Source: Levilactobacillus wangkuiensis (GTDB lineage Bacteria; Bacillota; Bacilli; Lactobacillales; Lactobacillaceae). From it: a DNA stretch of 64,000 nucleotides. This document shows, in pieces, positions 1 through 64,000 of the stretch. The translations under genes were made by a program, and so were the position numbers. A model generated the notes under the pieces. The model made no database searches. It saw only the letters and a list, made by a program, of their open reading frames with translations, and was not told where the DNA came from. Every line of letters begins with the position of its first letter. Position 1 is the first letter of the stretch. Location of the stretch: NCBI RefSeq assembly GCF_016861605.1, contig NZ_BOLM01000007.1, forward strand, positions 62,001-126,000. The letters are read 5' to 3'.

Positions 1-1111
1 CGATAGCCTCACGTGGGGCCAATTGGTTACGCAGCCCATCCAGGCCGGCTTCCAAGACGGCAGCGATGGCCAAGTATGGGTTAGCTGCGGGGTCAACACT
101 CCGTAATTCCAAACGGGTGGACAAGCCACGGGAGTTTGGTACTCGGATCAGTGGTGACCGGTTTGACCCGGACCAAGCCACGTAAACTGGGGCTTCGTAA
201 CCAGGGACTAACCGCTTGTAACTGTTAACGATTGGGTTGCAGATGGCGGTAAAGCTCCGCGCATGTTTCAGCAGGCCGCCCAAGAAGTGGAAGGCGTCTT
301 CGGACAATTCCATCTTGCCGTCCTTGTCGTAGAAGGCGTTCCCCTTGTCATGGAACAGGGACATGTTCAAATGCATCCCGGAACCGTTGATGCCGGCCAG
401 TGGCTTTGGCATGAACGTGGCGTACAGCCCGTACTTCCGGGCGATGGTCTTGACCACCAGTTTAAACGTTTGAATGTTATCGGCCGCTGTTAAGGCATCG
501 GCATACTTAAAGTCAATTTCGTGTTGGCCAGGAGCGACTTCGTGGTGCGCCGCTTCAACGTCAAAGCCCATTTCTTCCAGGGTCAAGACGATTTCACGCC
601 GACAGTTTTCACCCAAGTCCATTGGGGCCATGTCAAAGTAGCTCCCCTTGTCGTTCAACTCGGTTGTTGGCTTGCCGTTTTCATCCATCTTGAACAGGAA
701 AAATTCGGGTTCTGGTCCAATGTTAAAGTCGGTGAAGCCGGCCTTGCGCATGTCATCGAGCACGCGAATCAAGTTGTTCCGTGGGTCGCCTTCAAATGGC
801 TTGCCATCGGTCGTGTAGACTTCACAGATGACCCGGGCAATCTTGCCCCGTTCCGTACTCCATGGGAAGATCATCCACGTGGAAAGGTCGGGGTAAAGGT
901 ACATGTCACTTTCTTCAATCCGGACGAAGCCATCGATTGAAGAACCGTCAAACATTAATTTGTTATCGAGCAACTTATCGAGTTGGCTGATGGGTACCTC
1001 AACGTTCTTGATTGTCCCAAATAAATCGGTGAACATTAACCGTAAGAACTTAACGTTTTCGTCCTTGGCCATCTGACGAATATCATCTTTGGTGAATTCC
1101 GGCTTTGCCAT
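1..1111 (-). CDS. glnA: Glutamine synthetase type I, 3' end cut by window edge
   Basis: Makes glutamine from glutamate, ammonia and ATP in the cytoplasm; the central nitrogen assimilation enzyme. The reading frame starts at ATG 1111 ([10 protein letters not shown]) and runs open to the left edge, giving 370 of the roughly 445 residues usual for the GSI-alpha class of Firmicutes. Visible family motifs include the FDGSSIDGF region, [11 protein letters not shown], the ATP-site stretch [12 protein letters not shown], and the [10 protein letters not shown] region. It lies 43 bp downstream of glnR on the same strand and no terminator separates them, so glnR-glnA is an operon under GlnR control, as in Bacillus. 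In that system feedback-inhibited GlnA stimulates GlnR; that part is family knowledge. Confidence 0.97.
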
Positions 1112-1154
1112 TAAAAATCGCTCCTTGCTGTTTTTTGAAATTTCTTACCGTGGT

Positions 1155-1541
1155 CTAAAGGGGTCGCTGTTGCGGCATCCCCGGTGTTGGATGACCCAGG
1201 CCACCCTGCCGAATGAATTCGTCTTGCAAAATGCGCCGCACGTCTTCATCCGTTAGCGGTTGCCGTTGGGCCGCTTCCTTCGCTTGGGCCGCCTGCTGTT
1301 GTTGATCATAAATGGCTTTGATGCCCGCCACGTTGACCCCCTCAGCCAGGTAGTCTTTGATTTCCAGCAATCGGTCGACGTCATTTAACGAATACATCCG
1401 CCGATTACCCTCATTACGTTCGGGAAAGACCAACTCTTGGGCCTCATAGTAGCGAATCTGGCGGGCCGTCAAGCTCGTTAACTTCATCACCGTCCCAATT
1501 GGCAGGACTGCCAACGATCGACGTAACTCTTTTTCCTTCAT
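1155..1541 (-). CDS. glnR: MerR-family nitrogen repressor GlnR
   Basis: A 128-residue MerR-type regulator. The N-terminal winged helix contains TARQIRYYEAQELV (about residues 25-38) and the NRRMYSLNDVDRL wing, matching GlnR/TnrA. The C-terminal tail (QQRPL) is short and rich in Q, as expected of the region that senses feedback-inhibited glutamine synthetase. I chose ATG 1541, which has the Shine-Dalgarno AAGGGGG nine bases upstream; the GTG at 1544 is a possible alternative. It is the first gene of the glnR-glnA operon, and a perfect GlnR box precedes its promoter, so autorepression is likely. Confidence 0.95.
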   Translation of the reverse strand: MKEKELRRSLAVLPIGTVMKLTSLTARQIRYYEAQELVFPERNEGNRRMYSLNDVDRLLEIKDYLAEGVNVAGIKAIYDQQQQAAQAKEAAQRQPLTDEDVRRILQDEFIRQGGLGHPTPGMPQQRPL

Positions 1542-1570
1542 CACTACTGGCCCCCTTTAACTATGATGCC

Positions 1571-1598
1571 ATCATACCACGCTGAAAGCGCTAGTCAA
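1571..1598 (-). promoter_or_regulatory. Promoter of glnR-glnA
   Basis: On the minus strand TTGACT (1598-1593) and TATGAT (1576-1571) are separated by 16 bp, close to the sigma-A consensus. It lies directly downstream of the GlnR box and about 30 bp ahead of glnR. Confidence 0.7.
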
Positions 1599-1605
1599 GG
1601 ATTCA

Positions 1606-1622
1606 TGTTAGAAAACATGACA
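1606..1622 (-). promoter_or_regulatory. GlnR/TnrA operator
   Basis: The 17-bp sequence TGTTAGAAAACATGACA matches the established GlnR box TGTNA-N7-TNACA at every fixed position on both strands. It ends 8 bp from the -35 element of the glnR-glnA promoter, so bound GlnR would compete with RNA polymerase. Flanking bases extend the palindrome by a few more pairs (TTCATG and CATGAA). Confidence 0.85.
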
Positions 1623-1663
1623 TGAAGGCTAAAAATCATTAATTCTTTAATTAATCGTAAGAA

Positions 1664-2581
1664 CTAAGCCTTCAGCCAATCAGTTACTTGGGCCATGATT
1701 TGTTCATAAGCTTCTGGATGTTGGACCAGGTCGTACCAGGTCGCCGTGGTTTGGTTCCGAAACCAGGTCAGCTGGCGTTTGGCATAGTGACGGGAATCCT
1801 GTTTGATTAGGTCCACAGCCGCCGGCAACCGTTTGGGCTGATCTAAAACCGGCAACAATTCGCGGTAGCCAATGCCCGTGGCGGCCGGTAGATCCGTGCC
1901 ACCTTGTGCCGCCAGCCAGTGGACCTCATCCAACAAGCCATCGGTCATCATCAGATCGACCCGCTGATTAATGCGGTCATACAGCAGGCTTCGGTCGGTA
2001 TTTAAGGCCAAATACAGTTCATCATACTGGGGTCCCTCATTATTTTGGTGGGAGAAGAGCTGTCCCGTGACCTGAATGACCTCCAATGCCCGTACCGTGC
2101 GCCGGACGTTGGTTGGGGGAATCTTACCGGCCGCAACTGGGTCCAGGCCGTTAAGCCGTTGCCAGAGCGCCTGAGGGCCATTGGCCTGGGCCTCTGCCCG
2201 CAGACTTTCGCGAATTGCCGGGTCACCCGGGGCATCGGCGCCCAATTTTAAGCCGTCAAACAGGGCCTGCAAATAAAACCCGGTCCCGCCCGCAATAATG
2301 GGCAGGTGGCCCCGGTCGGTGATCTCTTGAATCAGCTGCTGGGCCGCATCCACAAACTGAGCGACCGTGAATTGTTGATCCACGTCGCGGACGTCAATCA
2401 AATGATGCGTCGCCGCGGCCTGTTCCGCTGGCGTTGCCTTGGCCGTCCCAATGTCCAGGTGGCGATACACTTGCATCGAATCGCCAGAAATAATTTCGCC
2501 GTTCAATTGTTGGGCTAGTCGAATCGCCAGTGAGGTTTTCCCCACCGCGGTCGGGCCTACAACTGCTAAAACCTTAGTCAT
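1664..2581 (-). CDS. miaA: tRNA dimethylallyltransferase MiaA
   Basis: Adds a dimethylallyl group to A37 of tRNAs that read codons starting with U. The 305-residue length is normal. The P-loop GPTAVGKT is at residues 9-16, followed by GDSMQVYR (34-41), which binds the target adenine and diphosphate, and by IIAGGTGFYLQAL. The C-terminal YAKRQLTWFR segment is also typical. Its start overlaps the end of the upstream phosphodiesterase gene by 8 bp, so the two are translated from one message. The next gene downstream, glnR, has its own promoter. The usual hfq neighbour is absent. Confidence 0.96.
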   Translation of the reverse strand: MTKVLAVVGPTAVGKTSLAIRLAQQLNGEIISGDSMQVYRHLDIGTAKATPAEQAAATHHLIDVRDVDQQFTVAQFVDAAQQLIQEITDRGHLPIIAGGTGFYLQALFDGLKLGADAPGDPAIRESLRAEAQANGPQALWQRLNGLDPVAAGKIPPTNVRRTVRALEVIQVTGQLFSHQNNEGPQYDELYLALNTDRSLLYDRINQRVDLMMTDGLLDEVHWLAAQGGTDLPAATGIGYRELLPVLDQPKRLPAAVDLIKQDSRHYAKRQLTWFRNQTTATWYDLVQHPEAYEQIMAQVTDWLKA

Positions 2582-3332
2582 CTCGTTTGCCTCCCTGCAT
2601 CTTTTCTCGTAACGCCACTGCTCGCGCCGGGTAATCCGTAATCAAGCCGGCAAAGTGGTGCCGCAAACAGTAAGCCATGTCGGCGGGACTGTTAACGGTC
2701 CACGGTCGCAACTGTACGTGGGGCAACCAGAACCGGTGCGCCTTGACCCACCGAATATCTGGGTGCAAGCCCCCAACCAGGTGCTGCCGTTGCATGCGTT
2801 TCGCCTGGCGCCCGGCCGTCTTAAAGAGCTTGGCATACTCCGCCTGTGGATACAGACTACGCAACGTCACAATCGATTGCGCCCGAAAACTCGAAAAGAC
2901 CAGCCGAAACGGCACGGGTTGCTGGGTGAAGTAATCCGCCAGCGCCTGTTCGATGCCGTCATAATGAATTTTATTTGTCTTCAACTCAAGGTTAAACACC
3001 CCGGTAAAGTGGTCCTTGATCAGCAACTGAATGACCTCATCCAACGTTGGCACCTTAGTCCCGGCAAATTCACTGCCAAAGTGACTACCGGCGTCCAATT
3101 GCTTGATTTCTGCCAGGCTATGGTCTTGTACCAATCCGGTACCATTAGTGGTCCGATCAACTTTTTCATCGTGCATAATAATCAATTGGTGGTCGCTAGA
3201 AAATTGCACGTCGGTCTCAATGCCATCCGCCCCAGCATCCAACGCTGCCTGAAATGCCAGCAGTGTGTTCTCAGGCCGGGTCCCCTTGCTACCCCGGTGT
3301 GCGATGATTTGTGTGGGTTGTCTCTTAAACAC
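2574..3332 (-). CDS. Glycerophosphodiester phosphodiesterase (UgpQ/GlpQ family)
   Basis: Cleaves glycerophosphodiesters from lipid turnover to glycerol-3-phosphate and an alcohol. The TIM-barrel GDPD motifs are visible: HRG near residue 12 with RPENT, ETDVQ near 39-43, and the catalytic HDEKVDRTTNG near 54. There is no signal peptide or membrane segment, so this 252-residue protein should be the cytoplasmic form. It starts with GTG at 3332, preceded by a purine-rich GAAGGGAA. Its stop region overlaps the miaA start, a common arrangement in lactobacilli. Confidence 0.93.
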   Translation of the reverse strand: MFKRQPTQIIAHRGSKGTRPENTLLAFQAALDAGADGIETDVQFSSDHQLIIMHDEKVDRTTNGTGLVQDHSLAEIKQLDAGSHFGSEFAGTKVPTLDEVIQLLIKDHFTGVFNLELKTNKIHYDGIEQALADYFTQQPVPFRLVFSSFRAQSIVTLRSLYPQAEYAKLFKTAGRQAKRMQRQHLVGGLHPDIRWVKAHRFWLPHVQLRPWTVNSPADMAYCLRHHFAGLITDYPARAVALREKMQGGKRDD

Positions 3333-3413
3333 GCATTCCCATTCCCTTCACGTTAATTCTATTAGTAAGGGTACCACAGAACCCCGGCGTTTCGTCCTAA
3401 ATTGTTACGTTTT

Positions 3414-3662
3414 GACTCTTTGAAATGAGACAGTTTTTGCTTCCGTTCCCGCCGGCGGATTCAAGGCGCCCTGCTGTGGGGACCGGTTCCAGCCGGTGGT
3501 GCGGGCTTCCACCTCGACTTGAAACCTCGCTGCAGTTCGCGAGTTTCCAAGGTCGTCCCGTGTTCTAGGTTGGGCAAGTTCTCCCAACCAAGAACACCGA
3601 CACAGCCGGTCACCTTGATCCGCCTCTGGTCACTCACACTGTCGGTCTCATTTCCAAGAGTT
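3414..3662 (-). repeat. Dispersed structured repeat, type A, copy A1
   Basis: About 250 nt in the reverse orientation. The inner stem pairs 3454-3478 (GGCGGATTCAAGG...) with 3601-3624 (...CACCTTGATCCGCC). The outer stem is GAAATGAGAC near 3422-3431 with GTCTCATTTC near 3645-3654, continued by CTCTT and AAGAG. This outer stem has no sequence similarity to those of other copies, yet pairs with itself. Three hairpins lie inside, including the GGTTGGGCAAG...CTCCCAACC loop. The short open frames it contains shift between copies, so it is not coding. Confidence 0.8.
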
Positions 3663-3791
3663 AAAGCCTAAATTGCCTGTACTTTTCCTGTCATCCGACT
3701 CTTGTGTATCCTTCCACAATCCAGCACCCCAAAAAAAGCTAGTAATTGGCAGGCATCGCAACATTACCAGGTCCGCCCAAATCAGCCGATA

Positions 3792-3950
3792 GGCCGGCAC
3801 CAATGGACTCAGCCGGGGGATTTTCTAAGTGTCCCACTTAGAAAATGGCGACTTTGAAACGTGCTCCCCAGCGGTTCAAAGCGAGTCTAAAGACCGCTCC
3901 TCAGGCTTCAGGCGTCCTACCCCCAGTATTCCAGTCCATTGGTGCCGGCC
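3792..3950 (+). repeat. Dispersed structured repeat, type B, divergent copy B1
   Basis: A perfect 18-bp terminal inverted repeat (GGCCGGCACCAATGGACT at 3792-3809 with its complement at 3933-3950) encloses a GGGGG/CCCCC stem. Inside are three hairpins: TTTTCTAAGTG/CACTTAGAAAA, CTTTGAA...TTCAAAG, and TCTAAAG...CTTCAGG. The layout equals that of copies B2 and B3, but the sequence is almost fully different except for the CTTTGA/TCAAAG hairpin. It is placed in the family by architecture and this shared hairpin. Confidence 0.65.
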
Positions 3951-4085
3951 GGCAAGGCGCTGCCAGTAACCAAACTCAAGTCTCTACCCAATCAGAACAC
4001 CATGTAAATCACTAGCAATTTGAAGGGAAAAATAGCATAATGGAAGCGGATAACTTAAAATCTTAAACGATGGGAGTCGAATGCT

Positions 4086-4262
4086 ATGAAGCACTTCACA
4101 AAAGGGTTCTTATTTGGCGTTGTTGCGACCGCTAGTGCCGTTGCCGGCGCAGTCTTTTCTTTCAAGAAGAAGGTCGTTCAACCAATCGAAGATCAAGAAG
4201 CTCGGTTCGAAGAAAACCGGAAGTTGGCTAACCGCAAGAGTCACGCCGCTCATCACAACTAA
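4086..4262 (+). CDS. DUF3042 family small membrane-associated protein
   Basis: A 58-residue protein: MKHFTKGFLFGVVATASAVA..., with one hydrophobic segment at residues 7-26, then KKK and an acidic/basic helix rich in E, R and K (QEARFEENRKLANRK). This is the layout of DUF3042, a small family common in lactobacilli with no known function. The start follows GGGAG by about 10 bases; an ATG five bases earlier meets a stop at once. It is followed by a strong bidirectional terminator. Confidence 0.8.
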   Translation: MKHFTKGFLFGVVATASAVAGAVFSFKKKVVQPIEDQEARFEENRKLANRKSHAAHHN

Positions 4263-4307
4263 GTTTTACTAAGACCAGTTACTTGGTCAACTTATCAGGG
4301 TAATTAA

Positions 4308-4350
4308 AAAAGTGTGTCACCGGAAAAAATCCGCGTGACACACTTTTATT
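4308..4350. terminator. Bidirectional rho-independent terminator
   Basis: AAAAGTGTGTCAC (4308-4320) pairs with GTGACACACTTTT (4335-4347); a CGG/CCG pair extends the stem. A-rich and T-rich flanks on either side allow it to end both the DUF3042 gene (plus) and the rhodanese operon (minus). Confidence 0.9.
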
Positions 4351-4354
4351 TTGC

Positions 4355-4765
4355 TTAATTTGTTTTCTTGGTCTTACCTTGCCAACGGGCGTAACCCGTT
4401 TTCAGAATCGAAATATCTTTGTAGCCTTCCTTGCCCAACATTAAGGCTGCCCGGGTACTCAATGCTTTCCCCTGGTCGTACAGGTAAACGGGCAAGTCAG
4501 CCCGGATACCCGTATGGTAAGCCTTAAACGTGGAATAAGGAATATTGCGGGCCCCTAAAATGTGGCCGGCATCAAAGTCTTTCTTTTCACGCAAATCAAT
4601 GACCTGAGCCTTACGCATGCCTTCTTGGAATGTGTCCTCGTCAATGACAGTGGCCACTTGGTTCCGGCGAACGATCGTAATCATTTGCCAAGCCGCCCAA
4701 GCGATGATCAAGACTAACAAAATGATGGTGTAGACCATCATTCCTGAAATTGCTGCAATTACCAA
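4355..4765 (-). CDS. Membrane-anchored rhodanese-like protein without catalytic Cys (YqhL type)
   Basis: A 136-residue protein with one membrane segment (about residues 8-32) followed by a single rhodanese fold: VIDLREKKDFDAGHILGARNIP is typical, here at about 55-76. At the loop where active sulfurtransferases have Cys (VVYC..G.RS) this protein has YLYDQGKALS, with Asp97 in place of Cys. It is therefore unlikely to transfer sulfur and may act as a binding or regulatory domain. The start is a TTG after AGGAAGGA. It follows the glucokinase gene with a 29-bp gap, in a cluster conserved with Bacillus. Confidence 0.88.
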   Translation of the reverse strand: MVIAAISGMMVYTIILLVLIIAWAAWQMITIVRRNQVATVIDEDTFQEGMRKAQVIDLREKKDFDAGHILGARNIPYSTFKAYHTGIRADLPVYLYDQGKALSTRAALMLGKEGYKDISILKTGYARWQGKTKKTN

Positions 4766-4794
4766 ACTAAATCGTCCTTCCTAAACCACTTGTT

Positions 4795-5766
4795 CTAGTT
4801 GCTCTTTTGGAACCGCAAAGCTAATGAAGCGGCACCGATAACCCCGGCGTCGTTCCCCAATTGTGCTAAGCGTAACTTCGTTGAGTCACGAACAGCTGGG
4901 AAGGCATTTTCTTGGAAATACCGCGTCGTTGGTTGTAATAAAGTGTTTCCGGCGTTGGAGACCCCACCACCGATGATGATGTTGGCTGGGTTCAAGATGT
5001 TGGCTACGTTAGCTAAGGCTAAGCCGAGGTAGAACGTTACCCGGTCAACAACTTGGTTGGCCAAGATATCACCGTTGTCGGCTAAGTAGAAGACCATCTT
5101 GGAGGTGACGCTTTCCTGGTTGTCTTCCATTTTCTTCAAACGAGACGTGCCCATGAAGTCCTTGGCCATGTCGGCTGCCACGTGAACGACCCCGGTTGCG
5201 GAAGCGTATTGTTCCAAGCAACCGCGCTTGCCACAGGTACACAGGTAACCGTTTGGTTGAACCGTGACGTGACCGAGTTCGCCGGCCCCACCGTTGATAC
5301 CGTGGAGCAAGTGACCGCCAGCGATGACCCCACCGCCGACACCAGTGCCTAAGGTAACGAAGACAACATCGCTGTCCTTTTCGCCGGCACCCTTCCAGTA
5401 TTCACCCAGTGAAGCGACGTTGGCGTCGTTGTCCAGGATGAATTGCAGGCCTAAGCCTTCTTGGATTTGGTCACGGACCTGTTGGCGCTTCTTCCAGTTC
5501 AGGTTGAAAGCTCCGATAACGGTTCCATTTTCAATATCGACAGAACCTGGCGTCCCCATCCCGATACCTAAGAAGTCGCTCTTACTGAATTCTGAGTTGA
5601 TGATATGTTGACTGATTGAATCAATGATGTTTGGAACGATGTGGCTACCTTCATCAGAGATGTCGGTTGGAATGCTCCACTTCGTCAGAATTTCTCCTGC
5701 AAGTGAGAGAAAAGCCATTTTCGTGGTGGTCCCACCTAAATCGATCCCAATTAAATTTCGTGCCAT
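4795..5766 (-). CDS. glcK: ROK-family glucokinase
   Basis: Phosphorylates glucose to glucose-6-phosphate with ATP. This 323-residue protein has the N-terminal phosphate loop IDLGGTTTK (8-16), the sugar-site region DNDANVAS (about 112-119), GHVTV with the zinc ligand His, and the CTCGKRGC zinc cluster (176-183) that defines ROK kinases. I placed the start at ATG 5766 because GGAGGG lies ten bases upstream; an in-frame ATG at 5784 would overlap yqgQ and lacks a good site. It lies in the rhomboid-yqgQ-glcK order found in Bacillus. Confidence 0.95.
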   Translation of the reverse strand: MARNLIGIDLGGTTTKMAFLSLAGEILTKWSIPTDISDEGSHIVPNIIDSISQHIINSEFSKSDFLGIGMGTPGSVDIENGTVIGAFNLNWKKRQQVRDQIQEGLGLQFILDNDANVASLGEYWKGAGEKDSDVVFVTLGTGVGGGVIAGGHLLHGINGGAGELGHVTVQPNGYLCTCGKRGCLEQYASATGVVHVAADMAKDFMGTSRLKKMEDNQESVTSKMVFYLADNGDILANQVVDRVTFYLGLALANVANILNPANIIIGGGVSNAGNTLLQPTTRYFQENAFPAVRDSTKLRLAQLGNDAGVIGAASLALRFQKSN

Positions 5767-5770
5767 AACG

Positions 5771-6001
5771 CTAAATCCCTCCAATGGATTGGTGATTATC
5801 TCTTGCTCGTTGTTCCTCTAAACGGTGTTCATGCGTGAGAACGATCTTTGCTTGGACAAAGGTTGGATCATCCACCACCCGTGCTCTTCGGAGGTGGTCC
5901 AATTCCAATGCCATCACTTCGATATCCCAAAGTCGTTTACCGACGTACACATAAATACCAAATTTTTTAAGTAGCTGCTGAACATCATATAACGTTTTCA
6001 T
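5771..6001 (-). CDS. yqgQ: YqgQ-like DUF910 protein
   Basis: A 76-residue acidic/basic helical protein beginning MKTLYDVQQLLKKFGIYVYV, typical of the YqgQ (DUF910) family, which has a small three-helix fold and no firmly known role. The start ATG 6001 follows GGAGG by ten bases; the longer frame to 6043 would run into the rhomboid stop and lacks a site. It ends four bases before the glucokinase start, so the two are probably translationally coupled. Confidence 0.88.
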   Translation of the reverse strand: MKTLYDVQQLLKKFGIYVYVGKRLWDIEVMALELDHLRRARVVDDPTFVQAKIVLTHEHRLEEQRARDNHQSIGGI

Positions 6002-6043
6002 TGTGCCACAACCTCCATGAAATTGCACGAGACTTTTCGACAA

Positions 6044-6724
6044 TTACTGGGCCATGCCGTGTAAATAAAGCCAGACCAAGCCACCAATTAACACGATAGT
6101 GGCGACGATTCTTTTAACTGGACTAACCTGACCAATTCGTGGCACGCCGACGGTATACGCTATCAGGAAGCCACTAGCCAAGCCACCCAGGTGACCCGCT
6201 AAATCAATCCCTGGCGTAAACAGATCAAAGGCAATGTTCATGACCACAAACGCCATGAACGTCCGGGCTAACTGCCGGATGCCCGGATTCTGCCAGAAGG
6301 ATTCTCCTAGCATCAGGAAGGCCCCAAACAGCCCAAAGATGGCCGTGCTGGCCCCCGCTGACAGGCTGTTAGAGAAGCAGAAGGACGCGACGTTCCCGCC
6401 GATACCGGCAATCAGGTACATCACGAGAAAACGTGTGTGCCCAAAAGCGGCTTCAATCTGCATCCCCACAAAGTACAGGGTAATCATGTTCATCAGGATA
6501 TGTGTAAACCCAATGTGGAGGAACATGGGGGTAAATAACCGCCACCACTCTCCCTGCTGAATCAGGGCATTGAGCTTCGCCCCAAAGGTAATCAGGACGT
6601 TCACGCTGGTACTACCACCGGCCAACGTCATGGCCAAAAAGACCAGGGCGTTGATCACAATCAAACCAATCGTCATGTAAGGCATCTGGTTTAACCGTTG
6701 TAACCGGTATTTAAAATTCGTCAC
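6044..6724 (-). CDS. gluP: Rhomboid intramembrane serine protease (GluP-like)
   Basis: A 226-residue polytopic protein with six to seven hydrophobic helices. It carries the rhomboid signature HxxxxHxxxN (H70, H75, N79), the nucleophile motif GASTAIFG with Ser126, and the general base His178 in AGHLGG. Rhomboids cut transmembrane segments within the lipid bilayer. Compared with B. subtilis YqgP/GluP it lacks the cytoplasmic N-terminal and C-terminal extensions, which is usual for lactobacilli. It starts with GTG after AAAGGAAG. It is the gene before yqgQ and glcK. Confidence 0.94.
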   Translation of the reverse strand: MTNFKYRLQRLNQMPYMTIGLIVINALVFLAMTLAGGSTSVNVLITFGAKLNALIQQGEWWRLFTPMFLHIGFTHILMNMITLYFVGMQIEAAFGHTRFLVMYLIAGIGGNVASFCFSNSLSAGASTAIFGLFGAFLMLGESFWQNPGIRQLARTFMAFVVMNIAFDLFTPGIDLAGHLGGLASGFLIAYTVGVPRIGQVSPVKRIVATIVLIGGLVWLYLHGMAQ

Positions 6725-6739
6725 CGCAAGGCTTCCTTT

Positions 6740-7291
6740 CTATTGGACGGGCGCTGCCAAAACAGCGTCCAATAAGACATCGAAGTCCTCAACTGGCCAA
6801 GTCGGCTGCTGCGCCTGTTGCGCCGGCAAAGCTAGTGCCACCTTGAACCCGTTTGTTCGGGGTAAATAACGGTCGTAATAACCGCCGCCAAAGCCTAACC
6901 GTTCACCGGTCGTGGCAAACCGCAGCCCCGGCACGATGATCAAATCAAATTCATCTGGCTCGATAATGGCACCGTTGACCGGTTCCTGCAAGCCAAACGA
7001 ACTGGTCGCAAACGTCGTCTGGTCGTCCACCACGTGAAAGGCCATTTGCCGGTGCGGTAAGGTGACCGGCACCGCAATGGTTTTCCCCGCGGCTCGAGCA
7101 CCGTCAATGATTGGCTGGGTCGCCAACTCAAAGTCCCCACTGATGGTCGTTGCAATACGCTTAGCGGCCTGCCAAGCTGGTAACGCAAATAGTTGCCGGT
7201 ACAAATCGGCCGACGCCACCTGACGTTGATCAGCGGGCATTGCGGTCAAAGCTTGAATCGTCTGTTGCCGTAACAAGGCTTTGGATTGCAT
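6740..7291 (-). CDS. 5-formyltetrahydrofolate cyclo-ligase
   Basis: Converts 5-formyl-THF to 5,10-methenyl-THF with ATP, returning the storage folate to one-carbon metabolism. This 183-residue protein has the ATP/folate motif LGFGGGYYDRYL (about 132-143), the PGLRF loop before it, and the N-terminal SKALLRQQ helix. The ATG at 7291 follows AAGGGGG. It sits between rpmG and the rhomboid gene as in the Bacillus yqgN-yqgP segment. Confidence 0.94.
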   Translation of the reverse strand: MQSKALLRQQTIQALTAMPADQRQVASADLYRQLFALPAWQAAKRIATTISGDFELATQPIIDGARAAGKTIAVPVTLPHRQMAFHVVDDQTTFATSSFGLQEPVNGAIIEPDEFDLIIVPGLRFATTGERLGFGGGYYDRYLPRTNGFKVALALPAQQAQQPTWPVEDFDVLLDAVLAAPVQ

Positions 7292-7350
7292 CGGTTTACC
7301 CCCTTGAGAGATTTTTTCAATAAAAAAAGGTGCGGACTCTCGCCCGTACC

Positions 7351-7500
7351 TTACTTAGTTTCACGATGCAAAGTTACTTTCCGGTCACGTGGGCAGTATT
7401 TCTTAAATTCAACCCGGTCCGGGTTATTACGCCGGTTCTTGCTGGATAAGTAATTGCGTTCGTGGCATTCCGTACATTCTAAAGTGATGTGTACACGCAT
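7351..7500 (-). CDS. rpmG: Ribosomal protein L33
   Basis: A 49-residue L33 with [10 protein letters not shown] and the C-terminal VTLHRETK. The start ATG 7500 follows GGGAGG. Zinc-type L33 has two Cys pairs; here C9 and C12 are present but the second pair reads CPRD (C36, D39), so one ligand is replaced. I cannot tell whether it binds zinc. A run of A/T-rich bases downstream (7305-7330) separates it from the cyclo-ligase gene. Confidence 0.95.
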
Positions 7501-7698
7501 TGTGGGTAACCTCCCAACTTGTTTAGAATTACAGGCTAGAGCCCTTAACTCGTAATATATTACCATTAATCGGCAGCAATTACCAGTGATAATCCTAAAT
7601 ATGTTAAGCAAAAATACTTAACAGCTGTAAAATCGCCGACACCGCGGGATTTTCGCCCGGAACACGATTTTTTCATTTTTTTGTTGCTGACCCACTCA

Positions 7699-9765
7699 CT
7701 ACTTAATGGTTGAGGTCGATTGGACCGTCTTCCAGTAAGCTGAGTAGATTTGCTTGGCCAACTTCATGTTGTTATCTTCGGCATTGACCCCTAAGTTAGG
7801 CATTGCCAAGGCAACGACCACTTGTGGATGCGTCGATGGTGCGTAAGAAGCCAGACTCAGCGTCACCGTTTCGCTACCCTTGTAATACGTTTGGGCCGTC
7901 CCAGTCTTGGCGGAGATTTCTGGCGAGATCGAAGATAATTCGTCCCCAGTCTTGTACGTGTTGCTCCCGTGAACCACGTCGTACAGACCTTCAGTGACTA
8001 ATTTCTTCTGGGCTGCCGTCATGTCGATACGGTTCAAGACCTTTGGCGTCACGGAGTTCTTCACAGCCCCCAGTGACCCATCGGACTTGGTTCCCCGAAT
8101 GGACCCCACCACGTGTGGCGCAATCCGGGTTCCCCCGTTGGCAATCGTGGACATGTACTGGGCAACCTGTAAGACCGTGTAAGCATCGTAGTTCCCGAAG
8201 GACAAGTCCAACGCGTTCCCAATGTGGGCCTTACTGCTGGAACCGCGTAACCCGGTACTTTCGCCTGGGAGGTCGATTCCGGTCGAGACACCCAACCCAA
8301 ATTGATTGAAGTAGCCCCGTTCCTTGGCGAAAATGCTGGTTCCCATGGTCAAAGCCGCGCCGGAAACGTAATTAAACTTGGCTTCCTTCATGGCTAATTG
8401 CATCATATAGGAGTTGGAAGAAACTTCCAGCGCCGTTGAGGCATTGACAGCCATGTCGGCACCACCATTGGCGTTAAACCAGGAAGCCTTCTTGACCCCA
8501 CCAACGGTGATCGGCTTATCGGTCAAGGTGTTGTTGTACGGCGTGATCACGCCATCCATTAACGCCCCAGAAACCATGGCACCCTTGACGACAGACCCCA
8601 TAACGATGTCACTGTTCATGGCACCTAAGGCGTTCGTCGTAATCTTACCCGTTGATGGATTACGATCAACCCCAGCCATCCCAATGATGCCCCCAGTATT
8701 CGGGTTCATCACGATGGCGTAGGTCCCGGTCGAGACACCCCCGGCGCCTGATTCGGCCGAGTGAACCAGTGTCTGCAGTTTCTTCTGGAAGCTAGAGTTG
8801 ATGGTCAATTGGAGGTTATCCCCCTTGGAGCCACCATACTTCTTAACTTCCTTGGTCACGGTATTATTACCGGCCACTTCGACCTGCTTTTCGGCCTTGG
8901 TCCCCCGCAGAACAGATTCGTACTCCTGTTCCAGGTAGGATTGCCCCACGCTATCGTTCCGTGAGTAGCCTTGAGCCAACAGTTCGTTGACCTTGTCGCT
9001 AGGCAACCCGGTCTTTTCGGATGAAACCGTCCCAATGATCGACTTGATCGACGACCCGTTTGGATAGTTCCGTGACCAACTCGTCCCGACCTGCACCCCA
9101 GGCATTTCGGATAAATGTTCACCGATTTCCGCAATTTCCTTGCTGGAAACGCCGGAATCCTTGATATAGGTGGTCGACAACGCGTAGGCCCCACTCATCT
9201 TAGCAAAAATGGCCGCCGCATTTTTCTGCGTTTTGGTCAATTTGAACGAAGAATCGTTTTCCAAATAACTCAGGGCCTTGTTGTACATTTGCGTCGTAGA
9301 CATGCCCTTGGTGCCGGACAACTTCTTCTCAACCGCCTTCAACCGATTGGTATCGGTCAGGTAGTAGTCAATCGACTGCCGTGGCGTCAAAGAACTGGTG
9401 GAGACCGTTAAGTACCGGCCTAACTTATTGGCAATGTCGTACATACTGGTGGACAGAACGTTGACCCCTTTGGTGTAGGAAATGGCTTGGTGGGCTTTGT
9501 TCCCCACTAATACCTTACCGTTGGAATCGTAAACCATCCCCCGTTGCACGTTGGTGGTTTCAATCGTGGTATCGGTCGAATTGACCTCCGCCTTAAATTG
9601 CGACCCATACATTACTTGCAAATACGCTAACTGACCAATCAGCGCCGCAAATAACAGGGCAACAATGATGAAAAGAAAGTTCAACCGAAACGGGATCTCG
9701 GACTTCACGGGACCGTCACTCGACCGCTGATTTCGGTTGCTAACGCGATTATAAAAATTCTTCAC
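7699..9765 (-). CDS. Class B penicillin-binding protein (PBP2B/PbpA type)
   Basis: A transpeptidase that cross-links peptidoglycan, anchored by one membrane helix at about residues 28-50 after a basic cytoplasmic tail. The 688-residue protein has a dimerisation domain followed by a transpeptidase domain with the nucleophile motif SVVK (S391-K394), SSN (449-451) and KTGTAQ (620-625). The start is GTG 9765 with AGGAG upstream. Gene order (pbp, rpmG, cyclo-ligase, rhomboid, yqgQ, glcK) is like the Bacillus pbpA region, which suggests the elongation-type PBP. Whether it serves elongation or division cannot be settled here. Confidence 0.93.
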   Translation of the reverse strand: MKNFYNRVSNRNQRSSDGPVKSEIPFRLNFLFIIVALLFAALIGQLAYLQVMYGSQFKAEVNSTDTTIETTNVQRGMVYDSNGKVLVGNKAHQAISYTKGVNVLSTSMYDIANKLGRYLTVSTSSLTPRQSIDYYLTDTNRLKAVEKKLSGTKGMSTTQMYNKALSYLENDSSFKLTKTQKNAAAIFAKMSGAYALSTTYIKDSGVSSKEIAEIGEHLSEMPGVQVGTSWSRNYPNGSSIKSIIGTVSSEKTGLPSDKVNELLAQGYSRNDSVGQSYLEQEYESVLRGTKAEKQVEVAGNNTVTKEVKKYGGSKGDNLQLTINSSFQKKLQTLVHSAESGAGGVSTGTYAIVMNPNTGGIIGMAGVDRNPSTGKITTNALGAMNSDIVMGSVVKGAMVSGALMDGVITPYNNTLTDKPITVGGVKKASWFNANGGADMAVNASTALEVSSNSYMMQLAMKEAKFNYVSGAALTMGTSIFAKERGYFNQFGLGVSTGIDLPGESTGLRGSSSKAHIGNALDLSFGNYDAYTVLQVAQYMSTIANGGTRIAPHVVGSIRGTKSDGSLGAVKNSVTPKVLNRIDMTAAQKKLVTEGLYDVVHGSNTYKTGDELSSISPEISAKTGTAQTYYKGSETVTLSLASYAPSTHPQVVVALAMPNLGVNAEDNNMKLAKQIYSAYWKTVQSTSTIK

Positions 9766-9975
9766 AACAGCTCTGCTCCTTATTGTACAGCTACTATTCT
9801 ACCAAACTTCGTGGCCAGTCACTATCCCACTTCAGAAATTTAAACAAACTATGCTATTCTAGAGGCCGGGATGGCTGACGCCCAATTGGTATTCTAGCAT
9901 ACTGTGATTCTCCCAAAAGTGACCTGCTCCCCATTTTACCAAAAATAAATAAATTATGGCGGTTTTTCTCCTTTC

Positions 9976-10217
9976 AAAATATTTAAGTGACAATTGTGTT
10001 TGGGCTGGCCGTTCCCGGCGGCGGGCTCAAAACACTCTGCTGTGGAGAACGGCTCCAGCCTGAGGAGCGGTCTTCCGCCTCGCCTTGAAGCCTGGAAAAC
10101 CACCAGTCTCCAAGGTCGTCTCATGGTCTAGGCTGGGAAAGTACCCCAGCCAAGTCCATCGACACAGCCGAGCATTTTGGCCCGCCTCTGGTCACTCACA
10201 TTTTCCTTAAATATTCT
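9976..10217 (-). repeat. Dispersed structured repeat, type A, copy A2
   Basis: Reverse orientation. The inner stem pairs 10020-10044 (GGCGGGCTCAAAA...) with 10163-10186 (...TTTTGGCCCGCC). Relative to A1 both arms changed together: GGAT/ATCC became GGGC/GCCC, and CAAGG/CCTTG became CAAAA/TTTTG. The outer stem is AATATTTAAG (9978-9987) with CTTAAATATT (10206-10215), specific to this copy. Inside, GGCTGGG...CCCAGCC and the shared central hairpin are visible. Confidence 0.8.
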
Positions 10218-10560
10218 ATTCGATGGGGACTGCCATATTTTATTTATGTCTGCCTGTGTCTCTGGGTGTGTGCAGTCTCTCTATAAATCTATTACGTAAT
10301 CGAATTAGCTTAAATAGAATTTGTAGCAGCTCCTACAGGTAGTCTCATTTTCCTTCTTACTATGGCCAACACGCGTTTAATCTATCACACCCGTGTCCTT
10401 AGCCGCATCTACGACACCTGCCACTTAATTCTTCAAGGCTCACTATTTCGATAGGATCAAATTTTATTTGAATGGCTAACTCCGTCTCAATCCCTTTTAG
10501 TTTCTTGATAGCCTGTTAATACATAAGATTCAGTATTTAACGTCTGTGGACTAAACATGT

Positions 10561-10820
10561 GCCGGCCCCCGGGCTGGTGAAAATAGAACGCGCGTGTCAG
10601 TGACCAGAGGTGGGTCAAGATGCCCGGCTGTGTCGATGGTCTTAGTTGGGTAATTTTCTCTACTTAGAGCATGGGGCAACCTTTGAGACCGATTTTTGGC
10701 TCAAAGTTGAGGTGAAAGCCCGCCTTCTGGCTGGAACCGACCCCACAGCAGGGCGGCTTGGGCCCACCGTCGGGAACGAACGGCACCGCGTTCCAATCCC
10801 ATTTTCACCATCCCGGAGGC
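10561..10820 (+). repeat. Dispersed structured repeat, type A, copy A3
   Basis: Forward orientation with both ends visible: GGGCTGGTGAAAAT near the start and ATTTTCACCATCCCGG at the end, extended by GAACGCG/CGCGTTC. The inner stem GGTGGGTCAAG.../...CTTGGGCCCACC keeps pairing through double changes relative to the other copies. The central hairpin CTTTGAGACCG...GGCTCAAAG is intact. Confidence 0.8.
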
Positions 10821-11070
10821 AAAAGTAACAACCGTTTAACCCATAACCAGTATTTTAGTTGAGTTCTGAAATATCTTTAAAAATATGACAATCCGGCCGC
10901 ACAGCTGGCCCAGTATAGTATGATAAGAACTGGTCAATCTTTGACCACACGTGGTCGCGTCACCTAACCCACCCGTTAGCCTGACCGTCACGCCAGCTTC
11001 GCCCTTAGGCTGAATCCACCGATTCACGCCGCAACATTAACAACTGCTTTTAAATTATTGAAAGATTGAG

Positions 11071-13713
11071 GTGGCTTCCTTGCAAGAAAAAAAACGACGT
11101 TGGACGCTTACACAACGTCAATCCACACTTTTGGGTGCGTTCTTAACGCCCTTTTTATTAATGACGGCCTATTTTATCTACCGTCAGATGGCCCCATTTG
11201 GCTCGAGTAGCCTCTTAACGGTCGACCTGGGTCAGCAGTACATCGACTTCTTTGCCTATCTACGGCGAGCCCTGTTGCACAATCCCAGCAGTATTTTCTA
11301 CTCCTTTGCCAATGGCTTAGGTGGCGAAATGCTGGGGACCTGGTCGTACTACCTGCTCAGTCCGCTGAACTGGCTATTACTGCTGTGTCCCGGTGCCTCG
11401 CTCACGACCGGCGTCTTCCTCCTGACCGTGATCAAATATGGGCTGGCCGGCCTGACCTTCGGCTGGTTACTGCTCAAGACGACCAACCAATCCGGTTTTA
11501 AACTGGTGACGTTGGCCACCGCCTACGCCTTGATGGGCTGGTCGATTGCCAACCAACTCAACATCATGTGGTTAGACGCGGCGTACCTGTTGCCGCTGAT
11601 TTTCTACGGCCTGTATCTATTGATGCACACCGGCAAGTGGCGCACCTACGTGGTCTGGCTAACGATTATGCTGGTCGTGAATTACTACATGGCGTACATG
11701 ATCTGTCTCTTCTTGATTTTGGCATTCGTTTGGTTTGCCGTTGATCAATTTACCAACTGGCGGCATTTCTGGGGTCAAACCGTTAAGTTTGCGCTGACCT
11801 CCGCCGCGAGTGGCCTGTTGGCGGCATTCGTCCTACTGCCAACCTGGTGGTCCCTGTCGCAAAGCAAGGCCCAGTACACGGTCACGACCTTCAAGTGGAA
11901 GTTTGAATTCTTTCCACCGAAGATGATTGCCAAATTCTTCATGGGCGCCTTCAACTTTGACCAAATGCCAGACGGGACTGCCAACCTCTTCATCGGTGCG
12001 TTGGCCTTGCTCGGAAGCATTTTCTTCTTCGCGGACAAACACATCAAGCTGCGCAGCCGCCTCACCGCCGGCATCATCACCCTCTTCTTGGCGCTGTCCC
12101 TTTGTGTGCAGCCCCTCGACCTGTTGTGGCACGCGGGCCAGTTCCCCGTTTGGTATCCGTACCGCTTCTCGTTTGTCGTGAGCTTCTGGTTGATCTGGTT
12201 AGCCGCGCAAACGCTGACGGACGATTTCGAACCCGGCTGGTTAGCCATTGCCATCGCCACGCTGATCATCGTGGTCGGCACCGCCTACGTGGCCTTGAAC
12301 CTCAAGTCCTTTAAGTTCTTACAAATGAATCAAGTGCTCCTCGGCCTGTTCTTTGCCGTCCTGGCCCTAGGCCTGACGACGCTGCCCGTCAAGCACCACT
12401 GGATTTACCCGCTGGCCTTTTTCGTCATCGGGATAACCGAGGTCTCGGCCAACGCCTTCATGTCGTTAAACAACATTAGCTACGTCTCTCAAGGCGAATA
12501 CGGCAACTACACCAACGAGCTCCAACGATTGGTCAACCGCGTGCAGAAGAAGGATCAGGGCGTCTACCGCATTGGCAAGACCTTCCTGCGAACCAAGGGC
12601 GATGCCTTTCAAACGGGTTACGCCGGCGGGGGCGTCTTCTCGTCCGTCCTGCCGAAAGCCACGCCGACCTTCTACGGCAACATTGGGAGTCCGGATGGCG
12701 ACGGCTTCGTCGAATACAGCAACGGAACGCTGGTCACCGATTCCCTGTTGAATATGAAATACTACTTCCAGCAAAAACAATTGTCCGGCGCTTTGAGTGG
12801 GACCAGCATGTTACCGGCATCCACCAACAAGGCCGACCTGGCCGATTACCAAGCCGTGGGTCAGGACCAATGGGCCACGACCTACCGCAACCAGTATGCC
12901 CTGCCGCTGGGCTATGCCGCTAGTCAACAGATTTTAACGTTGAAGAACAAGACGGCTGACCCGGCCCAGTACCAGTCCAATTGGCTGGCCGCGTTGACTG
13001 GCAAAACCACGGACCAGCACCTGTACACGGCCGAGAACTTTGACCAAGTGACGTTCCAAAACATCGCCCAACAGTCAAAAATCACTGGTGCCGTGTTACA
13101 ACGGAAAAACCTGTTGAAGCCCGCTAAGATTACGCTGACGTTTACCCCAACCACCAATGACGCCTACTACCTGACCTTTGGCTCAACGGTCAACTCGGAT
13201 AATGCAACGTTCATCCTGAATGGCAAAACGCTGGATCAGTACAAGATTTACCGGAATACGATTATGGTCAGTGCCGCCGACCATGCCAAGGGTAAGAAAC
13301 AAACGTTAACGATTCAACTGAAAAAGGGCTCGTTGTGGCTGGATAACTTCACGCTGTATCAACTGAATACGGCGAAGTTCCAACGCGCCGTCGCACAGCT
13401 GAAGACACAATCCTGGCACCTGACGAAACACAGCAGTCGCTACTTCCGTGGGACCATCACGACCAAGACGGCCGGTCAGGTTCTGAACACCTCCGTGCCG
13501 TACTCCACGGGTTGGCACGCCACCGTCAATGGCAAGCGCGTCAAGACGTACAAGACAGTCGGCATGTTCACTGCAGTTAAGCTGCCTAAGGGCCAGAGTA
13601 CCGTGACACTGTCCTACTGGCCACCGTTGTTAAATGCCGGGATTCTGGTTAGTCTGGTGACGTTGCTGGGGTTGACGGGCGGCTGGTACCTCACCCACCG
13701 TCGTCGCGGATAA
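11071..13713 (+). CDS. YfhO-family multi-pass membrane protein
   Basis: An 880-residue protein with about a dozen or more hydrophobic helices in the first 480 residues, then a large extracytoplasmic beta-rich domain (about 480-850) and a final membrane helix (LNAGILVSLVTLLGLTGGW) before RRR. The conserved N-terminal block with DLGQQYIDFFAYLR and NGLGGEM is typical of YfhO (PF09586), a GT-C-like group; B. subtilis and Listeria homologues are linked to glycosylation of lipoteichoic acid or other envelope polymers. The start is GTG 11071, or TTG 11080 with GAGGTGG just before it, which I find equally likely. A repeat begins four bases after the stop. Confidence 0.85.
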   Translation: MASLQEKKRRWTLTQRQSTLLGAFLTPFLLMTAYFIYRQMAPFGSSSLLTVDLGQQYIDFFAYLRRALLHNPSSIFYSFANGLGGEMLGTWSYYLLSPLNWLLLLCPGASLTTGVFLLTVIKYGLAGLTFGWLLLKTTNQSGFKLVTLATAYALMGWSIANQLNIMWLDAAYLLPLIFYGLYLLMHTGKWRTYVVWLTIMLVVNYYMAYMICLFLILAFVWFAVDQFTNWRHFWGQTVKFALTSAASGLLAAFVLLPTWWSLSQSKAQYTVTTFKWKFEFFPPKMIAKFFMGAFNFDQMPDGTANLFIGALALLGSIFFFADKHIKLRSRLTAGIITLFLALSLCVQPLDLLWHAGQFPVWYPYRFSFVVSFWLIWLAAQTLTDDFEPGWLAIAIATLIIVVGTAYVALNLKSFKFLQMNQVLLGLFFAVLALGLTTLPVKHHWIYPLAFFVIGITEVSANAFMSLNNISYVSQGEYGNYTNELQRLVNRVQKKDQGVYRIGKTFLRTKGDAFQTGYAGGGVFSSVLPKATPTFYGNIGSPDGDGFVEYSNGTLVTDSLLNMKYYFQQKQLSGALSGTSMLPASTNKADLADYQAVGQDQWATTYRNQYALPLGYAASQQILTLKNKTADPAQYQSNWLAALTGKTTDQHLYTAENFDQVTFQNIAQQSKITGAVLQRKNLLKPAKITLTFTPTTNDAYYLTFGSTVNSDNATFILNGKTLDQYKIYRNTIMVSAADHAKGKKQTLTIQLKKGSLWLDNFTLYQLNTAKFQRAVAQLKTQSWHLTKHSSRYFRGTITTKTAGQVLNTSVPYSTGWHATVNGKRVKTYKTVGMFTAVKLPKGQSTVTLSYWPPLLNAGILVSLVTLLGLTGGWYLTHRRRG

Positions 13714-13717
13714 ACTA

Positions 13718-13896
13718 CGCCTCCGGACCGGTGAAAATTGGGCCGTGACGCTGTGGGCGCACGTCTGAAGCCTGAGAAGCGGTCTTCAGACTTACTTTGA
13801 GCCGAAGACCACGTCTCAAAGATAGCAGTTGTCTAAGCGGTAAACCGCTAAGGCAACTCCCACGGCTGAGCCCATTTTCACCAGTCCTGCGGCTCA
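13718..13896 (-). repeat. Dispersed structured repeat, type B, copy B2
   Basis: Reverse orientation. The ends are CGCCTCCGGACCGGTGAAAA and TTTTCACCAGTCCTGCGGC, the same termini as type A copies. Hairpins inside: GTCTGAAG...CTTCAGAC, CTTTGAG...CTCAAAG, and GTTGTCTAAGCGGT...ACCGCTAAGGCAAC; GCTGTGGG/CCCACGGC forms the inner stem. It starts 4 bp after the YfhO stop codon, so it would form the 3' end of that mRNA. Confidence 0.8.
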
Positions 13897-14008
13897 CACT
13901 AGTTTAGCCCCAACGGACTGCTCGATTAATAAGCTCTATGTTGATTCGGTGAAGCACCTCTGACTAGTCGCAGCGAGTAACCGCACCAATTCAATCGACC
14001 TACTTAAG

Positions 14009-14051
14009 CGTCCCTGATTTAGTCCTAGTGACTGAGTTAGGGACGTTTTTT
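14009..14051 (+). terminator. Rho-independent terminator 1 after yfhO region
   Basis: CGTCCCT (14009-14015) pairs with AGGGACG (14039-14045), with an upper stem ending in AGTC-CTAGT-GACT, followed by T6. The top of the hairpin resembles that of the second terminator. Confidence 0.85.
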
Positions 14052-14142
14052 ATCTGGCGGAGTTACGCCTGCTCTCCATCATTTACCAGTAGTCCGGATT
14101 GCTGCTAACCATCTACAAGCAGAAATTGATTTCCATATACCA

Positions 14143-14186
14143 ATACCCCCGTTCAAGTCCTAGCGACTTAATCGGGGGTATTTTTC
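14143..14186 (+). terminator. Rho-independent terminator 2 after yfhO region
   Basis: ATACCCCCG pairs with CGGGGGTAT, topped by AAGTC-CTAGC-GACTT, followed by T5. The apex is nearly the same as in the terminator at 14009-14051. Confidence 0.85.
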
Positions 14187-14221
14187 TGTCTGCTTACCGG
14201 CTCTCACAATTTACCCACAAA

Positions 14222-14261
14222 CGAAAAAATTCGTCTGACCTTAAGTTGGTCAAACGAATTT
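14222..14261 (-). terminator. Terminator of the HesB-like gene
   Basis: AAATTCGTCTGACC (14227-14240) pairs with GGTCAAACGAATTT (14248-14261). On the minus strand the stem is followed by a run of T. It begins 10 bp after the stop of the gene at 14271. Confidence 0.88.
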
Positions 14262-14270
14262 GTTAGCGAC

Positions 14271-14579
14271 TTACTTATCAAGTTCACCATTGTCGTCGTA
14301 GATGTATACGGGGCCATCTGTCTTGGCATCGTAATCGATGGTCAAATCATAACCGACGAAGAACCATTGGTCCCCCTCGGTGATGTAATAGGTCACATCG
14401 TCCTTCTTTTCTGCAACAATTGGGTGGCGGGGATGATCATCCGGGGTCATGCCGAGTGAAAAGCCATCGTGAACCGGCGTCTTACCGTAAACTTTACCAA
14501 AGAAACGAACGCCACGACCAGTCATTCCCATGTCTTCACGGAACCATTTGCTTGCTGCATCAGTCACATTAATTTTCAT
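14271..14579 (-). CDS. HesB/YneR-like protein without cysteines
   Basis: A 102-residue protein (MKINVTDAASKWFREDMGMT...) with the fold pattern of the Fe-S biosynthesis (HesB/IscA-like) domain in the YneR subgroup. The three Cys that bind iron or Fe-S clusters in real A-type carriers are all absent, so an Fe-S carrier role is doubtful; the subgroup has no firm function. ATG 14579 follows GAGGAG by ten bases; the frame continues upstream to 14621 without a site. It is a single gene with its own terminator. Confidence 0.8.
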   Translation of the reverse strand: MKINVTDAASKWFREDMGMTGRGVRFFGKVYGKTPVHDGFSLGMTPDDHPRHPIVAEKKDDVTYYITEGDQWFFVGYDLTIDYDAKTDGPVYIYDDNGELDK

Positions 14580-14724
14580 TTTGATAGACTCCTCTTTGAC
14601 AGACTGTGAATCCGTTTTCATACCATTTATACCACGCCAAGCGGGTCCTTGGCAAGTATCGTTTCACTAACTGCATTATACACAATTAAATTGTGGTCTT
14701 CAATCTAACTGCTTAAAAGTAAGC

Positions 14725-14757
14725 AAAAAGGCGTCCCGACCGTGGTCGAGGCACCTT
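14725..14757 (-). terminator. Terminator downstream of greA
   Basis: On the minus strand GGTGCCTCGAC-CACG-GTCGGGACGCC forms an imperfect stem-loop followed by T5. It lies about 50 bp after greA. Confidence 0.7.
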
Positions 14758-14801
14758 CTAAGTTTCAGGGCTATTTGAAAAAAGCCGCGAAAAGTTTTTT
14801 C

Positions 14802-15278
14802 TTATTCGACTGCTAAAATCTGAACGGTCATGTCGCCACCTGGGGTATCAAAGGTAACTTCTTCCCCATTCCGGTGACCTAACAGACCCTTAGCAATTGG
14901 TGAGTCGTTGGAGATTTTCCCAGACATGGGGTCGGCTTCAGCGGCACCCACGATGGTGTATTCTTCGGGTTCTTCATCGGGCAATTCCTTGAAGGTAACC
15001 TTCTTACCCACGGTGATTTCATCCTTGTCGCTACCATCGTTGTCGATGATTTGGGCATATTGCAGCATGCGTTCAACGGTGCTGATCCGCGTTTCTAACA
15101 TACTTTGTTCGTCCTTGGCTGACTCGTATTCAGAGTTTTCTGAAAGGTCCCCGTAAGAACGCGCAATTTTAATCCGGTCAATCACCTTTGGCCGTTGAAC
15201 CATCTTTAAGTCTTCGAGTTCGGCTTGGAGCTTTTCCTTACCTTCCTCAGTCATTGGATACATTTTATCTTGTGCCAC
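14802..15278 (-). CDS. greA: Transcript cleavage factor GreA
   Basis: Binds the secondary channel of RNA polymerase and triggers cleavage of backtracked RNA. The 158 residues match the family: an N-terminal coiled coil ([17 protein letters not shown]...) with the acidic tip [15 protein letters not shown], then a C-terminal FKBP-like domain ([13 protein letters not shown]). I chose GTG 15278 ([10 protein letters not shown]), which has AGGGG eight bases upstream; the frame extends to TTG 15299 but that has no site. It is preceded by udk on the same strand. Confidence 0.96.
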
Positions 15279-15387
15279 ACTGGCCACCCCTTTTAGCAAA
15301 TTTTAGTCTTGCGGTTCACCCACAAGTTGAAGTTTATTTTGATTGATAGAAAAGGTTAGCCGTTTTTATCAGCTAACCTGTCCTATT

Positions 15388-16071
15388 CTATATGGTTGTA
15401 TCTGGATTGTCAAAAACTTGGTCATTGCCACTAGCTTCGAGGATTGCCCGAATCTTCGTGACTAACAGGTCGATAGCGACTTGGTTTTCGCCACCTTCAG
15501 GCACAATCAGGTCGGCGTAACGCTTGGTTGGTTCAACGAATTGATGGTAAGTTGGCTTAACCGTTGCCAAGTATTGTTGGATAACTGATTCCAGTGACCG
15601 GCCCCGTTCGTTCATATCCCGTTGAATCCGGCGAATGATCCGAATGTCATCGTCCGTGTCAACGAAGACCTTGATGTCCATCAGGTCCCGCAGCCGTTCG
15701 TCATCGAGGATTAAAATCCCTTCCAAGATGATAACGTCCCGTGGTTCCTGGTGAATCGTTTCCTTGCTCCGCGTGGACAACGTGTAGTCGTAAACAGGCT
15801 TTTCAATGGGTTCGTAGTTCAACAATTGCTTCAATTGTGAAATCAAAAGGTCGGTGTCGAAGGCTAAGGGGTGGTCGTAGTTTACGGCAGCCCGTTCTTC
15901 CATCGTCATGTCATCTTGATTGTTGTAGTACGAATCTTGTTGCAAAATCATGATTGAATGCCCAATCAATTGATTGAAAATTGCCCGACTTACGGTCGTT
16001 TTGCCACTACCGGAACCCCCGGTAACCCCAATAATAATCGGTCGTTTCTTGTTTGCCAACACTGTCGCCAT
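15388..16071 (-). CDS. udk: Uridine kinase
   Basis: Phosphorylates uridine and cytidine in pyrimidine salvage. The 227-residue protein has the Walker A motif [12 protein letters not shown] (15-26), the substrate region [11 protein letters not shown], and [14 protein letters not shown] near the end. It starts 4 bp after the mltG stop, so mltG-udk form an operon; greA follows after about 110 bp. This mltG-udk-greA order is common in lactobacilli and Bacillus. Confidence 0.96.
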
Positions 16072-16075
16072 CCTT

Positions 16076-17209
16076 TTATTTATTATCGCTTGCTAGTGAA
16101 CTTGTCTTTTCTTGATGCTGTGCATAAGTCTGGGAGAAGTAAACCTTTCCCGTCTTGGTATTCGCGATGAAGTAGTAGTACCCCTTCTTCTGGTCCTTCG
16201 GGTGTAAGACTGCTTTGATCGATGACGTGCTAGGGTTTGCAAATGGCCCTGGCCCGTAACCCGTGTGGATGTACAGGTTATACGGTGACTTCACCTTGAG
16301 GTCCTTGTAAGTCAGCGTCGACTTCGTGGTCTTCAAGGCATATTGCACGGAAATGTCAGATTGTAAGGCCATCCCCGCCTTGATACGGTTGAGGAAGACC
16401 CCGGCAATCTTATCCCGGTCGGACTGCGTGACCCCTTCGCGTTCAACCAAGGAGGCCAACGTCAGGGTTTCTTGCACCGTCCGTTTTTCCTTCTTGATGG
16501 TAGCGTAACTGCCTTGCAGGTTCTGATCCGTCTTCGCAACCATTTCGGTTACCAATTGTTTCAGGGTCATCTTCTTGCCGGCTTGATAGGTTGCGGGAGC
16601 TAAATAGCCCTCTAACCGGTACCGCACCTTTTTGGCCGACTTGGCGGAGCTCAGAAGTTGCGGATATTTCGCCGCTAATTCGTTAAAGAACGCTGGGCTC
16701 TCCATCAGGCTCATGAATTCTTTCTTGGTGAAATCCGTCTGAATCGGAATCTCAGCCGCAATCTGGTCGACCGTTTCGCCTTCACGAACTAGCACCTTCC
16801 CAGACGTACTCTGAATCGGTTCCGCCGAACCACCCTTCTGTAACTGCGTCGCAATTTGCTTCAGGGTCATGGACGGTTTCAACTGATAATACCCAGCCTG
16901 GAAATTCGTAAATTTATTCGATTTCACGTAATAGTTAAAGACCATACCGCTTTTAACCACTTTTTTGTCCTGCAGAATCTGCCCAATCTTATTGGACGTT
17001 GCCCCCATCGGCACGTGAACCTGAACCACATTGTTATTGCTAGTGTCCATGGGTTTCAACGCCGTCTGGAAGTAATGATATCCAAAGAACCCAATGACGA
17101 CTGCCAAAAGCACTAGCAGACTTGCCACACCGATCATGATGCGCCGGCCAAACGACCGTTTCTTCCCCGATTCTTGTCGCGACGGGGTAGGATTTGTGCC
17201 ATTATCCAA
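16076..17209 (-). CDS. mltG: Endolytic peptidoglycan transglycosylase MltG (YceG-like)
   Basis: Cuts nascent glycan strands at the membrane and so sets strand length. The 377-residue protein has a basic cytoplasmic tail, one membrane helix (about 25-47), a LysM-like region, then the YceG catalytic domain with [20 protein letters not shown] (about 257-276), whose Glu is the catalytic residue, and DISVQYAL. It is the first gene ahead of udk. A TATAAT box on the minus strand at 17249-17244 is likely its promoter. Confidence 0.93.
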
Positions 17210-17307
17210 CTTATTTCCTCCGTTCTATGCCATAGTCTTCTCTATTATACAGAAATTCCGGCCCAGCGGAAACCTGAAAAGCAGATTTTGAAGAAATGTA
17301 ACAAAGA

Positions 17308-17700
17308 GTGCGGAGCGAGCCGATTAGGTCCTGAGCATTAACGCCGACTAAGTAATGACCCCGGGCTTGGGTCATTGCTTAGTCGGGGTTAAGCGCAGGG
17401 ACCTGGCTCGCGTAGCACGTTTCCGAGGCTGTAAGTTTCCGAATCTAAAAGCGAAAAACCTGTCAAACGACCTAAGTCAGTCTAAATCAACGACGTTATC
17501 CCCGAACTTGGGATATTTTCTTAGCCGGGTTAAGCGCAGGAGTCTGGCTCGCGTAGCAAGTTTCCGAGGCTGCAAGTTTCCGAATCTAAAAGCGAAAAAC
17601 CTGTCAAACGACCTAAGTCCGTCTAAACCAATAGCAATACCTCACCCCAGACTAGGAATATTTTCCTAGCCAAATTAAGTCCAGGTGTCCGCTTAGCTTA
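17308..17700. repeat. 141-bp tandem array with large hairpins
   Basis: Two near-identical units with period 141 bp (compare TTAAGCGCAGG at 17389 and 17530) and a decayed third (17675). The first unit begins with a long stem: 17308-17350 pairs with 17375-17418 (GTGC...GCGAGCC...GACTAAG with CTTAG..GGCTCGC..GCAC). Each unit has a different apical hairpin: GACCC/GGGTC, ATCCC/GGGAT, CTAGGAA/TTCCTAG. The shared part GTTTCCGAGGCTG...GACCTAAGTC is nearly unchanged. It fills the divergent space between mltG and the orphan gene at 17773. Confidence 0.85.
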
Positions 17701-17772
17701 ACAAAATTATCAATGTTGCTGAAGGCCTTTAATTAGGTGTACAATTAACTGTTTAATAAAACGTGCCGGGCG

Positions 17773-18117
17773 GTGAAACATACATTGATGCGTAAAAAAA
17801 TGAAACGATTTCTAATAGTTTTATCCACGGCTTTAGCACTTTCGCTTCTTCTTTTCGTGCCATTTACGCCTAAGAATGCTGTACGATTGTGCATACTGGA
17901 AAATTTGCACCCGTTTGCGGCTGTACTTGCCTTTCCAAGCAAAATGACAAAAAAGGACAGTACAGGATATTCAGGCAAGCATATAGCAGCCTATTATTCA
18001 GTTTTGGTACAAGTTAGCTCAGACATGGGTGGCTTCGACACTTACGTTGTCGGCGTACAAGAGAAGAAGAGTGGGAAAATATTCTATAAGGCTGAATTAG
18101 CCTATGATCCTGCTTAG
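17773..18117 (+). CDS. Hypothetical membrane-anchored or secreted protein
   Basis: Up to 114 residues from GTG 17773; ATG 17788 (MRKKMKRFLIV) is the other likely start, and neither has a good ribosome site. After a basic start there is one hydrophobic helix (about 12-30), then an extracytoplasmic part of about 80 residues ending KIFYKAELAYDPA. I recognise no family. Base composition is more AT-rich than the neighbours and the gene sits between two repeat arrays, so it may be an acquired or decaying gene. Confidence 0.5.
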   Translation: MKHTLMRKKMKRFLIVLSTALALSLLLFVPFTPKNAVRLCILENLHPFAAVLAFPSKMTKKDSTGYSGKHIAAYYSVLVQVSSDMGGFDTYVVGVQEKKSGKIFYKAELAYDPA

Positions 18118-18215
18118 TTTAAGTGTTCTGTCGTTCAGTATATCTAAATTAGGAATAGCCTTGTGAAGCCGAGTTCGGTTTTGCAAGTTTTTTTTTGCTG
18201 ACGGCCCAAACTAGT

Positions 18216-18470
18216 GTCAGCCGCAGGGCTGGGAAAACTGGGCCGGTCGTGGAAGTGACCAGAGGCGCGCCAAGGTGACCGGCTGTGTCGATGACCTTGG
18301 CTGGGGTATTTTCCCAGCCTAGCCCATGGGACAACCTTTGAGACCGCTCTTTGGCTCAAAGTTGAGGTGGAAGCCCGATTCTCAGGCTGAACCGGCCCCA
18401 CAGCAGGGCGCCTTGAGCGCGCCGCCGGGAACGGACGCGACCAGGCCCAGTTTTCACCAGCCCGGAGGCG
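18216..18470 (+). repeat. Dispersed structured repeat, type A, copy A4
   Basis: Forward orientation, complete ends: CAGCCGCAGGGCTGGGAAAA and TTTTCACCAGCCCGGAGGCG. The inner stem reads GGCGCGCCAAGG.../...CCTTGAGCGCGCC; the GCGC step differs from other copies in both arms. Hairpins GGCTGGG...CCCAGCC and CTTTGAG...CTCAAAG are intact. Preceded by AAACTAGTGT, also found beside B2 and B3. Confidence 0.82.
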
Positions 18471-18491
18471 CAATACCACGTTTGACCGCGC

Positions 18492-18532
18492 AAAAAAACG
18501 CGCTAGCCGTCCCGGAGGAAAGCTAACGCGTT
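18492..18532 (-). terminator. Terminator of pheST
   Basis: On the minus strand AACGCGTTAGC pairs with GCTAGCGCGTT, followed by T5-7. It starts about 12 bp after the pheT stop. Confidence 0.92.
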
Positions 18533-18543
18533 TCATTAAATCA

Positions 18544-20952
18544 TTAACGAATTTCAGCGCCTAAGTCGTCTTGCAGCCGCTTCTCAACCTTTTCAAAGGC
18601 CTGAGTCACAACATCATCGACTAAGGTTTCATGCTTGTCTTGGAACGTCAACGTGTAAGCCAGGGACTTCTTGCCCTTTGGCACCTTAACGCCATCGTAA
18701 ACGTCAAACAGCTTGACGGATTGTAAGAACGCCCCGCCCCGCTTTTCGATCAATTCAACGATTTGGTCGTTGGTCACGTCGTTGTCGACCAGCATAGCCA
18801 CGTCACGCGTGATGGCTGGGTAACGCGAAATCACGTCGTATTGGTTTTCCTGCTTAGGCATGTCAATGATGGCCTGCAGGTTCAATTCAAAGACGTAAGT
18901 GGCCCCGATCTTGAACTTCTTGGCAATCGTTGGGTGAATCTGCCCCATGAACCCGATCCGGTGACCGTGAACTAAAATGTCCGCCGTCCGGCCTGGGTGC
19001 ATTTCTGGCATATCCGTGTTGGCCACGTAAGTTACGTCGCCGTTCACAGCCATATCCTTGAGGTAGGCTGCGACGATTCCCTTAACTTGGTAGAAGTCAA
19101 CGGGTTGGGCAGGGGCATCCCAAGCGGTTGGCAACAGCGTCCCGGTGATGGCACCGGCGATGTGTTCCTGTTCGCTAGGACGATCCGTCCCGTCCTCACG
19201 GTAGAAGACCCGTCCTTGTTCGTACAAGGCGACATCCTTCACCTTCCGGGCGCTGTTGTAGGCGATATCGTCTAACAGACCCGTGATGACGTTCATCCGC
19301 AACACGGCATGATCCACGCTCATTGGCCAAGCCAACTTGGTGACCTCGCTTGGTTGCATCAGGAACATCTTGGCCTTGTCTTCCGTCGTCAACGCGTACG
19401 AAATAGCTTGGTTCAACCCTAAGCCCTCTAAGGAGTGCCGGGTTGCCCGCATCAATTTCTGCGACGTTGTCAGTTCGCCCATGGTCATGCGACCGGTTGG
19501 CAACGTGGCTGGCAATTCATCGTAGCCGTAAATCCGCGCGATTTCTTCCAGCAAGTCGGCTGGGATGTGAATATCGTTGCGACGAACGGGTACCGTGACC
19601 GTCAGCTTTTCACCGTCGGCAGTCACGTCACAACCCAACGTTTCCAAAATGTGGGTAACCTTGGCTTGATCCAAGTCGGTTCCCAACACAGCGTTCACGC
19701 GGCTCATGGTAATGTCGATCACGGCTGGTGCGGGAACGTTGTCAGCAGCAACGACCGTCCCGGTTTGGACAGTCCCACCGGCTAATTCGTCCATCATCTG
19801 AGCAGCGGCGTCTAAGGCATCCTGCAAACCAGTCCGGTTCACACCACGTTCGAACCGTTGGGAAGCATCCGTGTGTAAGTTATGCCGTTGCGCAGCCTTT
19901 CGGATGTGGTCGTGTTCAAACACAGCGGCTTCGATGGCAACCGTGGTGGTGCCGTCAGCGATGGCCGTGTCCAGGCCACCCATGACACCGGCTAAGGCGA
20001 TTGGGGCTTTGTCGTCAGCAATCACAATGTCGTTGACGTCTAAGTCGTGTTCGCCCTCGTCCAAGGTCGTCAGCTTTTCGCCGGCCTTAGCGTTCCGGAC
20101 GTAAACGTCTTCACCCGCAAATTTATCGTAGTCGAAGGCATGTAAGGGTTGACCATATTTCAACATGATGTAGTTGGTGATGTCCACCACGTTGTTGATT
20201 GGCCGGTAGCCGGCGTTCCAGAGGCGAATTTGCAGCCACATGGGACTTGGGGCTAATTTAACCTGCTTGACCAACCGCATCTTGTATTGGGGAGCCAAGG
20301 ACTCGTCCACGTGAATGCTTAATTGATCCGCAATCGGTTCACCAGCTTCTTTAACGGCTGGTTGGTCGAACTTAACGGGCAGGTCGTAGATGGCTGACAG
20401 GTCATGTAACGTCCCGTACAGACTCAACATGTCCCCCCGGTTAGGCGTCACGTCCAAGTCAATCAGACTGTCGTTCATCCCCAGGTAATCGTAAACGTCG
20501 TCGCCAGGCTTGGCATCGGCCGGCAGCACGTAAATGCCATCCGCGTATTCCTTAGGCACAACGGCTTCGGAGAAACCAATTTCTTGTAAGGAGCAGATCA
20601 TCCCGGCAGAAGGAACGCCGCGCATCTTAGACTTCTTGATCTTAACGTTGTTGGCAATGCGTGAACCAGGCAGGGCCACGATGACCATCTGCCCTTCGGC
20701 AATGTTGGGTGCGCCACACACGATTTGTAAGGGGGCGTCTTCACCGACGTCCACTTGGCAAATGTGTAAGTGATCGGAGTCCGGGTGAGCTTCAATGCTC
20801 AGGACGTGGCCGACAACGATCTTCTTCAAACCGTCGCTAGGCTTAACAACGTCGTCCACTTCAACGGACGTCCGTTCAATTTTTTCCGCCAAGTCAGCGG
20901 GCTTAACGTTTAAATCCAGGTATTCTTTAATCCAGTTGTATGAAATCTTCAT
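18544..20952 (-). CDS. pheT: Phenylalanine--tRNA ligase beta subunit
   Basis: Beta subunit of the heterotetrameric PheRS, which binds tRNA-Phe and edits mischarged Tyr. The 802-residue length is normal. Visible parts: the N-terminal EMAP-like tRNA-binding domain (about 40-150, HPDSDHLHICQVDVG), the B3/B4 editing domain (about 210-400, VVDITNYIMLKYGQPLHAFD), the B5 domain, and the C-terminal anticodon-binding FDX-ACB domain (about 708-802, PAITRDVAMLVD). It follows pheS by 9 bp. Confidence 0.97.
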   Translation of the reverse strand: MKISYNWIKEYLDLNVKPADLAEKIERTSVEVDDVVKPSDGLKKIVVGHVLSIEAHPDSDHLHICQVDVGEDAPLQIVCGAPNIAEGQMVIVALPGSRIANNVKIKKSKMRGVPSAGMICSLQEIGFSEAVVPKEYADGIYVLPADAKPGDDVYDYLGMNDSLIDLDVTPNRGDMLSLYGTLHDLSAIYDLPVKFDQPAVKEAGEPIADQLSIHVDESLAPQYKMRLVKQVKLAPSPMWLQIRLWNAGYRPINNVVDITNYIMLKYGQPLHAFDYDKFAGEDVYVRNAKAGEKLTTLDEGEHDLDVNDIVIADDKAPIALAGVMGGLDTAIADGTTTVAIEAAVFEHDHIRKAAQRHNLHTDASQRFERGVNRTGLQDALDAAAQMMDELAGGTVQTGTVVAADNVPAPAVIDITMSRVNAVLGTDLDQAKVTHILETLGCDVTADGEKLTVTVPVRRNDIHIPADLLEEIARIYGYDELPATLPTGRMTMGELTTSQKLMRATRHSLEGLGLNQAISYALTTEDKAKMFLMQPSEVTKLAWPMSVDHAVLRMNVITGLLDDIAYNSARKVKDVALYEQGRVFYREDGTDRPSEQEHIAGAITGTLLPTAWDAPAQPVDFYQVKGIVAAYLKDMAVNGDVTYVANTDMPEMHPGRTADILVHGHRIGFMGQIHPTIAKKFKIGATYVFELNLQAIIDMPKQENQYDVISRYPAITRDVAMLVDNDVTNDQIVELIEKRGGAFLQSVKLFDVYDGVKVPKGKKSLAYTLTFQDKHETLVDDVVTQAFEKVEKRLQDDLGAEIR

Positions 20953-20961
20953 GGTTGGCGG

Positions 20962-22008
20962 TTATCCTTTCTTCGTGAATTGGTTGAGGAAGCGAACATC
21001 ATTTAGGTAGAAGTTCCGGATGTCATCCACCCCGTACTTCAACATGGCGAACCGGTCAGGACCGACCCCAAAGGCAAACCCACCGTAAACATCGGCGTCA
21101 ACGCCAGCCATCTTCAAGACGTTCGGGTGCACCATACCGGCACCTAAGACTTCGATCCAGCCCGTATTCTTGCAGACCTTGCAGCCCTTACCGCCACAGT
21201 TGAAACAGGTAATGTCGGCTTCAACGGAAGGTTCCGTGAATGGGAAGTAGCTTGGTCGTAACCGCACATCAAATTTGTCACCAAATAATTCGTGGGCCAG
21301 AACTTGTAACGTCCCCTTTAAGTCAGCCATGGTAATGTGTTTGTCGATCACCAAGCCTTCCACCTGATGGAATTGGTGGGAGTGAGTGGGGTCATCGGTA
21401 TCGCGCCGGTAGACCACCCCTGGGGAGATCATCTTCAACGGGCCCTTGCTGAAGTCATGCGTTTCCAGCGTCCGGGCTTGCATCGGGGAGGTCTGCGTCC
21501 GCATCAAGATTTCCTTCGTGATGTAGAAGGTGTCTTGCATGTCACGGGCTGGGTGATTCTTTGGCAAGTTCATCATTTCAAAGTTGTACTTGTCTTCTTC
21601 GACTTCGGGACCGCTCAGGACTTGGTAACCCATGCCCAAGAAGAGGTCTTCGATTTGGTCGATGATTTGTTGGATCACGTGGGGTTCACCCTTGGCAACC
21701 GGTGTCCCTGGTAAGGTCACGTCGATGGCTTCGTTCGCCAATTTGGCATTCAAAACCGCGTTTTCCAGTTCTTCACGCCGCTTGGCTAAAGCCGCCGTCA
21801 AGTCATCGCGGATTTCATTGGCAAATGCCCCAACCTTAGGCCGTTCTTCGGCATCTAAGTCGCGCATCCCCCGTAAAACCTCGGTGATGGGGCCTTTTTT
21901 ACCCAGTAACGATACCCGGACCTGGTTCACGTCTTTCAGATCGCCAGACTTTTTAATTTCCGCGAGACCGCGTTCGTGCAGTTCGTTTAATTTATCCTTT
22001 AACGACAT
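20962..22008 (-). CDS. pheS: Phenylalanine--tRNA ligase alpha subunit
   Basis: Catalytic subunit of PheRS, 348 residues. The class II motifs are clear: the N-terminal coiled coil ([15 protein letters not shown]), motif 2 around [15 protein letters not shown], the Phe-site stretch [12 protein letters not shown], and motif 3 [27 protein letters not shown] cluster, usual in Firmicutes PheS, is present at about residues 271-282. It is controlled by the T-box leader just upstream. Confidence 0.97.
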
Positions 22009-22055
22009 ACGTCATCCTCCATTTTCTTTGGTCAAAGCGCCACAATTCTTGGGCA

Positions 22056-22318
22056 AACAAAAAAGCCCCGCCCCCATAACTAGGGACGAAGCTTCGCGGT
22101 ACCACCCTGATTCAGCTAAAAGTTTAGACTCTTAGCCACACTCAGAAGTGATAACGGTCATTCGCCGGAAAATCATTCATCGTGTCGCCACGAATCCCGA
22201 TTACAACTCAAGAACTGAATTCACCCAGTAATTTGAAGTTTGCTTCCAATCTAGGCAAACTCTTCCTGACAAATTGCACCGGCTACTGCTTTTCTATCAT
22301 CGTTTTTAATTATTACGC
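22056..22318 (-). promoter_or_regulatory. T-box leader of pheST
   Basis: A tRNA-Phe-sensing leader read on the minus strand. The T-box core GGGTGGTACCGCG is at 22108-22095. The terminator stem AGCTTCGTCCC/GGGGGCGGGGCT followed by T6 lies at 22093-22058, and the core can pair with its 5' arm to form the antiterminator. Upstream, GGAAGAGTTTGCC belongs to stem I. A TTC triplet followed by A (in GTGAATTCAGTT) sits where the specifier should be, which fits Phe; that placement is inference. Confidence 0.9.
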
Positions 22319-22324
22319 TATCTT

Positions 22325-22353
22325 AGCCTAGCGGATTTTGTCGCAACTGTCAA
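22325..22353 (-). promoter_or_regulatory. Promoter of the pheST T-box transcript
   Basis: A perfect TTGACA (22353-22348), a 17-bp spacer and TAGGCT (22330-22325) on the minus strand. The -35 element directly abuts the stop codon of the HxlR gene. Confidence 0.6.
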
Positions 22354-22722
22354 CTACTTCTGGTCGGCTTCCGTTGGACAATACCACTTGTCAGACCACG
22401 CGTGGACCGCGGCCATAATGTCTTTGAACTCTTCGCCCTTGTCCGTCAATTCATATTCGATTAACGCATTGTCGGGGAATGTGCGACGAACAATGACGCC
22501 GTTATACTCTAATTCCTTCAAACGTTCAACCAGAACCCGATCACTACAACGGGGAATGTTGCGGGCTAAGTCACGGAAGCGTTGCGGTCCCTCTTGAAGG
22601 AGGACATCAATAATTAATCCGTTCCACTTCTTGCCTAAAAAAGAAAAGGTCTGTTCAAATCGCGGGCAAAGCTCAAAGTCTACCGTTGGTTCGTCTTGGG
22701 CCTTTGATGACATCATTTGCAT
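22354..22722 (-). CDS. HxlR-family transcriptional regulator
   Basis: A 122-residue winged-helix protein of the HxlR type: a Cys near the start (DFELCPRFEQTFSFLGKKW), then the helix-turn-helix FRDLARNIPRCSDRVLVERLKELE and the wing VIVRRTFPDNALIEYELTDKGEEF. Such proteins often respond to reactive aldehydes, quinones or disulfide stress through the N-terminal Cys. The start ATG 22722 follows GGGAGG by ten bases. It lies 33 bp after the HD-domain gene, so the two probably share a transcript. Confidence 0.9.
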   Translation of the reverse strand: MQMMSSKAQDEPTVDFELCPRFEQTFSFLGKKWNGLIIDVLLQEGPQRFRDLARNIPRCSDRVLVERLKELEYNGVIVRRTFPDNALIEYELTDKGEEFKDIMAAVHAWSDKWYCPTEADQK

Positions 22723-22755
22723 CCTTATCCTGCCTCCCATCCATGTTTCCTGAAG

Positions 22756-23253
22756 CTAGGCGTTAGGCGTTACTTTGTTCATTAAGGCTTCCACTCGCTT
22801 ACGGGCTGGTCCACAGAATTCGTAAACCGCTTCGTAATCATCTACTAGGGAAACAATCGCACTTTCCCGGTATTTTGGCATAGCGAGCGTTGCGCCCCAC
22901 ATGTGCTTCAAGATAATATCCTTTTCCATGGGGCTCAGGTCCGTTAATTTTTCAGCGTTCCGCAAAGCAACTCGTGGATGGATAAACGCGTGCGACCCTA
23001 AATTGAACTTCGTCGTGCGCCAATCATAATAAAATAAATCATGTAACAAACCACCCCGTGCGGTGGCCCGGGTGTTTAAGCCAAGTTTCTTTGCAATCAG
23101 GTAACTGTTATACGACACTGAAATACAGTGGGACAAGCGGTCAGAGTGATGGTGTTGCGTGTAATTCGCCAGGCGTTGAACCGGCTCCTTTGCCAACAGA
23201 TCAGAAACTAAAGCCAGGTACTCGGGGTCATCACGCCAAGTCAGTTTGGTCAT
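22756..23253 (-). CDS. HD-domain hydrolase-like protein
   Basis: A 165-residue protein with HD-superfamily features: LSHCISVSYNSYLIAKKL (His), GGLLHDLFYYD with the HD pair at about 72-73, and a later KHMWG and D in SLVDDYEA. Metal-dependent phosphohydrolases of this group act on nucleotides, but the substrate is unknown. ATG 23253 follows AAGGAAG; an upstream in-frame ATG at 23271 lacks a site. It leads a two-gene unit with the HxlR regulator. Confidence 0.85.
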   Translation of the reverse strand: MTKLTWRDDPEYLALVSDLLAKEPVQRLANYTQHHHSDRLSHCISVSYNSYLIAKKLGLNTRATARGGLLHDLFYYDWRTTKFNLGSHAFIHPRVALRNAEKLTDLSPMEKDIILKHMWGATLAMPKYRESAIVSLVDDYEAVYEFCGPARKRVEALMNKVTPNA

Positions 23254-23393
23254 AGAATGCTTCCTTTTCATTTAAAATTATGATTTTCAGTCTTCTTAAC
23301 CCTATATCTTACTTACTTTTCACCAAATTGCAACCATCTTGCTTGGATTTCGCCCGGGTTAAGCCTTTCTTTACCTTTATCCCCTTGTGTCAG

Positions 23394-23628
23394 GCCTGTA
23401 AAATTGGGTGCTGAAATTCCGTTCCCGGCGGCAGATTCAAGACGCCCAGCTGTGGGGAACGGTTCCAGCCGAAGGGCGGGCTTCCACCTCGCCTTTGAGC
23501 CTGAGAGGCGGTCTCAAAGGGCGTCCCGTGCTCTAAACTGGGAAAACCACTCAGTTAAGACCACCAACACAGCAGGTCATCTTGATCTGCCTCTGGTCAC
23601 TCACATTGGCCACGCCATTTTTACAGTT
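23394..23628 (-). repeat. Dispersed structured repeat, type A, copy A5
   Basis: Reverse orientation. The inner stem pairs 23430-23454 (GGCAGATTCAAGA...) with 23568-23591 (...TCTTGATCTGCC). Two pairs differ from most copies in both arms at once: G-C became A-T in GGCAGAT/ATCTGCC, and AAGG/CCTT became AAGA/TCTT. The outer stem is CTGTAAAATTGG with CCATTTTTACAG, a variant of the usual CTGGTGAAAATGG. Confidence 0.82.
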
Positions 23629-23911
23629 CTGGCGATGGTGTTCGGTGTTATCAATTGATTTAGATGTATCATTTTAAAATGTTTAAGCGGGTCAAAATAA
23701 GGCACTACCATTCAATTTAATATGCATTACTCAGGCACGACAATAGTGTATAGAAAACGAGGAGCCAGTATCATGTAGCTGGGAAAAGCTCAGCCAGACG
23801 TAAAAGTGCCCAGAGACGAACACTGGTACGGGAAACGTGACTGGCACTACAACTCATTCGCTAGAAAATCCTACTGACACGTCCACCAACAATCACAGGT
23901 TGAACGCGTGT

Positions 23912-24179
23912 CAGCCGCAGGGCTGGTAAAAACTGGACCAGCAAGGTCAGTGTCAGTGACCAGAGGCGGATCAAAGTGACCGGCTGTGTCGGTGGCCTTG
24001 GCTGAGGTACTTTCTCAGCCTAGCCCACGGGACAACCTTTGAGACCGCTTTTTGGCTCAAAGTTGAGGTGGAAGCCCGCCTCTCAGGCTGGAACCGACCC
24101 CATAGCCGGGCACTTTGAATCCGCCGTCGGAAACGAACCATAACGCGTACCAGGCCCATTTTTCACCAGCCCGGAGGCG
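23912..24179 (+). repeat. Dispersed structured repeat, type A, copy A6
   Basis: Forward orientation, complete ends (CAGCCGCAGGGCTGGTAAAA and TTTTTCACCAGCCCGGAGGC). The inner stem has GGCGGATCAAAG.../...CTTTGAATCCGCC. It carries two TCAAAGT words about 105 bp apart, the same words that flank the deletion in copy A7. Confidence 0.82.
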
Positions 24180-24203
24180 ATGACAACGACAAAGTTCAAC
24201 CCC

Positions 24204-24974
24204 TTATTGGACCAGGCGGAACATGACGACGCCGGCCGCCACCGCCACGTTCAACGATTCTGCCTGCCCCTTAATCGGAATGTACAGGTTCCGCGTCGTC
24301 ATTTGCTGAAGGTCGGGCGCCATGCCGTTCCCCTCGTTACCCATGACAATGGCCCCAGCAGTCAGCTGTGGCACGTCCCGGTAGCTCTTGGCATCCCGGT
24401 CCAGGTTGGTCCCGTAGACGGGCAGGTGCCGGCCGGTAAAGGTGCTGATCCAGTCGTGCAGGTCGGCTTCGACCAATTGAATGTGGAATTGACTTCCCTG
24501 CATGGACCGGAGCACCTTAGGTAAGAACCGACTGGCGGTCCCTTTCCCAAAGACCACCCCGGTCAGGCCGGCAGCGTCTGCCGTGCGGACCATCGTCCCA
24601 ATGTTCCCCGGATCCTGAACGTAATCCAGGAATAACCAAACGCCCTCAGCCGTGCTGGGGTCGCCCACCGTATCCTTGGGGAGCGGCACCGTCGCGAAAA
24701 TTCCCTGCGGCGTGCCCGTGTCCCCAATCGTTTGGGCGATGCTGTCGGTCAGTTCATAGGTGGCCACGTTGGCTGGTAGTTCTGCCGCATGCTCGGCCAA
24801 TTGGTCGGCCGTCCCCATGATGGCAGTCAGTTCATGTTTGGCCTTGATGGCTTCCTGAACCAAATGCCAACTTTCTAATAGGTAAGATTGCGTGGCTTTA
24901 CGACCCTTTTTGGTGTTTAAGGCCCGCCACTGCTTGACCTTTTTGTTCTGTCCCGACGTAATTTTTTCAGTCAA
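24204..24974 (-). CDS. TrmH/SpoU-family RNA 2'-O-methyltransferase
   Basis: A 256-residue SPOUT-class methyltransferase. It has an N-terminal substrate-binding domain (KKVKQWRALNTKKGRK), and a knotted C-terminal domain with motif 1 FLDYVQDPGNIGTMVRTADAAG (about 130-151), motif 2 IVMGNEGNGM, and motif 3 IPIKGQAESLNVAVAAGVV. It methylates ribose in rRNA or tRNA; the exact target cannot be told from sequence. It lies divergent from acyP, a neighbour pairing common in Firmicutes. Confidence 0.92.
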   Translation of the reverse strand: MTEKITSGQNKKVKQWRALNTKKGRKATQSYLLESWHLVQEAIKAKHELTAIMGTADQLAEHAAELPANVATYELTDSIAQTIGDTGTPQGIFATVPLPKDTVGDPSTAEGVWLFLDYVQDPGNIGTMVRTADAAGLTGVVFGKGTASRFLPKVLRSMQGSQFHIQLVEADLHDWISTFTGRHLPVYGTNLDRDAKSYRDVPQLTAGAIVMGNEGNGMAPDLQQMTTRNLYIPIKGQAESLNVAVAAGVVMFRLVQ

Positions 24975-25152
24975 CTTGATTACTCCTATTCTTTGATCAC
25001 ATGTTTACCGCTAATCCACCTGACCACTCACTATTTGTGATGAGCCAGCGGACCCACGTCCGGTATGCGTTCTTTTTCCTAATTTTACCATACCACTGGG
25101 CAGGTCCGACCACACGCGGTATGATTAACCCAAAAATTAAAGGAGGCTTTCG

Positions 25153-25425
25153 ATGATTACCCAAGAACTCTTAGTTAGCGGTCGCGTCCAGGGCGTGGGC
25201 TTTCGCTACTCGGCCAGCAAACTTGCCCAGCACCTCGGCGTGACCGGGACCGTGCAGAACCTCCCCAACGGCCAAGTGGCCATCGTGGCGAGTGCGGACG
25301 CCGATGTGCTAGCGGACTTTGCCCAGCAATTGCGCACCAACCTCTCTCCCTGGATTCGAGTCAGTCAGCTCAAGATTACCGACCGCGCGCCCAAACATTT
25401 TACGGCGTTTCGGATTATTATTTGA
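25153..25425 (+). CDS. acyP: Acylphosphatase
   Basis: A 90-residue small alpha/beta enzyme that hydrolyses acyl phosphates such as carbamoyl phosphate and acetyl phosphate. It has the phosphate-binding signature GRVQGVGFRY (residues 9-18) with the catalytic Arg, and NLPNGQVAIVA with the catalytic Asn near 38. ATG 25153 follows AAAGGAGG. It precedes yidC by about 100 bp. Confidence 0.96.
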   Translation: MITQELLVSGRVQGVGFRYSASKLAQHLGVTGTVQNLPNGQVAIVASADADVLADFAQQLRTNLSPWIRVSQLKITDRAPKHFTAFRIII

Positions 25426-25527
25426 AAATGCCCGCTAAATCAAGTAAGATGTTTGATGTTAACGGCATTTTGCCGCTGGGGGCGTCCGCGCTCTACATGT
25501 TTATTTAAAAGGGGTTCAAAACATAAA

Positions 25528-26445
25528 ATGAAAATCTCCAAGAAAGTCTCTGTCACCACCGCTCTAGCTGCGATGGCACTAGTGCTTAGTGGGTGTGTGC
25601 AGACGAAAAACGGGAAGCCATACGGCCTCGTTTACGATTACCTAGCCATTCCTGGGCAACACGTCATGAATTGGTTAGCCAACTTCTTCGGCGGTAGCTA
25701 CGGTTGGGCGATTATTATTCTGACCGTGATTGTGCGAATGGTTCTGTTACCAGTCATGGTGAAGCAAATGCGCGGCGCCACGGTTCAACAGGAAAAGATC
25801 TCCATGATTCGGCCACAAATGACCGCCTTGCAAAAGCAACAAAAGGCTGCCAAAACGCCAGAAGAACAACAGGCTGCCAGTCAAGCTATGATGGCCCTCT
25901 ACCGGAACAATGGGATCAGTATGACCGGTGGAATCGGGTGTTTGCCACTGTTGATTCAAATGCCCGTCTTCGCTGCCCTGTACGCGGCCATTCGGTATTC
26001 ACCAGAATTACAGAGTGCTGTCTTCTTGAACATTCCCTTGGGGAAGGCTAGCTGGATCTTAGCCTTGCTGTCCTTCCTTTCCTACCTGTTGCAAGGGTAC
26101 CTGTCCTTGCTGGGGATGCCGGAAGAACAGAAGAAGCAGATGCGCTTCACCCTGCTGCTGTCACCCGTCATGATTTTATTCTTCACGATGAGTTCCCCAG
26201 CCGGATTAGGCCTGTACTTCTTCGTCGGTGGGTTGTTCGCCTGCCTGCAAACGCTGATCATCAACTTCTACCGGCCACGGATTCGTAAAGAAATCCAAGC
26301 CAAAATGAAGGATCGGCCAGCCCCCGTTGTTGAACCGGTCGTCGCAAAACCTGTGACCCCGGCTGCTAAACAAGCAACGGCTAAAAAAGCCAGCCAAAAG
26401 AACCGGAATCGTAATGCTGGTAAGCAACAACATCATCAAAAATAG
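25528..26445 (+). CDS. yidC: Membrane protein insertase YidC/OxaA
   Basis: Inserts and folds membrane proteins, with or without Sec. The 305-residue protein starts with a lipoprotein signal, with lipobox LSGC at about residues 21-24, then five hydrophobic segments. The cytoplasmic hairpin MVKQMRGATVQQEKISMIRPQ is typical, as is GGIGCLPLLIQMP. The tail is basic (KNRNRNAGKQQHH), consistent with ribosome contact. The start ATG 25528 follows AGGGG; the frame is open upstream, but the lipoprotein signal fixes this start. A terminator follows. Confidence 0.95.
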   Translation: MKISKKVSVTTALAAMALVLSGCVQTKNGKPYGLVYDYLAIPGQHVMNWLANFFGGSYGWAIIILTVIVRMVLLPVMVKQMRGATVQQEKISMIRPQMTALQKQQKAAKTPEEQQAASQAMMALYRNNGISMTGGIGCLPLLIQMPVFAALYAAIRYSPELQSAVFLNIPLGKASWILALLSFLSYLLQGYLSLLGMPEEQKKQMRFTLLLSPVMILFFTMSSPAGLGLYFFVGGLFACLQTLIINFYRPRIRKEIQAKMKDRPAPVVEPVVAKPVTPAAKQATAKKASQKNRNRNAGKQQHHQK

Positions 26446-26470
26446 ATTTTAAACCGCCAGTAATTAAATA

Positions 26471-26512
26471 AAGATGCTAGAAATCACAAAATGATTTCTA
26501 GCATCTTTTTGT
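26471..26512 (+). terminator. Terminator of yidC
   Basis: AAGATGCTAGAAATCA (26471-26486) pairs with TGATTTCTAGCATCTT (26492-26507), followed by a T-rich run. Confidence 0.93.
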
Positions 26513-26587
26513 TGCATCCCGATACATTCATTCTGCATAAAACACCAAGTTACACATAGCCTAAATGTCCCGCATTGATCACCTATA

Positions 26588-26616
26588 TTGACTGAGGTAA
26601 TGTGGCTCCCTATTTA
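26588..26616 (+). promoter_or_regulatory. Candidate promoter of the secreted protein gene
   Basis: TTGACT (26588-26593), 17-bp spacer and TATTTA (26611-26616), about 80 bp ahead of the start at 26695. Confidence 0.4.
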
Positions 26617-26694
26617 CTTTATTTCTAGCAAAATCTACAATTAACTTTGTCAGCTAGCATAAAACCACAATTCCAGAGGAGACTTATATATCTT

Positions 26695-27132
26695 ATGAAA
26701 TCAAAATTACTCGTTTCAACCGTAGCTGTTGCAGCTGGACTAGCTATTGGTGGTGTGACCGTGCCTGCCGTTAATGCACAAGCCAAGACTTACAAAGCAA
26801 CGCCCAAAAAGTTGCGCGGTAACTGGCATCGTAAAATCGGCAACCAAAAATTCAAGCTCAAAATTACTAAACATACCTTGCGTGAGCGCGTATATAATGA
26901 GTCAAGACGATTATCTACAGTTAAGCTAAGTACGAAAAAAATCATTAACGGCCAGCGACAGTTCTACATTGGAAAGAGTGCAATGCATAAAGGTTATTGG
27001 AATATCGGACTTAACGGTTCCGACCAATCATGGCTCTTAAAACCCGTCAAGCATCACAGTAAAAAGGCCCTACGGTATCTTTTGCCATCATACGGTCAAT
27101 CGACTCCCAAAGTTGTTTATTACTACAAATAG
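26695..27132 (+). CDS. Hypothetical secreted basic protein
   Basis: A 145-residue protein with a clear signal peptide: KSKLLVSTVAVAAGLAIGG then a likely cleavage site after AVNAQA (about residue 31). The mature part is strongly basic (many K and R) and ends PKVVYYYK; it resembles small exported proteins of lactobacilli that have no assigned function. ATG 26695 follows GAGGAG at a long spacing of 13 bases. It has its own candidate promoter and a strong terminator, so it is expressed alone. Confidence 0.7.
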   Translation: MKSKLLVSTVAVAAGLAIGGVTVPAVNAQAKTYKATPKKLRGNWHRKIGNQKFKLKITKHTLRERVYNESRRLSTVKLSTKKIINGQRQFYIGKSAMHKGYWNIGLNGSDQSWLLKPVKHHSKKALRYLLPSYGQSTPKVVYYYK

Positions 27133-27147
27133 GCTGATTTGATAAAT

Positions 27148-27203
27148 AAAAGCTAGGAAGAAAATTCTCACACAAAATGAGGACTTTCTTCCTAGCTTTT
27201 ATA
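27148..27203 (+). terminator. Terminator of the secreted protein gene
   Basis: AAAAGCTAGGAAGAAA (27148-27163) pairs with TTTCTTCCTAGCTTTT (27185-27200). The 16-bp stem begins about 15 bp after the stop. Confidence 0.9.
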
Positions 27204-27398
27204 AAATTGTATTAATTGCCGGCCCTTCTTAATGCCAATTTGCTTGTTATACTCAAAAAGCTTAAAAATAGCATTTATAAGCATAACTTCATTCTGTTTT
27301 TTAATTAATCAGCGACAATTCCATCAAGCAACTGCCAATCTACGAATGCTTTTATTCTCACTTGCTAGTAACAAAAAGGGTTATTTAAGCATCTCCAT

Positions 27399-27803
27399 TT
27401 AACTCATCATCAGTTCCTGCCGAATACCGCTAGGCACCGTTGCCCGGTCAACTTTGCCCCAAGATTCCACGTTTTGTCCCTTGGTACTGATCTTCAAAAA
27501 TTTGTTGGGCTTCAACTTCCACTGAGAATCAAAAGCTAATGTCCGTGACTGCCCCTGGGCATTGTAAGTTACCAAGTGGTAAGTGTACTCGTCCTCACCA
27601 CCCCCACCGATAAAGTGCCGAATGGGCTTAGCGTTGGTTGAAGCGTACACGTCTTCAATCTTAACCAACGGATTCACATTGTCCGCCGCCATGGCCAGTT
27701 CGGAATGCTTATTCTTGGTCAAGTTTGGCAACAGAAAGGCCCCCACACCTAAGAGCACGATAATGCTGGCAACGAACACAAAAAGCTTACTGATAAATTT
27801 CAT
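27399..27803 (-). CDS. YxeA-family exported protein
   Basis: A 134-residue protein with an N-terminal membrane helix or signal (KLFVFVASIIVLLGVGAFLLP) and a small beta-rich outer domain with GGGGEDEYTYHLVTYNAQGQSRTLAF and KPNKFLKISTKGQNVESWGKV. This matches the YxeA (DUF1093) family of Gram-positive bacteria, whose role is unknown. It stands alone with about 270 bp of empty sequence after it and the two-component system behind. Confidence 0.72.
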   Translation of the reverse strand: MKFISKLFVFVASIIVLLGVGAFLLPNLTKNKHSELAMAADNVNPLVKIEDVYASTNAKPIRHFIGGGGEDEYTYHLVTYNAQGQSRTLAFDSQWKLKPNKFLKISTKGQNVESWGKVDRATVPSGIRQELMMS

Positions 27804-27920
27804 TTTAAAATCCCCCTATATTGGTTAATTACTCAAGTAACTAACTAGTTACCATAGCATAACTGAACCCGCGAGACCTGTCAATCACAATTTTGATGTT
27901 TCCAGCTAATTGTATTCAGC

Positions 27921-27964
27921 AAAAAGGACACCCTCAGCATTCTCAACTGAAGGTGTCCTTTTAA
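27921..27964. terminator. Terminator of the two-component system
   Basis: AAAAGGACACC (27922-27932) pairs with GGTGTCCTTTT (27952-27962); T-rich on the outgoing minus strand. It ends a few bases from the kinase stop. Confidence 0.9.
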
Positions 27965-27970
27965 TAAGCC

Positions 27971-29614
27971 TTATTTTTCATCTGATGAATCCGGTGTGTC
28001 TGACTTATCGGCCTGACTATCGTCAACCAATAGCGCTGACTTGATCCCCGGAATCTCATCGTTGGCTGCCTGAACCCGTTCCTTCTTGTCGGTCAGGATT
28101 TGTGCATCCTCGTCCGATAAGATTGGCAGGGAGACCCGGAAGACCGAACCCTGGCCCAAGGCACTCTCAATGGTAATCTTCCCGTGGTACGCCTCAATCA
28201 GGCGCTTGGCAATGGCTAAACCTAATCCATTGCCCCCCTTAGTCCGCGAACGGGCCTTGTCGACACGATAGAAGCGGTTAAAGACGCGGTCACGGTTCTC
28301 CTGGGAGATTCCCTCACCAAAGTCTTGGACGGCCACCTCGAGGTTCCTAGTGTCACTCTCGTAGCTCATATGAACTTCCTTGCGCTTCTGCGAGTACTTC
28401 ACGGCATTGTCCATCAGAATGATCAGGATCTGTTCCAAATGATTCCGATAGATTTGCGCTTGCACTGGCCGATGCACATCGTTATCCAAAATAAACACGT
28501 AATCCGGATGGATCATTTTAAAGTTGTCGAAAACTTGTTCAACAACTTCACTGACGTCCGAGACTTCATTGGGGTAATTGACCTCAATCTGTTCGGCCCG
28601 TTGCAGATCCAACATTTCTTGGACCAGGCTCTTCATCCGTTTCGTTTCCTGCAGGGACGCCTTGATGGACTCGTTCAAGACCTCCGGATCATCCTTGCCC
28701 CACCGGTCCAACATCTCCATATGACCCTGAATGATGGCCACGGGTGTCCGCAATTCATGGGAAACATCTTCCACGAACTGCTGTTGCTGATCCATGTAGC
28801 GCTGGGTGGTGTCGAGCATGTCGTTAAACAAATTGCCCAAGTCACTCAGCTCATCTTGGTGGTGCATCTCTGGGACCCGCCGATCGGTCTGGGGATCCTC
28901 ACGCATGGCATGAATGGTCTCCCGAATTTCTTCGACCGGTCGCAACAGGAAGGTCGCTAGGCTGTAGCTCAGAACGGCAGCGGCTAAGACCGCCATCATC
29001 CCCAGCACCACTTCGACCTGTAGCAACTTGACCTGGGTGGCGCGATAGTCCCGTAAATTATCGGTGACCTGCACGTACCCCAGAATCTTGTTGCCCTGCT
29101 TTGCACGGATTGGTGCCGAGCCAACCAAATTCTTATGACCGCTGATGACCCGTGTCGCAATCCGTTCCTTATTGCTCTTCGCAAATTTAATCGGACTGTT
29201 CCGCGTGGCAAACAGTGGCTGGCCCTGATAATCATAGACCGTCACCGTTTGGCTATCGCGGGCAAGACTCGTGATTACCGCATTGTTATAGGCACCAGCC
29301 GGCTTCTTGGCCTCAGACATCACGGTCCGTGGCCGCAACAACTGGTTGACCTGGTTACCCGTCAACGGCTGTTTCTGGTTATTCAACTTCTCAACCACAA
29401 CGTTCAACGTATCTGACACGTGGGTCTTTTCCTGGCGCATCAGAACCGTCATAAAACTATTAAAGATTAGGAGAACAATCACCGCAAAGATGACCAGTAC
29501 CCCAAAAGCCGTGGTTAACGCCCACTCCCACTTCAGGGAGAAACGAAAACCCGGCTTCTTCGGTTGGGCATCGGCTTGATCGGTAGTCGTCTCCGTTAGT
29601 TCTGGCGATTTCAC
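27971..29614 (-). CDS. Sensor histidine kinase (ArlS/CsrS-like)
   Basis: A 547-residue membrane kinase. Two membrane helices (about 32-55 and 200-225) bracket an outer sensor domain of about 145 residues. Then follow a HAMP domain (RPVEEIRETIHAMREDP), the dimerisation/phosphoacceptor helix FVEDVSHELRTPVAII with His287, and the ATPase domain with N, G1 and G2 boxes (MDNAVKYS, GEGISQENRDRVFNRFYRVD, GGNGLGLAIAKRL). A hydrophilic tail of about 50 residues ends the protein. It overlaps the regulator gene by 4 bp. Sensor layout resembles ArlS of staphylococci; the signal is unknown. Confidence 0.92.
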   Translation of the reverse strand: MKSPELTETTTDQADAQPKKPGFRFSLKWEWALTTAFGVLVIFAVIVLLIFNSFMTVLMRQEKTHVSDTLNVVVEKLNNQKQPLTGNQVNQLLRPRTVMSEAKKPAGAYNNAVITSLARDSQTVTVYDYQGQPLFATRNSPIKFAKSNKERIATRVISGHKNLVGSAPIRAKQGNKILGYVQVTDNLRDYRATQVKLLQVEVVLGMMAVLAAAVLSYSLATFLLRPVEEIRETIHAMREDPQTDRRVPEMHHQDELSDLGNLFNDMLDTTQRYMDQQQQFVEDVSHELRTPVAIIQGHMEMLDRWGKDDPEVLNESIKASLQETKRMKSLVQEMLDLQRAEQIEVNYPNEVSDVSEVVEQVFDNFKMIHPDYVFILDNDVHRPVQAQIYRNHLEQILIILMDNAVKYSQKRKEVHMSYESDTRNLEVAVQDFGEGISQENRDRVFNRFYRVDKARSRTKGGNGLGLAIAKRLIEAYHGKITIESALGQGSVFRVSLPILSDEDAQILTDKKERVQAANDEIPGIKSALLVDDSQADKSDTPDSSDEK

Positions 29615-30297
29615 GAACGCATCACGTACCCTGTCCCCCGGACCGTCTGGATGTAACTCTTCTGGCCGGCGACATCAATTTTATTCCGCAGGTAACGCAC
29701 GTAAACGTCCACCACGTTGGTTTCGACTTCGGACTCGTAACCCCAAACCTTGGTTAACAGGACATCCCGGGCCAAAACGACGTTGATGTTTTCCATTAAG
29801 GCTAACAACAATTCGTATTCCCGCTTGGTCAGGTTGATCACCTCATCGCCACGACGCACGATGCGGTTTTCCTTTTCAATCGTTAGGTCTTTGAACTTAA
29901 CGGTCGTTTGCTTGGTGTTCTTCTGCTCGCCTTCCAGGTGAATCCGCCGTAACAGCGCCCGCACCCGTGCGAGTAATTCTTCAATGGCAAATGGCTTCAC
30001 GATGTAGTCGTCGGCCCCATGGTCTAACCCGGAAACTCGGTCGATCACGGAATCACGCGCCGTCATCATGATGATTGGCGTGCTCTTCACTTCGCGTACC
30101 CGGCGGGCAACTTCGATCCCGTTCAATTCAGGCAGCATGAGGTCCAGCAAAATGACATCGAAGTCCTGTGACAGTGCAGCTTCTAATCCAGTCCGACCAT
30201 TGAATTGCACGTTGGTTTCGTAACCTTCATGCTTTAATTCCAATTCAACAAAGCGGGCAAGATTTTTTTCATCTTCAATAATTAAAATTCGACTCAT
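29611..30297 (-). CDS. OmpR-family response regulator (ArlR/CsrR-like)
   Basis: A 228-residue regulator with receiver domain (phosphoacceptor Asp52 in VILLDLMLPELNG, switch residues in MMTARDS and VKPFAIEEL) and a C-terminal winged helix (LTKREYELLLALMEN, ETNVVDVYVRYLRNKID, TVRGTGYVMR). It is the upstream partner of the kinase, with a 4-bp overlap. High similarity to the ArlR/CsrR group is my reading of the receiver sequence; target genes are unknown. Confidence 0.94.
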   Translation of the reverse strand: MSRILIIEDEKNLARFVELELKHEGYETNVQFNGRTGLEAALSQDFDVILLDLMLPELNGIEVARRVREVKSTPIIMMTARDSVIDRVSGLDHGADDYIVKPFAIEELLARVRALLRRIHLEGEQKNTKQTTVKFKDLTIEKENRIVRRGDEVINLTKREYELLLALMENINVVLARDVLLTKVWGYESEVETNVVDVYVRYLRNKIDVAGQKSYIQTVRGTGYVMRS

Positions 30298-30523
30298 TGC
30301 GCTCTAACTCCTCTGGCTATTTCACGGCAACCGCTGCAATCAAACCCATACTACCAGCGGCCGTCCGATAATCATTTCAACATTTAATTTTATCATATTT
30401 TCTCATAATTGTATGCAAAAGCACGCGGCTTCTCACATTTAGTTATTTCTTTACTTTCTAAACCGGGAAAAAATCCTTCACTTGCAAACAACAACCGGTT
30501 GCATTCGATAGTTAAGTTTGCTT

Positions 30524-30538
30524 TTGAAAACGGTTAAG
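30524..30538 (+). promoter_or_regulatory. Weak candidate cre (CcpA) site before adhP
   Basis: TTGAAAACGGTTAAG fits the left half of the cre consensus WTGNAANCGNWNNCW but misses the last two fixed positions. It lies about 110 bp before the -35 element. Low certainty. Confidence 0.3.
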
Positions 30539-30647
30539 TAGTTTGCTTCACATTATTGATTACTGTATTCTTCTATTGTTGGCTTGATTTAACGCCAATT
30601 AATTGCCGACTTGGTTAAATCTTAATAATTTTTGTGCAGATTTTCAC

Positions 30648-30675
30648 TTGCAACTCACCACTTTTGCAGTATACT
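30648..30675 (+). promoter_or_regulatory. Promoter of adhP
   Basis: TTGCAA (30648-30653), 16-bp spacer and TATACT (30670-30675), 36 bp ahead of the ATG. A strong GAGGAG site follows. Confidence 0.65.
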
Positions 30676-30711
30676 AGCTCTTGTAGATAAAAAGAAAGAG
30701 GAGTTGTTTTC

Positions 30712-31728
30712 ATGAAAGCAGCAGTTATTCGCGATTCAGTAGACGGTTACGTTGATATTAAAGATGTTACGCTTCGTCCTATCACCCATGGAGAAGCCTT
30801 AGTTAAGATGGAATATTGTGGTCTTTGCCACACCGACTTACACGTAGCTGCCGGTGACTTCGGCAAGCAACCTGGCCGGATCATTGGGCACGAAGGTGTT
30901 GGGAAAGTTATCCAAGTTGCTGACGACGTTGAAAACTTGAAGATTGGCGACCGCGTTTCCGTTGCTTGGTTCTTCAAGGGTTGTGGCCACTGTGAATACT
31001 GCTTGACCGGCCGCGAAACGCTTTGCCGTAATGTTAAGAACTCCGGGTTCACCGTTGATGGTGCCATGGCTGAAGAATGTATCGTTGATGCCAACTACGC
31101 CGTTAAGGTCCCAGAAGGCTTGGACCCCGTTGAAGCTACTTCATTGACTTGTGCCGGTGTAACCATGTACAAGGCTTTGAAGGTCGGCGAAACGAAGCCT
31201 GGCCAATGGGTTGAAGTTGTTGGTGCCGGTGGTTTAGGTAACCTGGCTATCCAATACGCCCACAACGTCTTCGGTGCCCACGTGGTCGCCGTTGATGGTA
31301 ACCCTGACAAGTTGGCTGCTGCTAAGGCTAACGGTGCCGAAGTGCTGATCAACCGGCATGACGGTGATGTTGCTGAACAAATCCAAGCTAAGGTCGGCGG
31401 TGTAGATAACGCCCAAGTTACGGCCGTTAACAAGGACGCCTTCACCCAGTCCGTTAACGCTTTGAAGCCAGATGGCAAGTTGGTTGCCGTTGCCTTACCA
31501 CAAGGCGACATGGAATTGAACATCGCCAAGACGGTGTTGGACGGTATCTCTGTTCGTGGTTCCTTAGTTGGGACTCGTCAAGACTTAGCCGAAACGTTCC
31601 AGTTCGGTGCAGAAGGCAAGGTTCACCCTATCGTGAAGACCCGTCGTCTGGACGAAGTTAACGACATCATCGACGAAATGAAGAACAACCAAATCGTTGG
31701 CCGGATGGTCGTTGATTTTACTAAATAA
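30712..31728 (+). CDS. adhP: Zinc-dependent alcohol dehydrogenase (AdhP type)
   Basis: Interconverts primary alcohols and aldehydes with NAD(H); in heterofermenters this helps to reoxidise NADH. The 338-residue protein has catalytic zinc ligands C36 and H60 (GHEGVG motif) with the third Cys near 146, the structural zinc cluster [16 protein letters not shown] (C91, C94, C97, C105), and the Rossmann loop [15 protein letters not shown]. Codon choice is strongly biased (AAG, GGT, GTT), as in highly expressed genes. It has its own promoter and terminator. Confidence 0.95.
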
Positions 31729-31752
31729 GGGTTCAAAACTTTAATACTTCCG

Positions 31753-31783
31753 AAAGCCGCTCCCGTGAAGAGCGGCTTTTTTG
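31753..31783 (+). terminator. Terminator of adhP
   Basis: AAAGCCGCTC (31753-31762) and GAGCGGCTTTTTT (31770-31782), a compact GC-rich stem with T6. Confidence 0.95.
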
Positions 31784-32034
31784 TGTTCTCAGGTGGATAG
31801 TCCCCCTCACCCAAGTATCATAGAACCATAGTTGCGACGATTGTGCCAACCACGAAACTATCCTGTACACGAGATTGCCCCGGCATTAATGATTATAACA
31901 AGCTAAATAGACTTATGACCTAACCGACAACGCATCAAAATGCCTACCAACAAATAGGCAGTTGGCAGTGTTGACGGTCATTGTCAGCAGCATTCCTATC
32001 GACACAGACTAATCCACTGCCGAAATCAGTCTTA

Positions 32035-32205
32035 GCTGAGCTGGTGAAAATGTGACTGAGCAGTCAGTGTTAGTGACCAGAGGCGGATCAAAGTCGAGGT
32101 GGAACCGCTTCTCAGGCTGGAATCGACCCCATAGCCGGGACCTTTGAATCCGCCGCCGGGAACGCCATGACACCCACAGCATCACGGTCTATTTTCAACC
32201 AAGAC
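32035..32205 (+). repeat. Dispersed structured repeat, type A, internally deleted copy A7
   Basis: About 170 nt. The 5' part (GAGCTGGTGAAAAT...GTGACCAGAGGCGGATCAAAG) and the 3' part (TCGAGGTGGAA...CCTTTGAATCCGCCGCCGGGAACG) are normal, but about 100 nt between the two TCAAAG words of a full copy are missing. The inner left arm and two hairpins are therefore lost. Confidence 0.8.
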
Positions 32206-32275
32206 GATAAATTTTCATCATCCGCCAACCCCAACCTCCATGTCACCGGCAAAGACTAACGGTCTAAACTAGTGT

Positions 32276-32452
32276 CAGCCGCAGGGCTGGTGAAAATGGG
32301 CTCAGCCGTGGGAGTTGCCTTAGCGGTTTACCGCTTAGGCAACTGCTGTCTTTGAGACTCGGTCTATGAGGCTCAAAGTAAGCCTGGAGACCGCCCTTCG
32401 GCTCCAGGCCGCGCCCACAGCGTCACGGCCCATTTTCACCAATCCGGAGGCG
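32276..32452 (+). repeat. Dispersed structured repeat, type B, copy B3
   Basis: Complete forward copy: CAGCCGCAGGGCTGGTGAAAATGGGC at the start in the form GGGCTGGTGAAAATGGGC, and GCCCATTTTCACCAATCC at the end. Hairpins: AGTTGCCTTAGCGGT/ACCGCTTAGGCAACT, CTTTGAG/CTCAAAG, and GCCTGGAG/CTCCAGGC. The last one is GTCTGAAG/CTTCAGAC in B2, with several paired changes. Confidence 0.85.
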
Positions 32453-32484
32453 CAAACCAGAACATTTTTTAGCCAGCTAATCCG

Positions 32485-33126
32485 TTACTCCTGATAAAGC
32501 AGGGCGAGTGCCCGCAAATCGGCCGTCGACAATGAGTCGTGCTGCTGATTCAGCGGATACATGATTGACTGGCGACTTTCGCTGTGTGCTAATCCCAGCG
32601 CATGTCCAATCTCATGAATCGCCACGGACACGCGAATTCTAAGCTCCGGGTGCGCCAGGTTGAGCCCCGCCTTGGCCCGGTTCACGGTGAATGCTTGCCA
32701 CCCACCTCGGTGCTTCACGGTCGGGCCACCCTCTCCCAATTCAACGAAGTCCCCTGCTTGCTTGGACGTGTCTCGCTGATAGGTGAAGAAAGTCAACCCA
32801 TTTTGGTGACTGCTCGGCATCCCCGGTACCAGGCGGACCAGCCCCGTTCGATTAAATACCCCCACGGCTTCCTCAAAAATGGGGCGAATATTGGCCGTCA
32901 CGTGTCGGTCAAAATGATAATAATACGTGGGCGCCAGCGGATACGTCGCCGCCACCAGACTCAACGGGGTTTGGGCATGCTTGGAACTGGGGAGTGGCCC
33001 CTCCATTTGATTGACTAACCGATCCAATCGGCTGATTGATCTAACGTGGGGTGCCAAGGCCCCCGGCCACACAACACACATCAGACTCACCAGCATCCCG
33101 ACCCACAGTAACCGCCACTTTAGCAT
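32485..33126 (-). CDS. Matrixin-type (M10-like) zinc metalloprotease, membrane-anchored or secreted
   Basis: A 213-residue protein with one N-terminal hydrophobic segment (about 5-24) and a metzincin catalytic domain: HEIGHALGLAH (H171, E172, H175, H181) and the Met-turn SIMYP (Met189). It starts at ATG 33126 after a perfect AAGGAGG. There is no cysteine switch or haemopexin part. The gene at 35848 encodes a clear paralogue. Substrate and role are unknown; export and zinc peptidase activity are inferred from sequence. Confidence 0.88.
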   Translation of the reverse strand: MLKWRLLWVGMLVSLMCVVWPGALAPHVRSISRLDRLVNQMEGPLPSSKHAQTPLSLVAATYPLAPTYYYHFDRHVTANIRPIFEEAVGVFNRTGLVRLVPGMPSSHQNGLTFFTYQRDTSKQAGDFVELGEGGPTVKHRGGWQAFTVNRAKAGLNLAHPELRIRVSVAIHEIGHALGLAHSESRQSIMYPLNQQHDSLSTADLRALALLYQE

Positions 33127-33434
33127 GGTTGTTGCCTCCTTAATTTTCTGTAACTCTCAGTGTAAGCAGCTCGGTACTCGCTGACGAGCGTTTTGCAAAT
33201 CGGGACGCAAAAAATAACGGCTGGCCAGTTAAAATTGACCCGTTTTATCAAAATTAAGCAACTAATCGCTGTACTGACGGGTCTTGCATGCGTTTCACCA
33301 TCCTAGTCCTTCAACCAAGCCACTAGTGGGTATCCATTTTTACATCCATTAACGACTTCAAGACCAAATCTATTCAACTAAAAAATGGGTCCGGAAATTC
33401 CGACCCATTTTTCTGATATCAAGTTAGTTCTATA
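33127..33434. other. Gene-free spacer with one terminator
   Basis: Between the broken permease and the first metalloprotease I see only the terminator hairpin at 33382-33411 and AT-rich sequence. Confidence 0.5.
33382..33413. terminator. Bidirectional terminator
   Basis: AAAATGGGTCCGG (33382-33394) pairs with CCGACCCATTTTT (33400-33412), with A- and T-runs on the two sides. It ends the permease pseudogene on the minus strand. Confidence 0.9.
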
Positions 33435-34276
33435 TTAAATGTGGACCATCATCACGGCCCCACCAATCAGAATCGCCAGACCAATCGCCTTAGGTACCAA
33501 TTGCTTCAGATTGGCTTCCTTCAGGACAATCACGCCGAGCAGTGTGGCAACCACCACGTTCAGTTGGGTTAAGACGAAGCCGTTGACCAGTCCATTCAGG
33601 CTCAACGACATCAGGTAAGTCCCCGCCGCCACGGCGAAGATGAACCCAGAGGTAATGTTGCGCAGACCCCAGGGATCTTGCCCCGGAATCCGTTTGCGAC
33701 CGACGACGTAGATCGTCAAGGCCCCGGCCATCATCCCTAGTGTCTGTGGGAGGAAACCGTTGAGCCCCTTAGCCACCGTGTAGTGGGGAAATCCAGAATA
33801 CCCCCAGTAACCACCAGCATGGCGTAGGCGCCAAGATCCTTACGTGACACGTGAATCACACCGTTGCTGACCATGACCCCTGCCAGAATAATTAGGAGGG
33901 CAATCACACCCAGCACGCTGTCGTGCCAACCGACCCATTCGCCGAAAACTCAGCCACCGATCAGGGAGTTCCCGATGATCTGAAGCGCCGTGGAAAATGG
34001 TACCGCGTTGTTGACGCCCAACGCGCCGTAGCCCCAGTACTGACCGCCTTGGCCGATGCTCCAGCAGACCCCGGAGACAAAGTACAACAGGAAATCCGTG
34101 AGACTATGGTCGTAGTGAAAAATGAGCTGTAAAATAATAGCGATGATCACGCCCCCCACGCTGGTTCCCAACAGTTGTTCCGTCCAATTGCCGCCGGTTC
34201 TCCCCTGCATCCAAATGGGAAGAATCCCCCAAAATAACGCGGGCATCAGACCAATGACGATGTTCATCCCGATCAC
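33435..34276 (-). pseudogene. Broken GRP-family (GlcU/RhaT-like) sugar permease
   Basis: A ten-helix sugar uptake permease split by two lesions. The N-terminal half (33950-34276, MIGMNIVIGLMPALFWG...) ends with GGC TGA GTT where a Trp codon TGG would continue the frame (GG-W-VFGEWVGW). The frame then goes on for about 50 residues, after which the reading frame must shift near 33800 to continue as GYWGYSGFPHYTVAKGLNGFLPQ and the intact C-terminal half (to 33435). Total span 842 bp is not a multiple of three and matches the family length of about 285 residues. Both halves keep good transmembrane segments, so decay is recent. Confidence 0.85.
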
Positions 34277-34483
34277 CTGATTTCTAACTTCAGTAAGGTT
34301 AATCGTACGCCATTTATGAAAACGCTGTCAATGATGATTCGATAAGTTTTCTCGTGAATCTTCATTTTGACTCATCAACTAGTCGAAACTCCGGATAACC
34401 TTTAGGCTCAGTAGTCATGGCGCTTGCTTTGATTCTTTACAGCCTACTCTCACCAATATCTTCCATTAAAAACTTACATTATT

Positions 34484-34526
34484 AAACAACGCATCACCTA
34501 TCCCATCAATAGCTGATGCGTTGTTT
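34484..34526. terminator. Hairpin after the Rrf2-like gene, probable terminator
   Basis: AAACAACGCATCA (34484-34496) pairs with TGATGCGTTGTTT (34514-34526). The T-run is weak in both directions, so termination is likely but not certain. Confidence 0.6.
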
Positions 34527-34546
34527 CGAATTATTGTATCTATCTG

Positions 34547-35590
34547 CTACTTCACTGGATTGACAATATCCCAGTGCTCGGCGATTAGATTGTCTTCTAC
34601 TCTGAAGAGATCGTAGTAGATCTTGTCAATGCCCTCCGCATGGCCCTCGGAGATTGCTAGCGCGAAGTTACCATCGGCGATAACGTGATCGATTGCCGTG
34701 TAGATAGATTCTTTGCCGACCGACTTCAACATCTGGACCCCCTTCTTGACGGTTTCCAATCCATCGGGAATCCCAACGTGATGCTGGATATAGTCCGCAC
34801 TCATGTATGCATCAGCGTGTTCGAGATGGGGACCATTCATGAGCGTGGCATTAATCGTGTCCGTAACCAATTGCCGAGTCCCCTCAGCCTTAAAGTTGGC
34901 ATCAATCATCACGGGACCATCTAATTGTGTGTGACCTGAGGGCGTTGGTGTTTCCAGATAAGGTGTTGCAGTATGCAGATGTTTTTGCACCGTATCACCC
35001 GCGAATTGAAAAACGTCAAAGGTCACACTCTGGACACCGTCCGTCGTGGTCAGCGTATGTAATGCTAACCAGTCACCGTCCAGCAAGGTCCGAACGACTT
35101 TGACCTGCGTGTTAGCCTTTTGGAGTTCCTGCAATGCTAAATCGATTTTTTTCATAAGGGGTCCCTTCTTGGCATTAGCCTGCGCGAGTATCTGAGCAAT
35201 CATGTCGGCAAGGGTCGTCTGACCCAATTGTTGTTTTACTTTTTCAGTCAGTTCTTGGTAGTAGTCCCCAAGAACAGATTGGATATTGCCACCGACGATA
35301 CAGTTTAAATTCGTATTAATATCAACATTCAGTAGCTGATGATCGTCAACTGCCTGATAAATTGCGAGTAGCGAAATATCCTCCGGTGCCTTCAATAAAG
35401 TGATCTTGGAAACACCACGCTGCGTGCTTACCAATCCAGTTTGTTTGAGGTCACCCACCAGCTGGCGAATCAAAACGGGATTAGTATTCACGCTCTGAGC
35501 GATTTGCGTACTACTTAGATTTTCCTTTTCTCTAATAGAGAGCAATGCCAAGGTATGAATGGCATCACTCAATCGGGTATTGAGCCGCAA
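34547..35590 (-). CDS. Rrf2-type regulator fused to SnoaL-like domains
   Basis: A 347-residue protein. Residues 1-140 are an Rrf2 winged-helix domain of the YwnA type: SSTQIAQSVNTNPVLIRQLVGDL, then NCIVGGNIQSVLGDYYQEL. Only one Cys (C97) remains, so no Fe-S cluster is expected. Residues 145-347 look like a short SnoaL/NTF2-like segment (VKVVRTLLDGDWLALHTL) followed by a full one (DAYMSADYIQHHVGIPDGL ... YYDLFRVEDNLIAEHWDIV), as in predicted SnoaL-like proteins. The two parts are usually separate genes; the fusion suggests a one-piece ligand sensor. It starts with TTG after AAAGGGGG. Confidence 0.82.
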   Translation of the reverse strand: MRLNTRLSDAIHTLALLSIREKENLSSTQIAQSVNTNPVLIRQLVGDLKQTGLVSTQRGVSKITLLKAPEDISLLAIYQAVDDHQLLNVDINTNLNCIVGGNIQSVLGDYYQELTEKVKQQLGQTTLADMIAQILAQANAKKGPLMKKIDLALQELQKANTQVKVVRTLLDGDWLALHTLTTTDGVQSVTFDVFQFAGDTVQKHLHTATPYLETPTPSGHTQLDGPVMIDANFKAEGTRQLVTDTINATLMNGPHLEHADAYMSADYIQHHVGIPDGLETVKKGVQMLKSVGKESIYTAIDHVIADGNFALAISEGHAEGIDKIYYDLFRVEDNLIAEHWDIVNPVK

Positions 35591-35822
35591 AGCAAGGCCC
35601 CCTTTGTGTATTTATTGTTATTACATGATTAACTATATCCCGTTTAAGGTGTAATGTCAATAAATACATCTCCGATTTTAAAAAAAGCGGAGGCTCTATC
35701 TGAAATAATATATTAAATTTTATAAAAAGCACCCCACCGCCAAAAATTGGTTGTGAGATGCCTTAATGTATAGAACTAACTTGATAAGCATAAGATTCAA
35801 CGGTTACGGGCTAAACCTGTAT

Positions 35823-35837
35823 CACCAGCCCGGAGGC
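35823..35837 (+). repeat. Remnant end of the dispersed repeat
   Basis: CACCAGCCCGGAGGC is the 3' terminus of the repeat family with no body before it. The sequence just left (CATAAGATTCA...GGGCTAAACCTGT) resembles the 5' flank of copy A3 (CATAAGATTCA...GGACTAAACATGT), so an element seems to have been lost leaving flank joined to end. Confidence 0.55.
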
Positions 35838-35847
35838 AGTACAGCCA

Positions 35848-36507
35848 TTAAACTTTCTGGTAAAGGTGCCGCAGCGTCTTCAAATCACCCGCCGACAAAT
35901 GCGTCGTCCCTTGGTCGATGGGATACATGACCGAGTTGTGACTGTGACTGTGATCCAAACCGACCGCGTGACCGATCTCATGAATGGCGACCGAGAGACG
36001 CACACTTTGCGGATATTTCAGATTCATCCCCGCGCGCGCATGGTTAGCCGTGTACCCCTGAAAACCAGTGACTTCCTCAATTTCTGGGCCCCCTTTGCCC
36101 AGTTCCAAGTATGTGCTCTGATTCTCCGGCATCTCCTTACTGTAGGCAAAGAAGGCAATCTCGTTCTGGTGCGCAGTGGCGTCCCCCGCCACTAAATTCA
36201 CGATGCCCGTTTCGTTATAGACGGCAACGGCCTTTTCAAAGGTGTGCACCATCTTATCCGGAACTTCAGTACCAAAGCGATAATAATAGGTCTTGCTTAA
36301 CGTTTGCGGCTTAACAATTGATTCAACGGGTGTAGCACGCTTAGACTCCTCGCGCCCCACCATGGGCAACTGAACGCCCAGCCGACTAGTGGCCTGAGCA
36401 ACTGTGATCTCTGACATCGCAACAAATTTAGGAAATTTTCCCCAGACACTAACTAGCATGACGCTCCCCAAGAGTAAAACTGCTAGTAGGCCCCAAAGCT
36501 TCCGCAT
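35848..36507 (-). CDS. Second matrixin-type zinc metalloprotease
   Basis: A 219-residue paralogue of the protein at 32485. It has one N-terminal membrane segment (about 5-23), the zinc site HEIGHAVGLDH (H176, E177, H180, H186) and Met-turn SVMYP (Met194). The two proteins share blocks such as YYYRF/YYYHF, HQNEIAFFAY/HQNGLTFFTY and LGKGGP/LGEGGP, and then diverge, so the duplication is old. ATG 36507 follows AGGAG by eight bases. An alternative start at 36525 lacks a site. Substrate unknown. Confidence 0.88.
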   Translation of the reverse strand: MRKLWGLLAVLLLGSVMLVSVWGKFPKFVAMSEITVAQATSRLGVQLPMVGREESKRATPVESIVKPQTLSKTYYYRFGTEVPDKMVHTFEKAVAVYNETGIVNLVAGDATAHQNEIAFFAYSKEMPENQSTYLELGKGGPEIEEVTGFQGYTANHARAGMNLKYPQSVRLSVAIHEIGHAVGLDHSHSHNSVMYPIDQGTTHLSAGDLKTLRHLYQKV

Positions 36508-36716
36508 ATTCTCGCTCCTATCCAACTGACTAGTGCCAGTCTACCGAGAAACACGAAACACCGCCACCAATCCAGACTAAGATAGTCGGAATCCAAGACT
36601 TTCTTAAACTATTGACGGGGATACATTAGGTTTCTAATCTATTTTTCATTATGTAAACGGCGTTATTAAAGAATTTATAACCAGCTGTATTAAATTTCTC
36701 TAATTTAGTTCACACC

Positions 36717-36754
36717 AAAAGCCCACAACAAGCCATCTTGCCGTGGGCCTTTTC
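36717..36754 (-). terminator. Terminator of the apbE operon
   Basis: GCCCACAACAAG (36721-36732) pairs with CTTGCCGTGGGC (36737-36748), with A-run and T-run flanks; it sits about 17 bp after the apbE stop. Confidence 0.9.
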
Positions 36755-36770
36755 ACATGCGATTCATTTC

Positions 36771-37535
36771 TTAAAATTCTACTAAGTTATCCTGGGCGGT
36801 GACCAGTAACCCCATAATTTCGAGATGATGATGCTGTTTAAACGCCGCAAATGCCCGTTCGCCCATGGCCACCGCCGTCGTTGCCAACGTATCGGCCGCA
36901 ATCAGGCTGGGGGCCAACACGGTGGCTTGGTTCAGACTGGGGGCGCCCTCCTGACATTGAATGGGGCCACCAATCGCGCTGCCACCCCGCATCGAGGTCG
37001 CCATCGCCCCATTTTTAACGCGATAACGTTTGATGACGTGACTCATATCGCTCGGAGACTCGACCCCCACGTTCCAGACAAATTCGCTGCGCGCGGTCAC
37101 GCCCATCTGCACGTCGCCCCCGCCGTTGATTGCCGCCGCGACCAGACTCTGATCGTGTAACAACGGCTGAAGATACATTTCAAACGCCTGAAAGAGCATC
37201 CAGCCCTTCAGGAGCCCGCGTGGGTCAAACGTCCCCGCGTAAAAGGGATCAAAGGCATTGCCGGTGTCCGTCTGCGCCTTGAGGGCCAGCTGATAGACGG
37301 CCTGCAATTCCGGACTGAAGGCGGACGGGGCCAATTCGCCGCGCTGAAACTGACAAAGTTCCGAATCCGTACGGTCGCATGAAAAACACAGGTTCAATCG
37401 CATAAAATACCGAGAAAGATTCGTGATCAACTGCCGAAACGTTGACTCGGACAGATGGCCAAACCGGGGCATGACCAACCGGACATCGATTGGCGCCGTT
37501 CCCGTTTCAATTTGAATGGTTAATAATTTGCTCAC
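36771..37535 (-). CDS. apbE: ApbE-like FAD:protein FMN transferase
   Basis: Attaches FMN from FAD to Thr/Ser of target proteins. At 254 residues it is shorter than the usual 300-350 and has no signal peptide or lipobox, so it is probably cytoplasmic. Family motifs are present: FDPFYAG and DPRGLLKGW (95-112), INGGGDV (136-142), and DTLATTAVAMG with the metal-binding Asp near 215. It starts with GTG 37535, overlapping the stop of the 53-residue gene upstream as GTGA, so the two are translationally coupled. That neighbour could be its substrate or partner. Confidence 0.88.
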   Translation of the reverse strand: MSKLLTIQIETGTAPIDVRLVMPRFGHLSESTFRQLITNLSRYFMRLNLCFSCDRTDSELCQFQRGELAPSAFSPELQAVYQLALKAQTDTGNAFDPFYAGTFDPRGLLKGWMLFQAFEMYLQPLLHDQSLVAAAINGGGDVQMGVTARSEFVWNVGVESPSDMSHVIKRYRVKNGAMATSMRGGSAIGGPIQCQEGAPSLNQATVLAPSLIAADTLATTAVAMGERAFAAFKQHHHLEIMGLLVTAQDNLVEF

Positions 37536-37693
37536 TTGGCCCGCCCCCCATTCGTGTACAGCAGCGTGACGGGTACCCGATCATTAATCACCGCAGTCGC
37601 CGATGACTTCGCTTCCCTGAGCAGCGTCACCCCATCCACTAAAACGGCCACCACCAGCAAACCAGTTAACACCCCACGTAAAAACCGTTTCAT
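37532..37693 (-). CDS. 53-residue single-pass membrane protein coupled to apbE
   Basis: ATG 37693 follows GAGGTG by six bases. The protein has a basic start (MKRFLRG), one membrane helix (about 7-25), then a short polar tail. The tail begins REAKSSATAV; E27-A-K-S-S-A-T33 resembles the flavinylation motif D-x-x-(S/T)-(G/S)-A-T recognised by ApbE enzymes. The stop codon overlaps the apbE GTG. I know no named family; the link to flavinylation is inference from the motif and coupling. The positive-inside rule puts the motif outside, while ApbE here seems cytoplasmic, which argues against it. Confidence 0.65.
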   Translation of the reverse strand: MKRFLRGVLTGLLVVAVLVDGVTLLREAKSSATAVINDRVPVTLLYTNGGRAK

Positions 37694-37843
37694 GTGCGTC
37701 ACCTCACTCTTTATTTCGAGTATACCTACAAATGTCCCGTACTCGTCGTGGGAACCTCGGGTAGGTTAAGTGACCGCCAAAAGCGCTCTGTGATACAAAA
37801 AAATAGCCCAGGAAAACTCCCAGACTACCCTTGCAGTTCACAG

Positions 37844-38659
37844 CTATTTGCCTAAAACCACCTGTTGAATCGTCTTTAAGACGCCATCGTGTTCGTTATC
37901 GACGGTCGTCACGTGTTGCGCCGCCGCTTGAATCGCAGCGTCAGCATTGGCCATCGCAAAACCGCTCCCGGCAAATTGTAACAACGGCACGTCATTCACG
38001 CCGTCGCCAAAGGCCATGATGTTGGCTGCCGTGAGTCCCTGTTGCTGCGCCAGCCATTGAATCGCCGGCAGCTTACCCACGTTGGCCGCCACGATGTCAA
38101 TGACCCCGTAACCACTGTCATGGGCATGGAGCCGGCCGTCAAAGTAGGTGTTGAGTCGGTCAACCAATTCGGCTGCCTGGTCTGGCGCCGTCGACACACT
38201 AATTTTCTTGATTCGATCATCCACGGTCGCTAAGCTCTCCACCTGTTGCAAATTGTCATAGTAGGCTTCGGCCGCGTCAATCAGCTGTTGTGGCGCGCCG
38301 AGTTCCGTGTAGGACGCCCGTTCCCCGGTTAGAATCACGTAGGTATGCCGCAGAAAGTCCTGATGCCGATCCACACTGACGAACTGTTCAACATCCGTCG
38401 CCGTCAAACTACCATCAAAAATTTGTTGACCATCCTGATAGATAGACGCCCCATTTTCAGCGACCATCACCAAATTAGGGGCTAAACTGTCCGCAAAGAG
38501 ATCTCGTAGATGGGCGTACTCATTGCCTGAAGCCAAGACCAAGGTAATCTGCCGTGCGCGCAACGCGGCCAGCACCTCGCGCATCAGCGGCCGATTGTAA
38601 CTCTGGTCAGCATGCAACAGCGTGCCATTCAGGTCCGTTGCGATTAATTTAATTGCCAA
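37844..38659 (-). CDS. Cof-type HAD-superfamily phosphatase
   Basis: A 271-residue HAD hydrolase of the Cof (IIB) group. Motif 1 IATDLNGTLL (the second Asp of DxD is replaced by Asn), motif 2 LVLASGN, and motif 4 AFGDGVNDVPLLQFAGSGFAMANA are clear. These enzymes dephosphorylate sugar phosphates or flavin and pyridoxal phosphates. I chose TTG 38659 because GAGGAG lies just upstream and the family motif starts right after; the frame is open further upstream without a site. The DLN change at the acid/base position may lower or alter activity. Confidence 0.88.
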   Translation of the reverse strand: MAIKLIATDLNGTLLHADQSYNRPLMREVLAALRARQITLVLASGNEYAHLRDLFADSLAPNLVMVAENGASIYQDGQQIFDGSLTATDVEQFVSVDRHQDFLRHTYVILTGERASYTELGAPQQLIDAAEAYYDNLQQVESLATVDDRIKKISVSTAPDQAAELVDRLNTYFDGRLHAHDSGYGVIDIVAANVGKLPAIQWLAQQQGLTAANIMAFGDGVNDVPLLQFAGSGFAMANADAAIQAAAQHVTTVDNEHDGVLKTIQQVVLGK

Positions 38660-38794
38660 AATTTCACTCCTCAAAAATAACTGTGTGCAGTCATTATACG
38701 CGTCCACCCGGGTAAAACACAAAAAGAAATCCGAATCGGTTGACCCTGAACCACAGCGAGAGATTTTGACAGTCACCACGGTCGCCTGATTAGA

Positions 38795-40144
38795 CTACCT
38801 AGCCTGCTGTTGCTGTTGACTCGCTAACAAGACCAAAGCCGCGAGAAAACTTAATCCGGAAATCGCCGTAATAATGAGCAACTGCGCCACGTAACTCGTT
38901 GTAAAGGGGTGCAGCCCACTGGTCAGCGCCGCCACAACCGAAATGCCGACCGATTGGCCAAACTGATGAACCGTGTTGACCACTCCGGAAGCGGCACCAG
39001 CAATTTCAGCATCGGTGTTTGCTACCCCCTCAACCGTTAGCGGACTCAACACTAGGCCCTGACCAACTCCAAAGATCATCATCGGTAGCGCAAAGGCAAT
39101 CCAATAACCCCGATTCAGCCCCAAGATGACCGTGAGCGAAACACCTAAAGTAACCAATACCACGGCAATCACAATCAACCTTGCATTGCCTAACTTACTG
39201 GATAGCCGTGACACCTGAAGTGCCCCAAAGAATTGTGGAATCGTCACGGGCAGGAAGGCTAACCCGGTCAGTAACGGTGAAAAACCATAGATATGTTGTA
39301 ACGCTTGCGTGGTGACAAAGAAATAAGCAAACGCGGCCCCGATAAAGAAGAAGCGAGCAACGTAGGCACTGTTCCGTCGTCGGTCAGAAAATAACCGTAA
39401 CGGCATAATGGGATTTTTGACTGCCCCTTCAGCATAGGTGAACAGCCCCAGCGCAATCACGGCAATGACTAATGCCAACCGCTGGTGCACCGTCCCATCG
39501 ATGCTGTAAACCAAGGCCGACAACCCTAACACTGATAAGAAGGTGCCGACAATATCCAGACGATTTGTTCGCTGGCTTTCACGGTTCTTCACAAAGAATA
39601 ACGTCAGTACAAACATCAATCCCCCCACTGGAACGTTTAAAAAGAAGCCGACTCGCCAGGAGAAGGCACTCGTGATTACGCCACCCAGCACCATCCCAAA
39701 ACTTGCGCCAATCCCAGCGGTCGTCCCATAGGCGGCAATGGCCTGCGACCGCATCTTCCCCTGATAATTATCCAGAAGCAGTGCCAACGTGGTCGGTGCC
39801 AGAATAGCTGAACCCACGCCCTGAAACGCGCGCATAGCAATAATCATCGGGCCAGTCGTCGCCAAGCCGACCATTAATGAACCAACTGAGAACACTAGCA
39901 AGCCAATTAAAAATACCCGCCTACGACCGTACACATCACCAATCCGTCCGCCAAACAATTGGAAACCACCAAAGGTCAAGGTATAGGCACTGCTGACCCA
40001 CGCCAACATTTGCGAATCTAAGTGCAGGTCCGCCGCTATCTTCACGGTACTCGTGAACACAATTGAATTATCCAGGAGGATCATAAAATAACTTAATAAA
40101 ATAATCGGTAAAACAATCCCAAATTTCTCTTTACTCCGTGTCAT
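38795..40144 (-). CDS. MFS drug transporter, DHA2 type
   Basis: A 449-residue proton-driven efflux pump with about 13-14 hydrophobic helices. It shows motif A GRIGDVYGRRRVFLIG after helix 2, motif C-like GTTAGIGASFGMVLGGV in helix 5, and LDNSIVFTS in helix 1, the layout of the DHA2 (14-helix) family. ATG 40144 follows GAGG; a TTG six bases earlier is too close to the site. No dedicated regulator is next to it; a nested inverted repeat at 40245-40314 lies upstream. Substrate unknown. Confidence 0.9.
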   Translation of the reverse strand: MTRSKEKFGIVLPIILLSYFMILLDNSIVFTSTVKIAADLHLDSQMLAWVSSAYTLTFGGFQLFGGRIGDVYGRRRVFLIGLLVFSVGSLMVGLATTGPMIIAMRAFQGVGSAILAPTTLALLLDNYQGKMRSQAIAAYGTTAGIGASFGMVLGGVITSAFSWRVGFFLNVPVGGLMFVLTLFFVKNRESQRTNRLDIVGTFLSVLGLSALVYSIDGTVHQRLALVIAVIALGLFTYAEGAVKNPIMPLRLFSDRRRNSAYVARFFFIGAAFAYFFVTTQALQHIYGFSPLLTGLAFLPVTIPQFFGALQVSRLSSKLGNARLIVIAVVLVTLGVSLTVILGLNRGYWIAFALPMMIFGVGQGLVLSPLTVEGVANTDAEIAGAASGVVNTVHQFGQSVGISVVAALTSGLHPFTTSYVAQLLIITAISGLSFLAALVLLASQQQQQAR

Positions 40145-40244
40145 AATCAAGCCTCATCTTCACTTTAAAATAGTCTCATCCAACCCTGTTTCTTTGGAGG
40201 TGAATGAGTCCATCATAGCGAGCATTGGCCTGATTGAAAATTAC

Positions 40245-40314
40245 CAGATAGGCATGCTAGTATGCGTGGCTTGTATACTAGAGGTGCTATGCCTGACACG
40301 ACAACGCCTATCTG
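40245..40314. repeat. Nested inverted repeat upstream of the MFS gene
   Basis: CAGATAGGC (40245-40253) pairs with GCCTATCTG (40306-40314). Inside, GGCAT with ATGCC and CTAGTAT (40257-40263) with ATACTAG (40275-40281) form a second hairpin. It may be an operator, a small mobile element or a remnant. Confidence 0.6.
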
Positions 40315-40419
40315 TTTTCGAGCGCGGACGAAAAAACGCCTGGGATAAAGTTCCCCAGACGTTTGAAATTCGCCACAACTTAACCAAAGAATCAGCCAAT
40401 TTCACGATTTTTAGGTACA

Positions 40420-40460
40420 AAAAAACTCCCAGAAGCCGCGGACTTCGTGGGAGTTTCTCT
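40420..40460 (-). terminator. Terminator of rpmF
   Basis: AACTCCCA...GAAG pairs with CTTCG.TGGGAGTT around CCGCGGA, with an A-run on the plus strand that is a T-run on the minus strand. It lies just after the rpmF stop. Confidence 0.88.
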
Positions 40461-40473
40461 AAACTAATAAAAA

Positions 40474-40662
40474 TTAGTTGTTTGCGTTCTTAACCGCAAC
40501 GACCTGACGGCCATCGTAGAAACCGCAACTTGGGCAAACCATGTGTGACTTACGTAATTCACCACAGTTAGGGCAAGCAGTTAAATTAGGCGTGGTTAAC
40601 TTGATGTGACCACGACGCATAGCTTTTTTCGTCTTAGACGTTTTCCGTGCTGGTACAGCCAA
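40474..40662 (-). CDS. rpmF: Ribosomal protein L32
   Basis: A 62-residue L32 beginning AVPARKTSKTKKAMRRGH, with a zinc ribbon of two Cys pairs (CPNC and CPSC). The start is a TTG at 40662 with a near-perfect AAAGGAGGTG seven bases ahead; there is no ATG that keeps the family start. It follows yceD by 66 bp, as in most bacteria. Confidence 0.95.
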   Translation of the reverse strand: MAVPARKTSKTKKAMRRGHIKLTTPNLTACPNCGELRKSHMVCPSCGFYDGRQVVAVKNANN

Positions 40663-40728
40663 AGAAAACACCTCCTTTAAATAAATTATATCCACTAGTG
40701 AAAAAATTTTTAAGGCTTACAAAGGCGA

Positions 40729-41280
40729 TTATTGATCATCCTGATCAGGGAAGAAATCTTTTAACTTTGCAAGACGTGGATCAACTGATTGATTTTCCTT
40801 CTCTACCTTAGCCAGGTCAGCCTCGGAAACGACTTCCCAGTCGTCACCCGTTGGCATCTGTTCACCCTGCTTTTCAGCGTCAGAAAGAATGTGCATCGGA
40901 ATCTGTAAAATAATGTTATCCCCGATGGCTTTATCGAAATCGATTTCGTCATCCTTAACCACCATCACAACGTCGGTCTTCTCAAACCGTTGCGTTGCGG
41001 CGGGGTCGGAAACATAGAATTCCGTCATGTTGAAGTCAACGGGCAGGTCAACCGGTGCTAAAGACCGGCTGGATGGGACCGTTAAGTCCGCAGTGACCCG
41101 TGCATCAACGACAACGTCACCATCCACAACGGACACAATGCCCTTAGCGTGGACGGGACTTAAATCTAGAACATCATCGCTAAAACGTTCCATCAAGTCC
41201 GCCTTCAAATCCAGCGTCTCGTCGAACGGTAACGGATCGTTCCGGTGATTCTTGCGGAGCTCGGTCAACGACCATTTCAT
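40729..41280 (-). CDS. yceD: YceD/DUF177 protein
   Basis: A 183-residue acidic protein of the YceD (DUF177) family, always found next to rpmF and linked to 23S rRNA accumulation in other bacteria. The N-terminal MKWSLTELRKNHRNDPLPF and the central LPVDFNMTEFYVSD are typical; the tail is highly acidic (FFPDQDDQ). Co-transcription with rpmF is likely from spacing. Confidence 0.9.
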   Translation of the reverse strand: MKWSLTELRKNHRNDPLPFDETLDLKADLMERFSDDVLDLSPVHAKGIVSVVDGDVVVDARVTADLTVPSSRSLAPVDLPVDFNMTEFYVSDPAATQRFEKTDVVMVVKDDEIDFDKAIGDNIILQIPMHILSDAEKQGEQMPTGDDWEVVSEADLAKVEKENQSVDPRLAKLKDFFPDQDDQ

Positions 41281-41353
41281 CGCAATCCCTCCAATGCAAC
41301 GTGATAAATTATACCTGTCAAAAAATAAGATGTCAAGGTAATTTCCTTGATAG

Positions 41354-42502
41354 TCATTTAGAATCCGCTTTTTTTACCGGAATTCGGCCATAATCCTGGT
41401 CGATTCCGGTCACTAGGGTGCGGACAGCCCCCAACCGGTCGTCCAAGGCGCCCGGTCCCTGTTGCCAATCCCGGTCAGCTCGGCTCACCAAGGGTAACGT
41501 GACCTGCTTCTTGATCTGATGCAGATACCGCTGACCCTGCGCCGAGTAACCCAGCACCCGCAGGTATTGCGGCTGGACCGCCATTTCGGCTGGCTTAGCC
41601 TGCAATAAAATGTAGGCCGACTGGCGCTGTAAACGCGTGTAGGTGTACCGCTTGGTCTTCACCGCGTGCATAAACGCCGCAAAGTCCGGACTCGTCAGCG
41701 CCGCCCGTTTTAAGCGATACTCGACGCCCTCGGTAATCTGGTAACACTGCCGCAGGTCCGCCACGTCTCCGCTCACTAGCTGATAACGCAGTGTCGGCCA
41801 GAAGTCGGCCCAGCTGGTCAGCTGAGCCCGTTTGAGCAGCTCCAGGGTCGTTGGCGGGACAACCGGTTCCACCGCCGCCCAGTCGCCTGTCAGGGCCGCT
41901 GAACGGATAGCGGTGGCACTGGCATAAGCTGCCCCGGCATCAATGGTCGGCTCGTTGTGCTGACTGCCACGGCGAGCCAACGGTAGAAGCGTTAACGGCT
42001 GCCCCTGTCGTTGGTTAGCTAGCGCATAGAAGAACCCTAGGATATCATTGGACGCGTTCAGGGTAATCCCCGTTTGCTCCCGCAGATAGCCCTGAAATAG
42101 CGAGGCATAGGTCTGGTCAAAGCGTTTGAACGTGGTCGGGTCCGTGGGTAAATGCGCCATCAGACGGGCATAATCCATGTCCGGGTGCTCGGTGCCAAAG
42201 GCTAGCCAGTGACACTGCAACGCGGCCAATAGGCGGACACCCCCCGCCGCAAATAAATGCGCCGGTTGTAGGGCCGCGGCGCTTGGCAGTTCCACCACCA
42301 GGTCCACGCCCCCGTCTAAGGCCGCCTGCGTGCGCTGCCACTTGTCCATCAAGGCCGGTTCGCCCCGTTGGACCCAGTTGCCGCTCATCGCCGCTACGAC
42401 CACGTCAGCCCCCGTTTGAGCCTTGGCCTGTGCAATCTGGTAGGCGTGCCCATTATGAAAAGGATTATATTCCGCAATGATTCCCACTGCCTGTAACGCC
42501 AT
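41354..42502 (-). CDS. tmcAL: tRNA(Met) cytidine acetate ligase TmcAL
   Basis: Forms N4-acetylcytidine at C34 of elongator tRNA-Met from acetate and ATP. The 382-residue protein shows the nucleotidyltransferase start VGIIAEYNPFHNGHAYQI (HNGH is the HIGH-like motif), MSGNWVQRGEPALMDKW, and VELPSAAALQPA. It is the last gene of a run of overlapping or nearly touching genes from yqeG. It follows the methyltransferase with 2 bp between. Confidence 0.93.
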   Translation of the reverse strand: MALQAVGIIAEYNPFHNGHAYQIAQAKAQTGADVVVAAMSGNWVQRGEPALMDKWQRTQAALDGGVDLVVELPSAAALQPAHLFAAGGVRLLAALQCHWLAFGTEHPDMDYARLMAHLPTDPTTFKRFDQTYASLFQGYLREQTGITLNASNDILGFFYALANQRQGQPLTLLPLARRGSQHNEPTIDAGAAYASATAIRSAALTGDWAAVEPVVPPTTLELLKRAQLTSWADFWPTLRYQLVSGDVADLRQCYQITEGVEYRLKRAALTSPDFAAFMHAVKTKRYTYTRLQRQSAYILLQAKPAEMAVQPQYLRVLGYSAQGQRYLHQIKKQVTLPLVSRADRDWQQGPGALDDRLGAVRTLVTGIDQDYGRIPVKKADSK

Positions 42503-42504
42503 TG

Positions 42505-43248
42505 CTAAGCCTCCCGCGTCACCTCAAAGAACCAACGCGTGGTGTCAGAGGTGGGTTCACTGTTCCCGAAGTCTGCGCTGACCCGCTTGACCGTCAACCC
42601 AGCTTTGGCCAAAGCCTGCTGGTAATCAGGTAAGTCATAGGTCCGCTCATGATGAAGCTCGGTCACCTTCCGATACTCCCCGGTCGTTTCATTCTTGGTG
42701 AAGAAGGCCAGGTCGTGTTCGGCAGCGTGATCTTCGTCCTCGATACCATAGCTGGTCCAGACAAAGGCCCGGGTCTCATCGACGTAATTATACATGTAGC
42801 CTGGGTAGACGTCATCCGTTTGGTGCGGGGTAATCACATCAAATAGGAATTGACCGCCCACAGCTAAGTGGTCATGCACCTGGGTAAACGCCTGCGTCAC
42901 GGCGTCCAAGTCCGTTAAATAACAGAAGGAATCCGCAAAACACGTCACCGTTTGGTATTGGCCAATCTCACTGAGGTCCAGCATGTTGCCCGCCATCAAG
43001 GGCAGGCTGACATCGGCCTCAGCGGCGTGCTTGGCAGCCAGTGCCAGCATGTCTTCACTGAGGTCCAGTCCACTGACCTGGTAGCCCTGTTGCGCCAATA
43101 GGACGCCTAATCGGCCGCTCCCACAAGCAAGGTCCAAGAGTTCCCCACTTGTTGGGGCTACCCGTTCAGCGACAAAATCCAGCCACTGGTCGTACATGGC
43201 TGGATCGAATAATTCGTCGTAAAGCTCCGCAAAGGATTGATAGATCAT
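42505..43248 (-). CDS. Class I SAM-dependent methyltransferase (YqeM type)
   Basis: A 247-residue protein with a Rossmann methyltransferase fold: motif I LLDLACGSGRLGVLLA (about 37-52), motif II LDLSEDML, and motif III-like TVTCFADSFCYL. In Bacillus yqeM lies in the same yqeG-H-I-nadD-yqeK-rsfS-yqeM order. Target unknown. It overlaps the rsfS stop by 4 bp. Confidence 0.9.
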   Translation of the reverse strand: MIYQSFAELYDELFDPAMYDQWLDFVAERVAPTSGELLDLACGSGRLGVLLAQQGYQVSGLDLSEDMLALAAKHAAEADVSLPLMAGNMLDLSEIGQYQTVTCFADSFCYLTDLDAVTQAFTQVHDHLAVGGQFLFDVITPHQTDDVYPGYMYNYVDETRAFVWTSYGIEDEDHAAEHDLAFFTKNETTGEYRKVTELHHERTYDLPDYQQALAKAGLTVKRVSADFGNSEPTSDTTRWFFEVTREA

Positions 43249-43601
43249 GCTTCAACCCATTGACCCAGATCAACTTCTGGGGCGTCTGACCAGAGCTTTT
43301 CTAAGTTGTAGTGACTCCGTTGTTCCTTTTGGAAAACGTGCACAACCACATCGCCTAAGTCAATCAGAATCCAGTCGGCATTGTTCCGACCTTCAACATC
43401 CTTGACGGTCACGTCGTTGGCGCCCATTTGATCAATGATCTCATCGGCAATGGCTTGGACCTGACGGCTGGAGTTGGCTTCCATAATCAGGAAGTAGTCC
43501 GCCATCAGACTCACCTTGTTCATATCTAAGGCAGTCATGTCCTCTGCCCGCTTGTTTTCCGCAGCCTTAACCGCAATTTCTAAAATTTGTTTGCTTTCCA
43601 T
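43245..43601 (-). CDS. rsfS: Ribosomal silencing factor RsfS
   Basis: Binds L14 on the large subunit and prevents joining of subunits when nutrients are short. 118 residues, the usual length: LEIAVKAAENKRAEDMTALDM at the start and ADWILIDLGDVVVHVFQKEQR, the hallmark region, at about 80-100. ATG 43601 follows AGGAG by seven bases; an upstream extension has no site. It sits between yqeK and the methyltransferase gene. Confidence 0.95.
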   Translation of the reverse strand: MESKQILEIAVKAAENKRAEDMTALDMNKVSLMADYFLIMEANSSRQVQAIADEIIDQMGANDVTVKDVEGRNNADWILIDLGDVVVHVFQKEQRSHYNLEKLWSDAPEVDLGQWVEA

Positions 43602-43614
43602 GCATTTTCTCCTC

Positions 43615-44220
43615 TCAAACGTTCGGATAACGTGGCACCCACGCATTGTAGGTGTCAATGGACTTGGGGTAGACCGGTTTCCCGTTTTCTACCAAATATG
43701 CCAGGGTGTGTTTTGCCTGAAAGGCCACTGCCTTGGCCAAGTTCTTATCCGCTAATTGCCGTGCATCGTCGACCCCTGGGAAATCTCTAGCCGGTTCAAT
43801 GTAATCGGCCGTATAGATAATCTGCTCCAGTGGTGACATGTAAATGGCCCCAGTCGTATGGTGCCGCACGGCATTTAAAATGTCTTCGTCATAGATACCC
43901 AATTCATGCTTGATCAGCTCGGCACCAACCACCCCATGCCAAATCGCATTGCCGTAATCCAGCAAGATGGGATTCAGGTGGTACTGCTTGATGGCCGCAA
44001 TAAAGTCCTCATCAGGTCGCTGCTTGGCGTAATCGTGGACCAGACCAGCAATACTGGCCTTTTCCACATCAACGTCGTTCATCTGGGCCAAGGCAATGGC
44101 CGTTTGTTCCACCCGCTGAACGTGTTTAAAGCGTTTCGGTTTGAGCTGTTTCGCAATTTTCGCCAGCAACTCATCACGAGTGCCTGCGAAAAGGTGTTCC
44201 GTGTAGGTTAGTTCAGTCAC
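43615..44220 (-). CDS. yqeK: YqeK-type HD phosphohydrolase (Ap4A hydrolase)
   Basis: A 201-residue HD-domain protein: KPKRFKHVQRVEQTAIALA (first His), AGLVHDYAKQRP (HD pair), and later WHGVVGA and HHTTGA. Homologues cleave diadenosine tetraphosphate symmetrically to ADP. It overlaps the nadD end by 8 bp, as in the Bacillus order. Confidence 0.93.
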   Translation of the reverse strand: MTELTYTEHLFAGTRDELLAKIAKQLKPKRFKHVQRVEQTAIALAQMNDVDVEKASIAGLVHDYAKQRPDEDFIAAIKQYHLNPILLDYGNAIWHGVVGAELIKHELGIYDEDILNAVRHHTTGAIYMSPLEQIIYTADYIEPARDFPGVDDARQLADKNLAKAVAFQAKHTLAYLVENGKPVYPKSIDTYNAWVPRYPNV

Positions 44221-44845
44221 GATATAATAAATGCTCCTTTATATAGAGATCGACCATGGTCGGCACCAGGTAGCGCACGGATTGTCCGCGGCGAACCTGT
44301 TCCCGCACCATCGTTGAACTAATGCCGATTTGAGGAACGTCGACCCACAAGACGGGGTACGGCGACTCGCGGTTAAATCCCTGACGACAGACGCCCACGA
44401 ACTGAACCAGTTTCGTCAGTTCATCGATTCGGTACCACTTTGGTAAGTAAGCGACCATGTCGCCCCCAATAATAAAGTAATACTGATTCTCCGGATGGGC
44501 TTGCGTCAGCTGGACCATGGTGTCGTAGGTATAGCTCCGACCACCCCGTTCAACCTCGGTCAACTCTATGTCAAACCGGGGATTGTCCTTGATGGCCGCC
44601 TGCACCATGGCGACCCGGTCTTTCGCCGGAATCGTCAGCTTACGGTCCACGTGGGGCGGCTCAGCATCGGGCATGAATAACACTTTATCCAGCCCCAGTT
44701 GCGTTGCCACTTGATCCGCAATCACCAGGTGTCCGAGATGGGGCGGGTTAAACGTTCCCCCCAGAATCCCGATGCGCCGTTTCTTAGCCGTCGCCGCCAT
44801 CTCAGTAGCGACCTGCGTACTCGTTCGTTCTAGGATTTTTACCAC
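44213..44845 (-). CDS. nadD: Nicotinate-nucleotide adenylyltransferase
   Basis: Joins nicotinate mononucleotide and ATP to nicotinate adenine dinucleotide in NAD synthesis. The 210-residue protein carries GILGGTFNPPHLGHLVIA (about 26-43), with the nucleotidyl-transfer motif, and GISSTMVREQVRRG near the end. The first 22 residues are an extension before the core, starting with GTG 44845 after GGGAGG. Lies between yhbY and yqeK. Confidence 0.95.
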   Translation of the reverse strand: MVKILERTSTQVATEMAATAKKRRIGILGGTFNPPHLGHLVIADQVATQLGLDKVLFMPDAEPPHVDRKLTIPAKDRVAMVQAAIKDNPRFDIELTEVERGGRSYTYDTMVQLTQAHPENQYYFIIGGDMVAYLPKWYRIDELTKLVQFVGVCRQGFNRESPYPVLWVDVPQIGISSTMVREQVRRGQSVRYLVPTMVDLYIKEHLLYRD

Positions 44846-44860
44846 GACTGCCAGACCTCC

Positions 44861-45184
44861 CTACATGTTTTCCACGATTGGTGAAATCTTTTGGTTTTCT
44901 TCTTCAGTAGCCACCCGGTACAAGACCAGGACCCGGCCGATGGTTTGGACCACTTGAATGTCCGTGTTGTCTTCGATGAAGGCCTTGGTCTCCTCAACCG
45001 ACACGTCGGCACTCTGTTGTAAATTGATCTTGATCAGTTCCCGGTTTTCCAGGGCGCCGGTCAGTTGTTCCAACCAAGCCTGGGTCAAACCGTTCTTCCC
45101 CACTGAAAAAAGTGGGCGCATAGCATGGGCGTGAGCCCGTAAGTAGCGTTTTTGTTTCCCTCGTAGCAAATTGTCGTCCTCCAT
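44861..45184 (-). CDS. yhbY: YhbY (CRM-domain) ribosome-assembly RNA-binding protein
   Basis: A 107-residue single CRM-domain protein (LRGKQKRYLRAHAHAMRPLFSVGKNGLT, then the GxxG loop area and VLVLYR). It binds pre-50S particles in other bacteria. It begins 4 bp after the yqeH stop, inside the ribosome-assembly block. Confidence 0.93.
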   Translation of the reverse strand: MEDDNLLRGKQKRYLRAHAHAMRPLFSVGKNGLTQAWLEQLTGALENRELIKINLQQSADVSVEETKAFIEDNTDIQVVQTIGRVLVLYRVATEEENQKISPIVENM

Positions 45185-45188
45185 ATTT

Positions 45189-46331
45189 TTAAATCATCGC
45201 GCGGCGAATCAAGACGCCGACGCCAGCGGGTGCCCAACCGGTCACGTTAATGCCAGCAGGCACCGTAATCCAACCGAGGCCTTCAAAGACCAGATCACTC
45301 TTCACCGTGGTCTTAAATTCATGGGCAACCAGTGGTGGGAAGTCATCTTTATTGTCAGCGTGTGGTGGGGTTAAGAGCTCACCCAATTGACGCGCATAAA
45401 AGTCATCGGCATTCTCCAGCTTCGTGCGGTGAATGTATAAGTTGTTTTCAAAGTAAGCCGTGAACCCGTTCTTCGGGCCCTTGGTGTAGTCAAACCGCGC
45501 AATCCCGCCTAAGAACAACGTTTGTTGGTCATTCAGCTGATAGTTCTTCGGTTTGATTGGCTTTTGTGGCGTCACGATCTTGAGGTCCTTACCATCCAAG
45601 AAGTGTGCCATCTGTTGGTTTTGAATGATACCAGGGGTGTCGACCAGGACGTGTTCGTCATCCAGGGGCAATTCAATCTTATCCAGCGTGGTTCCAGGGA
45701 AACGTGACGTGGTAATCAAGTCTTGAACCCCGGTGTTTTGCCGAATAATTTGGTTGATCAACGTTGATTTCCCGACGTTGGTGACCCCAACCACATACAC
45801 GTCGCGGTCGCCACGATACTTGTTGATCAGTTGCAGTAACCCATCAACGGATTGGTTGGTCTTGGCACTTAACAGAGTCACGTCGATTGGCCGTAAGCCT
45901 TCTTCGTTAGCCCGTTGCCGTAACCAGTCACGTAACTTGCTCCGCTTCAGTGAGCGGGGTAACAGGTCTTCCTTGTTGCCGACCAGTAAGACGGGGTTAC
46001 TCCCGACGAACCGGTGCAGACCAGGAATCACACTACCGTTAAAGTCGAAGATATCCACAACGTAAACAATTAAAGCGTTAGCGTCTTGAATTTGCGTTAA
46101 AAGGTTTAAGAAATCATCGTCCGTCAGACCGACAGGCACGATTTCGTTGTAATGCCGTAACCGGAAACACCGTTGGCAATAGACTTCTTCCTTCTCAATC
46201 CCTTTATCTAACGCCGATTGGGGGGTGTACCCCGGCGCCGTCTTGTCCGTTGTCTGAACCACCGCGCCACAGCCAATGCAGTGCAACGGTTCACCATCGA
46301 TTAATACCGGTTCAATGTGTTTTTCGTTCAT
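45189..46331 (-). CDS. yqeH: Circularly permuted GTPase YqeH (30S assembly)
   Basis: A 380-residue GTPase needed for small-subunit biogenesis. An N-terminal zinc finger (CIGCGAVVQ ... YCQRCFRLRHY) is followed by the permuted G domain, with G4 (VGNKEDLLP) and G5 (LLSAKTNQ) before G1 (VVGVTNVGKSTLIN) and G3 (DTPGI). The C-terminal part ends GVGVLIRRAMI. It starts within the end of yqeG (20-bp overlap). Confidence 0.96.
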   Translation of the reverse strand: MNEKHIEPVLIDGEPLHCIGCGAVVQTTDKTAPGYTPQSALDKGIEKEEVYCQRCFRLRHYNEIVPVGLTDDDFLNLLTQIQDANALIVYVVDIFDFNGSVIPGLHRFVGSNPVLLVGNKEDLLPRSLKRSKLRDWLRQRANEEGLRPIDVTLLSAKTNQSVDGLLQLINKYRGDRDVYVVGVTNVGKSTLINQIIRQNTGVQDLITTSRFPGTTLDKIELPLDDEHVLVDTPGIIQNQQMAHFLDGKDLKIVTPQKPIKPKNYQLNDQQTLFLGGIARFDYTKGPKNGFTAYFENNLYIHRTKLENADDFYARQLGELLTPPHADNKDDFPPLVAHEFKTTVKSDLVFEGLGWITVPAGINVTGWAPAGVGVLIRRAMI

Positions 46332-46854
46332 TAAGATCCTCCTGCCAAGTTAATTCTGGGTAGTTGCGGTGCAAGCGCCACATAACTACCTTTTCCAATA
46401 ACCGATTACCCTTTGTGATCCAGGCATCCGATTTCAAAATGGGTTTGACTAAGACACTCCGTACGCCGCTATGATGCGCCGCCCAGACGTCCGTCAATAA
46501 TTGATCCCCCACCATGACCACCTCATCACGCCGTAAATGCCAGCGACGAAGCGCCCGGTTCAACCCCAGGGCGAATGGTTTCAGTGCCCGGTGAATGTAG
46601 GGTAAATTAAACGGTGCCACGGCACGGTCCACCCGCGCGCGACTATTGTTCGACACCACAATGACCTGAATCCCGGCCAACTCTAGCAAATTGAGCCAAT
46701 GATGCAGTTCGGGTGTTCCGTCCGGATTATTCCACGCAATCAGCGTGTTATCCAGGTCGGTCAAGACCACCTTGATGCCGTTAGCCCGTAAATCCGCCGG
46801 CGTTAAATCATATATGTTCGTAACCATCCACGTGGGTTTGAATCCAGAAACCAT
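46312..46854 (-). CDS. yqeG: YqeG-family HAD IIIA phosphatase
   Basis: A 180-residue HAD phosphatase: VVLTDLDNTLIAW (motif 1), VIVVSNNS (motif 2), and VMVGDQLLTDVWAAHHSG (motif 4). The family is related to phosphatidylglycerophosphatase (PgpP/Gep4) but the role in Firmicutes is not settled. I chose ATG 46854, which gives the family's usual start (KPTWMVTNIYDLTP) and has GGGGGG upstream. The frame runs to TTG 46920, but a TATAAT lies there, so that stretch is promoter. Confidence 0.87.
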   Translation of the reverse strand: MVSGFKPTWMVTNIYDLTPADLRANGIKVVLTDLDNTLIAWNNPDGTPELHHWLNLLELAGIQVIVVSNNSRARVDRAVAPFNLPYIHRALKPFALGLNRALRRWHLRRDEVVMVGDQLLTDVWAAHHSGVRSVLVKPILKSDAWITKGNRLLEKVVMWRLHRNYPELTWQEDLNERKTH

Positions 46855-46965
46855 GCGGGTGACTGCCCCCCTTCGTTCGTTTGCCAGTAATGGCATGTCT
46901 AGCTTTTTTATTATACGCAATTTTCACCAATTTTACCACCATCAAGGGCTGTCGATGGTGGCTAA

Positions 46966-46996
46966 TAAAAAAGACCTCGCTTGAACAGCGAAGTCC
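46966..46996 (-). terminator. Terminator of infC-rpmI-rplT
   Basis: On the minus strand GACTTCGC and GCGAGGTC pair around TGTTCAA, followed by T6. A separate hairpin CCACCATC/GATGGTGG lies just beyond (46937-46961). Confidence 0.9.
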
Positions 46997-47011
46997 TTTG
47001 AAATGACTGAA

Positions 47012-47371
47012 TTAAGCAGCCAAAGCTTCTTTAGCTTGGTCAGCTAAAGCCGTGAATGCAGCAGCATCGTTCACTGCTAAATCAGCTAACATCTTCCGGT
47101 TAACGTCGATGTTGGCTAACTTCAAACCGTGCATCAACTTGCTGTAGCTCAGACCGTTCATCCGGGCTGCGGCGTTGATCCGGGCAATCCAAAGCTTCCG
47201 GAAGTTACGCTTAGTGGCTTTACGGTCACGGAAGGCGTATTGACGGCCCTTCATGACTTGGTCCTTAGCTACCTTAAATAAACGGTGCTTTGAACCACGG
47301 TAACCCTTAGCTAACTTTAAAACCTTCTTGCGACGTGCGCGTGAAACAGTACCGCCTTTAACTCGTGGCAT
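47012..47371 (-). CDS. rplT: Ribosomal protein L20
   Basis: A 119-residue L20 ([26 protein letters not shown]). Needed for early 50S assembly; it also represses its own operon by binding the leader RNA in Firmicutes. Last gene of infC-rpmI-rplT. Start ATG 47371 follows AGGAGG. Confidence 0.97.
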
Positions 47372-47447
47372 AATCTTTTCCTCCTAAATCAATTCAAACA
47401 TTATGTCGACATTTCGTCGACCCGAAAATATGTGACCAGCTTACTGA

Positions 47448-47642
47448 TTACTTTTGCAGTAATTGACGGTAAGTGTTGATAGTCGTTTCGTTCATCATCC
47501 GGGTACCACGAAGGTTCCGGCGTTGCTTCTTGGTCTTACCGTGGAAACGGTGAGACGTGTATGCATTGGCACTCTTGATACCGCCCTTGGCAGTTACTTT
47601 GAAACGCTTAGCTGCGGCGCGGTTAGTCTTCATCTTTGGCAT
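47448..47642 (-). CDS. rpmI: Ribosomal protein L35
   Basis: A 64-residue basic protein, [20 protein letters not shown], of normal length. ATG 47642 follows AAGGAGG by about ten bases. Second gene of the operon. Confidence 0.97.
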
Positions 47643-47688
47643 AATACGAAATATCCTCCTTAAATCGGTAGCTGGGCTACCCAATCAA

Positions 47689-48207
47689 TTACTTATTCTC
47701 TGCGATGGGCGAAAGCATTAAGAACATGCTCCGACCGTCCATCTTAGGCCGTTGTTCAACCGTGGCAACATCAGAAGTTTCCTGAGCCATCCGGTTGAGC
47801 ACCTCACGACCAATGTCTTTATGAGTAATAGCCCGGCCCTTAAACCGAATTGACACCCGAACTTTTTCACCCTTAGCCAAGAACTTTTTAGCGTTCTTCA
47901 GCTTGGTGTTAAAGTCGTTGGTATCAATGGTAGGACTTAACCGTACTTCTTTGACACTGACCACTTTTTGCTTTTTACGAGCTTCGCGTTGCTTTTTTTG
48001 CAACTCGAAACGGTATTTCCCGTAGTCCATGATCCGGGCTACTGGTGGCTTAGCTTTCGGTGCAACCAAAACTAAATCGAGGTTTGCGTCTTCGGCGATC
48101 TGTAAAGCGTCGCGTTTGGACTTAATACCCAATTGTTCACCATCATCGGCAATCAATCGAACTTCGCGTGCGCGAATACCCTCGTTGACAATCGTGTCGT
48201 TTGCTAT
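47689..48207 (-). CDS. infC: Translation initiation factor IF-3, non-AUG start
   Basis: About 172 residues with the two IF-3 domains joined by a basic linker: [14 protein letters not shown] (N domain), [16 protein letters not shown] (linker), and [13 protein letters not shown] (C domain). There is no ATG, GTG or TTG at the right place. The site GGAGG lies nine bases before ATA 48207 (ATA GCA AAC GAC) and only three before ATT 48213. The upstream GTG 48252 would put the ribosome site inside the gene. A rare start codon is the known way IF-3 controls its own synthesis (AUU in E. coli). First gene of infC-rpmI-rplT. Confidence 0.93.
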
Positions 48208-48258
48208 GGTAATCCACCTCCAAATTAATCTCGAGAACTGCAGAAATCTCACTCACAA

Positions 48259-48394
48259 AAAATGCGGGAACCTTTGATCACAATCAAACGGCTCCCGCAT
48301 GAAATCCAATCAAAAGATTGAACTAACGTGCATATCCAGCCCAGCAGCGTTAGCCACAGGGCGAGAAGCGGAAGCCTCTGCTTAATTTCTCAAC
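48259..48394 (-). promoter_or_regulatory. L20-type leader with terminator before infC
   Basis: The leader RNA on the minus strand ends in a long terminator: ATGCGGGAGCCGTTTGAT pairs with ATCAAAGGTTCCCGCAT (48300-48261), followed by T6. Upstream the segment AGAGGCTTCCGCTTCTCGCC and the stem around TAACGCTGCTGGGC are as in the L20 leader of Firmicutes. High L20 would favour the terminator; that mechanism is family knowledge. Confidence 0.85.
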
Positions 48395-48400
48395 TTAACC

Positions 48401-48429
48401 ATCATACCAGCTACCCGGTTACCTGTCAA
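48401..48429 (-). promoter_or_regulatory. Promoter of infC-rpmI-rplT
   Basis: Perfect TTGACA (48429-48424), 17-bp spacer, TATGAT (48406-48401) on the minus strand, just ahead of the leader. Confidence 0.8.
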
Positions 48430-48488
48430 TGGGTGTTCCCCATTTTTTCAGATAACCGATAGAAATATCACTGAGACGGTCTAGTCCT

Positions 48489-49976
48489 CTAATCATCTGA
48501 CTTGGCCCCGGTGCCCAGAACCTGGTCACTGTGATCCAACCGATTAATCACAAAGGTCAGCACCACAATCAGAAAGCCAATCACGTAAACCCAGTGTAAG
48601 CCATTATACAGGATGTGCCGCAGGGCTGGCAACAACTTTTCCGGCAACTGGCTCGCCGTCTGGGGATTGATCAACCGGTTCATCATGGCCATGCTGGTCC
48701 CGGCATAGTGGGCCAGACCGCGCTGCATCCCCGTGTTCAGGATAATCCCAAAGACGGAGACCATCAGTGTCTGCCCAATCGTTCGGCCCAGCGTGTTAAA
48801 TGAGGTCGCCACCCCCACGTTCTCGGCTGAGACCAACCGCTGGGACGTCAGGGTCGTCGTGGTCATCGCAATCCCAAAACCGAAGCCGTTGATGGCCGTA
48901 ATGATGAAGAACCAGCCGAACGACGCCTGCAGTGGCAGTAAGGCTAAAGCCAGGCCGGCCACCAGAATAAACGACAGGCTGAAGTACAGGATTCGCCGTG
49001 GCGTCCAGCGTGCCAGGAAGTAGCTGGTCGCAAAGGCGCCGACGACCCACATCAGTGAGTTGGGGGTCAGTGCGAGTCCCGCGACCGAAGCGGAGACCCC
49101 GTGAATTCCCTGGCCCCAGGTTGGGACGTAGACGGTCAAAGCCATCAGGTAGCCGTTGATCAGTGCCGCAATGGCATTTTGGACAATGAAGGGCCGATTC
49201 TTAAAGAGTTCCAGCGAAATGATCGGATCGACCGCACGCCGCTCGCGACGAATAAATAGCAGTAGGCTAACGGCGCTCACGACCAGTCCAGCCGCGAAGA
49301 CACCCCAGTGAATCGGCTGGCTACTGAGCACCTGAAAGCTCAGCATCAACGTGAGCAAGCACAGCATTAGCCAGAAGCTTCCCAGGTAGTCGATGCTGGC
49401 CGCGTGCTGGCGCTTGGGTTCGTGTAAGTATAATTGAAATAAGAGCATGGTCAACAACCCAATGGGCACATTAATGAAGAAAATCCAGTGCCAGCTGAGC
49501 TTATCAATGATGATGCCACCCAGTAAGGGCGCTAGAACCGCCGCGATTCCCCAGGCGGAGTTGGTGATGCCCAAGATTTTGGCCCGTTTTTCCAACGAAT
49601 AGATATCGGCAATAATGGTCATGGACACTGGCAGTAAGGCCCCGGCCCCAATTCCTTGAATGGCGCGCCAGAAAATCAGCACCGGCATGGTCTGGGACAA
49701 GCCGCTCATGGCCGAGCCCACGATAAACACGGCTAACCCGAACTGCATGACGGGTTTACGACCGATCACATCGGCCAGTTTGCCATAAATGGGGGTCACC
49801 ATGGCCGTCGCCAATAAGTAAATCGAAAAGACCCAGTTCATTAGGGCCACCCCATGCAGGCTCCCCACAATGGTTGGCAGTGCCGTCGATACGATAGTCC
49901 CCTCAACCGCGCTCACGAACGTCGCCACGTAAATGGCAATCGTGACAGCGAGCACGTTGGTCTTTGACTGTGACAT
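48489..49976 (-). CDS. MFS multidrug transporter, DHA2 (14-helix) type
   Basis: A 495-residue pump. It has VSAVEGTIVSTALPTIVGSL in helix 1 (acidic residue D/E), motif A GKLADVIGRKPVMQFG, and GAGALLPVSMTIIADIY in helix 4, with 14 hydrophobic helices by eye, like Bacillus Bmr3/EmrB relatives. ATG 49976 follows GGAAG by nine bases. It stands alone between the infC promoter and thrS; no regulator is next to it. Confidence 0.92.
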   Translation of the reverse strand: MSQSKTNVLAVTIAIYVATFVSAVEGTIVSTALPTIVGSLHGVALMNWVFSIYLLATAMVTPIYGKLADVIGRKPVMQFGLAVFIVGSAMSGLSQTMPVLIFWRAIQGIGAGALLPVSMTIIADIYSLEKRAKILGITNSAWGIAAVLAPLLGGIIIDKLSWHWIFFINVPIGLLTMLLFQLYLHEPKRQHAASIDYLGSFWLMLCLLTLMLSFQVLSSQPIHWGVFAAGLVVSAVSLLLFIRRERRAVDPIISLELFKNRPFIVQNAIAALINGYLMALTVYVPTWGQGIHGVSASVAGLALTPNSLMWVVGAFATSYFLARWTPRRILYFSLSFILVAGLALALLPLQASFGWFFIITAINGFGFGIAMTTTTLTSQRLVSAENVGVATSFNTLGRTIGQTLMVSVFGIILNTGMQRGLAHYAGTSMAMMNRLINPQTASQLPEKLLPALRHILYNGLHWVYVIGFLIVVLTFVINRLDHSDQVLGTGAKSDD

Positions 49977-50125
49977 TTCAAACATCTTCCTTCTAAAGCG
50001 CAAGTTTTACAGTCAGCGCTAGCCATTCACTAGCCGGCTGACGTTTAACCCGCTTAAATTTTAGTCTACCACTCTAGCTAGCTTCTCGACAGGCATCGTT
50101 TTGCCTACACATCGCAACCCAAACA

Positions 50126-50160
50126 AAAATGGGACCGCCATTAGCGACGACCCCGTTCCT
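50126..50160 (-). terminator. Terminator of thrS
   Basis: On the minus strand GGGGTCGTC and GGCGGTCCC pair (with G-U pairs) around GCTAAT, followed by ATTTTTG. It lies about 40 bp after thrS. Confidence 0.75.
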
Positions 50161-50195
50161 TCTATTCTCTGGTTACTGACCAGAAACGTTTAAAT

Positions 50196-52139
50196 TTAGT
50201 TTTCTTCACGACTGTATGAAGCAATGTCGACGAGGATTTCCTTGACGAAGGCGTCACTGCTCATGGAGTTGCTGTCGTCTTCCCCGTACTTCCGGACAGA
50301 GACAGTGCCATTAGCCATTTCGTCTTCACCAACGACCAACGTGTATGGAATCTTGTGCGTTTGGGCATCCCGAATCAGGTAACCCATCTTTTCGCCACGC
50401 TTGTCGACGTTGACCCGCACATCAGCGGCCTTTAATTCAGCGGCTAACTTGTCAGCGTAAGCACCATGCTTTTCTTCGGAAACAGGAATGATGGTGACTT
50501 GCTTAGGCGCTAACCAGGTTGGGAAAGCACCCTTGTAGATTTCAGTCAGGTAAGCGGTGAACCGTTCCATGGTTGAAACCAAGCCACGGTGAATCATGAC
50601 TGGACGGTGTTCTTCACCATCGGCACCGACGTAGTGTAAGTCGAAGCGTTCTGGCAACATGAAGTCCAATTGGATGGTTGAGAGCGTTTCTTCGTTCCCG
50701 AGGGCCGTCTTGGTTTGGACGTCCAACTTAGGACCGTAGAAGGCAGCTTCCCCTTCGGCTTCAACGTAAGGCAAGCCAAGGTCATCCATGGCACCCTTCA
50801 ACATCTTTTGGGCGTTGTTCCACATTTCATCGTCGTCGAAGTACTTTTCCGTGTTCTTAGGGTCACGGTAGCTCAGACGGAACGTGTAGTCCTTGATGTC
50901 AAAGTCTTTGTAAACCTTAACCATCAAGTCCAGGATGCTCTTGAATTCATCTTGGATTTGTTCTGGGGCAACGAACGTGTGACCATCGTTCAAGGTCATT
51001 TCACGAACCCGTTGTAAACCACTCAGGGCACCGGACTTTTCGTAACGGTGCATCATCCCTAATTCAGCGATCCGTAATGGGAGTTCACGGTAAGAACGGA
51101 TGTGGTGGTTGTAAATTTGAATATGGCTTGGGCAGTTCATTGGCCGTAATTCAAGTTGTTCGCCATCGCCCATGTCCATTGGTGGGAACATGTCTTCACG
51201 GTAGTGGGCCCAGTGACCGGATTGCTTGTACAGATCCAGGTTAGCCAGGACTGGCGTGTAAACGTGTTGGTAACCATTAGCAACTTCCTTGTCGATGATG
51301 TAACGTTCGATGGTCCGACGAATCGTGGCACCGTTTGGCATCCAGTATGGTAAACCGGCACCGACCTTAGGATCAACGAAGAACAAGTCCAGTTGGTTCC
51401 CAATGACACGGTGGTCACGTTCGCGGGCTTCTTGGCGCTTAGCCAGGTCAGCATCTAAATCAGCTTGCTTGTAGAAGGCCGTCCCGTAAATCCGTTGGAG
51501 CATTGGGTTTGAGGACTTGCCTTGCCAGTAAGCACCGGCAACGGAGAGCAACTTGAACTTCTTCACGTCGCCCGTGTTGGCTAATTGGGCACCGTCGCTG
51601 AGGACTTGGTAGTCACCGATCTTCAGGAAGGAAACGGCGTCGCCATCAATGGCATTGATCAATTCAGTGGTGTAAGGGTCATCCTTGGCAGTAGCTAAAG
51701 CATCGGCCTTGCTCAAAGAAATCCGTTCGATGTCTGACTTGTCGCTAACTAACTTTTCAACGATCACAGACAAAGCGTCCAGTTCATCAACGCTCACTTG
51801 TTGGTCGTCCTTGTCAGTGTCCACGAAGAACCCGTCTTCATCGGCGCTCACTTCACCCAAACGAATGGCTGGGAATTGCTTCTTCAACGCAATCCGGACT
51901 AAGGCTGCAGTCGTGTTCCGCAGAACGCTCAAGCCTTCGTCGCTGTCCTTGGTCACGATTTCGATGGCACCGTCGCCTGACAATGGGGTCAAGTAGTCGA
52001 CCAATTTGCCGTTTAACTTACCGGCAACGGCCTTCTTAGCTAAGCTGATAGAAATGGATTTCGCAACGTCAGCGGGCGTCGTGCCTTCTGGGAAGTCCTT
52101 AGACTTGCCATCGGGGAATTTGATTGAAATATCTGCCAT
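50196..52139 (-). CDS. thrS: Threonine--tRNA ligase
   Basis: A 647-residue class II synthetase. Parts: TGS domain (1-62), N2 editing domain (about 63-225; HHxxxH-type site appears altered as [20 protein letters not shown] follows it), catalytic core with motif 2 [14 protein letters not shown] and motif 3 [13 protein letters not shown], and C-terminal anticodon domain (about 535-647, [17 protein letters not shown]). Expression is set by the T-box leader upstream. Confidence 0.96.
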
Positions 52140-52174
52140 AATGATGATCTCCCTTATTGAAATTTGGGTAAATT

Positions 52175-52430
52175 ACGCAAAAAGTCCCCAGTACCTGCAA
52201 TAGGCACTGGGGACGTCAATAACGTGGTTCCACCCGATATTTTTCACGAGACTGATCCCGTGAACTCTAATCGTCGATAACGGAACGGACCGGCCGAAAA
52301 TTTCCTTTCGACAGCTTGTGGAAAGCGGTAATGCTAGTGGTCGCTAAGTCGGCTTCCAAGCAAGGCCAACTCTTCCTGTGAACGATCCCACCAGCACCAT
52401 GTCTTTCGTCATAGCTCTTTGGTTTCAAAG
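52175..52430 (-). promoter_or_regulatory. T-box leader of thrS
   Basis: T-box core GGGTGGAACCACG at 52235-52223 (minus strand) and terminator GTCCCCAGT...ACTGGGGAC with T5 (52214-52181). Stem I includes GGAAGAGTTGGCC. An ACC triplet followed by A (GCGACCACTAGC) is a fitting Thr specifier; its placement is inference. Confidence 0.9.
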
Positions 52431-52433
52431 ACT

Positions 52434-52462
52434 ATTAAACACTTGCCAGCGATAGTTGTCAA
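52434..52462 (-). promoter_or_regulatory. Promoter of the thrS T-box transcript
   Basis: Perfect TTGACA (52462-52457), 17-bp spacer, TTTAAT (52439-52434) on the minus strand, just ahead of the leader. Confidence 0.75.
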
Positions 52463-52519
52463 GGTTCCGCTGGAAAAAAATAAAAAAGGCAAGGCCACCG
52501 CCCTGCCTCAAAAAAATAT

Positions 52520-53446
52520 TTATTGTGGTCGCCGGTTCACACCGACCATCGTGATCTCCCGGGCCAGGAAGCGAATCCGTTGCATCAGCCGTTGGGCCTT
52601 CAAGGGTTCATCATCCCCGCGCGTGGAGATGCGCAAGTGTTCCTTCTCCAACTGTTCCATCGAGAAGTTGGAGCTAAAGAACGTCGGTAACTCTTCTTGC
52701 ATCCGGTATTCCAAAATAACGCCGAGCACATCGTCGCGCACCCAAGCAGACATGGCATCCGCCCCAATGTCATCGATCATTAAGACCGGTGACTTCTTGA
52801 GGGCGTCTAGTTTTTCCGCGACACCGTTTTGGGCAATCGCATTTTTCATTTCCACCGCAAAACTGGGGAAGTGAACTAACGTGGTGGAGAAGCCATCCGT
52901 TGCGAGTTGATTGGCAATGGCCGCTAGCAAATAGGTCTTGCCCACGCCAAAGCTCCCCTGCAAGTACAGGGCCTGGTGTCGCCGGTTAGGACTGGCTTCG
53001 TAGGCGTCGACAAAATCTAATGCTGCCATCAAGGCCTCGGCTCGATCGGAGTCCTGGTCAAAGTTTTTAAAGTCGGCCTCGCGAATGCTCTTGGGCATGG
53101 CAATCGACTTGACCCGTTGCCGCAATTGCTGTTGCGCCTGCTTCTCCTGGGTCGCCTTGGTGGGCACGTAGGCCACGTCGATCAGGTGGTTGGACACGAT
53201 GAGCTGGGGTTCATACCCCGCCGCAAAGGTCGTACCGCCATTTGCTAACTTTTCCCGTTCGCTGACAAATTCATAGAGTTTGGCCGCCGAACGCGTCATC
53301 ACGTCCTCCGCCAGCTCCTCTTTGTGGGCCTGGTAAAAGGCCGTCACGGTTGGATCGTCATAGACTTTGGCCATCAGTTGCCGGTAGTTATCGTTTAAAT
53401 GCCGTTGATTCATCAGGTGTTGCATGGTTTTACTTAAATCTTCCAT
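52520..53446 (-). CDS. dnaI: Primosomal protein DnaI (helicase loader)
   Basis: Loads the replicative helicase at origins. The 308-residue AAA+ protein has an N-terminal helicase-binding part (about 1-130), Walker A GSFGVGKTYLLAAIA (about 165-179), Walker B VLMIDDIGADAMS, and sensor region FFSSNFSMEQLE. It follows dnaB with 3 bp between. The B. subtilis order dnaB-dnaI is preserved. Confidence 0.95.
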   Translation of the reverse strand: MEDLSKTMQHLMNQRHLNDNYRQLMAKVYDDPTVTAFYQAHKEELAEDVMTRSAAKLYEFVSEREKLANGGTTFAAGYEPQLIVSNHLIDVAYVPTKATQEKQAQQQLRQRVKSIAMPKSIREADFKNFDQDSDRAEALMAALDFVDAYEASPNRRHQALYLQGSFGVGKTYLLAAIANQLATDGFSTTLVHFPSFAVEMKNAIAQNGVAEKLDALKKSPVLMIDDIGADAMSAWVRDDVLGVILEYRMQEELPTFFSSNFSMEQLEKEHLRISTRGDDEPLKAQRLMQRIRFLAREITMVGVNRRPQ

Positions 53447-53449
53447 CGG

Positions 53450-54832
53450 TTAATCCTCCTTCCCATCCGCGGTGCGTTCCTGAAGCCGCGCAATGCGCTC
53501 TTGTAATTTCTGTTGTTGAGCTGGTGACAGCTTGGCCTGCGTCGTTTGCGGTTGGGCCTCAGCCGGCTTCTTCGCCCAGTCCGGTAGCGTCTCCTTGACC
53601 GTCGGCTGTCGGTTACGTGACCGCCGTGGCTTGCTGGCCGCCTGCTGGTGCTCGCGAATTTCCTTGATGGCCGCCTGGGGCGTTTGAATTTTCTTCATGC
53701 TCCAGTCATTGGCAATCGAATCCATGAGGGCCTTAGACAGCGTTGGCTTGTCCGAATCCACCAGCATGTGATAAATCAAGACGTTTAACACTGACTGCGG
53801 AAACAGCTGCCGACTGACCTGGTCGCGGATGATCCGCTGCTCGCCATCTGTGATGTAGCCCCCGCGTTTTTGCTTGATTGCCTGCAAAAATACCGCGGGC
53901 ACCGTGGTATTTGCCACCTTGATCAAGGCCTGTTCGGCGGAACTCAGGTGCTGATCTGTCGGTGCCTGGGCCAGTTCCGCGGCAGAAGGTGTCTGTTCGC
54001 TAGCCGCTGGTTGCGCCCGGTGCTGTTGCCCAAAGCTCTGCGCAATCACACGTTTGAACTGTTCGGGGTCAAATTGATTCGTTGCCAAATCCGTTGCTTC
54101 ACCCACGTACCGCGCCATGGTGACCTCATCCAGGCCGTACGTCGCGTGCTCCGTCAGCAATAGTTGACGTTGGCTCCGTAATGCCCGGGTGTCAATGAAT
54201 GAGTGCTCTAAGATATCGCCTAATAATTTAAAATCAAAATCATCATGACCGGTCGACTTCAGAGCTGGTGCGCCGGCATCGACAGGCAGTTCATCCCGTG
54301 TCGCCGTGATAGCGGCTGGCAGTTGCTTGAGCTCTTGCCCATCAACATGAAACACGTCCAAAAAGTTCTTGGTAATATCCACTTCATCCGCAGAATCAGT
54401 GGTCTGCGGCGTGTTGTGGGTGACCAGGGACCGGTAGACCTCTTCGCCGACCACCCCCAGTAGCTGAACGCTCAACAGATCATCGCGAAAGAAGTCTGCC
54501 GGCTGAAGCGGTGCGCGCAGCTCATAGACAAAGCTGGTCAACTCGTTAGTCGTCTTCACCTTAGTCGTCAGTAAGCCCGCGGCCTCCAGGCGTAACCGGG
54601 CCTCATAGAAATGAGCCAGGTCCATCCCCAATAGTCCCAGTAAAGTGGCGTGACGCTTATACGTCGCCCGTTCGGGGAGCCAAAAAAGGGCCGAGTAAAG
54701 CCCCGCGGCACTCGGTCCAATGATTGGCTGATAAAGTTGGGTCAACGTCTGCCAACTTTGATCCGTCAAGCGGTCCGCTAGCCGCACCAGGAATCCTGTT
54801 CGCGGTTTTAATTGATGCCAGGAATCCTCCAT
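53450..54832 (-). CDS. dnaB: Replication initiation and membrane attachment protein DnaB
   Basis: A 460-residue primosome protein of Firmicutes (not the helicase). The N-terminal DDBH1 part begins MEDSWHQLKPRTGFLV; a second DDBH2 domain is near 310-400 (QAIKQKRGGYITDGEQRIIRDQVS). The C-terminal tail is basic and low-complexity (SKPRRSRNRQ, QAKLSPAQQQKLQ). It lies between nrdR and dnaI, with a 3-bp gap on each side. Confidence 0.93.
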   Translation of the reverse strand: MEDSWHQLKPRTGFLVRLADRLTDQSWQTLTQLYQPIIGPSAAGLYSALFWLPERATYKRHATLLGLLGMDLAHFYEARLRLEAAGLLTTKVKTTNELTSFVYELRAPLQPADFFRDDLLSVQLLGVVGEEVYRSLVTHNTPQTTDSADEVDITKNFLDVFHVDGQELKQLPAAITATRDELPVDAGAPALKSTGHDDFDFKLLGDILEHSFIDTRALRSQRQLLLTEHATYGLDEVTMARYVGEATDLATNQFDPEQFKRVIAQSFGQQHRAQPAASEQTPSAAELAQAPTDQHLSSAEQALIKVANTTVPAVFLQAIKQKRGGYITDGEQRIIRDQVSRQLFPQSVLNVLIYHMLVDSDKPTLSKALMDSIANDWSMKKIQTPQAAIKEIREHQQAASKPRRSRNRQPTVKETLPDWAKKPAEAQPQTTQAKLSPAQQQKLQERIARLQERTADGKED

Positions 54833-54835
54833 GCG

Positions 54836-55354
54836 TTATTTCCCCTCACTTTGCCCCTGGTCCCCTGAATCTGGGTCAGAGTCCTGTTGGGCCTTTTGCT
54901 TATCCTTATCGAGCATGTCCTTCAACTCGTTAAAGAACACCCCGGTATCCTTGAATTGCCGGTAAACACTGGCAAAACGGATATAAGCGATTTCATCCAC
55001 ATCCACGAGCCGGTTCATCACGTATTCCCCAATCAATTGACTGGAAATTTCGTTGACCCCCAGCGCGCGAATTTTATTTTCAACTTCATCCACGATGTTG
55101 GTCATCACGTCCATCCCCACTGGTCGTTTCTCAGCGGAGCGGATGATGCCTCGTAGAATTTTCTCCCGGTTAAATTCCTCCCGGGTCCCGTTTTTCTTAA
55201 TTACCAACAGCGGCGTCACTTCAACGCGCTCAAACGTCGTGAACCGAAAACCACAGTTCTCGCACTCACGACGCCGACGAATCACGCGGCCGTCGTCGGT
55301 GGGCCGACTGTCGACGACCCGCGATCCATTATGATGACAGTGTGGACACTGCAT
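54836..55354 (-). CDS. nrdR: Transcriptional repressor NrdR
   Basis: Controls ribonucleotide reductase genes in response to ATP/dATP. The 172-residue protein has a zinc ribbon ([20 protein letters not shown] ... [15 protein letters not shown]) and an ATP-cone (about 50-140, [20 protein letters not shown]). The acidic tail ([11 protein letters not shown]) is longer than usual. Its start touches the coaE stop (1-bp overlap). Confidence 0.96.
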
Positions 55355-55983
55355 TATTGGTCACCTCGTTTTAAATGGTTACTCTTGCCAAATTTATTGG
55401 CGTCAAGCCATTTTACCACTTGTTGACGCGTTTGGGCAATCGTGCCCCCGTTGTCAATGACCACCGTGGCCTGGGCAATCTTCTGGTCGATGGGCCATTG
55501 CCGGTCCATCCGGGCCTGGGCATCGGCCACCGATAACCCATCACGGGCCATTAGCCGTTGCCGCTGGGTCGTGGCATCGGTCGCCACGACCATCACGTGA
55601 TCGACCAAGTGAATCAGGTAGCCAACCTCAAAGAACGTGGGCGCATCAACGACTACCACGGAAACCTGCTGCGCGCGATAATCCGCCAGTTGCCGCTGAA
55701 TCTCGGCTTTGATCAGTGGCGTGGTAATGGCCTCGAGGCGGGCCAGTTCTTCCGGATGGGTAAACACCAACTGGCCCAACTTTTTCCGGTCCAGCCCCTC
55801 TGCGGTCAGGTAGTCCGCCCCAAAGGTCGTGCCAATCTGTGCGAGACCGGTCGACCCCGGTGCGACCACCTGACGGGCGATGATATCGGCATCGATCACG
55901 GGCAGGTCGGCTGCTCGTAGCCAGGCGCTCACGGTTGATTTGCCGGTCGCAATGCCCCCGGTCAGTCCCCAGACTTCAGTCAT
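55354..55983 (-). CDS. coaE: Dephospho-CoA kinase
   Basis: Last step of coenzyme A synthesis. The 209-residue protein has a P-loop [10 protein letters not shown] (8-17), [10 protein letters not shown] (substrate region) and [11 protein letters not shown]. It overlaps the mutM end by 8 bp and nrdR by 1 bp, within the block polA-mutM-coaE-nrdR-dnaB-dnaI conserved in Firmicutes. Confidence 0.95.
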
Positions 55984-56836
55984 CGGTCAACGCCTCCAAT
56001 GCTTCTAAGGGCACGGGCTGACAGTGCGGACAGTAGTGCGTGCCGCGCTGAGCAACCTTGATCTTCACGATTTCCGCACCGCACCGCTCACAGGGTTCCC
56101 CCTCACGCCCGTAGACGTGCAGGTGATTTTGAAACTGCCCCGCCTCGCCAAAGGCCGTCGAGAAGGAATGCACGGTCGTCCCATGCCCCTTGATGGCCTG
56201 TGCCAGTTCGTCAATGATGTTGCGACGCAGTGTGATTAGCTGGTCGGTGCTCAGCTCATCGGCTGGGGTCAACGGATTGATTTTTGACAGCCATAAGACC
56301 TCATCCACGTAGATGTTACCCAGGCCCGCAATTTTAGACTGGTCCAGCAGGAAGGGTTTGACCACCTTATGGGACTTGCCAAAAATTCGTTGCATGTAGG
56401 CCAACGTCAACGTCTCATCCGTGGGTTCCGGTCCCAGTTTTCCGAGGGATGGCAAGGCTGCCGCCTCGTCTCCCGTTGGGACTAACCGCATCCGGCCAAA
56501 CTTACGGGTGTCGTTGTACCGCAGCTCCCGGCCATCCGTCAGATAGAAGATGACGTGGGTGTGTTTGATCACGGGGCTCCCCTGGGGTTGGACATCGTAT
56601 TTTCCTTCCATCCGCAGGTGTGACACCATGGTCAAGTCGCCACTGAACCGAAACAACAGGTACTTGCCCCGCCGGTCGATACGTTCAATTTTTCTGCCAA
56701 TCAATTCCGCGGTAAAGACTTCCGCGTCAGGGGTGACCATCTTGCGGTAGAACACGTCGACATGGTCGATGGTTGCGCCCGCCACCAGGCTGATCAGCCC
56801 ACGCCGAACCGTTTCAACTTCAGGTAATTCTGGCAT
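55976..56836 (-). CDS. mutM: Formamidopyrimidine-DNA glycosylase (MutM/Fpg)
   Basis: Removes oxidised purines such as 8-oxoguanine and cuts the abasic site. The 286-residue protein has the N-terminal catalytic Pro in PELPEVETVRRGL, the helix-two-turn-helix IAGLGNIYVDEVLW, and a C-terminal zinc finger with CERCGAEI and CPHC. ATG 56836 follows AAAGGAGAG and puts the required Pro at position 2; the longer frame to 56875 is ruled out by this. Confidence 0.96.
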   Translation of the reverse strand: MPELPEVETVRRGLISLVAGATIDHVDVFYRKMVTPDAEVFTAELIGRKIERIDRRGKYLLFRFSGDLTMVSHLRMEGKYDVQPQGSPVIKHTHVIFYLTDGRELRYNDTRKFGRMRLVPTGDEAAALPSLGKLGPEPTDETLTLAYMQRIFGKSHKVVKPFLLDQSKIAGLGNIYVDEVLWLSKINPLTPADELSTDQLITLRRNIIDELAQAIKGHGTTVHSFSTAFGEAGQFQNHLHVYGREGEPCERCGAEIVKIKVAQRGTHYCPHCQPVPLEALEALTDD

Positions 56837-56856
56837 AACCGTCTCTCCTTTTGCCG

Positions 56857-59517
56857 CTACTTGGCGTTGTACCAAGTCGGTCCGAAATGACTTTCCACCT
56901 TCAACGGGATCTCGAGGTCAACGGCAGAATCCATGACACTTGGCACCAGTTTCTCTAGCGTTTCAATCTCATCGGCTGGTGCCTCAAAGATCAGTTCATC
57001 GTGCACTTGTAAGAGCATGGTGGCCTGTAAGTCCTTGACCGCGTCTTCCATCCGAATCATGGCAATCTTAATGATATCCGCCGCGCTCCCTTGGATTGGC
57101 GTGTTCATCGCCGTCCGTTCAGCGAAGGACCGTTGGTTAAAGTTACGGGAGTTGATGTCTGGCAAATACCGCCGACGATGGGCAATCGTTTCCACGAAGC
57201 CCTGTTCCTTAGCCTGCTGCACCATCCGGTCCATGTAGGACTTAACGCCAGGATATTCTTCGAAGTAGGTGTCGATAAAGTTCTTGGCCTGCTTCCGGGT
57301 GATGCCAATGTTTTGCGACAAGCCAAAGTCACTGATGCCGTAAACGATTCCGAAGTTGACCGCTTTGGCCTGCCGCCGAATGTTTGGCGTGACCTCTTCG
57401 TCGGGCCCCATCTTAAAGATTCGCCGGGCGGTCGCCGCGTGAATGTCTTCACCCTCACGGAAGGCTTCCTGCATGTTGGCGTCATGACTCATATGCGCCA
57501 GGACCCGCAGTTCAATTTGTGAGTAGTCAGACGAGAAAATCTGCCAGCCCGGATGACGCGGAACAAAGGCCTTCCGAATCGCACGACCCTCTTCGTTTCG
57601 GACCGGAATATTTTGCAAGTTCGGGTCCACGGAGGACAGCCGCCCAGTCTGCGTCAACGTCTGCAGGTAACGGGTGTGCACCTTGTGGTCGTCGGGATGA
57701 ATCACCTTGAGCAGACCCTCGACGTAGGTGGACTGAATCTTAGAAATCTTGCGGTATTTCAAAATATTCTCCGCAATTGGCGCTTCTGCGGCGAGCTTTT
57801 CCAGGACCCCAACCGCCGTCGAGTATCCCGTCTTGGTCTTTTTAATCGGTGGCAAACCCATCTTTTCAAACAGAATGTGGCCCAGTTGCTTAGGTGAACC
57901 AATGTTAAATTCTTCACCGGCCTCGTTGTAAATGGTCTGTTCGATTTCAGCGAGTTGTTCGGTAAACTTGCTGCCCATGGCTTCCAGTTCACTGGCTTCA
58001 ACCGTGATCCCGGCAATTTCCATGCGGGCCAGGACAAAGGCCATTGGCAGTTCGATCTCGCGATAGAGTTGTGTCTGTTCATTGGCGTCCAAATCTTTAA
58101 TCAGCTCGGGACGGAGATTCTCGATAGCCCGCGCCTTACGTGCCAGGTGAGAGAAGAAGTCGACGTCATCGGCCGGAATGGCTTCCTTGGCACCCTTACC
58201 GTAGACATCCTCATCCGTCGCCACCTGGTGATAGCCGTGTTCCATGGCCACACGACCCAGGTCGTTGCTGTTGTCATAGGTATTCAACAGGTACGAGGCA
58301 ATCAGCAGGTCACAGTCGACCCCGGCCAGCGTAATGTTCAACCGGTTCAAGGCCACGTAGGTCCGCTTGGCGTCAAAGACCTGCTTAGCCACGTCTGCGG
58401 ATTCCAGCAATCCCTTGAGTGGGGCCTGTTGCAGGAGGCTCACGTCACGGCTCACGTACCAGTGGTCTTCATGACCAATCACAAACCCCGCCATTTCGGC
58501 CAAATGGTAGTTGTCACCCAGCATTTCCAGATAGAATTCACACCCGTCGGCAAAGGTTGGCAAGGTGTTCAGGTTATCGGCCTTCAACACCGTGAAATCA
58601 ACGTCCTTCAGACCTGGTGTCGCCGTTGGGGTTTCCCCATCGATCTGCATTTTGCTCAGGAATTGGTTAAAGTTCATCCGTTGATAGAATTCGACCAATT
58701 TTTCTTGGTCATCGCCTTCATAAACTAGGTTTTCCACTTGCTTTTCAACGGGGGCATCCCGCAGAATCGTCGCCAATTTCTTAGATAGCAAGGCTTCTTC
58801 GTGGTCGGCCACCAGGTGTTCCTTTAACTTTTTCGCAGTGATTTCGTCAATATGGTCATAGAGGTTCTCAATGCTGCCGTATTTACCAATCAGGTCAACG
58901 GCACGCTTAGGCCCCACGCCGGTCACCCCAGGATAGTTGTCGGAGTTGTCCCCTTGTAACCCTTTAATATCAATGATCTGTTCGGGCGTCACACCCATTT
59001 TCTCTTTGACGTAGGCCGGCGTGTAGTGCTCAATGTCACTGACCCCTTTTCTAGAAATGGAGACCGTGGTGTGGTCATCGGCCAGCTGGGTCAAATCGCG
59101 GTCCCCGGTGACGATGGTCGTGGTGAAGCCGTTGTCCTCGGCTTGCTTAGCCAGGGTCCCGATGATGTCATCGGCTTCGTAGTCGGGCAGCTCGTAAGTC
59201 TGAATGCCCCGAGCGGCCAACAATTCCTTCACATAGGGAAATTGTTCGGAAAGTTCCGGTGCCGTCTTGGCCCGGCCACCCTTGTAATCGTCATACATTC
59301 TGGTCCGAAATGTCTTCTTGCCGGCATCAAACGCCACTAACGCGTGGGTTGGTTTGACCGTATCCAGCATGGTTTCCAACATCGTATTGAACCCGTAAAT
59401 GGCGTTGGTGTGCAGGCCTTCGCTGTTGGTGAACTTGCCTAAAGCCGTGTACAACGCGAAGAAGGCCTTAAACGTGACACTGTTACCATCAATTAATAAT
59501 AATCGTTTTTCCGCCAT
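56857..59517 (-). CDS. polA: DNA polymerase I
   Basis: Gap filling and primer removal. The 886-residue protein has a 5'-3' exonuclease domain (about 1-290, LLLIDGNSVTFKAFFAL, GDRDLTQL), a decayed 3'-5' exonuclease domain (about 300-470) and the polymerase domain (motif A SSDYSQIELRVLAHMS, motif B RRQAKAVNFGIVYG, motif C LLQVHDELIFEAP). Where proofreading enzymes have DxE, this one reads CEFYLEML, so proofreading is probably lost, as in Bacillus PolA. It heads the block with mutM 20 bp downstream. Confidence 0.97.
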   Translation of the reverse strand: MAEKRLLLIDGNSVTFKAFFALYTALGKFTNSEGLHTNAIYGFNTMLETMLDTVKPTHALVAFDAGKKTFRTRMYDDYKGGRAKTAPELSEQFPYVKELLAARGIQTYELPDYEADDIIGTLAKQAEDNGFTTTIVTGDRDLTQLADDHTTVSISRKGVSDIEHYTPAYVKEKMGVTPEQIIDIKGLQGDNSDNYPGVTGVGPKRAVDLIGKYGSIENLYDHIDEITAKKLKEHLVADHEEALLSKKLATILRDAPVEKQVENLVYEGDDQEKLVEFYQRMNFNQFLSKMQIDGETPTATPGLKDVDFTVLKADNLNTLPTFADGCEFYLEMLGDNYHLAEMAGFVIGHEDHWYVSRDVSLLQQAPLKGLLESADVAKQVFDAKRTYVALNRLNITLAGVDCDLLIASYLLNTYDNSNDLGRVAMEHGYHQVATDEDVYGKGAKEAIPADDVDFFSHLARKARAIENLRPELIKDLDANEQTQLYREIELPMAFVLARMEIAGITVEASELEAMGSKFTEQLAEIEQTIYNEAGEEFNIGSPKQLGHILFEKMGLPPIKKTKTGYSTAVGVLEKLAAEAPIAENILKYRKISKIQSTYVEGLLKVIHPDDHKVHTRYLQTLTQTGRLSSVDPNLQNIPVRNEEGRAIRKAFVPRHPGWQIFSSDYSQIELRVLAHMSHDANMQEAFREGEDIHAATARRIFKMGPDEEVTPNIRRQAKAVNFGIVYGISDFGLSQNIGITRKQAKNFIDTYFEEYPGVKSYMDRMVQQAKEQGFVETIAHRRRYLPDINSRNFNQRSFAERTAMNTPIQGSAADIIKIAMIRMEDAVKDLQATMLLQVHDELIFEAPADEIETLEKLVPSVMDSAVDLEIPLKVESHFGPTWYNAK

Positions 59518-59715
59518 GTTACGCTCCTTTCGAGCAACGGTCAGCCGCGCTCGAGTATTCTGTGTCTATTTTACCAAACATTAGGGCAAACCCGAAACGA
59601 AATCTAGCGAAACTGGTTGGTCGGAGCCGATTACTTTCAGACAAACTGAATTCTGAATCAAGTCATCGTAAGTAATCGCCTATCCATCTCTGAGCTAACC
59701 AAAATTAACCTAGTA

Positions 59716-59758
59716 TCGAGGTGGGACCTGTCTCTCAGGTTGAAACCATTCCCACAAG
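59716..59758 (+). repeat. Fragment of type A repeat
   Basis: CGAGGTGGGACCTGTCTCTC followed by AGGTTGAAACCATTCCCACA matches the third hairpin region of full copies (GAGGTGGAAGCCCGCCTCTC, AGGCTGGAACCGACCCCACA). Nothing of the rest is present. Confidence 0.55.
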
Positions 59759-59794
59759 AAATTGCATAAGTCCACCTCAAAACAACCACGAAGA

Positions 59795-60025
59795 GAGTGG
59801 AAATGCGTGGTCCATGTCAGTGATCAGAGGCGGATCAAGGTGCCCGGCTGTGTCGATGGTCTTGGCTGGAGTTCTTTTCCAGCCTAGTCCATGGGACATC
59901 CTTTGAGACCGCCCCTCAGGCTCAAAGTTGAGGTGAAAGCCCGCCTTATGGCTGGAACCGCCCCCACAGCAGGGCACCTTGAATCCGCCGCCGGGAACGA
60001 AAACAAGTCCACCCCATTTTCACGA
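59795..60025 (+). repeat. Dispersed structured repeat, type A, copy A8
   Basis: The clearest inner stem: 59829-59852 (GGCGGATCAAGGTGCCCGGC...) pairs with 59965-59989 (...GGGCACCTTGAATCCGCC) over about 24 positions with a single mismatch and one bulged base. The outer stem is GTGGAAATGCGTGG with CCACCCCATTTTCAC. Hairpins GGCTGGA/TCCAGCC and CTTTGAG/CTCAAAG are intact. Confidence 0.85.
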
Positions 60026-60029
60026 CAAA

Positions 60030-60063
60030 AGAAAAAGCACTGGCTGAATTTGCCAGTGCTCCC
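60030..60063 (-). terminator. Terminator of the Bax-inhibitor gene
   Basis: AGCACTGGC (60036-60044) pairs with GCCAGTGCT (60052-60060), followed on the minus strand by TTTTTC. Confidence 0.92.
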
Positions 60064-60073
60064 GTCAGTAACC

Positions 60074-60778
60074 TTAGTCGTTGTTCCCACCAAAGATACC
60101 GAAGATTTGTAAGAGTTGTAAGAATAAGTTAACGAAGTCCAAGTACAGTTGTAAGGCCCCGTTGACGGCCAACCCAGTCGTAGAAACTTGATCACCGTAT
60201 TGCAGGTACATCTTTTGCATCCGTTGCGTATCCCAAGCGGTTAAGACCGCAAAGATGATGACGGCAACGAAGGAGAAGATTAAGGAAGCCAGTGGCAAAC
60301 GTAAGAACATGTTCACAACCATCGCCACGATCAACCCAATCAAAGCACCGGTTGCCTGTGTCCCAATCTTGGTTAAGTCGCGCTTGGTAAAGGCCCCAAT
60401 CCCCGCCATGGTAATGAAGATAGCGGCACTAGAAACGAAGGCGGCGGTCATGGTTGCCGGCGTATAGATCAGTGCGTACAAGGAAATCACACCACCCGTA
60501 ACGACTGCGTAAACGAACAACCCAACTAAGGCGACAATTGGCCGTTTCATGGACTGCCCACTAATCACGAATGGTAAGATGAACCAGACAATTAGCGGAA
60601 TCCAAAGACTGCCACCACGCAGGTTACTGAGTTGTGAAGCCATGGGGGTCATCATGAATGCCGTCACAGCAGAGACCAACACGGCCGCACCCATCCAGCC
60701 AAACATTTTAGTCATGAAGCTGTTGAGGCCGACCTCAGTGTTCACTGTCGTCCGGGGTTGCTGATCATAGTTGTTCAT
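60074..60778 (-). CDS. Bax inhibitor-1 (YetJ/TMBIM) family membrane protein
   Basis: A 234-residue protein with seven hydrophobic helices (for example FGWMGAAVLVSAVTAFMM and LASLIFSFVAVIIFAVLTAWDTQRMQKMY). The end of the family has two Asp in the last helices (TAWDTQ and YLDFVNLFL) that control pH-dependent calcium leak in B. subtilis YetJ. ATG 60778 has AAGGAG upstream. It is a single gene with its own terminator. Confidence 0.93.
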   Translation of the reverse strand: MNNYDQQPRTTVNTEVGLNSFMTKMFGWMGAAVLVSAVTAFMMTPMASQLSNLRGGSLWIPLIVWFILPFVISGQSMKRPIVALVGLFVYAVVTGGVISLYALIYTPATMTAAFVSSAAIFITMAGIGAFTKRDLTKIGTQATGALIGLIVAMVVNMFLRLPLASLIFSFVAVIIFAVLTAWDTQRMQKMYLQYGDQVSTTGLAVNGALQLYLDFVNLFLQLLQIFGIFGGNND

Positions 60779-60847
60779 TGAAACGCTCCTTCTTTTTTCA
60801 AATCAATTCCCGGCTTAGTCAACCACCATTGGCCGACCAGTTGCGGG

Positions 60848-60860
60848 TTATTAGAATACA
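60848..60860 (-). promoter_or_regulatory. Promoter-like word shared by the Bax-inhibitor and pnuC genes
   Basis: TGTATTCTAATAA on the minus strand; the same 13 bases occur at 61730-61718 upstream of pnuC. TATTCT could be the -10 element, with TTTACT about 18 bp upstream as -35. Confidence 0.4.
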
Positions 60861-60933
60861 TTTTACCAAATCTAATAGTAAACACAAGTAATGTGTTCAG
60901 ATTTTAAAGGACGTCACCAACTATGACTCCCCG

Positions 60934-61677
60934 TTACTTAGTCGTTGATTGACCGGCACCACCCTCGTTGTCCGCTTCGCCACTCGCCCAGACCTTGTTG
61001 GCGTAAACCGCGTTGAAGAGTAGAGCGATTTGTAAGGCCACCTGTGACAGGTTGGCACCCAGCGTCCCGACGTTGGTGGCACCCGTCATGATCTGGAAGG
61101 TTAAGATTCCCCAGTAGGCGACGTTGACCACGTTGACCACGATCCACAGCGACCAGTTTTCCTTGAACTTTAAGATGTAAAGCAACTGTGCAATCAAACT
61201 CACCACGAAGTTCACGGAATCAAAGTAAGGTAGTTGTCCGTGTAATAAGGACAGCACCAACCATCCGGCCGCCCAAGCTGCAAAGGCCGCCGCAAAGATC
61301 CAGTTTCGAGTTGATTTCTTAAATGACCGTGTGGCCTCGTCATGGCCCCACATGTACCAGCCGATGGGTTGCGAAATAACATAAATAATATCCATAGCAA
61401 ATGACCCATACGCGTGGCTGATCCAAGCGACGTACGTCATGGCGACACATTGAATGAAGCCAAAGATAAACGAAATCTTACGGCCCTTCATCCCGTAGAC
61501 CAGGCACAAGACGCCCCCAATCCCGGAAATCATTCCAATGATGCTATCGGGAACGATCGCGTAGACCACGACCTGTAACAAAAGCAAAATCGACACGTAA
61601 ATCATTTCAAACTTTTTCCAGTTGGTAAATAACTGATTGTACCACCAATTGTGTTGCGTTGCTGTATTCACTTGCAT
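60934..61677 (-). CDS. pnuC: Nicotinamide riboside transporter PnuC
   Basis: Takes up nicotinamide riboside (vitamin B3) by facilitated diffusion. This 247-residue protein has seven to eight hydrophobic helices with WISHAYGSFAMDIIYVISQPIGWYMW, the substrate-binding signature (W and Q/N residues), and NWSLWIVVNVVNVAYW. ATG 61677 is close to GGGGAG (3 bases); GTG 61671, six bases further, is a possible alternative. Together with nadD it points to NAD made by salvage. Confidence 0.92.
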   Translation of the reverse strand: MQVNTATQHNWWYNQLFTNWKKFEMIYVSILLLLQVVVYAIVPDSIIGMISGIGGVLCLVYGMKGRKISFIFGFIQCVAMTYVAWISHAYGSFAMDIIYVISQPIGWYMWGHDEATRSFKKSTRNWIFAAAFAAWAAGWLVLSLLHGQLPYFDSVNFVVSLIAQLLYILKFKENWSLWIVVNVVNVAYWGILTFQIMTGATNVGTLGANLSQVALQIALLFNAVYANKVWASGEADNEGGAGQSTTK

Positions 61678-61717
61678 TCTCTCCCCAAAATAAATTGGAC
61701 TCCCCTGAGCCCTTAAT

Positions 61718-61730
61718 TTATTAGAATACA
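61718..61730 (-). promoter_or_regulatory. Promoter-like word upstream of pnuC
   Basis: TGTATTCTAATAA on the minus strand, the same as before the Bax-inhibitor gene. TTGCAC about 16 bp upstream would serve as -35. Confidence 0.4.
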
Positions 61731-61867
61731 GGTTCTCAGCCGAAGTGCAACTCATTTCTAACTAATGGGTTAAGCCCGTTCATCGCCCGTCCTATCAGTG
61801 TTTCGACGTCCCATCCATTTCACCTGGAATTCGTTTACAGTTTCCTACGCGCCATAATTTTTTCAAT

Positions 61868-61910
61868 AAAAAAGACGCCAGTCAGCGTCAATTCGCCAAC
61901 CAGCGTCCCA
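61868..61910 (-). terminator. Terminator of murC
   Basis: On the minus strand GACGCTGGT pairs with ACTGGCGTC, followed by T6. It begins about 8 bp after the murC stop. Confidence 0.88.
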
Positions 61911-61915
61911 TAAAT

Positions 61916-63247
61916 TTAGTTGTTTTTAAGTGATAAATGACTCAGTAATTCTTCGTAAGACCGTTCGTACTTTTGTACATCCCCGGCACCCATGAAGACC
62001 ACAACGGCGTCATGGAAGTCCAGTAATGGTGACATGTTGTCGACGGTTAAGATCTCGCCGCCCTTAACGATCTTGGCAGCCAAGTCCTTACTGGAGACCG
62101 CACCGGCAGTTTCCCGGGCAGAACTGAAGATGTTGGTCAAGAAGACCTTGTCGGCCAAGTTAAGGCTCTTAGCGAAGTCATCCATCAAGGCAATCGTCCG
62201 GCTAAACGTATGTGGCTGGAAGACGGCAATGATTTCCTTGTCCGGATACTTTTGCCGTGCAGCATCCAACGTGGCTTTGATTTCGGATGGATGGTGCGCA
62301 TAGTCATCAATGATGGTCATGTCAGCTAACTTACGTTCCGTGAACCGACGCTTAACCCCCTTGAAGTCGGCCAATTCATGCTTGATTTCATCCATGTTGA
62401 CCTTTTCAAAGTAGGAAACGGCAATGACGGCCAGGCTGTTCAGCACGTTGTGTTCGCCGTACAGGTGAATTTCAAAGTTACCTAAGAATTCATCGCCATG
62501 GTAAACGTCAAAGTTAGAGCCGGTCGTTGAGCGCTTGATGTTCTTAGCTTGGAAGTCATCGCGGTCGCTAGTCCCGTAGTAGTAGACTGGCACGTCCGTC
62601 TTTAATTTCCGCAGCTCAGGGTCATCGCCCCAGGCAAAGATGCCCTTCTTGACCTGGTTCGCCCAGGTTTCAAAGGCGCTGTAAACATCGTCGATACCCG
62701 TGTAATAGTCGGGGTGATCGAAGTCAATGTTCGTCATAATGGCGTAGTCTGGCTTGGTAGCCAGGAAGTGACGCCGGTATTCATCGGCTTCGTAAACGAA
62801 GAAGCGGGCGTTAGGCGTCCCCTTTCCAGTCCCATCACCAATTAAGAAAGAGGTTGGGGCCACACCGCTTAACACGTGTGACAACAGACCGGTCGTACTG
62901 GTCTTCCCGTGGGCACCGGCAACACCAATGCTGGTATAGCCTTCGATTAAGTGACCTAAGAATTCATGATACCGGTAGACGGGTAAGCCCATCTCCCGGG
63001 CCTTTTTAATTTCAGGATGATCATCCGTGAAGGAGTTCCCGGCGATAATCGTCAGTCCTTCGTGAATGTTGGCTTCATCAAACGCCATGACGTCGATGCC
63101 AGCCTGTTCCAGACCGCGTTGCGTAAACGTGTACTGGGTAATATCTGACCCTTGAACCTTAAAGCCCTTATCGTGCAAAATCAGAGCGAGGGCACTCATC
63201 CCTGATCCTTTAATCCCAACAAAGTGGTAAACCGTTGCGTTATCCAT
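61916..63247 (-). CDS. murC: UDP-N-acetylmuramate--L-alanine ligase
   Basis: Adds L-Ala to UDP-MurNAc, the first amino acid of the peptidoglycan stem. The 443 residues include the UDP-binding [17 protein letters not shown] (about 7-23), the ATP loop [16 protein letters not shown] (about 107-122), and [18 protein letters not shown] 63247 follows AAGAGGA; the frame to 63289 has no better start. It lies after ftsK/spoIIIE, as in Bacillus (ytpST-murC). Confidence 0.97.
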
Positions 63248-63382
63248 CAAATGATCCTCTTTTCTACTCTTTCGGCAAGGCTCCGACACCCCTCACCGGC
63301 CAAGTGACTCTCTATTCATTTTAGCATATCCCCCCACCCCTTAAAAGAAGTCGGCGGAGAAAGACGGTGAGGCCTGTTCAAG

Positions 63383-64000
63383 CTAAGATGAAAATGGTGC
63401 ACCCTGGTCGTGTGGTTCCGGCAAGTCCTTACCCAAGTCTTCTGGTGTCAGGTAAACTTCACGCGGCTTGGAGCCGTGTTGTGGTGAAACGTAGTGGTGT
63501 TGCTCGAGGTCGTCAATCAAATTGGCCGCCCGGTTGTAGCCAATGGAGAAGACCCGTTGGAGCTTAGACGTTGACACCGATTTTTCTTGCGCAATATATT
63601 CAAGCACTTTCGGCAACAACTCGTCTTGGTTCTCCTCGGCCGTTTCGCGTTGGAGCAAGCCCTTGGGTTCAAAGGCGTAGTGTGGTTGACCCTGAGTCCG
63701 CACGAAGTCAGTGACCCCGTCGACTTCGGATTCCACGAAGGCCCCTTGCAGCCGCATCGGCTGACTGGCCCCGTTGCCCAGGTACAGCATGTCTCCGCGA
63801 CCCAGCAGGTTTTCGGCGCCGGCCGTGTCCAAGATGGTCCGTGAGTCGATTTGACTGGAGACCATGAAGGCAATCCGGGTTGGAATGTTGTTCTTGATGG
63901 TCCCGGTGACGATGTCCACGCTTGGCCGTTGGGTAGCGACCAGCAAATGAATCCCGGCAGCCCGGGCCTTTTGGGTGATCCGTACGATGTAATCTTGGAC
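63383..64000 (-). CDS. FtsK/SpoIIIE DNA translocase, 5' end cut by window edge
   Basis: The last 205 residues of the chromosome-segregation motor. The open frame runs from the window edge (VQDYIVRITQKARAAGIHL) through VATQRPSVDIVTGTIKNNIPTR, typical of the motor domain, to the C-terminal gamma winged helix (about 63400-63600; VSTSKLQRVFSIGYNRAANL) that reads the polar KOPS/SRS signals. Ends EPHDQGAPFSS. Translocation strips or pumps DNA at the septum. Confidence 0.95.
   Translation of the reverse strand, partial: VQDYIVRITQKARAAGIHLLVATQRPSVDIVTGTIKNNIPTRIAFMVSSQIDSRTILDTAGAENLLGRGDMLYLGNGASQPMRLQGAFVESEVDGVTDFVRTQGQPHYAFEPKGLLQRETAEENQDELLPKVLEYIAQEKSVSTSKLQRVFSIGYNRAANLIDDLEQHHYVSPQHGSKPREVYLTPEDLGKDLPEPHDQGAPFSS

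Follow-up and report, generated by a model that had tools for sequence, protein, structure and literature searches.

How a family of folded repeats came to occupy the gaps between genes is the question raised by a 64,000-nt stretch (the window) of the 3.14 Mb genome of Levilactobacillus wangkuiensis, whose YfhO gene has L. mulengensis and L. lanxiensis as its closest named relatives (98% each). The initial annotation of the window had listed at least eight copies of type A, three of type B, and two fragments of such a repeat. Reading of the sequence and searches with R1, a covariance model built from 30 copies, located every one of them. We interpret the repeats, with a probability of roughly 0.45, as an old non-autonomous mobile element of Lactobacillaceae, largely quiet today, which would have spread in the form of one folded strand, either ssDNA or RNA. 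The copies in the window are listed below; their outer limits are approximate.

3413..3665, minus strand: A1, full type A copy (core 3444-3634; R1 score 178 bits)
3784..3957, plus strand: B1, type B copy, in a −/+ pair with A1 (38 bits)
9972..10217, minus strand: A2, full type A copy (core 10010-10196; 178 bits)
10561..10821, plus strand: A3, full type A copy, in a −/+ pair with A2 (core 10599-10778; 191 bits)
13718..13904, minus strand: B2, type B copy (59 bits)
18216..18475, plus strand: A4, full type A copy (core 18254-18433; 211 bits)
23390..23635, minus strand: A5, full type A copy (core 23420-23601; 188 bits)
23908..24180, plus strand: A6, full type A copy, in a −/+ pair with A5 (core 23955-24135; 215 bits; fold z −6.5)
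32035..32215, plus strand: A7, internally deleted type A copy (core 32072-32164, 93 nt; 42 bits)
32276..32453, plus strand: B3, type B copy in tandem with A7 (46 bits; fold z −6.4)
35807..35838, plus strand: remnant, 5' leader fused straight to the 3' end (identified from its sequence by visual comparison with 58 copies' ends)
59716..59756, plus strand: fragment containing type A hairpin 3 (identified from its sequence)
59790..60024, plus strand: A8, full type A copy (core 59819-59999; 203 bits)

Type B copies score below type A copies on R1: the seven full type A copies in the window reach 178-215 bits, and the three type B copies 38-59 bits, with A7 at 42 bits. The element at 35823, previously described simply as a fragment, is indeed present and was corrected to a leader fused to the 3' end; we read it as a probable remnant of an internal deletion. 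B2 starts no more than 5 nt past the end of a YfhO-family gene (11071-13713, Pfam YfhO). A1 has a counterpart at its site, on the same strand, in both L. mulengensis and L. lanxiensis; B1 is missing from both. A2 is orthologous in the relatives, with a diverged interior. At the site of A4, a type B copy is found in L. lanxiensis and an internally deleted copy in L. mulengensis, and two type A copies stand at the site of the 59716 fragment in L. lanxiensis. The window also contains a direct repeat of 132 nt (17359-17490 and 17500-17631, 86% identical) within a small ORF, 17355-17669.

When R1 was run on the whole genome, at least 150 matches were obtained (all of the best 150 candidates scored), each with E ≤ 1.1e-36, which shows that the repeat is more than a chance resemblance in folding. 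A sample of 571,092 bp, consisting of contigs C7 and C2 complete plus 120 kb of C3, contains 151 elements after removal of overlapping reverse-strand shadows. This number, which takes in low-scoring type B copies, is a lower bound, with the best 150 of 188 matches aligned and the other cut-off set at E ≤ 1e-7; by proportion, it corresponds to approximately 830 elements in the genome. The description of a dispersed, structured family is borne out. At about 180 nt per core, the 151 cores account for nearly 5% of the sampled DNA and about a quarter of its 113 kb of gene-gap DNA. Genes were defined with our own ORF script, whose start positions are rough; results for stop-facing elements do not depend on starts. 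A gene-gap location was recorded for 144 of the 145 elements then known, a figure partly produced by construction, since the ORF picker dropped ORFs that overlapped elements heavily. The mean pairwise identity of 73 type A cores (copies above 110 bits in 455 kb) is 0.80. Conservation thus extends to the core sequence itself, contrary to the earlier suggestion that pairing, not sequence, is kept. The median identity to the nearest paralogue is 0.90, as after a past spread.

Among 79 syntenic loci, R1 matches were confined to Levilactobacillus-like loci, and no match was found at 50 syntenic loci from other genera. An order-wide search with stricter filters gave matches in 16 of 395 genomes, from 6 of 80 genera, all in one family; a single weak match (E = 8.8e-6) in a genome of another family came from a separate search. 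Matches were also seen in Furfurilactobacillus milii and five further genera (F. milii may itself fall in one of the five), and the copies there fold alike. Among the best 150 candidates scored, F. milii has 115 matches and L. brevis CD0817 has 145; L. brevis ATCC 14869 has 2 and another Levilactobacillus genome, G021, has none. The YfhO genes of L. brevis ATCC 14869 and CD0817 stand at 81% and 88%, respectively, relative to that of the window. Together with the difference in match number, this indicates that CD0817, though labelled L. brevis, is probably another species than ATCC 14869. In a genome of one further genus (G283:C4:201778-202226), three R1 matches lie close together, possibly as a small array.

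Rfam covariance models gave no match at gathering score in the window and none at E ≤ 1 for nine element loci from several genera, in line with the initial statement that no named family has this layout. In blastn searches, which are insensitive to distant versions, A6 matched nothing among plasmids and phages, and B3 matched nothing among plasmids. No description of this repeat family was found in the open-access articles searched, and the available portion of a survey of stem-loop sequences (PMC2267715) mentions Lactobacillus once, for L. johnsonii.

The type A core, 180-191 nt in the full copies of the window, consists of an inner stem and three hairpins. Hairpin 1 carries a single U.U mismatch in most folded copies (as read from the fold list), hairpin 2 has an A that is bulged or mismatched, and a GGA/GGA loop is found in hairpin 3. 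The core is enclosed by an outer stem whose 3x3 loop is GNA/GNA, beyond which a leader, GGGYTAAACCAGTGTNA, pairs with a 3' end resembling GTTTAACCC. Between the outer GCC and GGC, the unit measures ~170-270 nt. We folded 43 copies, 10 from the window and 33 from six genera, five of them (L034-L038) without known strand; GNA/GNA accounts for 32 of the 40 3x3 internal loops, and 21 of the 43 copies contain at least one such loop. Relative to shuffled sequences, the folds of A6 and B3 are better by 6.5 and 6.4 sd, respectively. For the 10 window copies, the sense strand is the more stable in seven with RNA parameters and in nine with DNA parameters, mostly by a slight margin, and we place no weight on this comparison.

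Outer ends around GCCGCAGG...CCGGAGGC are common to many copies of types A and B, and 58 copies were retrieved with them. Such ends are what would be expected of an ordinary MITE with long inverted ends, moved by a DDE transposase, but the ends of A1, A2, and B1 are wholly different. The polarity and the inverted gene-end copies described below also disagree with a DDE-dependent MITE, which we consider very unlikely.

Paired changes in the inner arms of type A, pointed out in the initial annotation, were seen as described. In an alignment of 30 copies, two-sided changes were present in 24 of 55 pairs, compared with a mean of 10.4 in shuffled alignments and 0 to 4 in slid controls, and 98.5% of cells pair, compared with 92.6% (shuffled) and 26-45% (slid). 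By one of the five measures applied to these copies, the number of further pair types, the alignment was not above shuffles (39 vs. 37.7; 159 of 500). In one alignment, some minus-strand rows were shifted by a few bases, leaving gaps at the ends. A larger set of 83 copies was evaluated with our own R-scape-like script (not R-scape itself), using 60 simulations that keep the tree and the changes per branch as the null. Five of 57 pairs were significant at E < 0.05 over all column pairs, and no pair outside the structure was; by arithmetic, restricting the test to the 57 pairs raises the number to 17. The covariation anticipated earlier is, therefore, above phylogenetic expectation by this tree-keeping null.

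The fold also has features of one defined strand. On the strand that reads 5' AGTGACC...GGAACG 3', G.U pairs outnumber A.C pairs family-wide by 112 to 29 (the count of 112 omits one majority U.G pair, and four pairs contribute 66 of it), and GNA/GNA loops exist on this strand only. The proposal that a folded RNA or single-stranded DNA is the functional form is strengthened to this extent. One way to account for a covarying fold with conserved internal loops and a one-strand G.U excess is a structural or regulatory RNA of the host, with each copy transcribed and working in cis, whether as a leader, to protect a 3' end, or to terminate transcription from both sides. Stem rates within single loci fit such a role: where orthologs share at least 90% identity, the rate of change is 3.5-4.2% in core stems, half of that at unpaired sites (7.6-8.8%). 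In the same orthologs, G.U pairs number 50 and A.C pairs 32, summed over three non-independent comparisons.

Same-locus comparisons of the window's genome with L. lanxiensis, based on 24 ortholog pairs (4 of 28 were omitted owing to a type switch or unsure orthology), gave 54 two-sided changes that kept pairing and 12 that broke it, where 12.5 doubles are expected if the sides change independently, along with 91 one-sided breaks; G.U pairs showed no clear excess over A.C pairs (44 vs. 36). The rates and the two-sided and one-sided counts indicate that core stems at single loci are only partly constrained. The picture within loci is mixed, and some change accompanies replacement of the interior. 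This constraint and the excess of two-sided changes are unlike simple neutral decay and, as such, count against the mobile-element reading, as does the lack of a clear G.U excess at single loci. The excess over independence and the absence of a clear G.U surplus within loci would fit palindromes that are kept perfect by mutation, namely by template switching during replication (quasi-palindrome correction), with arms extended outward and no selected function. Such a process, however, would erase the internal loops too, and GNA/GNA loops persist across genera; it also leaves the spread of a shared core unexplained. We return to it below, where the outer arms are considered.

The arrangement of elements relative to genes follows simple rules. 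Neighbors within one gene gap of the sampled 571 kb are oriented −/+ in 33 cases, ++ in 13, −− in two, and +/− in none; in F. milii, neighbors less than 600 bp apart are −/+ in 32 cases, ++ in one, and +/− in none. Over the two genera, all 65 inverted pairs thus have the same arrangement. The DNA between −/+ mates is not conserved, either in Levilactobacillus or in F. milii. A REPIN-like unit with its own centre was tried as a candidate and rejected: the 40 centre matches viewed of 163 listed for Levilactobacillus were read as element ends, and in F. milii 20 centres scored 20.0 vs. 19.4 for shuffled ones.

Elements mostly point their 3' end at whichever gene is nearer (133 of 149), irrespective of that gene's direction. 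The rule also applies to elements alone in their gap (62 of the 149), 55 of which obey it; single elements between convergent genes, where the gap is bordered by stop codons only, do so in 17 of 17 cases, and those between divergent genes in 9 of 12 (not significant). In gaps between genes of the same direction, elements proximal to the stop are antisense in 43 of 47 cases, and elements proximal to the start are sense in 34 of 39. Polarity is also seen in the L. brevis CD0817 syntenic region (15 of 16, from 17 elements, one lacking a gene on both sides), where some sites may be common by descent, in other Levilactobacillus (10 of 10), and in F. milii (25 of 30 loci tested, from 115 matches); in other genera it is weaker (12 of 18, not significant). 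The polarity thus follows the border between gene and gap rather than transcription. Events that place the gene on the opposite side may harm it and so be lost, which is one possible reason for this polarity.

These data bear directly on a host RNA. The sense orientation of start-proximal elements agrees with it, whereas the antisense orientation of stop-proximal ones means that no single mRNA role fits, and same-direction gaps show no overall sense bias (38 sense, 46 antisense), which argues against an mRNA element. The scarcity of matches in L. brevis ATCC 14869 and their absence from G021, both of the same genus, also argue against such an RNA, as does the exchange of types A and B at one site. 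We regard a host RNA of this kind as unlikely.

Many elements are flanked by further complementary arms. Arms above the 95% level of shuffled sequences lie within 40 nt of the core in 88 of 151 elements (shared ends included), while at 100-150 nt the number, 8 of 151, is at chance level. Significant copy-specific arms were recorded for 26 of the 151 elements tested, and in 15 of the 26 the gene-side arm reaches more than 9 nt into the facing ORF. Using coding DNA alone, we looked in the 5' flank of stop-facing elements for an inverted copy of the last 100 nt of the gene. Such a copy was found above the 99% level in 6 of 62 elements (0.6 expected) and above the 95% level in 16 of 62 (3.1 expected). 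A direct copy exceeded the 99% level in one of 62, and for start-facing elements an inverted copy did so in one of 25 (0.25 expected). In F. milii, outer inverted arms are weak (4-5 of 30).

Between species, the 5' arm diverges by 9-10% and the gene-side arm by 3-5%. In 18 comparisons, five two-sided changes kept the pairing of the outermost arms, compared with 3.5 expected, so that maintained pairing is not supported, and neither is the initial view that outer stems preserve pairing rather than sequence for these arms, which diverge without compensation. The outer arms have the appearance of fossils left from the origin of the copy. Inverted copies that reach into coding DNA are as expected under template switching, but the same comparisons reveal no correction of the outer arms between species, and we regard this purely mutational origin as distinctly unlikely.

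The sites are old: in 118 comparisons of orthologous regions, an element of matching type and strand is present in 104, the type or the strand differs in 10, and four are empty. The comparisons of site retention, arms, and stem rates use the same C2 elements against two species, and their counts are not independent. Two of the four empty sites are deletions, the element being present in a third species; the other two are not polarisable, one having two genomes only and the other being B1 of the window. No clean new insertion was observed among the 118 comparisons, and no nested insertion, from which exact ends could be read, was found. With no clean empty site, no direct target duplication is definable at any site. 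A DDE-dependent MITE would not be expected to show gene-facing polarity or inverted copies of gene ends. At four orthologous sites (C7 80254 and 130185; C2 57673 and 150951), types A and B were exchanged while the locus-specific outer arms were kept. At C2 260629/260805 and 265998/266171, there are tandem same-strand copies with a common left flank, the latter with the start of a type A followed by a type B copy. At one site in L. brevis CD0817, there are three elements and a 5' arm that, by eye, is like the end of the facing gene, and the window's genome has 16 bp there.

Candidate machinery was sought by protein family. The Y1 transposase PF01797, matched in 17 of 24 Levilactobacillus genomes, does not follow copy number: no match was found in the window's genome, it is absent from the many-copy genomes G002, G016, and G022, and it is present in G021, which has no copies. 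The reverse transcriptase PF00078 is present in 6 of 24 Levilactobacillus genomes, including two matches in the window's own, and is absent from G001, G002, G018, G019, and G023, each with at least 67 R1 matches. Both a Y1 transposase and a reverse transcriptase or retron were rejected as the mover, since their distribution does not fit copy number. A partial search for an autonomous copy, by end spacing alone in the 571 kb, identified none; 15 left ends had no near right end, and six of these had a right end within 6 kb.

Known interspersed repeats offer several points of comparison. REPs of ~20-60 bp are described in the available part of PMC3116915 as extragenic palindromic units that occur by the hundreds and form inverted doublets. 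Hairpins in ssDNA or mRNA are predicted for REPs and REPINs, and compensatory changes are noted (PMC3116915, PMC3733652, as far as available); in the accessible portion of the latter, some REP dimers (GTAG and CGTC REP families) sit within longer palindromes. To the extent covered by these sources, the present family is alike in all four respects: extragenic palindromic units by the hundreds, inverted doublets, hairpins, and compensatory changes. A REP/REPIN-like system moved as inverted doublets by a Y1 (RAYT/IS200-type) transposase would match the many intergenic palindromic units, and the G.U asymmetry is compatible with an ssDNA substrate. However, the copies do not track the Y1 transposase, as the genomes named above demonstrate, and the unit, at ~170-270 nt, is multi-branched and well above the size given for REPs in the cited part of PMC3116915. 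Judged against the same partial sources, the family also differs in having a single inverted arrangement, mates that can differ in type, non-conserved spacers, and a polarity that follows the nearer gene. Movement of this kind is, in our estimation, highly improbable.

Rearrangements in human and yeast genomes include fold-back inverted duplications (PMC3907307, PMC7467729, each as far as available), in which flanking DNA is likewise copied inverted beside a hairpin; as described there, these are rearrangements and not a repeated element.

In our preferred reading, that of an old mobile element, we infer mobility, a folded intermediate, and snap-back copying as follows. The folded core, with its inner stem, three hairpins in type A, and conserved G.A-rich internal loops, would be recognized by mobilising machinery, which would explain both the covariation between copies and the strand specificity. 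The 3' end of the element would be joined to DNA at the border of a gene. In some cases, the new strand may then snap back on its palindromic end and copy the border, which would leave the gene's end duplicated in inverted form on the intergenic (5') side. The bottom strand of an inverted-arm site reads gene flank, element, and gene flank again, the order to be expected if a 3' end at the border were extended over the element, folded back, and copied the border. Two borders of one gap, each taking an element, would give a −/+ pair. That this amounts to a new class of bacterial mobile element, whose folded strand attaches through its 3' end at a gene border, whose insertion by fold-back synthesis leaves an inverted gene-end copy, and whose polarity depends on where coding DNA meets non-coding DNA rather than on transcription, is a tentative idea that we think somewhat unlikely to be correct.

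MITEs, ERIC, BOX, and RUP are interspersed, non-coding, structured, chromosomal repeats. The present family shares these properties but has no terminal repeat common to all copies and no visible target duplication; a subset carries inverted ends of neighboring genes, and the fold is shared across genera with little shared sequence. Integron attC sites and the ssDNA sites of IS200/IS605-type elements are strand-specific folded DNA recognized by shape. The likeness lies in the strand-specific fold; unlike them, the elements show no Y1 association, are dispersed in gene gaps rather than in arrays, and have a three-hairpin core. The −/+ rule, the 3' end facing the nearer gene, and an outermost stem that is, in some copies, an inverted copy of the gene's end are new findings. 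We class them as interspersed structured repeats, and there is a real chance that they insert by a new mechanism.

The elements shape many of the gene gaps of a food-relevant genus. From their structure, their polarity, and the fossils in their flanks, it could become clear how a small non-autonomous bacterial repeat inserts, and the gene-facing rule can be checked in any sequenced genome that contains them.
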